A stretch of DNA of 34,874 nt. Source: Mitosporidium daphniae. Lineage: Eukaryota; Microsporidia. Every line of letters starts with the position of its first letter. Positions within the stretch are counted from its first letter, which is position 1. Below are positions 1-34,874 of this stretch, in pieces. The stretch covers positions 1 through 34,874 of the forward strand of contig NW_013546323.1 of assembly GCF_000760515.2 (NCBI RefSeq), written 5' to 3'. Made by a program: the position numbers and the translations under genes. Below the pieces are notes generated by a model, which had not been told where the DNA came from, searched no databases, and saw nothing but the letters and a program-made list of their open reading frames with translations.

Positions 1-550
1 ATGGAGTGTCTTTGGATTGGGCCTATGACTAAGGTTACAACAGGCAGGGAAACCATTAATCTCATGCGCACCACCCAGAGTGGATTGGTGATGGATGCAG
101 AACAACATCCGGCAATCAATGCAGATACGGAATGCTTTATCCAGGGAGACGTGCTAATAGAGTTTTCAGATTCGAGAAGTGCATTTGTGTTGCGATAAAC
201 GGAGAAAAAAATCGCCCATGAAGGGAGATAGCCCAGGAGAGTTGGGGTTAGCCCTCTATACAATCCCCGGATCCCTTCCTCCTTAATGATAGCCTAAACA
301 TAAGGCATCATAAATTTGCACCTTAAATATAGAAGTTGCGCCGACCGCTAAATTCGCGTTTGAAACGGGAAGTGTTTGTATTTTTATCTTTAAAACGTCG
401 AGAGGACACGCGAAAATGGCTGCAGTAAAGCCGGAAATCGCACCAATCGCCACGGTCGGTACAAAGTCATTCGATTGCCTATAATAAGCTCAAGCGGTAA
501 AATAAATACCAGTCATGGTCATCAAAAGAGACAGGGTCCCGTTTTGACAT
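1..550 (-). CDS. Mitochondrial carrier (SLC25) protein, partial 3' end, NAD/FAD/folate-carrier type
   Basis: Inner-membrane solute carrier; the gene runs off the left edge. Minus-strand exons are 550-510, 478-322, 293-54 and 22-<1, separated by introns of 31, 28 and 31 nt. The spliced protein starts MSKRDPVSFDD. It carries the first carrier signature CPLDVLKIKIQ, the loop EEGIRGLYRGLTPTLLGYLP, then PSWAIFFSVY and the second signature NPLWVVRMRLMAQ. A Trp in the second signature (NPLWVV) and the WAIFFSVY helix are typical of the YIA6/FLX1/SLC25A32 subgroup, which moves NAD, FAD or folate; the exact substrate is inferred only. The third repeat lies outside the window. The start ATG is the only one that opens the frame. 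It lies 174 nt from the divergent ceramide synthase start. Confidence 0.88.
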
Positions 551-724
551 TCAAAATGAAATACCAATCATTATGGCACCAGAATTTAATTTTAGGCACT
601 TTGCAAAATTGTGCAATGTTCAACCTTATTTTGTTTATTGGGCGAGAGCTGATGTGGCGTTGCTGGGGGCTCGATGGCAGAATTATTTTTCATTTTGCAA
701 TATTAGAATCCCACCACCCACATT
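551..724. promoter_or_regulatory. Shared divergent promoter region, carrier / ceramide synthase
   Basis: This 174-nt stretch between two divergent start codons must hold both promoters. It is AT-rich near the ceramide synthase end. I see no motif I can name. Confidence 0.5.
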
Positions 725-1753
725 ATGATGTATCCTATTTCTAAGCCTGTCTATTTCATTGGAGAAAAAATTGGAATTAATTTCAGCAATCCAACTGCTT
801 CCCCCGATCGATGGTACATGGCCAAGTCTGGAATGTTCTTTTTGGTAATTTTCCTTCTTTTTTGGATGATACTTCACTTTTTTGTGCACATGATCTCATC
901 TTTGATTGCAAAATATCTTTTGCCAGCCGAGAGCTGCTCCTCAAGCGTGCAAAAGACCGATGCCAAGTCGATGTTGAGCAAAGTCAATGCCCCTGGTGTA
1001 CGGCAGAGAAATTCCAATGGAGAACGGTCCAAGGCGAAAAAGGAGGAACCGGCTTGTTTGAGCGCAAGCAATAATTGTAACAAAGAGCCTTTGAAGCGTG
1101 TAAAGTTTAACGTTGCGTTCTGGAAGGCCGTCAATTATTCGTTCCTCGTTTTTGTTGGATTGAAGACCTTGCGATCGGCGGATTGGCTGCCAAACTACCA
1201 CGAATATGCTATACCTTTACCGCTAATCGAAATTAAAACCACAATTTATTATCACCTTGCAATTGCTTCATACCTGTATGGCTTCTTTTGCCTGCTAGTG
1301 GAGCCTCATCTGAAAGACTTCATGATAATGGTTTCTCACCATTTGGTTACGCTGCTGTTGCTGATCGGCTCATACTACTTACTTGGGTCGGTACGCATTG
1401 GCATGGTAGTCATGATTCTTCATGATATTTGCGATCCTTTTATGGAGATTGCAAAGCTTTGTCTTTACGCGGATCTCCATCTTCCTGCGAACGTCTTTTT
1501 CGTGTCCTTTGCGTTGATCTTTATCGTTTCCAGATGTGTTATTTATCCAACATTTGTCATACACCCACTATTTATTTTACTGCAAAGCGAAGAGAATCAA
1601 ATGATGATTGCTTATGCCCATCTTTTAATGTTGTGTATTATCTTTGTTATGGATGTCTATTGGACATTTCTTATCCTCAAAATGATCGTCGCTCAGTTGA
1701 CCGGCAAATCGCTAAAAAGAGACATACGCGAAGAAGTGGACAATGAAGACTGA
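725..1753 (+). CDS. Ceramide synthase (LAG1/LAC1, TLC domain)
   Basis: Endoplasmic reticulum enzyme that N-acylates a sphingoid base with fatty acyl-CoA to give (dihydro)ceramide. The ORF is intronless, 342 aa. It has an N-terminal membrane segment at about residues 36-60, a charged Ser/Lys-rich loop at about 70-125, then a TLC domain with several membrane helices. The Lag1 motif is clear: the His pair in VSHHLVT (205-206), then SYY..GSVRIG and LHDICDPFMEIAK, with the HDxxD acids at 233-237. The C-terminus is acidic (REEVDNED). The size is near the low end of the family (about 350-420 aa). Two ATGs are adjacent (725 and 728), so the start could be either. It ends 34 nt from the stop of the convergent acidic-protein gene. 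Confidence 0.93.
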   Translation: MMYPISKPVYFIGEKIGINFSNPTASPDRWYMAKSGMFFLVIFLLFWMILHFFVHMISSLIAKYLLPAESCSSSVQKTDAKSMLSKVNAPGVRQRNSNGERSKAKKEEPACLSASNNCNKEPLKRVKFNVAFWKAVNYSFLVFVGLKTLRSADWLPNYHEYAIPLPLIEIKTTIYYHLAIASYLYGFFCLLVEPHLKDFMIMVSHHLVTLLLLIGSYYLLGSVRIGMVVMILHDICDPFMEIAKLCLYADLHLPANVFFVSFALIFIVSRCVIYPTFVIHPLFILLQSEENQMMIAYAHLLMLCIIFVMDVYWTFLILKMIVAQLTGKSLKRDIREEVDNED

Positions 1754-1787
1754 TTGAAGGAAAGGGTTGTTTTATTTACAAATAAAT

Positions 1788-2249
1788 TTACATGATTTGA
1801 CATCGACAGCATTGAATTGGACATTTCCTTTTAATTTCTGAACACTCTTTTGCTTGATTTGCATCGCGGATTTCGGTGACCGGCCAAACCTTCTTAGCCT
1901 CTGATTCGCGCTCCCACGCGGACCCACATGATACGTCCTCCCTAATTGAGGACTGATCTTCGGGCTGATATTCGGGCTGATATTCGGACTCATCATCTAC
2001 ACGCTGCTGGTCACCATCATGATCATCATGATCACCGCGGTGCGGCAGTAAAGGTGTTCTTGGAATTTTATCGATCTTTTGAAACGGCAGCGGAACGCTG
2101 AGCTCCGACTCGTCGTGATAAAACTCGATCTACAAAGTTATTGTTGGTCTGCTTTTCATTACTGTCCTATCTCCAGATAAAATAATGTTAAATTGATGGT
2201 TTTGGCCAGTGGGCGAGCTACTTGAATTAAACGAGGAAATTGTAGACAT
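1788..2249 (-). CDS. Hypothetical acidic protein, two exons (142 aa)
   Basis: I do not recognise this protein. Exons are 2249-2163 and 2129-1788, joined across a 33-nt intron with GTAATG at the 5' end and TTGTAG at the 3' end; exon 1 is an exact multiple of three and the join is in phase. The product starts MSTISSFNSSSSPTG, continues FNIILSGDRTIEFYHDES, has a His/Asp-rich and Glu-rich middle (GDHDDHDGD, then two near-identical EYQPE steps), and ends in a Cys cluster (CPIQCCRCQIM). The Cys cluster hints at metal binding but is too short to assign. The start codon is only 23 nt from the start of the divergent mL58 gene. Support is the clean splice, the unbroken frame and the snug fit between neighbours. 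Small nuclear or complex subunits such as APC13 came to mind, but I see no decisive motif. Confidence 0.6.
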
Positions 2250-2272
2250 TTTTTATAAAATCAATTTGTAAA
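2250..2272. promoter_or_regulatory. 23-nt divergent spacer between start codons
   Basis: The ATGs of the acidic-protein gene and the mL58 gene are 23 nt apart in opposite directions. The spacer is AT-rich (ends TTTATAAAATC...TTTGTAAA). Each gene's core promoter probably lies inside, or its transcript starts within, its neighbour's 5' end. Confidence 0.5.
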
Positions 2273-2881
2273 ATGTCATCATCTTTGCTGTGTCCTCTTT
2301 TGATGTCAAGGCTGCCATGCCCCTCAATTTTTCAATCGATCCTCGCAGCTAGGCATTTGCAAACTAGAGGCTTCAAAAGAAACATCAAGGCAAGGACAAA
2401 CAAGCCGGTCACTAGCAACATCTCTAAAACCCCAAATGCCCCAAATTTATTTGAAGGCGCCCCGCTTATTCTTGACGATGGATCTCAATTTGTTTGCATC
2501 GACACGTTGCAGCTGTCGCTAAAATCTCCGCTATTAAAGCAACTGATGCCGGACATCCCGATTCCTGACATCGGACAGGAGCCTCTTCCTCCGCTCACGA
2601 GGACACCAAAATCGCACGCTCCATTTAGAGCGCTATCGGAGGAAGAACATTCAAGACTGCTCACGCTTCGTCAAAAAGACCCCCAAAAATATTCTGTTTC
2701 CGAGTGTGCCAAACTATTCAATTGCCCTCCTTTGCAAATTATGCAAACCGTCCATGCTCCGGCCAATTATAAAAAAGAATTGGCGGCCCAATTGGACAAA
2801 CAAAAATATAGACGAAGAAATGTTATCCGAGCTAGGCGAAAGGAAGTTTTCGAAAATGCCTGGCACCATTATCACAGCTAG
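2273..2881 (+). CDS. Mitochondrial large-subunit ribosomal protein mL58 (MRPL20 family)
   Basis: Component of the mitochondrial ribosome large subunit, found in fungi. The ORF is intronless, 202 aa. The N-terminus is basic and hydroxylated (ARHLQTRGFKRNIKAR), as expected for a matrix-targeting sequence. The family core is RALSEEEHSRLLTLRQKD, then KYSVSECAKLFNCPPLQI, matching the fungal pattern in which a KYxxxxLAKxFNCSP segment follows an acidic helix. The C-terminal part is Lys/Arg-rich, fitting rRNA contact. The last 15 codons lie in a 46-bp tandem duplication that continues past the stop codon, so the C-terminus may have been altered recently. mL58 is a fungal marker among mitoribosomal proteins. 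Confidence 0.8.
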   Translation: MSSSLLCPLLMSRLPCPSIFQSILAARHLQTRGFKRNIKARTNKPVTSNISKTPNAPNLFEGAPLILDDGSQFVCIDTLQLSLKSPLLKQLMPDIPIPDIGQEPLPPLTRTPKSHAPFRALSEEEHSRLLTLRQKDPQKYSVSECAKLFNCPPLQIMQTVHAPANYKKELAAQLDKQKYRRRNVIRARRKEVFENAWHHYHS

Positions 2882-2922
2882 GCGAAAGAAAGTTTTCGAA
2901 AATGCGTGGCACCATTGTCACA
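2831..2922 (+). repeat. 46-bp direct tandem duplication across the mL58 stop codon
   Basis: Two adjacent copies, 2831-2876 and 2877-2922, differ at only a few bases. The unit length is not a multiple of three. Copy 1 encodes the protein end (ARRKEVFENAWHHYHS) and the stop falls at the start of copy 2; copy 2 reads RRKKVFENAWHHCHS in another frame. A partial third start (GCTAGGG) follows at 2923. Confidence 0.9.
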
Positions 2923-3157
2923 GCTAGGGTTATAATTTATTAAACGTCCGTGCACCCCCGTACTCCGCGAAAATATTTAAATCGCAATTGATGCAGGCTT
3001 TATTAATTCATGCAGCTTTCGAAGCTTTCATTTGTCTGAATGCGTACAAATGTCAGTCAAAAAAGCTTCTAGAGTGTATACGCAACCTAAGGTCGCTCTC
3101 TTACTCGATGTGTGTCGTTTGAAGAGCATTACCCATGGCTTGCACAGCATACCATCA
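2882..3157. other. 276-bp convergent intergenic region
   Basis: Lies between the stop codons of mL58 and the ZNF277-like gene. It begins with the second copy of the 46-bp duplication; the rest shows no coding signal. It should hold both polyadenylation regions. Confidence 0.5.
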
Positions 3158-4332
3158 TTAGTTTGACTCTTCATCGCTCACAAAAATTCCGTCCAAATAC
3201 CTAATAAAAGGATCGTTTTCAAGCGTGAGGCGCAAATATCTATAAGTTACCATGAGATTGAGTACTTTTCATGATCCCATAAAGACCTTTGTGAGAGGCA
3301 ACTTGCATTAAAGGGCTCCTTGATAAAGTCTCCATTTTGCACCTACAGGTAAAGCAGCAGGCCGAGCAATACCCGTTCGCGCAAATAGTTGATTATTTTG
3401 ACAAGGTCATAAAACGAATGCAAAGATTGGCGGGAAATCTTTTTCAAATCAAGCCCATGGATTTCGGGGAGGTGGCCCTCAAAAAGGTCGTCAAAGTCGT
3501 TAAAATCCTGATCGTCAAACAGACATTTGATTTTTTCCGTATCGGACTCTTGCCACTCACCCCAGCTTGAGTCGGAGTCAACGGCACCGTGCCAATTGTC
3601 ATCCTTATCGATGCAATTCTATGCGTCAACGCAAAACGTAGGTACCTGGTAGTTGATAAGATAGTACTTGTCAAATGAGGTATCAAGCGGATTGATTCGA
3701 GCATGCCTTTTACCCTGCATGTGGGTCTTCACGGCATCAACGCTTTCAAAACAATTGTCACAAAAAATGCAGCATAAATTTTTCAAAAGCCGATTGCGCA
3801 GTACAGCGATAAATTCGGGCAAAAAGACCAGATTATATGCTTTACCAAGAACCAGCCCATGCGACTTATCTAAGTGTGCAAGGTATTCCGGATACGATTG
3901 CCCCGCAGCTTCATTGCATATGAAGCATTTTTCGTGTTCCAAAGGGGCGCAAAGATCCTCTTTTTGCTGTTTTAAAAGGCAGGAAAGCAGGGAATGTTCC
4001 AGTTTGAATCGAATCAAAGCGTCCGCAAGCTGGCCGGGGTTTTCCGGCGTAGCGCCAACATATGTGATCCCGTCTTTTGAGTAAAAGTTACTCCTGATTT
4101 GGATTTCGCAATTATCCTGCGTGAAATAGTAATTCAAATAGGACTCCAAAAATGGCGCTACTTGAAACGCCTGGAACACGCAAAGCTTATGCCGATTTTT
4201 GAGATGTGCCAAAAATCCAGATGCAGAGTCAAACAGGCCTTGTCGACATCCCTCAAAAGTGCAGCGAATGGGCGTGCAAACCAGGTGGGCGTTATCCTGA
4301 TTCCCCGCGTGGTTGACTTCATCGACAATCAT
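3158..4332 (-). CDS. ZNF277-like C2H2 zinc-finger protein (363 aa)
   Basis: Five-part reading with four exons: 4332-3646, 3618-3373, 3342-3266 and 3239-3158, separated by introns of 27, 30 and 26 nt. The protein has fingers CTFEGC...HLKNRH, CFICNE...HLDKSH and CCIFC...THMQGKRH. The third is followed by the family block INPLDTSFDKYYLINYQ, then an acidic Trp-containing linker (DDNW...SSWGEWQESD), a fourth finger-like segment CLFDDQDF...HLPEIHGLDL, and the tail EKYLRLTLENDPFIRYLDG. This order matches the ZNF277 family, nuclear proteins linked to chromatin and ribosomal-protein interactions; the function here is inferred. In the fourth segment the second Cys of the usual CLFC is Asp, so that finger is probably degenerate. 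The TTG codon upstream at 4344 is not needed; ATG 4332 is the first Met. It lies 30 nt downstream of isocitrate lyase on the same strand. Confidence 0.82.
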
Positions 4333-4362
4333 TTTAGAATGCAAAAATTTAATTCAACGCAA

Positions 4363-5994
4363 TTACAATTTCGATGCTATGAAGGTGGACGCGGTGAATT
4401 GCTTTTCCGTCACACCTTCTCCCATTGCAGCAGTGGAAGTCACGCCGCCCTGCACCAAGCGCATATATTCATCATACAGCTTTGCACCACTCCATGTTTG
4501 ATGAGCAAGCGTCTCTACCTTATTTTCTCTTTCCTTTCTTTGGATTTGCTCAACATAGGCAATCACGCCCTTGGAAGAAAACAAACGCGCAAATTGGTCC
4601 GTTGCCAATGCATTTAAATGGAATCCAGCTAGGGTTATAAATTGCCAATTAAAAGACAATTGTGCAAGTGTGCTAGTAAAGCCGGCCATCTGGTCACGCG
4701 TCATCCCCGATTGCTCCCAATTAAATGAGGGAGAAAGGTTGTATGCGAGAAACTTTTTTGGATGTGCTCCAAGTACGCCTTCCGAAAATTTACGAGCTTG
4801 ATCAAGAGAAGGGCAGGCCGTCTCTGCCCAAAGCATATCTGCAAAAGGGGCAAATGCAATGGAACGGTCAGTAGCCGCCTCAATCGAACCATGGTACCTG
4901 TAATATCCCTCCCTTGTTCTTGGAGACTCGCAATTCCAATACAAATCTATTCCTTTTGAATGGCGAACCCAGTGCAATATTTCCTCTGCCATGGCACCAC
5001 GAAATCTTCTCTTAAATTCATTCATGATTGCAGGATCTCCAGATACCTTTTTTCTCAAGGCCGCTTCTAGGGTGCAAAGTTGAGCCTCACGCAGCCATTT
5101 CTCTTCGAGTTCTTGAAGAACAGCGCAGGAGGCACCTCGCTGTTTAGCCTCATTCAAAACACCTATTAACGTCCCTTTCTCGTTCGCATTGACCGAGCCG
5201 AGAATGTAAGGATGGTCTCTCGGATCAATGTTGCTTTGCAAGAGCTTTGCCGCCTCGGCATCTGTTCTGCTTATCAGAACCGTCTCCACTCCCATCACAT
5301 CAAATTGTAGCCGAAAAGCGTTCAATCTATCTATGTGTTCTTGCGTGGAAACGAGAACCTTTCCACCCATATGGCCGCACTTTTTGGTTCCTGCTGCCTG
5401 ATCTTCCACGTGAACTCCGGCTGCGCCGCGCTCAACAAATAGCTTGGCAAGCTTGATGTTGGATGTAATTCCCCCATGGCCAGTATCTGCATCTGCAATG
5501 AGTGGCCTCATCACATCATATGGAGCCTCATCACTTGTGAGCGCCTCAAATGTCAACTTTCGATCGTGCATTCTTTGGGCCAGCCATAGTTGCTCTACCT
5601 TCCTAGGAACAGTATCCATGGGATAGTCTGCAAGATCGGGACCTGGCTCATTGGTCGATGATGCTGTTGATGACGATTGCCATCCGGACACGTATATGGT
5701 TTCAAGATATTTTGACATTTGAATCACCTGCACCGGGTCCAAGGCCCCAAAAGTAATCGATGCAGTCTTGTTTGTGGCATGTTTCTGCAAAATTTTCCAA
5801 AGCTTTTTTGCTTGAATATCTGATTCATATTGGAACAGCGGGAAAGATCCCCGAAGCACCGCTACATCTTTAGCGCTCCACAGACGTTTAATATACTTCC
5901 ATCTTTCAGATTGATACCACTTTTCGATAGACTCGACATTTAGTGCAAGGGTTTTCTTGATATGCATCATGTGATTTTTGCTCTCGTCATTCAT
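4363..5994 (-). CDS. Isocitrate lyase with C-terminal SKL peroxisomal signal
   Basis: Glyoxylate-cycle enzyme splitting isocitrate into glyoxylate and succinate; it allows growth on acetate or fatty acids. The ORF is a single exon, 543 aa, normal for fungal isocitrate lyase. Catalytic signature [12 protein letters not shown] lies at residues 204-215 with the active Cys at 206. Also seen are the substrate/Mg loop [10 protein letters not shown] (166-175), GVHVEDQ and SRTDAEAA. The fungal insertion and the C-terminal block YNLSPSFNW are present. The protein ends ...FIASKL, a perfect PTS1, so import into peroxisomes or glyoxysomes is expected. Malate synthase, the partner enzyme, is not in the window. 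Two direct repeats lie just upstream of the start and may be regulatory. It is distinguished from methylisocitrate lyase by the KKCGH context and size; that alternative is unlikely but not fully excluded. Confidence 0.95.
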
Positions 5995-6002
5995 TTTATC
6001 AC

Positions 6003-6062
6003 TATAGTGGGAAATTGATGCCGCAAAAAAGAAATTGTGATTATATTGGGAAAATGATGCCG
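6003..6062. promoter_or_regulatory. Direct repeat pair upstream of isocitrate lyase
   Basis: Two 21-nt copies at 6003-6023 and 6042-6062 share TATA-TGGGAAA-TGATGCCG with three differences, spaced 39 nt apart. Read on the minus strand they give CGGCATCA...TCCCA...TATA, placed about 9 and 48 nt before the isocitrate lyase ATG. They could be binding sites or duplicated core-promoter modules; which one is inference. Confidence 0.45.
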
Positions 6063-6210
6063 AAATCCCGCCGTCTTGGGCACATTGCTCATTTTATCAA
6101 ACTGCTAGAAATTTGGCATAAATCAGTAGCCAATTGAAGGAGACCTTCCGCTTGATTGGTTGAAACTTATTTGTGAATTTTAATTGGCTGCTCTTTTAAC
6201 TACCAGTCAT

Positions 6211-7040
6211 ATGTATATCCGCTACCTCTGTGTTGGCGCTTTACAACATCCTCCTTTGGCAATAAAAATGGAAAATACGGATATCTGTGAAAGTGACTCC
6301 GATTATCGGATATTTCCCTCGCACGAAAGTAACAAGTTGATACTGTATTTTTATTAGTTAGATCGTTCTCCAAAACGGCTGTAAATCTCAATCTCTTGGC
6401 AGAGACCATATTGCATGCTCCTTCGATTTCTCCATTCTCCGGGGTAGATTCAAAATCTACTTCTAGAGATGCCTGCCCTCTTAAAATGCGGTCGATCGAT
6501 TCACCTAATGCAATTTTCACGCATCATAAGCAGGACGAACTAATTGGTTTCCGGTCGATCCTGCCTCCTGGCCATTCATATTCTTTTGATCAAGATTTAC
6601 AGCCTCAAAGAAGGAAGAAGCTTTGTGCAGACGATATTATTCTTGAAAAGAAAAAGGCTCACATTGTTTCTGAGCAGAAGCGTCGGCAAAACATCAATGA
6701 CGGCTTTGAAGAGCTCAAGCAAATAATCCCAGCTTGCAGTGCCACTACGGATTCTAAGGCTGTTATTCTTAGAAAAGGTATCAGTTTATGTTGGCATTTT
6801 ATCTTTTTTATTGTAGCGGTCAATTATATCAAATCTCTTGAGGCTCAGCTTGTCCATAACACAGATTTAATTCAAAGGCATCCAATACACAGCAAAACAC
6901 CACGCCATTTAAAGCCACACCATTCCTCTCCACTGCCACTGATTTTTCACGGGGCAGCAAGTATTGCACATTCAGAGGTTTTCCATCTGAATCAAGTAGA
7001 TAGTATTCATATAGATCCACTTACTAATATAACAATATAG
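6211..7040 (+). CDS. bHLH transcription factor, E-box (class B) type
   Basis: Exons 6211-6328, 6358-6777 and 6817-7040; introns are 29 and 39 nt. The basic region and helices read EKKKAHIVSEQKRRQNINDG, then GFEELKQIIPACS, then SKAVILRKAVNYIKSLEAQL. The basic region has the His-Glu-Arg triad (H-x3-E-x3-R) of factors that bind CACGTG-like E-boxes. The SEQKRR..I..GFEELK pattern resembles the MLX/RTG3/INO4 group. The leucine zipper is short. The 39-nt intron is a multiple of three without a stop, so its retention would add 13 residues inside the loop-helix 2 region; the spliced form fits the family. ATG 6268 in the same frame is an alternative start (234 aa instead of 253). Targets are unknown. 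It is divergent from isocitrate lyase. Confidence 0.8.
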
Positions 7041-7165
7041 AATTTCAGTTTTAATTTAGGGTTCAATTTTAATTTCAGTTTTAATTTAGGGTTCAGTTTC
7101 AATTTCAGGTTCAATTTCAGCTTCGGTTTTAGTTTCAGTTTCGGTTTCAGTTTCAGTTTAAAACT
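7041..7165 (+). repeat. Low-complexity TTTCAG/AATTT repeat tract before GLE1
   Basis: After the bHLH stop, a T-rich tract repeats short phrases such as AATTTCAG, TTTAGGGTTCA (twice) and TTTCAGTTTCGG. It runs to about 45 nt before the GLE1 start. It probably holds the bHLH 3' end and the GLE1 promoter. No longer unit is conserved. Confidence 0.7.
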
Positions 7166-7207
7166 TTCATGTCAATTTTATTTTTACATTGAAGTTTTTC
7201 GTCTTGA

Positions 7208-8630
7208 ATGCAGAACCATAAAAGTGTACTTTCCACAATTAACGCTTTCCATTTTTCCTCCAGACAATTGGTAGACGATCTGCAGGAGCAAATTAGAACT
7301 GCCGTGGACAAGATTTCGAATGAACTCAATGAACTAGAGGCTAAAAGGTATTGTGCTCTGATGCATTTAACTTGAGGGTTTCTTCTCTTTCTTTGAGATC
7401 CGAACAATATGTGAATGCTCAGGCAACTGCCGAAAAAGTACTCTTGGTCAGCGTTATTTTTAGATCATTCAAGAAGAACTAAAATTAAGGCAAGATGAAG
7501 AGAGACTAAGAGCTGCAGAACATATCCGTCTTTTGGTCATACAAGAGCGACAGAAAAAAGAACGACAGAAAAACGAACAGCAGGAAAGAGAAAAACAGGA
7601 GCAAAAGCTTGTTGAGGCTACAAAAACTCAAGAAGCTCCGCAAACGATTGGTACTGAGCTTTATGGTGGAGCCACGAAGAACAAGCTTGAGGGTGAAGAA
7701 ACAACGTCTCTATATGCATCAAGAGTTATATATTTTCTCTGGGCTGAAAGGGTATTTACTTTAATATTTTGATGTCTTCAGAGCCTTTCTTTATTGATAT
7801 CTGAGGAGTTTTCGTCTCCCAAATTTCCGAACATAAAACCAATGATCCTGGGATTAAAAATGAAGATCAATACAAAAATTTGCCAGATAACTCAATCCTC
7901 CTCTCAAATAAGCATTGTGGTTAGTACTTTCATATCGAAAATTCTTTCCATCTAGATAAACGGGCTAAAAGAGATCGTATTGGCGGCTGGCACTCAAAAC
8001 GAACATTTGCTTAATTTCTGCCAGTTTTTCATTTCAGAAAAAATATGCGACCAGGCATCTATACTGGCAGCATCCCATCTTCCTGCTGCCGTATCAATTG
8101 CACGAGTGTGCCATGGCATATCGAAATTTGGAATCCTTCCAGACTTTCTTGTCAAATTGCTGGGGACCCTAGCATTTAGATGTCCTCTATTAAATGGATC
8201 AAACCCTTCTGGGTTTTCATTTTCAAAACTTGGATACAAAATGAAACCAGATGGCATTTCAGTAAATGAAACCAATGATTCTTGGATCGAACGGATGCGA
8301 GGATACATTTCCCTGTATATCGCAATTCTTTTGTGCGACAATTTTGAGCCTGGTCTGAGTTGGACCCTATTGGTATCGATCCTAAATCTTGACACCCCAC
8401 ATCCATGGATTCCTTTCTTGTTAGTTTCTATCCTTGATGTTGGTTCGATATCCTTTTTTAGATTATTTCAAGGTTATTATTTGAAGCTTATTTTGTTGGT
8501 AAAGGAGCAGCTCATTCCCACTCTAAAGTCCACAAGCATTGCATTTTCTCCCAAATCCTCGCTTCCAAGATTAGAAATTATGGTAGATGAGATTTTACTA
8601 AATCCAACTTCTGTCGGACTTGCTTTATAG
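7208..8630 (+). CDS. GLE1: GLE1-type nucleoporin / mRNA export factor
   Basis: Works at the cytoplasmic face of the nuclear pore, where Gle1 (with inositol hexakisphosphate in yeast) activates the DEAD-box helicase Dbp5 for mRNA release. Exons are 7208-7347, 7377-7437, 7464-7751, 7782-7919 and 7956-8630, with introns of 29, 26, 30 and 36 nt; total 433 aa. The N-terminal half is a long charged coiled coil (ERQKKERQKNEQQEREKQEQ). The C-terminal half is the GLE1 domain: KINTKICQITQSSSQI, the HLPAAVSIARV helix, SWIERMRGYISLYIAIL, and FLLVSILDVGSISFFRLFQG. The first intron ends in GAG and is supported by phase and by a TTTAAC motif. The fourth intron could start at 7917 instead of 7920 (one residue difference). 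Shorter than yeast (538 aa) and human proteins, mainly N-terminally. Confidence 0.85.
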
Positions 8631-9482
8631 CCGATCATTTTTAAAAGGCCTACTTTTTCAACGGCCAGTTTTAATCTCATTGGAATAGAAACGAAATTTG
8701 TTCGGACAATCAAATTTTCTTTATTTTGCCCTCTAAAAAAAGGACATATCCAGATGTGCTTATGCATTTGCAAGATGTTATGATTGCCTGAAATCACTTC
8801 CGGTTCTTGTTCTCAGTTGAGAGTTAACCTTATAAAGACGTTGAAGCGTTAAAAAATGGTAAATATTTTGGTTCATATTCCCGGACTTCAAGAATATTTT
8901 ATATCCGGGGTGTTTCTCTAGACATGCCGTGTTTATACAGCAGCTTATATCACGCTGTGTGTCCGATTTCTAAAAGCGACACTTGGTGTCTAGTCTATAC
9001 TCCCATTATTCCTACATTAGAGAACTTTAATCTCAAGCTGAAAAAACGGCTCCAATATCAAAAAAATCTCATCCCAAAACCGTATCATTAAAAAACTACT
9101 GATAACTCCAATATTTATAGTAACTTTCAACTGAATTAGACGTTTTCTTTCATACAGGACGGCATTTATTGGTGTCTTGAAAGATGTAGAATATGTACAA
9201 AGGTCAATTTAGACCTCATACACTGTCGGAACAGCTGGCCAAGTCCCGGCAAAAATAGAGCACGAGAATATACAGTCTCTAAACGTAATTGCAGGCATAT
9301 GAGTGGCTGAATTTATTTAAATCAGGATTAGGTAGCTGTGCCAGCCAATATGAATTAAATGTTTTATCCGAAACTGCAAAACAAACGGTATGTACCAATC
9401 ATTTCTGTGCTTCAAATGCATATCGCAGCCAATTAAATAAACATGCTAATGTATTTCAGCAAATCATTCGAATGCTTTTTTA
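8631..9482. other. 852-bp gene-poor region with weak coding fragments
   Basis: No gene here can be called with confidence. Fragments seen on the plus strand: a 55-codon ORF at 8924-9091 (starts MPCLYSSLYHAVC); a short open stretch near 9160 reading FIQDGIYWCLERCRIC, which recalls Cys-rich zinc-ribbon/FLYWCH modules of mobile elements but lacks enough context; an overlapping stretch VGTAGQVPAKIEHENIQSL; and an open stretch 9289-9483 without an ATG at its start, which contains good splice-like signals (GTATGT at 9388, GCTAAT..TTTCAG at 9459). These could be eroded gene remains or upstream exons of the next gene. Confidence 0.4.
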
Positions 9483-10844
9483 ATGAAACTCCGGTTTGCT
9501 GCGTTGACGACTGTGCTTGCTGCGGCTGTTACCATTGTCTTAGTATACACGCTAAAGGGGTATTTTGATAGCAGTTTTGATGAAGCTAGTGAGCTATCAA
9601 ATAATATTAAAGCCTCCTTTCTTCCTGATTCTCTTGCTCTATCGCGTTTAAAAACCAGCGGGAAACAAGATCTTAAAGATACTCTTTGTTTGGGGACTGC
9701 ATCCAGTAATTACAAAGAGCATCCTTCAAAGAAACCTTTTTTCATCATGGGGTCTGGAATAGCAATAGTTACTCTTTCTGCTTTACTGATCCATATTTTG
9801 CAATCAGATGAACCTGCTAACTCAGCTCAAGATCATAATTATATTTTAGCGTACGGATTCCTCATATTATTAGCTATACACTTTTTTACCCCGCTTCTCA
9901 ATATTTTGATATTTGGCCGAAAGAACTTGGTATTTGACCATAAGCTACTGGTTCGCATATATTTAGAGCGCTATTATGGGTTTATTGAGGCCATGAAAAA
10001 ACTCGAGCCTAGTAATCCCAATTCAAATCGTCCTAAAATTAACATACCGAACTTATTTGACGGGGTTAACGTTTTAGAGACGTATATAACTATTTTCCCC
10101 AACACCACGCAACTATTTCCGGACCCTTTATCATTTTCTGACACTGCATCACCAGAAACTTTGAAACTAATCAAAAATTTCCCACCAAACCTTGTCTACA
10201 ATATTCTTCAAGATTCTACATTCAAAAATCACTCGTTTCCTGAAAAATTTACAGGCTACAGACCCATCGGAGATGCCCAAAGCTATCAATTTTATTTCGT
10301 CATAATTTACGATGACCTGAAGTATTATCCGATTATAAATCTACACGTTAATGATATGGTCAATTCTTTTCTTTATAATTGCTCCCTTGATACACTTTTA
10401 AACCCTGAAGAGCGATTTATGCCCATCATAAATGGGACTAATACAGATATGTTGAAAGAAGCACAAAACTCTCTTAAAATTTTGCAATCGAGAACCTCAG
10501 AGGCGATTGCTTTGAGTCTTACTTTTCCAAAAAATACGACTGAAATTAAGAAGCTATATGACTCTGCTGAATTTGTCGCTGCCAGAAACTACTTGAAAAG
10601 GTTCTTGACTAAAGGTCCTATATCTTATAATATTCAACGTATATTATTTCGTAACCCTTTGCCCCAATATTATCCATACTCTCGTTTAGAGTTAAACCTA
10701 ATTGCTCCTGAAGAAGAATCTGTGATTAAGTATTATATGTCCTGGATTAATTCGACATTCGAGGAAATGGGTCAGGAATCTGCCGGGAATAAGTCTGGAA
10801 AGAGTCAGGAATCGGCGGGGAATAAATCCGGAAAAGGCCATTAA
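9483..10844 (+). CDS. Unknown membrane protein with Gln/Ser/Gly repeat tail, probably frame-broken
   Basis: I do not recognise this 453-aa protein. An N-terminal hydrophobic segment (about residues 5-26) is followed by a short loop and two more hydrophobic segments (about 85-108 and 122-147), then about 300 soluble residues with several N-glycosylation sequons. This suggests a membrane or endomembrane protein with a large extramembrane domain. The C-terminus enters two copies of an 11-residue repeat (GQESAGNKSGK) and then stops at GH. Downstream the same repeat type returns in the +1 frame for another 160 codons, so the stop looks like the result of a frameshift (a deletion or a sequence error) inside the array. 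Its start ATG directly follows the stop of a short upstream open stretch. No neighbour suggests a role. Possibly lineage-specific. Confidence 0.65.
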   Translation: MKLRFAALTTVLAAAVTIVLVYTLKGYFDSSFDEASELSNNIKASFLPDSLALSRLKTSGKQDLKDTLCLGTASSNYKEHPSKKPFFIMGSGIAIVTLSALLIHILQSDEPANSAQDHNYILAYGFLILLAIHFFTPLLNILIFGRKNLVFDHKLLVRIYLERYYGFIEAMKKLEPSNPNSNRPKINIPNLFDGVNVLETYITIFPNTTQLFPDPLSFSDTASPETLKLIKNFPPNLVYNILQDSTFKNHSFPEKFTGYRPIGDAQSYQFYFVIIYDDLKYYPIINLHVNDMVNSFLYNCSLDTLLNPEERFMPIINGTNTDMLKEAQNSLKILQSRTSEAIALSLTFPKNTTEIKKLYDSAEFVAARNYLKRFLTKGPISYNIQRILFRNPLPQYYPYSRLELNLIAPEEESVIKYYMSWINSTFEEMGQESAGNKSGKSQESAGNKSGKGH

Positions 10845-11319
10845 TCTGCAACGACATGAGCCTGGAAATGACCAGGGATCTGCCATTAATCTGCAACGAC
10901 ATGAGCCTGGAAATGGCCAGGGATCTGCCATTAGTCTGCAACGACATGAGCCTGGAAATGGCCAGGGATCTGCCATTAGTCTGCAACGACATGAGCCTGG
11001 AAATGGCCAGGGATCTGCCATTAGTCTGCAACGAAATGAGCCTGGAAATGGCCAGGGATCTGCCATTAATCTGCAACGACATGAGCCTGGAAATGGCCAG
11101 GGATCTGCCATTAGTCTGCAACGAAATGAGCCTGGAAAAGGTCAGGAATCTGCGGGGAGTGAGTCTGCAAAGGGTCAGGAATCTGCAGGGAATAAGTCTG
11201 GAAAGAGCCAGGAATCTGCAGGGAGTGATTCCGGAAAGGGGCAGGAATCTGTCATTAATCTGCCACGAAAGGACCAGCCTATAGCCCGCCCCACAAAAGC
11301 TGGGGCTAATATCCAGTAA
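10770..11319 (+). repeat. Compound tandem repeat array: 33-bp and 45-bp units
   Basis: Order: two 33-bp units (10770-10835, peptide GQESAGNKSGK), seven 45-bp units (10838-11152, peptide GNGQGSAINLQRHEP in the frame beginning at 10837), then about three more 33-bp units (11140-11238), overlapping the end of the last 45-bp unit, and a unique tail ending at a TAA at 11317-11319. Both unit lengths are multiples of three, so all six frames stay open for long distances; other-frame ORFs here have no meaning. Relative to the 45-bp consensus, 11 nt are missing at the 33/45 junction near 10837, which causes the frame break for the upstream gene. Confidence 0.92.
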
Positions 11320-11521
11320 AAGCTAACCCTAGCCTAAACTTTAACCTCAGACCAAAACTAAAGCGTAATTAAGTGGTTTTAATGTGCAAATTTGTATGCT
11401 GTATTTAGAAAATCTAGGCCTTTCAGAGTACTTCCACGTAATTGTATTTGCACGCGGACTAGTAAATCTCTGGATATAGCCTTAAATTTTAAATTTATAC
11501 ATTGCACACTAATTGCCATCA

Positions 11522-12751
11522 ATGAGCGACAACGGAATTACAGGAGCATCTCCGCAAGGCCGCATAGTTAAGATATGCCTTACTGGAGGGCCATGTGGTG
11601 GAAAGACATCGATACAAGTGGCATTATGCGATATGTTTGAGAATCTCGGCTGGAAAGTATTCAGAGTGCCTGAAACTGCGACCATCTTGCTTGGTGCCGG
11701 TGTTTCTTGGTACGACCTTACCGGTGAAGAAGCAAAGCTTTTTCAGATGCATCTTTTAAAAGTGATGCTTAACATTGAGGATACATTCACTTCTGTAGCT
11801 AGTTCTATGATCAAGCGTGGGCTGAACGTGCTCATTCTCTGCGACAGAGGCACTATGGATCCAGGTGCGTATATCCCGCGTCCAGAGTGGATCTCCATTC
11901 TTTCCGAACTAAATATGGATGAGTTGCTCCTCAGGGACCAAAGATACGATCTTGTGCTTCATCTTATGACGTCTGCCATTGGGGCAGAAAAGTTTTACAC
12001 AATGGCGACCAATGAAGCGCGATACGAAAGCCTGGAAAATGCCCGTGATGTTGACAGAGCCCTCGCAAATGCCTGGGTTGGGCACCCGAACTATGCACTA
12101 ATTGACAACTCTACCGATTTCGAGACGAAAAAATTGCGTGCATTCGAAGCAATCCTAACACGCGTCGGGCTGTCGGATACTCGTTTTGGTAAAGGAATTG
12201 TCAAGAAAAAGTACCTTCTCATGCCATCTGCAGCAACATCCGTAGATAAGGGGTTGGCTATCAAAACACCTGCCTCTTATGCGTCCATAGACGAGGCGGT
12301 GGTCTTTCCAGCAGAAATTTCGTTCAGAGACTTTGATGTGCGCCACGACTATTTGATTTCTACGGACGACTCGACCACCAGAATAAGAAGACGCGGCTTC
12401 TCTTCTTCCTCTTCGTATTCGATCACTCAGCAAAAGACTGTAAACGGCGAGCGCGTAGAAGTGCGAAGGATTCTTTCTCCAAAAGAATACGAGCTATTTT
12501 TGTCGCAAACGGATCCTTCCCATTGTCCTATCATCAAAAAACGCAGATGTTTCCTGTGGAAGGAGCGTTACTATCAGATAGATCTCTTTGAATCACCAAA
12601 TCCAGGGCTATTGCTTTTGGAGGCTTATGTTGTTCCCTCTCCAAACTGCACAACGGATAGCGAAAAAAAGGACCTTCCGCCTTTCCTTAATGTTTCCAAA
12701 GACATCACGGGCGAAAAGGCCTATTCTATGTTCCATCTTTCGAGCATCTAG
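11522..12751 (+). CDS. TTD14-like P-loop NTPase with C-terminal CYTH-like domain
   Basis: Single exon, 409 aa. The N-terminal half is a P-loop ATPase/kinase-like domain: Walker A GGPCGGKT at about residues 22-29, then GWKVFRVPETATILLGAG and a DRGTMDPGAY motif (NVLILCDRG) as the second nucleotide-site element. The C-terminal half, from about residue 270, has charged beta-strand patterns (IRRRGF..SYSITQQKT, VEVRRILSPKEYE, IKKRRCFLW, YYQIDLFE) fitting a CYTH/triphosphate-tunnel fold. This architecture is that of the TTD14 family, known from Drosophila as a GTP- and phosphoinositide-binding factor in TRPL trafficking and found widely in eukaryotes; its role here is not known. ATG 11522 is the first Met; the TTG at 11513 is not a start. 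Confidence 0.78.
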   Translation: MSDNGITGASPQGRIVKICLTGGPCGGKTSIQVALCDMFENLGWKVFRVPETATILLGAGVSWYDLTGEEAKLFQMHLLKVMLNIEDTFTSVASSMIKRGLNVLILCDRGTMDPGAYIPRPEWISILSELNMDELLLRDQRYDLVLHLMTSAIGAEKFYTMATNEARYESLENARDVDRALANAWVGHPNYALIDNSTDFETKKLRAFEAILTRVGLSDTRFGKGIVKKKYLLMPSAATSVDKGLAIKTPASYASIDEAVVFPAEISFRDFDVRHDYLISTDDSTTRIRRRGFSSSSSYSITQQKTVNGERVEVRRILSPKEYELFLSQTDPSHCPIIKKRRCFLWKERYYQIDLFESPNPGLLLLEAYVVPSPNCTTDSEKKDLPPFLNVSKDITGEKAYSMFHLSSI

Positions 12752-13031
12752 TTTTTAAAATTCACTCGAAATTCAATATCCATCCTCAACCCTAAATTAA
12801 AGTTTGGTACAAAGTAAAAGTTCGTACACTTGGCCCTGTCGCAAGTCGCACATAGCAACACCAATGAGAGGCTTGTCAATAAAAAGTTTTGATTTTTTGC
12901 TTCCCACTGCCTTTGGTCTCTGCAGCGGTAGGAGATTTTATCACGACACTGCCTATACCCGTTTATTTACTGGATAACTATCCATCCTTTCGTTTCCCTG
13001 GCCCACGCCCAAAAAGGCCGCCCTGATTAGA
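12752..13031. other. 280-bp intergenic region, TTD14-like / PRL
   Basis: Between two genes on the plus strand. I see no ORF or RNA gene. A pyrimidine-rich stretch (CCTTTCGTTTCCCTGG) lies about 40 nt before the PRL start and may be part of its promoter. Confidence 0.4.
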
Positions 13032-13683
13032 ATGCAAGAATCCACTGAAACCCGTTTCCCTACCGCTACCACCTCTCCATCTCCTTTGCTAAAGGGCTCG
13101 CAGCTTTCACCACAGCTTCGGTTGGTTAATCCGCCTTGCCTGATCGTTTATCGTGAGATGCGCTTTCTTCTGATGGATGCCCCTTCAGAGCTGACCGTGC
13201 CCCTTTACATCAAGGAGATGCATCGACACAATGTCACCGATCTTGTACGGGTATGTGAGCCGACATATAGCCGACCCACGGTCGAAGCATCTGGGATCAG
13301 AATGCATGTAAGGGCATTCATTTTTAACCCTCGTTTAGGATTGGATCTTTCCAGATGGTGCTGCGCCGCCAGGGGCTATCGTTCACCAATGGCTTGCCTT
13401 GTTGAAACGCACCTTTTCCTTGCACGCAGCCGACTCTTTAGAAGAGTATGATGAGGATACGACCAGATCTACCGTTGCTGTCCACTGTATTGCAGGTTTA
13501 GGACGCGCTCCTGTCCTGATTGCCATTGCACTCATTGAACACGGGATGGATCCTTTTGATGCTGTGCTTTTCATCCGCAGAAAGCGGCGGGGTGCTATTA
13601 ATCAGATGCAATTGAAGTTCTTGGAGACATACTACCACAGGCACAAGCGTGCAAAGACTGCTCCTCGGTGCAGCCTCATATGA
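13032..13683 (+). CDS. PRL-type (PTP4A) dual-specificity phosphatase with CaaX box
   Basis: Exons 13032-13307 and 13339-13683, joined across a 31-nt intron; 206 aa. Conserved PRL sequence: VRVCEPTYS, then GIRMH joined to [18 protein letters not shown] at the splice, and the active site [12 protein letters not shown] with Cys142 and Arg148 (CX5R; the Ala after the Arg, rather than Ser/Thr, is a PRL hallmark). Then [13 protein letters not shown]. It ends CSLI, a CaaX prenylation signal, so attachment to plasma or endosomal membranes is likely. PRLs act in growth control and bind CNNM magnesium transporters in animals. In the acid loop the usual PFDDG is FPDG, leaving one Asp as candidate general acid. 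The N-terminal 30 residues are Ser/Thr/Pro-rich and extra compared with human PRLs (173 aa). It is convergent with the hydrolase gene. Confidence 0.9.
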
Positions 13684-13785
13684 TCGCATAAACTTTATTT
13701 TTCAATTTGCGGTTTGATTGCTCTTGAGAAAGAGCCAGAGTAGTTTTTTACAAATAGCTTGAGAAATTTCTCGCCTTGATAACCG

Positions 13786-15518
13786 TTAAAGACTGGCACG
13801 TCCGTATGTTCCGAGCGCTGCCAATTTGCGCTTGAGGTCTCGCAGCGCTTTGCTGCGGGGTCGCCAACATGCATAGGCTAACACCATGGCATCGATTTCT
13901 TGTCTAATAATCGGGACGGCAAGCAACTTTGAATCTGTTACTAGTGCGTGCATCATCCACGGCACATGGTAATGATTCGGCTCTTCAGGAACCTCGAAGG
14001 GCACATACCTTGGAGCCTCCATTTTTGAACAAAGTGAATGCCCAATGATCTGGGCGGCGCTTTCATAAACCAATGGATCCGCATAAATGGAGGAATGACC
14101 ATTATCTCCATTGACGATAGACCCTGCGATCCATTCTGAAAGATAGACTAGCAAGCCATGGTCTGAGAATCCAGCATTCTTGATGGAAAGACAGAGTGTA
14201 AGCAATAATGGCAGGAACGAATCCCGTTCCTGGATCTCTTTTACATGATCGTGGCCATGCGACTGAGTAGAATGGTGATGGGCCACACCACTGCCCTCAA
14301 TGTAAAGTAGCCGAGTGATGTTCGGATGAAAGAGACCATACAGCGTAGAGGAGTATAGTGGGACCAGTTGGTCCATCCACGACCCCACTGCAATCACCCT
14401 TACACCCGCGTGCAGCAAACGGAGCAGTGCAGCTCGTAGACGCGCGGCCATTTCGGTAGCGGGAGACTTGGACACAATTTTGGGCACCTGGCTATCATCG
14501 GAACCGGTCACTGACGGAACCATAAATGGCGCATGCAGTTCGAAGAGCTCACGAGAACTTTCTGTTTCCATGTACTGTATGAGGATATTCTTCCCTATAC
14601 TCGTTTAGGCAATAAAGTTGATACCAAGCTGTGGAAAAGGTCCATGGAATATACCAGCCATCGCGACAAGCGTGATATTTTGTACCCCTGTCAAAGCACC
14701 CTCTGCATGCAGGCGTTCGAGAAGCAACGTTCCTACGGGGACGCCTTGCGAGTGTGCCACGACGATCAAGTCAGTAGACCTTTCGAGCGCTTCTTTTAGC
14801 GCGCTGTTTTGGACAAAGGCTTCCACGCGCTCCATGATGCGACCATGTCCATTAAGTGGGACCTTGATGAGAACGAAAGTGATATTCATACTTCGATGAC
14901 GATATGCTCATCCACACCTGTGTGACTTGATGTTTTTGTCATGTTATTGGTGATATGGCCTCTTCGCAGAGCTGCAGCCATTTGCGTAGTATAGAGCTCG
15001 GAAGAACACGGCATTCCAATAAGATTCTGCAGAATCTTTTGCGTAACCGCCCATCCATGGATGCCAACAATTGCGGTAACTCTTGCACCATTTAAAGGCT
15101 TAACGGTATCAACATGTCCGAGTTTTCGAGACGCTTTCTGCCTCATAATGTGGCGGATCCAATCTCTGTCCATCAGACGGCGAATCCATTGGGAGCCCCA
15201 TGCTGGAGGAGGGGGAGGAGGCTTCGATATTGATGCATACGCCAAAATTGACTCGAAGGTTGGAAGAACCCTACTGCTGCATGGAAATACTTTTGCCACT
15301 GGAAGGGCCATGCTATCTTCTGCTTTTTTGAAGCCGACTCCATCTCCTTTTGGCAAAGTCAAGACGTCCTCCGTGGGTGGGGTGTCTATTTTTTTCATGA
15401 TTTTGACCGATAAAGTAACGGCATCCTCTCCCTTTTCAGATTTAAGAAGGGCCCTAAGGCGCCCGCCCAGGCGGCGGAGGGCAGCTTCAGGTGGTCCCAT
15501 GGAGACCCACTGTGCCAT
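13786..15518 (-). CDS. Uncharacterised alpha/beta-hydrolase family protein (557 aa)
   Basis: Exons 15518-14892, 14862-14625 and 14594-13786; introns of 29 nt (ending CAAG) and 30 nt. After a poorly conserved 130-residue N-terminus come IVGIHGWAVTQKILQNLIG (with the HG oxyanion element), PLNGHGRIMERVEAF, the nucleophile elbow VVAHSQGVPVG (AHSQG), and MAGIFHGPFPQLGKNILIQY formed exactly at the second splice. Then a long C-terminal part with GVRVIAVGSWMDQLVPLYSS (putative acid Asp), LSIKNAGFSDHGLL and NGDNGHSSIYADP (putative His). The same order is found in a conserved fungal family of predicted lipase/hydrolase-fold proteins without known substrate. A His-rich insert (HHHSTQSHGHDH) is unusual. 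The serine-hydrolase chemistry is inferred from the motifs. The start is the first ATG; an upstream exon is not excluded. Confidence 0.78.
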
Positions 15519-15623
15519 TAGCTAACTTTACAATCGAATTTCTACAATTTAATCTGGCCGTTCTAATGAGACACTAACCCTAGAATTTTGAATGTTTGCC
15601 ACCAAAATCCTGTGCAGAGTTTG

Positions 15624-15823
15624 TCATAAAATAAGTGTCTAACTGCCAATTCCACAAAGACTTACCTTGATTGTAGTTCTCAAGTAAATAGCTCCATCAA
15701 AGTGCATTTGAATCTTATCTTCTGATACTGCCTCTTGCAAAACTCGTATTGTCCTACGATTATCCAAGATGCCATGTGGTATGTGCGCATATATGTGTCT
15801 CTTTAAAAGCCATGGAATAGTTC
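15624..15823 (-). CDS. Possible small two-exon gene fragment
   Basis: In the 404-bp gap between the hydrolase and eIF2B alpha, the minus strand has an open stretch 15823-15666 reading HIPHGILDNRRTIRVLQEAV, then SEDKIQMHFDGAIYLRTTIK, followed by a perfect GTAAGT donor, a 27-nt intron ending TTAG, and a short final exon (15638-15624, TLIL stop). The intron size and signals match the rest of the window. No in-frame ATG precedes it; an upstream acceptor (CACCAG at 15824) is possible, but I could not find a matching first exon. The function is unknown. It may be a real small gene with a missed first exon, or a decayed one. Confidence 0.35.
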
Positions 15824-15922
15824 CTGGTGTTTATCTTTATGTGGCAACTTTAAGTAGGATTTTGAGTTCTATATTAAATGGTGGGTTGAGATAAATCTTT
15901 GGAACAAACAATGACCAAGGCA

Positions 15923-17001
15923 CTAATAGTAAAATTTGATGAGCTCGTCGCTGACGCCAGATGGGGTGAGTACTCCGAGATCTGTAAAGAGCAAGGTTAT
16001 GTATGAAGGAGGGGTGTAATCGACTAACGGATAATCGTCGTGTGATGCAATAACCGAATTCCCGGTCACAAACCAGGGAGTCTTCTGTATGCCAGTGGAT
16101 GCCACGGGCTCAACAACATGCTTATCAACGTACCCATGGGTACCACCTTTTGTGATCTCCGAAGCAAGCAGTCGCGTAAGATCTTCCTGCCCCAGCGGAA
16201 ACAGTCGAACAAACTTGTACGATTCGGCCAGCGCATAAAACGGCTTATGTGCAGACTGTGCTAGCACGGCAATCTGGAAGCTTCCAACCTGGTTGACAAG
16301 GCCGCCATTCTCTACAACGCCCTCGGCACCAACCAACACCAGATCGACCTGGCTCATAAAGTAGCCCACGGCTGCGTCGAGAATCACTTGAGAAGGTATA
16401 TTTTTTGCCTGTAAATGGGCCTGCATTTCCCTTCTAAAAATAAGAACTTCCATGTAATGGCTTACCCATGGTTTCCTGGACGCGTTTCCGTCACAAAGAC
16501 AAAGAACCGACGGTCCTTGGAAGCCTCCTCCAGCAATTGAATGACGGCACGTGAATATGAATGAACCAGGATTTTGGAATTATCGGGAATGAATTGAAGC
16601 CCGTATGTGGATATTTTTTGGCGATGTGACGAGGAACTTTCCACGAAAGAATTGGCCCGCTGCACGAGCGACGTTTTAAACGCTTGGAAATCATCCTACA
16701 ATCAAAGGCAAGCGAGACTTACACCTGTGTCTTCCGAGGCCATCCGAGCTGCGAATCGAGAGAAAAGCTCGCACCCTGCGCGCACAGAGATCTTGCCCTT
16801 CAGGGCGCGCAAGAGCTCGCCTGTAAGTCGCTCCAGGGCAATGGTGAATTCAGCCATGGTGTTCTCCTCTAAACATAAAAGAATGGCAATACCAGATGAC
16901 TGGGAGATGTGTGTAATTAATGCCTTGATGATTGCCACTGGCGTTGCATAGTCTGGGAAGCTATGTAGGATTTCGTGGAAAGTTTCCACAATGCCAGGCA
17001 T
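15923..17001 (-). CDS. GCN3: Translation initiation factor eIF2B, alpha subunit
   Basis: Regulatory subunit of the eIF2B guanine nucleotide exchange complex in the cytosol; it senses phosphorylated eIF2. Exons 17001-16893, 16868-16723, 16695-16466 and 16433-15923; introns 24, 27 and 32 nt; 331 aa. Family sequence is continuous across the splices: CELFSRF, ILVHSYSRAVIQLLEEA, FVTETRPGNHGREMQAHLQ, VILDAAVGYFMSQVDLVLVG, AEGVVENGGLVNQVGSFQIA, KPFYALAESYKFVRLFPL, and the end DYTPPSYITLLFTDLGVLTP then SGVSDELIKFY. The 24-nt intron is a multiple of three with no stop; it is removed by analogy, because it shares its last ten bases (TTATGTTTAG) with a carrier-gene intron. A family-variable insert lies before VDYTPPS. 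It starts 28 nt after the stop of the cyclase gene upstream. Confidence 0.93.
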
Positions 17002-17029
17002 GGTGAAATTAAAAACGAAAATAAAAAAT

Positions 17030-17841
17030 TTATTTGCAGTGAAAAAGTGGACGGGTTGGCACTGCGTCAGCTCCGTCATAAATGGGCAGTACCTGGATTT
17101 GGAGCATGCCTCTAGTGCCGCTTGCAAAGGGCAGACTCTGGAGATGACACAGCTCCGTTATTGTTCTGTCCTGGCGCCCGGCCCAAAACGCCTCATGGCT
17201 CGCAAGGATTCCACCGTTGCATGCCCTATCCATAGAAGGGGCATCTGTCAGCAGACATTTTACACGTGGGAAAAGGGCCAGTATTTTTTTGATAGACTCC
17301 GCAGAGAAATATCTTTGCGGTTTGTCTTTGGGATAAGAACCATCTGGATACAGTGCAATGATGACTGCCTGTGCCGGGTCGCTCCCTGGCATATTTTCCT
17401 GGCTAGCAGGATTTGCATCACCATCATCATCACAATCATTATCACCAGCGGGTCCCGTATGTTCATCAAAGGGGATGTCGTCTGGTCCAAGTACAAGGTC
17501 GCCTTCGGGTCCAGCACTTGACGGCGTTAGCCTCAGAAATATCGCCGGGATCTTTTCCTTTGGGATAGCGGTGTCTATCCAATTGGTACGAGCCATGTAC
17601 TCCTCCGGATCTGGTAGGATGTGTGAAATCACCTCTGTGTGAGTTGTATGCAAATGTGGACTAAATGATATCAATTGACAATTCACAGAGGCGCCGGATT
17701 TTACGGAGCACAAAGGCGAAATTGAAAACAGCTCCAGGCTAGTTGGTTCAAGCTACGTTTAGAGAACAGCGTTACCTCTGCAAGATAACATTTTTGGGCC
17801 GCCAACTTTGAGATCCCATACGAAAGGTCAAATACCCTCAT
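17030..17841 (-). CDS. Cyclase / kynurenine-formamidase-like metal hydrolase
   Basis: Member of the cyclase family (PF04199), metal-dependent amide hydrolases that include bacterial kynurenine formamidase. Exons 17841-17776 and 17752-17030, split by a 23-nt intron, among the shortest here; 262 aa. It starts MRVFDLSYGIS, typical for the family. The metal-binding block reads SPHLHTTHTEVISH, matching H-x-G-T-H-x-D/E-x3-H with Thr in place of Gly. Later LLTDAPSMDRA...HEAFW and the final IQVLPIYDGADAVPTRPLF match the family's C-terminus. An acidic insert (DNDCDDDGD) sits in the middle. The substrate cannot be told from sequence; a role in tryptophan breakdown is only one option. It lies between eIF2B alpha and importin on the same strand. 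Confidence 0.75.
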
Positions 17842-17911
17842 GCTCGCTCACAAATGTTAAATTGAATTTAATTTTTGAATTGGGATGTTGTCGATTTTAA
17901 TGTGCAATAAC

Positions 17912-20900
17912 TTATGCGGTTGGCCCTGTTGGGGTGGAAGTCTTTTCAAGGAGGGCAGTGGAATACGCTTTGAATGCCTGGAGCGCGGAAAAGTAGGTAT
18001 CTTTCTCAGCGGACTGGTTAAAGTATGAAAATGCAGACGAGTTTAGTCCGGGCAATTCTAAAGTCAATCCAAACGCCACGAATACCTGAAATGGTGGAAA
18101 CCGCTACATCGTACAAATTGACACCGTCCAGCGGCGTTTCGTAGTAAAGCTCTTCTTCAAGATCGCTCTCTTCCCATTCCGAATCCTCATGTGCATCGTC
18201 TACGTTCTCTTCTGGGGGCTCCGCTTGCAGCTCCTTTTCCTGGGAAAACTGGGAATGCGCTTCGTCGTCGTCGGACAGCTCCTTATCCTCATACGAATCG
18301 GAATAGTATTCTTCCTCGTTGGAATCATCATCGCCATTTTCTGCATGGTGCTCCAATAAGCGTCTATTTTCCAGGCTTTTTGGGAGCGTTTCGAATGCAT
18401 CCTGGAGCAGGGTAAAGATAAGCGGGAAAATTGGCGAAAGGTCTACATTGCATCGTAAAAGCTGGTTCATGGCAATGACAACAAGTCGTTTGTCGTGGAC
18501 TCTATTGAATGCTGCTTTGCTTGCACAAATGTACGAAAGAATGTCTATCAGGGATGGGAGTGCTGCCGAGTTTGCAGAAAATACGTTCAAAGTCAGCATG
18601 GTGTCGTAGATGATGCAGTTGAGAATCACCTCCATATGATGAACGATGCTGCGTTTGCTCTTGTATTTGCGAAAGTTTTCTAACGAAATGCTAATAAACC
18701 CTGGAATCAACTATGTCAGTAAATGATGAGCATGCTGGCTTGGGTACCTGGTCAATAGATCCTCTGCAGCACAGCAGCATGGACTCCATGATTTGGCATC
18801 CGCAGATGCGATCGTCATCTTCATACTCGGTGCTTTTCATGGCCTTATCGATGATGGAGGTGAACATTGCTTGTATTTGCAGGTTGCTGGAAACCAAAGC
18901 ATGCCCATATGAGATGATGTTGTCGAAGCAAGGAAGCAGATCGCCCAAATATTCGCCCATCGTGCCATTGAGATAGTATTCGTACAACACCGGGAAAACG
19001 GTGGTCCACATTTGCTGAGAAATTGCCTTGCGTGCAAAAGTAACCGAGTCAATCAGCTCTAAAATGTCTTCATACAGATCCGATATTTTGTAACGCAGCA
19101 CATGCGAAATTGGCTCGTAAAAAAAGGCCTCCATTTGCTCGGTTAGCTACAAAATTAAAGGCATACAAAAGCGGTTACGTCTGAATTGGATTTCACCGAA
19201 ACCACAAGGGTGGTTATCGTTTTGAGCAGCCCCATTGCAGTCATCGTTTTGTCGGTAACGATGTTGAATTCTTCGTCGTTCTCATCGATAGAGCCGGTGG
19301 CAGGCGACTCTTCGCTGACCGAAAACGATTGAATGACCTTTGGATGGCTGATGAGACGCATAAGGGTCAAGCAAAGCTGCTGAGTAAGCTGCAGTGAAAA
19401 CGGAGTCAGCTCCACCGAATATAAGGAAACCAACTTTTCAAGCACATAGGAGAGCGAGTCTATATCGCTTTGGTTGGTAAGGTCCAGTAGGTTTTGCACA
19501 ATCGGTGCAAGGTTTGCCGTCATCAGGGGCGTAACCTCTTCAAATTGCAAAAAGATTCCCAACGCCAATGCTGCCTGTATACGTATGGGGAGATTTTCTG
19601 GGGCAACATCGCCAAGGCACCGAAGAATGCCCTGAAAGATTGCCAGCACATTGTCGATTGTAGAGTATCGAAGATCCTCATAGTTTTGAATGACCCAGCA
19701 TGCTCTGGCCCGCAAAAATGGCGAGTCCGAACTCATGTCTGGCAGCACTGCACTCATGATAAGCGACTCTGTTTGCCCTTTAAGCTCGGGAGCAGCCAAG
19801 ATTGTGGATGATATGGTTCCGACCACCATCAGGGCTCCTTCATTTGCACGAACGTTATTATAATAAGGAGATGTCGAGGTAGAAAACCCGACAAAAATTT
19901 CGTTGATGAATTTCAACAACGAAAGGAAAACCGACTTTTTTCTCTTTTTAACCATGGTGCCGAGCAAGTTGGAAGCAGCCCATGAAACGCTTTCCAAGTC
20001 TTCAAAGGGATCCAATCTTTTATGGATGTATTCGTATGGATCTTCGGCCCAGATTCGCTCATCCTCTTCGGTGTAGCACAGTCTTGGAAATATGAATAGC
20101 TTCATGATCGGCTCGATATGCAGCTTAATTCGCTTCCAGAGCTTATTTGAAAGAAGGGCAGAATCCAAATAGTCGCAAATGAGGGTGACCAGTCTTGGGG
20201 GCAAAGATAGTTCTGGCTTGTTTGAGCAAACGCCCTCAATAAGAGACAGAATCACATCCAAAGTGGGGATGGCAAACTTGGACATATAAAGAGACGAAAA
20301 GTGGGAATAAGTTTTGGTGCGAAATTTGTTTTGCTCGTCCAATCCATAACGCGATGACATACGAATGGTGATGTGTAGCGCCCACTTTTTCATGCTGAAG
20401 AATGGACACAGTTCGGTTTGGTCTGGATGGTAAATAGACTCTGTGTTTGGAATGGGCATCAGTAAGATGTGAACGCAAATGCTGATCCATGGATCGATGG
20501 CAGATTCTGCTTGCAGATCTTTAGGCAGCACATACTAAATGTCGGATTAATCAAAGTTGCTAACCTGAAGCGCGCTAAAAAATGTTTTTAAAATGGTTTT
20601 CAACAGCAAAAACGAGCCATCGTCCATGGTGCTGCCAAGTGTCTTTGAAACGACATTCAGCAGCAATGGGAAGCCCGTAAGGAAAATGGGATGATTCTGC
20701 GACTTTGACGACGTATTTTCGGCATCAATCGCAACACGCAGGACATCAATGATGCCCATCAGGTAATGCAAATCCGACACCGATTGCAATGAATGGAAAA
20801 GCTGCGGCAACAGCTCTGGCCATGAGGTCAAGAAATCTTCCTGGATCAATTTGGAAAAACACGGGAGAAGAAGCTTTCTATGGTTGGAGCTGCATGAAAC

Positions 20901-21240
20901 GTAAGCCTGCGTGATATTGGCTCTAATGTATTGGACTTCACTCGCGCTAAGCGAACACGCAACATCGGGCTTCTTCTCTTGATACGCCGGATACGATGGA
21001 AATGCCTTGATGATGGCATTTTTAAAGAAGATCAACCCTACAATAAAATTAACGTGCATTACCAGCTTGTTTGGCGGTCAAGTTAATGTTTGGAGAGATG
21101 GCCAAACCCAGAAGCACAGAAAGGAATCCATCGTGATGCGAGTATTCCTGCAGTTTTTTCTCCGCCTCCTTTCGAACATCCTGAGCGGCCGAAAGCGAAT
21201 TTAATAAAAGATTGTGGATATGGGTTGAATGTTCATCCAT
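17912..21240 (-). CDS. Importin-beta family karyopherin, importin-7/8 (Sxm1/Nmd5) type
   Basis: Nuclear import receptor that carries cargo through pores under RanGTP control. Exons 21240-21063, 21037-20565, 20534-19179, 19146-18748, 18710-18086 and 18057-17912, with introns of 25, 30, 32, 37 and 28 nt; every join is in phase; 1058 aa, close to human importin-7 (1038). The N-terminal importin-beta domain reads LSAAQDVRKEAEKKLQEY, then LTAKQAGLIFFKNAI. HEAT-type helical repeats fill the body (DEDDERIWAEDPYEYIHKR-like importin-7 block near the middle). An acidic stretch (SDDDEAH...EWEESDLEEELYYETPLD) near the C-terminus precedes ELPGLNSSAFSYFNQS, as in importin-7. Likely cargoes are ribosomal proteins and histones by family knowledge. 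Its start is 72 nt from the DDB1 start. Confidence 0.9.
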
Positions 21241-21312
21241 CGCAAAAAACAAAAATTTAAGCCAAGCTGCACATTTAAATTAAACCCGTTCGAATTTAAT
21301 TTACCGTTGAAA
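21241..21312. promoter_or_regulatory. 72-nt divergent promoter, importin / DDB1
   Basis: The start codons of the importin and DDB1 genes face away from each other across 72 nt of AT-rich sequence (several AAATTTAA-like runs). Both promoters must share it or extend into coding sequence. Confidence 0.5.
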
Positions 21313-24300
21313 ATGGCGTTTTTCCACAATCTAACGCTATATGAGGGACATTCGGTATATCACGCGCTAAGTTCAAATGTAATTTCCAGCCACAAAAAGA
21401 GCCTAATTTTAAAGTACCCCTTTGTTGTAATGCCATAGCACCGGACAGCGACTTGACATGTACAGCATCGATGCCGAAGGCTGTGAAACACGGTTTTTCA
21501 AGTCGTTCCCGATCAACGGGAAGATCATCGCACTTGCTATGTCTTCGTTAAAGGTTTTTATCGCATTTGATGGTAGGGCCATTTGCTTCCTTTCGTCTTG
21601 CTGGTCACAAAGAAACTGCAGTTTTGTGTTTTGCAGTGGGATAGCAGCTCATACAATCTTCGGTGTGTCTTCAGTGCGTCTTTGAAGAGTGATATTGGAA
21701 AGCTTCTCAAAGAAAATGCCAGGCTTGTGGTCGAAAATAACGGCCACTTTGCGTGTGTATATTGCATTTCAGGTCTTTTGAAAGTAATTCCTCTTGACAA
21801 TATATTCAACTGCCCAACAAAGGAGATCTTTTCCGTAAGGTATGCGCGCAAATACACCGCTCTTACCATCAGATTTGACGACCTCGTTATAAAGGACTTT
21901 ATTGTACTATCCAAGCCGGCTCTTTTATGCTATCAAATTTCGGCATTGGTTCAGGAAAACTCCGAATCCAAATCGATCAAGCTATTCCAGTTGAATTTGA
22001 AGGCAAAAACAATGGAACGCATGCAGAGCATCCCGGCTTTAAAGGTGCCGCTTGAAAGTCAAAGGATACTTGTAGATGGTATTTGGGCTTTGGTTTTACG
22101 TTTTAGACTTGCAATGTGATTCGTTTGTCATCATTGGGTCCAACTCCATAAGCTATTGTAAAGTTACCCCGAATTCCGTTTTAATCCACGCTAGCCGGGC
22201 ATTTTCTTTTGGCGAAATCATAGAGTTACACTGTAACATCGCTTACCATAGTGCCCATTTCTTCCCCAAACACGAAGAAAAGTTTCAATTCCGAAGACTC
22301 GTCATGTTAAACAGCCTTGGTATTCTCTTTATGTGCTTTCTTTATCCAATGCAAGATGCCGGTCAGGCATTTAAAATTGACGTTGAGGTTTTAGGACATG
22401 TATGGTTCCCCTTTGGATTACTTACGTTTAGACCATTTTGGCAAGCTGTTTTACCTTCATAGACTTTGATAAACTTTTCTTGGGATCCTCGTTTGGAGAT
22501 TCCATCTGCATTCGATTGTCGGAAGAGCCGATTATGCAGCCAAGAATCCCATCCATATTGGATTCACCTGCCCATGATTGCTCTTCGTCTGTTGATAGGC
22601 TATTTTTTAAGGAGATTTCTAAAATTACAAACACAGGACCGATACTTGATTTTACGCTATCAGACATGGATACAAAGAGCTCTTGCACAAGTAGCAGCAA
22701 ACAAATAATTGCATGCTGCGGGGCATTTACCGAATCGCGTTTAAAGCTAATTCGAAGCGATCTTTCGACCCAAGTATCATTGGGGGCACTTTTTAATGAC
22801 TGGACTTCGGTTTTGTTTGAAAAAATATGGCAATTTCCGCAGCATTCCCTGTGCGTCTTGTCGACCCATTTTCAAACGGTATTTTTGAACCAAACCGGGG
22901 ACTCATTTAAAGACATTTCACGCTCTTTTTCTGACGTGAACTCGCCCTCATTGCTAGTTTCTCCTCTAAATAACAACAGAGATATTTATATCAGAGTCAC
23001 CCCCACGCGTGTAATAATTTTTAAAGTGGGTATGAACACGGAAGGTGTCGATAATACAGGGGACATACATATTGATGATCTCGCCTCTTCTTCTGCGTTT
23101 CTTTCGTACAATCCTCTTATTGAGGTGTCTTTTTGCTCGCTGCTGTATGATGTTTTGGTTTGTGTTTTTATCGACTCGTGTAAAGGCCAATCGATCTTTT
23201 GTTTTTACAAAATCTCCCCAGATTACTCCCTTATAAATATACAGGAAATTCCCGTTTCTGGGCAAGTGTTTGCCTTTTCGGTTCTTGCTACCAAGAATCT
23301 AATGTCTTTATCTCCTCACAGTGGAATTTTGGTGTATTCAACTTGGGAATTTCCGAGCGATTTTGTTGTTGCGGCCATCAAAGAGGAGCAATCAACAAAG
23401 CTGATTGAGATTTGCAGATACACATTATCTGATCAGGGCAATAATGTCATTCAACGCTCCGGTTGTTCTGGTCAAAATGGGGCGTATGAAATGCCTTTGC
23501 TCATTTCCTCTCTCCAATTGGCTTCTTTTGTTAATGCATCATCGGATACTCCATATGCTATTTTTCTGAACATTGGAACAGGGGATGGTCAACTATTCGT
23601 ATTTTCGGTCTCGCTGGCCCTTTCCTCAGATGTGCAGGAAATCTCCATATTATTTGAAAAGAAAATTGGATTGGGAAACAAACCGGTTCAATTTTCTTCA
23701 GTGACCACTGGAAACATGCCCACAACCTTTTTGTTTGCATGGGGCGACTTTTCGGTAATTCTGTTTTGTTCTTCTTCGATTTTACGGCATGTGTTTCTTT
23801 CTAGCGTGTCGAGCCCCGGTACCGTTGAATTTAATACGATTTCCTTGTTTTCTAACACCAACGTTGACGTTTTCTGTCGCCCATCAATGATGGCCATTTC
23901 CAAAGTCGGGCTTCAAAGCGATCACGTTCTTTTGATGTTTAGTTTTGATGAAATTGTTACTCAACACATGCAAATAAAATCGTTTCCCTTGATATCGAGT
24001 AAGAGCTGGGAAATGCCTATCCGAATTTGCTACTGTGAGCTTTCCAACATTTATGCGGTTATCACGTTATCCTTTGAAGGCCGGTGTTTAAGCAATTCGA
24101 AAAACGGCCACTCATATTTGAGGCTATTCGATGCAAGCTCCATGAGGGTACTTAATTCCTATCCTTTTCTGGATGGTGTTCAAGCTACTTGTCTCGATGT
24201 CGTCGATTCCTTTCTTATCGTCGGATGCTCCATATCTCCTAAAGATGGGCTGCTTCCGCAAAATGGCGAAGATGCATCCTCTTTTTTCGAGGGATCTATA

Positions 24301-25294
24301 TTTGTATTTAATGTGCATGCTCAAATGGCATCTTGTTCGCTTTCCCCTATATTTGAGCATAAAATCCCAAACAATTCCAAAGGGGATGGCGGTCCGCTGT
24401 ATTCGCTGGCCCACTATAAAAAATTCATCTTTGCTGGCGTTCAAGCACAAATCTTGGCATTCAGATTTGACAACTGCACCATGCCGCAACGATTGGTCCC
24501 GGCAGGCCAAAAGTACGCCCAAATTCTGCCCATGTATCTGACGGTGAGCGATAATGAATTGATTGTCGGCGATGTGATGAAGTCGATTTCAATCTCACGA
24601 ATCGCCGTTTGTAGTGAAGAAAAATCCAAATACGAAGGGGAGTTTTTGATGTTCGAAGAGCTCGGTAAGGAATACGCTACACNGTGGATGACATCGCAAG
24701 CCGTATTTTCGTGTTGTGATTCAAAAACGTATGTCGGATGTGATGGAGAGGGTGTGCTTTTCTTTCTTGAAAGACCTGCAAATGCATCTAACATTGTGGA
24801 TGAAAAGGCTCTTAAAAAAGTCGCCTCGTTCTACATCGGCGATACGGTCAACCAATTTCGACGAGGAAGCATATCCTTGCAATCTAGCCTTGATAAGGAA
24901 TCGGACTTTGGTTTGTTCATATTGATTGACCGTTAGAAACGTATGTTTATTCAACGACCGGCGGAAGGCTTTGCCTATTGACGTCCATCCCGGCTCAAGA
25001 CCACCAGGCACTGTGGAGGGTCCAGACCGTTGCAAAGAACCACATCCAGACGTTGGGAAATCTCGACCATGATTTGTATGTTTTTTTCCTAATTTCAGAT
25101 GGAGATACGGGGAAGCTCCCAACCGCGACTTGGGTGCATTGGTTATTGACGGGGACTTGGTTAGATGCGTCAATGAATTGCCAAAAGACTCCGCCATACT
25201 AAACAACATTACTAGCGATCTTTTAGCCACCGGCCTATTTGATTCCAAAAAGCGATTATACAATTTACTAGAAAAGTATTCAACGCTTCTTTAA
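21313..25294 (+). CDS. DDB1: DDB1-like UV-damaged DNA-binding protein 1 / CUL4 adaptor
   Basis: Triple beta-propeller scaffold of CUL4 ubiquitin ligases, acting in DNA repair and replication control. Exons 21313-21413, 21439-21553, 21577-22078, 22107-22399, 22432-24910, 24937-25075 and 25099-25294; introns 25, 23, 28, 32, 26 and 23 nt; 1274 aa (human 1140). Diagnostic blocks: LLPFVLLVTKKLQFCVLQWD, then SGLLKVIPLDN (human GLFKVIPLD), SFVIIGSNSISY, KLFLGSSFGDSICIRL formed across a splice, KKVASFYIGDTVNQFRRGS, and the C-terminal VIDGDLVRCVNEL. Related SF3B3/RSE1 and CPSF160 share the fold and the end motif, but the KVIPLD and FGDS blocks favour DDB1. One ambiguous base (n at 24683) falls in coding sequence. 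It is convergent with SHMT, 34 nt between stops. Confidence 0.85.
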
Positions 25295-25328
25295 TTTTTA
25301 ATAAATCGAAGATTTGTATTCATGAGAC

Positions 25329-27151
25329 CTATTGGCCGGGCGCATAGAACATTCCTGAAAAGGCCTCCACCTGAGCACGGAGATCCTAGTAAAATTGAAC
25401 CAAATAAAACGGTACTTTGATTTGTTGCGATTTTTCGGCTTCATGTGAAAACTCTTTGGGATCAACACAAGCGGCCTATAAACACACAGGTAAAACGAGC
25501 GACCTCACTTGGATTGACAAAGAAACCTGAATGGCACGATGGAGTATGGAGGCAACCTGCTCAATGTCGTTGTTATTAAAGCCGCGCGATGTTATAGCTG
25601 CAGTGCCGAGCCGAACACCGCCAGGATTGATGGCACTGGTATCCCCCAGAACAATGTTCTTATTGATTGAAATTCTAAAATTAGCTGTGCAAAGCAAGAA
25701 AATACCCGATGAGTTCGCAAATTCTTTCATATTTAGAGCCGTTAAGACCAAGCGGACGTAGATCCCACAATAAAAGGTGGTTGTCAGTGCCGCCTGTTTG
25801 GATCTTATATCCAAAGGCTTTCAAATGATCACACAGCGCAGAGCAGTTGCGCTTCAGCTGAATGCAATATTGCTTAAACTCGGCAGAGTTTGCTTGCTTT
25901 AGTGCAACTGCAACGGCTGCAATGGCATTGTTGTGGGGGCCGCCCTAAATAAATTTGACACCCAAAGCTTACTTGGCACCCTGGGAATACAGCCTGATTG
26001 ACTCGGGCCTCAAGGTCCGTTTGAGCCCCTGTTGAATGATGTTTCTTTCTATAAAAGATCAGGGCGGCTCTGGGTCCACGGAGGGTCTATTGATGGGCAT
26101 AAATGACACACAAATACCTTGTGTGTTGTTGTAGTCACAATGTCGCAATATTTAAATGGATCCTCTGCTTCCTAACAACAAAAAGGCGGCGTATGTACTT
26201 TCGCAGCTATAAGCCCGCTTATGTGGGCAACATCGGCCATAAAATATGCACCCACTTCATCCGCAATCTAAAAAACATTAATGGATATGGCGCTACTTGT
26301 TTGAACGACAAATAGTCCAATTCTCTTGGATATGCGCTTGCTCCGCATATGATGAGCTTGGGCAAAAACAACTTGGCCGAAGATCTCAGGGAAACATAAT
26401 CAATAAGCCCAGTATTCTAAAATTGGTACGGAATCATTCAAACCTCGTCTATTCGATAGGGAAGCGATTCAAAATAGATTGAGGTCGCAGAGACTTTTCT
26501 TTTAGCAGTACGATAGCCGTGGGTTAAACTAAGAAATCAGCGAAAAAAAGTACTGTCCTCCAGAGGGCAAATCCAATCCCATTATGCGGTCATGGGGCGC
26601 AAGTAGTGCGGTATAGGCAGCAAAATTAGCGGTGCTGCCAGAATATGGCTGCACATTAACACCCCACTCTTCAGGATCAAGCGAGAAGGCCGTCAGTGCT
26701 CTTTCCTGGCACAAGCGTTCGACACGATCAATAACTTCATTGCCACCATAATACCTGGCCCCAGGCAATCCTACTGTTTTAGGGCTTTGATCGAATACCT
26801 TCCGAATATTTGTTGGTCAGCACTGACCCCAAGGCGTCCAAAACAGCTTGGCTAGTGTAGTTCTAAAAATAAAACGCCATCAGGGACCTCTGAGGCTATC
26901 AACTCGATCCCATGCCGCTGTCTATATTTTTCTTCCTCAATGAGAGAAAAAATCTCGGGATCGGCCTGCTGAAGCGGCAATGAAAGAAGAATGGAAGGTT
27001 CGGATGATTGGACTTTTCTCGAAAAACAGGATGTTTCATCAGAAGTAACATTAGCACTCGAAAGCATTTTATTTGGATGATGGCGGAACAGTGCACGAGA
27101 CGTAGTTCTCAACGAGGCTATGCCAAAAAAATTTATTTTGAGACAACACAT
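25329..27151 (-). CDS. SHM1: Serine hydroxymethyltransferase, mitochondrial form, 12 exons
   Basis: PLP enzyme interconverting serine and glycine with tetrahydrofolate, feeding one-carbon metabolism. Exons: 27151-26888, 26862-26799, 26770-26554, 26528-26444, 26416-26297, 26267-26199, 26171-26118, 26086-25973, 25944-25706, 25674-25527, 25475-25416, 25385-25329. The eleven introns are 25-31 nt except one of 51 nt. The spliced protein is 496 aa. Landmarks: [74 protein letters not shown] with the PLP-binding Lys, and [15 protein letters not shown]. The N-terminal extension ([18 protein letters not shown]) is rich in Arg, Ser and hydrophobics with no acids, so mitochondrial import is likely. An internal Met (MLSSAN) could give a cytosolic form. 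This is the most intron-dense gene in the window. Confidence 0.95.
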
Positions 27152-27215
27152 GCACTGATTAGTCAAGTGCAATGTAACGGCTTAAAATCGATTCTCAAAT
27201 TTAAATCGATTTGTT

Positions 27216-29807
<2,592 letters not shown>

Positions 29808-29832
29808 AATAAATTTAATGGTTTAACCCGAA

Positions 29833-30529
29833 TTACACGATCACCACGGGCGGATCTATCTCCTCAAACATTGTTATAAAGGAAAAAACATTCACCTCCA
29901 AGTCAGAACAGAATGACAATGGATATGCGAGCAAATCATCGACTGCACGCCGGTCAAGTTGATGCTCTTTGAGCTCTATACATTTCTTGTAAAAAGCTGG
30001 CGCTTCCAATATTTTTTGGCCCCCAGAAAGAAAGAAGAAAAAAACAATCTTTTCAGAGGCCCATGACCAATATATCTAAGGCTCATTTGAAAGCTGAAAA
30101 TACCTGCTCATTGGAAAGCCTTTTCCGGCATTCGGAACTTGAAATATTGTAGCCATGCTTCCACAACTTGTTCCATCTATAATCGATAAGAGCCTCGAAT
30201 ATTTCCGACAACAAACCGGGAATCCGATCCATAAGTTCGTCTGGCAAAAGGCTCTCGATGATGGTTTTCGAAATGGCCTGAAAGCTTGAAAGTTCTATCA
30301 ATGCTTTAAAAGAGACCATATCCTTTGGAGGTGAAGGGTATTTTTCCAATATTAAGGGCAACAGATCCTTTTGCCATTCCTCATCAAGGTACTTGTTAAT
30401 CGAGCGATCTTTGCCAGCAGTCTTTTTTGTTGATTTTGACTTTTTTTCTGCACTGTTTTTGGCATCAGTGCTTTTTGGCGATCTCTTCCGGGAATCGTTT
30501 TTGGTAGCCGAATTTCGAGCGATCGCCAT
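29833..30529 (-). CDS. Hypothetical basic and helical protein (222 aa)
   Basis: Not recognised. Exons 30529-30104 and 30075-29833 with a 28-nt intron, in phase. The N-terminal 40 residues are Lys/Ser-rich (KRSPKSTDAKNSAEKKSKS), like a nuclear localisation tail. Then comes an all-helical region: LDEEWQKDLLPLILEKYPSP, LLPDELMDRIPGLLSEIFEA, LIDYRWNKLWKHGYN, YWSWASEKIVFFFFLSG. The end includes a second coding block up to a stop at 29833. The Trp/Phe-rich C-terminal half suggests a structured subunit of a nuclear complex. It is divergent from bL27m across 287 nt. Confidence 0.65.
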
Positions 30530-30816
30530 TTTCTTAAAATTAAGTCTTCCGATGCGTAAATGTATTGGTGTAATGTGACCTTATTACAACTTTAATAGCA
30601 ACATCTACAGAATTGGCCATCATTGGTAAAGGCTTTTAAAAAGAAAAGTAGAAACCTCCTTTTTAGCAGACCAGCATTAGGAAGCGAACAATATTCCAGC
30701 TCGCAAAGCTGTATACTTGTCAACCCACTTGGGGCTTCATAACTTGGTGGTCAAAATTGGCCCACTTGCCCAAATTAAGTTGGCGTTCAATTTAGAATCT
30801 TTTTATTTAGATTCCC
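30530..30816. promoter_or_regulatory. Divergent intergenic region, unknown gene / bL27m
   Basis: 287 nt between opposite starts, with no ORF of note. It holds the promoters of both genes; no motif identified. Confidence 0.4.
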
Positions 30817-31215
30817 ATGCTCCATCCTTCCTCCACTTTGATCGGCACTTTCTTTCAATCTTTCATTAGTCTCCGATTTGCCACAAATATGACAAAAGCC
30901 AACACGTCTCGAAATACGAAAGGGTCGCCGGGTCAGCGACTTGGATTAAAGAAATTCGCCAATGAAAAGACCAAAATCGGCCAGATTATTGCCAGACAAC
31001 GGGGCACAAAATGGCACCCAGGGGAAAATGTATTTTCTTACCTTGTTTATGTGTAGGTGGGTCTTGGTAGGGATCATACCATATTCGCACTTGCCAATGG
31101 AAAGGTAGAGTTTTCAAAGGACAAGTCCAGAAATCGAACGTACATTCATGTCAGGCCGCTATTCACCCCTGGGCCCCGAGATTTTTTGCTTAGCCCAGTT
31201 GCTGTTGATCCCTAA
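30817..31215 (+). CDS. MRPL27: Mitochondrial ribosomal protein bL27m
   Basis: Large-subunit mitoribosomal protein near the peptidyl-transferase centre. Exons 30817-31029 and 31057-31215 joined across a 27-nt intron; 123 aa. The N-terminus ([19 protein letters not shown])is a plausible mitochondrial presequence. The bL27 core reads [20 protein letters not shown] then [14 protein letters not shown], continued across the splice by [18 protein letters not shown]. The split falls inside the universally conserved [12 protein letters not shown] block, which makes the tiny intron very secure. The tail is short compared with yeast Mrp7. It is followed by a 122-nt gap before the convergent VDAC gene. 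Confidence 0.95.
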
Positions 31216-31337
31216 GCCTCCCTTATAACCGTTCTAAAGTGGCCAAATTATCCCAATTTGTCGGTACTATTGTCATAAAGCGGCATTTAATTAGGTATTT
31301 TAAATTTTAATTCGATCATCCACCTTTGGGAAGTAGA

Positions 31338-32342
31338 TTACATCTCCACATTCAGGGAGCATCCCAGCTTACGAGAACTGAGGTCATTGGGTGCAAGAGA
31401 ATCAAATGCAGCGGCAAGTGTCAACGAAACGCGTTGACTGAGACGAGAGGTGTAAGAGAGGGCGGCCTTTCCGGTATGGTCCATTTTTGCCTAGAATAAG
31501 TGATCCGCCCAATTGGTACCTTTAAAAAGGCCTGCTTTTCCACGGGAATCCTGCATCCAAATTCCAATAATGAAGAAGACAGTGCTTTTGCATGTGTCAC
31601 TTTACATCCAACTTCTGTACCGGACGGAAACTTTTGATATAATGTGGTCATAATCGAGGAGCCGCCATTGATAGCATGAAGTGTGGCCTTATAATTTGGA
31701 TAATCAACTCCAATTGCAAAAGAATGGCTATCAATCATTGCTTTGGTGTTATCAAAAGAAACAAAGGAGCCAATTACAAAATCACGGTATTTAAAGGAAA
31801 CGCTGTTAGAACACAGAGGGCCTTTGGCCAAATCAACAGCAAGCGTGGAATGGAGAAGTGCCTTGCAATTAAAGGCGGTGGCATACGTCAGGCCCATCTT
31901 GGTTTGCAATGAACTAGGCGGAAAGTAGAAGGAAGGCTACCCATCTTTTAAAAATAGCCCTGTGGCATTAAGAGAAAGCCCCTTGAAGTAGGGATCCTTC
32001 AATTCGATCACCTCTTCAAGGGCCCCCTGAGAGGTAAATTTTGTTTGGCTTTCTAAACATTAAACACGAATATGCTGGCACCCAAAATAATATAAGAGTG
32101 TTCTTAATGTCTCCATTTATAATATTTTTGCTCAGGTCATTCGTTGCATTTACGCATATTTGTGAGGTGGAACCCTGGGTCTAGACATTATACAGATCAA
32201 AGGTAAACCGATGTCTCTGTTCCATTGACTTCAAGCGTCAGCACATCAGATGGGTAGTTCTTGGACAAAATGTCCAGCGCACTTTTCCCAATGTCGGCAT
32301 ATTTAATTGAGCCTAAAATCAAATCGCGATGAACGTACTCAT
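31338..32342 (-). CDS. POR1: VDAC / mitochondrial outer-membrane porin, one exon junction unresolved
   Basis: Beta-barrel channel for metabolites in the mitochondrial outer membrane. Supported exons: 32342-32339 (only ATGA), 32312-32209, a part from 32180, an exon ending 32082, 32052-31941, 31913-31520 and 31490-31338; clear introns are 26, 28, 29, 27 and 29 nt. Sequence: MSSIKYADIGKSALDILSKN, then LESQTKFTSQGALEEVIELK, LQTKMGLTYATAFNCKALLH, AKMDHTGKAALSYTSRLSQR and the end LGCSLNVEM. The 32180-32082 stretch cannot be read cleanly: the frame that aligns best with VDAC (YYKWRH then EHSYIILES) contains TAA at 32106-32104. Removing a 71-nt intron would avoid the stop but delete about 20 residues of a beta hairpin. 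Total length without a gap is about 280 aa, normal for VDAC. Confidence 0.85.
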
Positions 32343-32419
32343 TTGTAGTGCGGATAAGCAATAAAATTAACCCTACTGATCAAGTTTTTAAATTTTCGAC
32401 ACTTAAATTGGAATCTTTT
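32343..32419. promoter_or_regulatory. 77-nt divergent promoter, VDAC / PSF2
   Basis: Start codons lie 77 nt apart in opposite directions; the spacer is AT-rich (AATAAAATTAACCC, TTTTTAAATTTTC). No named motif. Confidence 0.5.
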
Positions 32420-32998
32420 ATGACAGCTAGGTCAAATGAGCTTCTTTCTTGGAGTTTGGCGGAAAGGGCCTTTTGTGCCGAAAATATTTTGGTAACTGTG
32501 TCGCCAAACTTTTCGTTTGGCATTTTGTCGCTGATGTGCGGTGATTTTGGCCCGTTCATTCCCTCCAAATTCATCAAAGTCCCTTTATGGGTGGCCATTA
32601 GTCTGAAAAAGAGCTTTCATTGCAAGATAATTTGTCCGGAGTGGATGGAGATGGAAGCTCTTGAACAGTGCTTGAAAGACGAAAAGGAATTTGAGGATAC
32701 ATTTTACTCGCTTCCGTTTTATTGGCAGGAAATATCATCCTCAATACTCTCTTGTGCTCCGAATGATTTGAACGATTTTGAGCAAACCAGGGAGTTACTG
32801 CAGCAAATAAAAGAAGCGCGTTCCAAAAAACTCGATGCCGGTCTAAAGGAAATGGACTCTCGCCCATTATCCCTGAAAAATATTGGGTGCACTGAGCTCA
32901 ATCGAATAAAGCCCTATTTAATTGCAACTGCAAACCAGCTTACGCAATTTTCACAGGGGCTTCAAGCAGCTCAACATGCGAGGTCGCCGTCTACATGA
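32420..32998 (+). CDS. PSF2: GINS complex subunit PSF2
   Basis: Part of the GINS tetramer in the CMG replicative helicase, in the nucleus. Single exon, 192 aa, matching the family size. Conserved sequence: AENILVTVSPNFSFG, LMCGDFGPFIPSKFIKVPLW, VAISLKKSFHCKIICPEWM, LPFYWQEISSSIL, then LLQQIKEARSKKLDAGLKEM and CTELNRIKPYLIATANQL. The frame is open upstream of ATG 32420, but only with non-ATG codons; 32420 is the first Met and fits the family N-terminus. Shares a 77-nt promoter with VDAC. Confidence 0.95.
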   Translation: MTARSNELLSWSLAERAFCAENILVTVSPNFSFGILSLMCGDFGPFIPSKFIKVPLWVAISLKKSFHCKIICPEWMEMEALEQCLKDEKEFEDTFYSLPFYWQEISSSILSCAPNDLNDFEQTRELLQQIKEARSKKLDAGLKEMDSRPLSLKNIGCTELNRIKPYLIATANQLTQFSQGLQAAQHARSPST

Positions 32999-33073
32999 CA
33001 TATTTTACACCTCAGAATTGTAAATTAAAATTTAAATTTAAATATTTGCACGCATTTTTTAATTCTCCCCCCA

Positions 33074-34493
33074 ATGACACTTCAACTAGGGCCTCATAGG
33101 GCGTATGTTGGAAATATTCCCTTCAAGGCAACCTCAGATGACATAAAGTCAAAGTTTTCCGAGTTTGGAAATCTCATTGTAATAGATTTGAAGCAGGGTT
33201 TTTGTTTTGTGGTTGATTTCCTTATTTTTATCCGGATAGGAGTACGACTCTGATGAGGCGCTTCAGAAGGCCATTTCAACGTGTAGTAATTCGGATTTTA
33301 TGGGCTACTTATTAAAAGTTGAGAGGGCACGACCGCCGAAGGAACATGTACCAGGAGATGACGGGTGCTACACCTGTGGTTCGAAGAGTCACTTTGCAAG
33401 AGAGTGTCCAGAGAGGTAGACATTTTATTCTCCCCTTTGTAGATTGGGACGTGGTAAACGATCCGAAAATACAGGGTTACGTCGACGAGATCGCGAGAGA
33501 AGTCGTAGAAGATCCCCTTCTAGATCCAGATCGCCAGCCCATAGGAGTTCTCGGCGTAGATCCCGTTCTCGGTCCGGTTCGCCAGCGAGGAAGCATTCAA
33601 GAGATCGAAGTCGAGATCGGTATAGGGTAGCTCGTTCAAGATATGAGGATAAATATCGGTCAGATAGGCGTTCCAGGCGAGATTCGTTTAGTAGAGATGA
33701 GCGTACCGATGTTTCCCAAGCGCCGCAGAATGTCGTTCCTGGATTGGAGTATTATCCGAGTGGCTTTGCCAACATTGTGCCGCAGGGGTCGTTTGCCGTC
33801 TCGGCACCATATGCTATGCCACCAACACAGCCGTATCAAATGCCTGGTGCCCATCCGTCGTTCGAGCAGCCCGGATCGTCCGGATCATACCGTGGAGTGC
33901 CCCCAGGAAACATTCCTCAACCCTATCCCCCTCAGTCTTTGGGGTACGACTATACGCCTGCAAATGGGCCCGCATCATCAACCTCGGCAATGCCCCCGAA
34001 CCAATATCCCTATCCTTTGGCATATAATGGCACCCAGCTTTCATATATGCAGTCGTCCCCATCTGCGCCATATCCGCAGCCATACTATTATCCGGGAGCC
34101 CCATCAAGTCAGCCTTTGATAAGCCCAACTAGTGAATATAGTGTAGGAGATTACATGCTGCCATCTCCGTCCTCCTCTTCTTCTGCATCGTCTCAGCAAA
34201 ACTCCACATACCAACCGATCAGTATGAGGTATGCGCCCATAAGACCAAGCGATGGTATTAATGTGGAATCTCACTCACCCTTAGGCTCAAGCAATAACGG
34301 CACAGGAGTTTCAAGCTCCGATTCCGGCTCTTTTTACCCGCAAAACGATCCAAGAGTTAGTTTACAACCAAATACGTCGGCGTTGTCATCGTCGTCTCCA
34401 TCATCCTCCTCCTCCTCTTATGGCAAAATGTATTCTCAAAATCCGAAAATTTCAGGTCCCTCAAACACTTTGCAAAATAACCCCCCAAGTTAG
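33074..34493 (+). CDS. RSZ-type SR splicing factor (RRM + CCHC + RS + Pro/Tyr/Ser tail)
   Basis: Splicing regulator of the SRSF7/RSZ type. Exons 33074-33211, 33240-33415 and 33443-34493; introns 28 and 27 nt; 454 aa. The RRM has RNP2 AYVGNIPFKA and RNP1 KQGFCFVEYD, the latter formed at the first splice. Next is a zinc knuckle, CYTCGSKSHFARECP, joined across the second intron to RLGRGKRSENTG. Then a classic RS region (RERSRRRSPSRSRSPAHRSS, RSRSRSGSPARK) and a 250-residue tail rich in Pro, Tyr, Gln and Ser. The RRM-knuckle-RS order is that of metazoan 9G8 and plant RSZ proteins; the long tail is not usual. It may help define the tiny introns of this genome, which is speculation. Confidence 0.92.
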
Positions 34494-34874
34494 CTGTCTA
34501 CCCCAATATAATGGCCGGTAGGGATGATCGGTAGGAATGATCGTAGATTTAGTATTATAAAATTAATGAAACTGATCGACATTTAATCGGGTTCGATTCC
34601 CCTTTTTGTTGATGAAAAGCCAACATGAAAGGTTGTTTTTCACAGCTACCATTTGCCCGTTTGTATGGCCTTCCAAGCGGGGGAGTTTGAAATTGGTTTT
34701 ATAAAAGTAAGGCATTTGAAGTGGAAACTTTCCCTTTACATCGGAAGTGGTATATGCAATAATCTAAACCTTTTAGATGTCAGGAACCTACACTGCAGTA
34801 TGAGTGATCCAGTTGATGAGGACATATCATTGGCTGGCTAACTTGAACCTGACGGGTGAATATGAAGGAGACAA
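34494..34874 (+). other. Right-edge region with possible start of a further gene
   Basis: After the SR gene comes an AT-rich spacer with a 13-bp tandem pair (34516-34541, CGGTAGG-ATGAT). A plus-strand ATG at about 34613 opens MKSQHERLFFTATICPFVWP, and splice-like signals follow (for example GTATAT..ACCTTTTAG ending near 34769). The last bases read LANLNLTGEYEGD in an open frame. This could be the 5' end of a gene cut by the window, but I cannot fix its exons or name it. Confidence 0.3.
34516..34541 (+). repeat. 13-bp tandem duplication
   Basis: Two adjacent copies of CGGTAGG(G/A)ATGAT with a single difference, just after the SR-protein gene. Probably a slippage product in the 3' region. Confidence 0.8.

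Follow-up and report, generated by a model that had tools for sequence, protein, structure and literature searches.

A dense population of very short, predicted spliceosomal introns in the early-branching microsporidian Mitosporidium daphniae

The window analysed here is the whole of contig C88 (34,874 nt) from Mitosporidium daphniae, a water-flea parasite that branches early among the microsporidia and has a publicly available genome. It contains 53 curated introns of 23–55 nt (median 28 nt), which, judging from sequence, are almost certainly genuine U2-type spliceosomal introns. A spliceosomal origin had been put forward in a first-pass annotation and is borne out by GT-AG ends (with a few GC-AG introns elsewhere in the genome), by verified junctions in conserved proteins and by five snRNA genes. 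Microsporidia are otherwise a nearly intronless phylum. What stands out is the intron density within it, about 1.9 per kb coding, near that of Rozella.

Intron census and support for individual junctions

The first-pass annotation listed no individual introns, and the set was therefore rebuilt from scratch. A self-trained two-strand gene finder predicted 68 introns in the window. Hand curation kept 53 of these (Table 1) and dropped 15; all 53 recur in a refined run of the gene finder. The rebuilt set agrees closely with the 52 introns of 23–51 nt, median about 28 nt and 48 TAG ends claimed earlier: 51 of the 53 are ≤40 nt long, and they end in TAG (47), CAG (3), AAG (2) or GAG (1). The dropped predictions comprise four in a T-rich repeat (7003-7263), one of 103 nt at 27118 that amounts to a gene fusion, those within long ORFs (9560, 9851, 9930, 10730, 12549, 33620 and 34430), one at 22320-22355 and two of 22 nt (17071 and 33379).

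Over 231,920 bases of the assembly, the gene finder predicted 359 introns, 345 of them 21–45 nt long, and the refined run 331. This corresponds to 1.85–2.0 introns per kb coding and, extrapolated to the genome, to about 8,000 introns. Nearly all those in the sampled 232 kb are about 23–40 nt long. The lower edge of the distribution, near 23 nt, is sharp, with 4 of the 359 predictions falling below it, and all four were rejected on curation.

Table 1. Curated introns of the window. Acceptors are TAG unless given. GF, gene finder alone; PDB, residue-level PDB sequence alignment ungapped at the junction.
Position	Strand	Length (nt)	Gene and remarks	Support
29..53	-	25	mitochondrial carrier, running off contig	GF
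294..321	-	28	mitochondrial carrier	PF00153, E 3.7e-31, best stretch 18-107, junction residue 66
479..509	-	31	mitochondrial carrier	GF
2130..2162	-	33	short hypothetical gene	GF
3240..3265	-	26	zf-C2H2_2 gene (Pfam domain; introns 3240-3645), presumably Rei1/ZNF622-like	GF
3343..3372	-	30	zf-C2H2_2 gene	GF
3619..3645	-	27	zf-C2H2_2 gene	GF
6329..6357	+	29	bHLH gene	GF
6778..6816	+	39	bHLH gene, within HLH (ILRK|AVNYIKSLE)	PF00010, E 2.5e-16, residues 118-169, junction residue 160
7348..7376	+	29	GAG end	GF
7438..7463	+	26		GF
7752..7781	+	30	CAG end, tentative	GF
7920..7955	+	36	tentative	GF
8443..8472	+	30	AAG end, tentative	GF
13308..13338	+	31	PRL (PTP4A) phosphatase, MH|DWIFPDG	PDB
14595..14624	-	30	gene at 13786-15518	GF
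14863..14891	-	29	gene at 13786-15518, AAG end	GF
16434..16465	-	32	eIF2B-alpha	PDB
16696..16722	-	27	eIF2B-alpha	PDB alignment, one-residue junction gap
16869..16892	-	24	eIF2B-alpha	PDB alignment, one-residue junction gap (best chain), 3-residue gap nearby (second chain)
17753..17775	-	23	gene upstream of eIF2B-alpha	GF
18058..18085	-	28	importin-7-like	GF; outside the 802 residues aligned
18711..18747	-	37	importin-7-like	GF; at end of the 802 aligned residues
19147..19178	-	32	importin-7-like, SNSD|LTEQMEAFF	PDB
20535..20564	-	30	importin-7-like, SALQ|YVLPKDLQ	PDB
21038..21062	-	25	importin-7-like, KQA|GLIFFKN	PDB
21414..21438	+	25	CPSF1/DDB1/RSE1-family gene	PF10433 (14-358), junction residue 34
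21554..21576	+	23	CPSF1/DDB1/RSE1-family gene	PF10433, junction residue 72
22079..22106	+	28	CPSF1/DDB1/RSE1-family gene	PF10433, junction residue 239
22400..22431	+	32	CPSF1/DDB1/RSE1-family gene	PF10433, junction residue 325
24911..24936	+	26	CPSF1/DDB1/RSE1-family gene	PF03178 (887-1220), junction residue 1151
25076..25098	+	23	CPSF1/DDB1/RSE1-family gene, CAG end	PF03178, junction residue 1198
25386..25415	-	30	SHMT intron 11	PDB
25476..25526	-	51	SHMT intron 10	residue-level PDB alignment; 7-residue gap begins 6 residues later
25675..25705	-	31	SHMT intron 9	PDB
25945..25972	-	28	SHMT intron 8, GCQ|GGPHNN	PDB
26087..26117	-	31	SHMT intron 7, THK|TLRGPR	PDB
26172..26198	-	27	SHMT intron 6	PDB
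26268..26296	-	29	SHMT intron 5	PDB
26417..26443	-	27	SHMT intron 4	PDB
26529..26553	-	25	SHMT intron 3, SGG/HLTHGY	PDB
26771..26798	-	28	SHMT intron 2	PDB
26863..26887	-	25	SHMT intron 1, ASE|NYTS	PDB
30076..30103	-	28	gene at 29833-30529	GF
31030..31056	+	27	bL27	PDB
31491..31519	-	29	VDAC porin	VDAC alignment ungapped; PF01459
31914..31940	-	27	VDAC porin	VDAC alignment, one-residue junction gap; PF01459
32027..32081	-	55	VDAC porin, CAG end, approximate ends	adjoins 3-residue gap in VDAC alignment
32181..32208	-	28	VDAC porin	VDAC alignment ungapped; PF01459
32313..32338	-	26	VDAC porin, directly 3' of start codon	GF
33212..33239	+	28	SR-like protein, within RRM	PF00076, E 8.9e-13, residues 11-71, spans junction
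33416..33442	+	27	SR-like protein, CCHC knuckle joined to RS domain	gene finder and hand model
34255..34284	+	30	SR-like protein, possible intron (3n, open when retained)	GF

The introns, their lengths and junctions, and the snRNA and protein genes described below, are established at the level of sequence. Residue-level PDB alignments span 19 of the 53 window introns (24–51 nt, all ending in TAG), and intron removal restores the conserved protein at these 19 junctions, as it does in U2AF35 outside the window. Two of the 19, both in eIF2B-alpha, show a one-residue gap at the junction. The junctions that had been named earlier for bL27, the PRL phosphatase and SHMT intron 3 proved correct, each lying in an ungapped alignment. 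A weaker VDAC alignment covers four further introns, two of them ungapped, one with a one-residue gap and one beside a 3-residue gap. For nine introns a Pfam domain match is the sole protein support, and for 21 the basis is the gene finder, in one case (33416) with motif support: when this intron is spliced in the hand model of the SR-like protein, CYTCGSKSHFARECP and the RS frame are preserved. A Pfam search gave no match for the gene at 13786-15518, the gene upstream of eIF2B-alpha or the gene at 29833-30529. The three 23-nt introns of the window all belong to the Pfam-only or gene-finder-only groups, and none is verified at residue level. The shortest verified introns are those of 24 nt, with a one-residue gap, and of 25 nt, without a gap.

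Excess over chance and rival explanations

GT..AG was compared with 12 decoy dinucleotide pairs over the 232 kb, using a flat length prior up to 120 nt and fixing only the end dinucleotides. GT..AG reached the top total score of the 13 pairs, and in the 23–36 nt class it gave 103 introns, against 27–46 for the decoys.

The introns could have been gained recently from an introner-like element, instead of being shrunken ancestral introns. This appears unlikely, as the near-identical families of the introner-derived class were not seen among them: there are no clear families, the best pair is 79% alike (a T-rich repeat), and the next, at 74%, barely exceeds the 72% found in one shuffled set. It is also rather improbable that the population is mixed, with a sizeable minority of introns above 60 nt missed by the gene finder. 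The ceiling of 120 nt speaks for such a minority, but the flat prior gave 62 GT..AG introns of 61–120 nt, below the decoys' 68–95, and after training 7 of 359 predictions exceed 60 nt.

It is highly improbable that these are protein insertions read in frame, or that programmed frameshifting or bypassing takes the place of splicing. Among the 106 introns of 21–45 nt with a length divisible by three (3n), 28 would be open if retained, as insertion or bypassing would have it, but 78 hold an in-frame stop. Moreover, 239 of the 345 lengths are not divisible by three, and the assembly carries all five major spliceosomal RNAs. Nor is it credible that frameshifts from sequencing or assembly errors, or pseudogenes in decay, mimic introns here, even in a draft assembly of many contigs: they would not yield inserts of 23–40 nt with GT..TAG bounds, would not favour GT..AG above 12 decoy pairs, and excision restores 11 junctions in a single housekeeping enzyme (SHMT).

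Splicing signals and spliceosome components

The signals of the predicted spliceosomal introns are loose. When GC was also permitted as a donor in the refined run, 324 of 331 introns began with GT and 7 with GC, AG being imposed by the model. Of 11 positions, donors agree with the U1 complement at 5.97, compared with 4.36 for sampled GTs, an excess that is partly built in because the trained matrix chose the donors. In 199 of 345 introns a weak branch-like motif, whose matrix was learned on the same introns, lies 6–9 nt from the intron end; among 345 shuffled introns the count is 107. The first-pass annotation had pointed to TAAC, TGAC or TAAT near the acceptor; TAAT (75 of 345 against 52.1) and TAAC (38 against 27.4) do exceed the shuffled level, but TGAC shows no excess (20 against 17.0). 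TTAAC lies under the shuffled-interior level (7 against 10.2 in 345 introns). Introns this short would leave little space for U1, U2 and branch-point contacts, as had been suggested earlier; in those of ≤25 nt (n=89), the distance from donor to putative branch is still about 15–17 nt.

The same assembly holds one gene each for U1, U2, U4, U5 and U6 above the Rfam gathering cut-off. In 14 control genomes no snRNA match passed this cut-off, and U6 matched below it in 4. The functional segments of the snRNAs are canonical, and U1, U2 and U6 are so where they contact the intron. A search for these three had been proposed together with one for SF1 and U2AF; all three snRNAs were found, and so was U2AF35, but not SF1. 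U2AF23/35 is near full-length (E 6.8e-85), and its own gene model carries a 27-nt intron. The SF1-HH profile had no match in the assembly or in the control genomes, and the best KH match, considered as an SF1/BBP candidate, reads as KHDC4-like. Slu7 (71.9 bits) and Prp18 (173.7 bits) each lie above the cut-off, and Prp8 is present, 100% identical to DI09_1p450.

We infer splicing, the branch position and an order of recognition. The loose AG|GTA donor would be selected by U1, with its canonical 5' end, and next by U6 (ACAGAGA). U2 (canonical GUAGUA) would pair with a YTRAY-like branch site of weak consensus; the putative A of this site lies mostly 6–9 nt ahead of the intron end and about 16–20 nt past the donor (medians by length class). 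Recognition of the strongly preferred TAG acceptor may then fall to the U2AF small subunit and, during step 2, to the machinery of Slu7 and Prp18.

Intron evolution and comparison with known systems

We know of no other fungus with an intron population that would be of such a size throughout. Mitosporidium is an intermediate between intron-rich Rozella and the nearly intronless microsporidia, and the order 'shrink, then lose' is therefore testable. We lean, by a modest degree, towards a scenario in which compaction shrank these thousands of introns, still at near-Rozella density, to the limit of splicing, which would lie at about 23 nt, with a near-standard spliceosome and before mass loss and strict motifs. 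The window itself hints that microsporidian introns shrank ahead of being lost. Introns of 23–30 nt are apparently handled here by a fungal spliceosome that has a number of standard parts (five snRNAs, Prp8, Slu7, Prp18, U2AF35), a combination that helps to tell the requirements of small introns from mere losses in reduced spliceosomes. In genomes of this kind, gene callers that expect longer introns would leave many gene models broken.

The introns of Mitosporidium are probably near the working minimum, yet they are not the shortest known. It is fair to liken them, as was done earlier, to the shortest nuclear introns on record, but reported lengths go lower, at 15–16 nt in Stentor coeruleus (PMC9505925), 16–17 nt in mikrocytids and 18–21 nt in the chlorarachniophyte nucleomorph (PMC10245619; PMC9505925). 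As described in PMC9505925, Stentor shares with Mitosporidium tiny, mostly GT-AG introns, the lack of a strong branch consensus and a full set of snRNAs, but its introns are shorter and hardly vary in length. A table of that source enters Slu7 and Prp18 as N/A for Stentor, whereas both are present in Mitosporidium, which thus departs from a Stentor-like spliceosome. Mikrocytids and the chlorarachniophyte nucleomorph likewise combine numerous ultra-short introns with a reduced genome, according to PMC10245619, but their introns are shorter and span a narrower length range; those of mikrocytids are described there as conserved in sequence, with a heavily reduced spliceosome.

Within the same phylum, Encephalitozoon cuniculi also has very small introns, described as among the smallest spliceosomal introns (PMC3629993). 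Unlike canonical microsporidia, with few introns and strict motifs, M. daphniae is intron-rich (331–359 predicted in 232 kb), has loose donors and other motifs, and possesses Slu7, Prp18 and U2AF35. Its density of 1.85–2.0 per kb coding compares with 2.53 per kb given for Rozella allomycis (PMC8476143). The nearest match in intron length is Paramecium tetraurelia, a ciliate and not a fungus, for which PMC5014332 reports similarly dense introns of 25–45 bp. For Paramecium, the same source describes pressure on 3n introns and an abundance of in-frame stops within them, a pattern that the detection method confounds in Mitosporidium. Paramecium, the B. natans nucleomorph and dicyemids are named in PMC2483917 as a class with the shortest intron structures and relatively high density and, as outlined in that source, Mitosporidium falls into this ultra-short, intron-dense class.

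Short introns in the window and their homology support

The curated set for the window comprises 53 introns of 23-55 nt (median 28 nt), ending in TAG (47), CAG (3), AAG (2) or GAG (1). They were retained from the 68 introns of a self-trained gene-finder run, of which 15 were dropped, and all 53 recur in a refined run. The first-pass annotation had placed 52 short introns here, most of them ending in TAG, and the rebuilt set bears this out. Judged from the sequence, the window introns are real; their kind is ordinary, their setting striking.

Residue-level PDB alignments cover 19 of the 53 junctions, and the introns concerned are 24-51 nt long and all end in TAG (19/19). The spliced SHMT (11 introns) aligns with PDB SHMT over residues 25-467 with every junction ungapped, the nearest gap starting six residues past one of them. 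The junction in bL27, where a splice had been claimed within a conserved stretch, is likewise ungapped in its PDB alignment, as are the junction in PRL and three junctions in importin-7 (802 residues submitted). Three further junctions in eIF2B-alpha are covered, two of them with a one-residue gap. A weaker VDAC alignment adds four junctions, of which two are ungapped, a third has a one-residue gap and the fourth lies next to a gap of three residues. Nine introns lie inside Pfam domains, and the remaining 21 are gene-finder predictions. All three introns of 23 nt belong to the Pfam-domain or gene-finder groups, which leaves verification weakest for the shortest introns. A further intron, of 27 nt, is carried by the gene model of U2AF35, which lies outside the window.

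Searches with the SHMT and isocitrate lyase proteins yielded matches in fungi generally, and the best 120 for SHMT named no M. daphniae protein. By contrast, the Prp8 search names M. daphniae DI09_1p450 (100% identity, 2,125 residues given; contig C59). The 11 tiny introns may have broken the public SHMT gene model; alternatively, it may lie outside the size range searched or be withheld.

The assembly used here (G000), in which the window is contig C88, has 147 contigs and 4,662,434 bases, about four fifths of the published genome (612 scaffolds, 5.64 Mb, 43% GC; PMC5701793). The 2-kb bins of the window have a GC content of 37-48%. An Rfam scan of the window gave one sub-threshold match and none above threshold, ARAGORN found no tRNA in it, and a phage megablast with its bases 1-25,000 returned no match. 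ENA contigs in public assemblies carry Prp8 at 93% and isocitrate lyase at 82% identity to M. daphniae; from these, the public assemblies seem to hold one or more Mitosporidium sister species.

Locations of features in the window and elsewhere in the M. daphniae assembly (C, contigs; L, stretches outside the window)
Feature	Location	Details
SHMT gene	window 25386-27067	
SR-like protein gene	window 33074-34490	RRM, CCHC knuckle and RS domain
Coding tandem repeat	window 10837-11153	7 copies of a 45-base unit, 96% matches; several frames open, on both strands
T-rich TTTCAG-like repeat	window 7041-7159	acceptor-site mimic; misled the gene finder
GC-AG intron, one of seven	L013:6280-6306	refined run prediction
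Prp18 region, copy	C56:48546-51884 (L029)	3338-3339/3339 bases identical among copies
Prp18 region, copy	C80:658-3996 (L030)	as above
Prp18 region, copy	C118:8869-12207 (L031)	as above
KH-domain gene	G000:C56:20455-20577 (L033)	KH-BBP match; 5 predicted introns of 25-32 nt

Length distribution, lower edge and splice-site anatomy

The two-strand gene finder combined codon-phase Markov chains with GT/AG ends and a soft donor and acceptor guess, and allowed introns of 15-120 nt under a flat length prior. It was applied to 231,920 bases in total: the window plus 20 other stretches (L005-L024) from the same assembly. The initial run predicted 258 introns, 154 of them at 23-36 nt and 15 at 15-22 nt; the self-trained run predicted 359, of which 20 are exactly 23 nt and four are shorter. 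In a decoy control, the site guesses were taken out, the flat prior was retained and both dinucleotides were swapped. Here, GT..AG yielded 103 introns of 23-36 nt, versus 27-46 for 12 decoy pairs, and had the top total score among the 13 pairs. The 23-36 nt peak is therefore not a product of the method. Homology-free histograms of donor-to-TAG distance gave only a weak excess for GTAAG at 23-29 nt and carry no weight here. In the refined run, GC donors were also permitted and lengths below 23 nt barred; it returned 331 introns (median 28 nt), 323 of them at 23-45 nt and 280 ending in TAG. Their donors are GT in 324 cases and GC in seven, the predicted GC-AG introns being 24-29 nt long.

The four self-trained predictions below 23 nt (20, 21, 22 and 22 nt) were all rejected. 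At window position 33379, the sequence of the 22-nt call reads through as a CCHC knuckle. The other 22-nt call (17071) is located 5' of the start of eIF2B-alpha and is gone in the refined run, which barred such lengths. The 20- and 21-nt calls fall in one L013 gene, which we take to be pelota/Dom34; re-reading by eye turned the two into introns of 27 nt (GC-AG) and 26 nt (GT-AG), the former also picked by the refined run. The floor at 23 nt rests on the length shape of the initial and self-trained runs and on these rejections, not on the refined run.

In the self-trained run the donor consensus is loose, with A in 53% and G in 63% at positions -2 and -1, then GT, followed by A (72%), T (45%) and G (only 35%) at +3, +4 and +5; TAG is the acceptor in 295 of 359 introns. 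For introns of 21-45 nt (345 in all), expectation maximisation (EM) gave a weak YTRAY-like motif. TAAC, TGAC and TAAT had been singled out near the acceptor; against shuffled interiors TAAC and TAAT are indeed in excess, and TGAC hardly is. By direct count in the 345 introns, TGAT exceeds shuffled interiors and TTAAC does not. When all positions were weighted equally a priori, the matrix, itself learned on the same introns, matched best at 6-9 nt from the 3' end of the intron in 199/345 introns versus 107/345 shuffled ones. Where the intron is no longer than 25 nt (89 cases), donor and putative branch are a median of 16 nt apart. No clear intron families emerged. Phases 0, 1 and 2 are represented by 161, 115 and 83 introns. 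In-frame stops occur in 78/106 introns of length 3n, where stopless introns are hard to detect, 51/124 of 3n+1 and 66/115 of 3n+2.

Spliceosomal components

The genome search proposed in the first-pass annotation for U1, U2 and U6 found all three. At least one match each lies above the Rfam gathering score for U1 (83.6 bits), U2 (137.2), U4 (97.0), U5 (89.8) and U6 (90.8). The 5' end of U1 is ACUUACCUG, U2 contains GUGUAGUAUC and U6 carries ACAGAGA. Prp8 is encoded by a 2,419-aa frame free of interruptions (C59), and genes for Slu7, Prp18 and U2AF35 are present. U2AF35 aligns over residues 1-187 with the U2AF 23 kDa subunit in the PDB (E 6.8e-85), presumably the S. pombe protein. The three copies of the Prp18 region reflect either a segment that became multi-copy recently or redundancy in the assembly.

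A companion search for SF1 and U2AF, also proposed, was successful for U2AF35 and found no SF1 in the assembly. The SF1-HH profile search came back empty. The KH-BBP profile picked a 46.2-bit exon, and also matches in 10 of 14 control genomes, above the cut-off in one. This exon was rejected as SF1, as the spliced gene reads as what we take to be KHDC4-like. The miss may reflect limited sensitivity, because exons are searched singly and the assembly lacks about a fifth of the genome.

Loss of Slu7 and Prp18 as an adaptation to tiny introns, on the model of Stentor, is refuted. Both are entered as N/A in the Stentor table (PMC9505925), whereas both genes are present in M. daphniae; introns can therefore be this small without their loss.

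Novelty and relation to other short-intron genomes

The M. daphniae genome is already public, reportedly through the genome paper of Haag and colleagues in 2014, and introns of this class are known in other organisms. That paper aside, the available portions of the literature found do not describe an early microsporidian that combines many introns of near-minimal length, loosely defined motifs and several of the standard spliceosomal components. Among the papers listed, no title or abstract deals with M. daphniae introns. M. daphniae introns are undescribed in the accessible text of PMC7017984, PMC12795684, PMC4589312, PMC13174016, PMC12449221, PMC5701793 and PMC12534020; the sole remark on them in that of PMC6309107 is that one gene is intronless.

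NCBI taxonomy places M. daphniae in the Microsporidia. Its predicted introns amount to 1.85-2.0 per kb of coding sequence in the 231,920 bases, and scaling 331 introns to 5.64 Mb would give about 8,000 genome-wide. Rozella has 2.53 per kb, and 15 microsporidia, among which the available text does not name Mitosporidium, have a mean density of 0.01 (PMC8476143). Motifs are loose in M. daphniae, whereas those of E. cuniculi are relatively strict in a logo of 37 introns (PMC3629993). We infer that the M. daphniae introns have shrunk from longer ancestors.

The introns had been called comparable to the shortest known nuclear ones. They are near-minimal, but shorter introns occur in Stentor (PMC9505925) and in mikrocytids and a nucleomorph (PMC10245619). 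Genomes with the shortest introns, including Paramecium, the B. natans nucleomorph and dicyemids, have relatively high intron densities (PMC2483917), and M. daphniae fits this class of short and dense introns.
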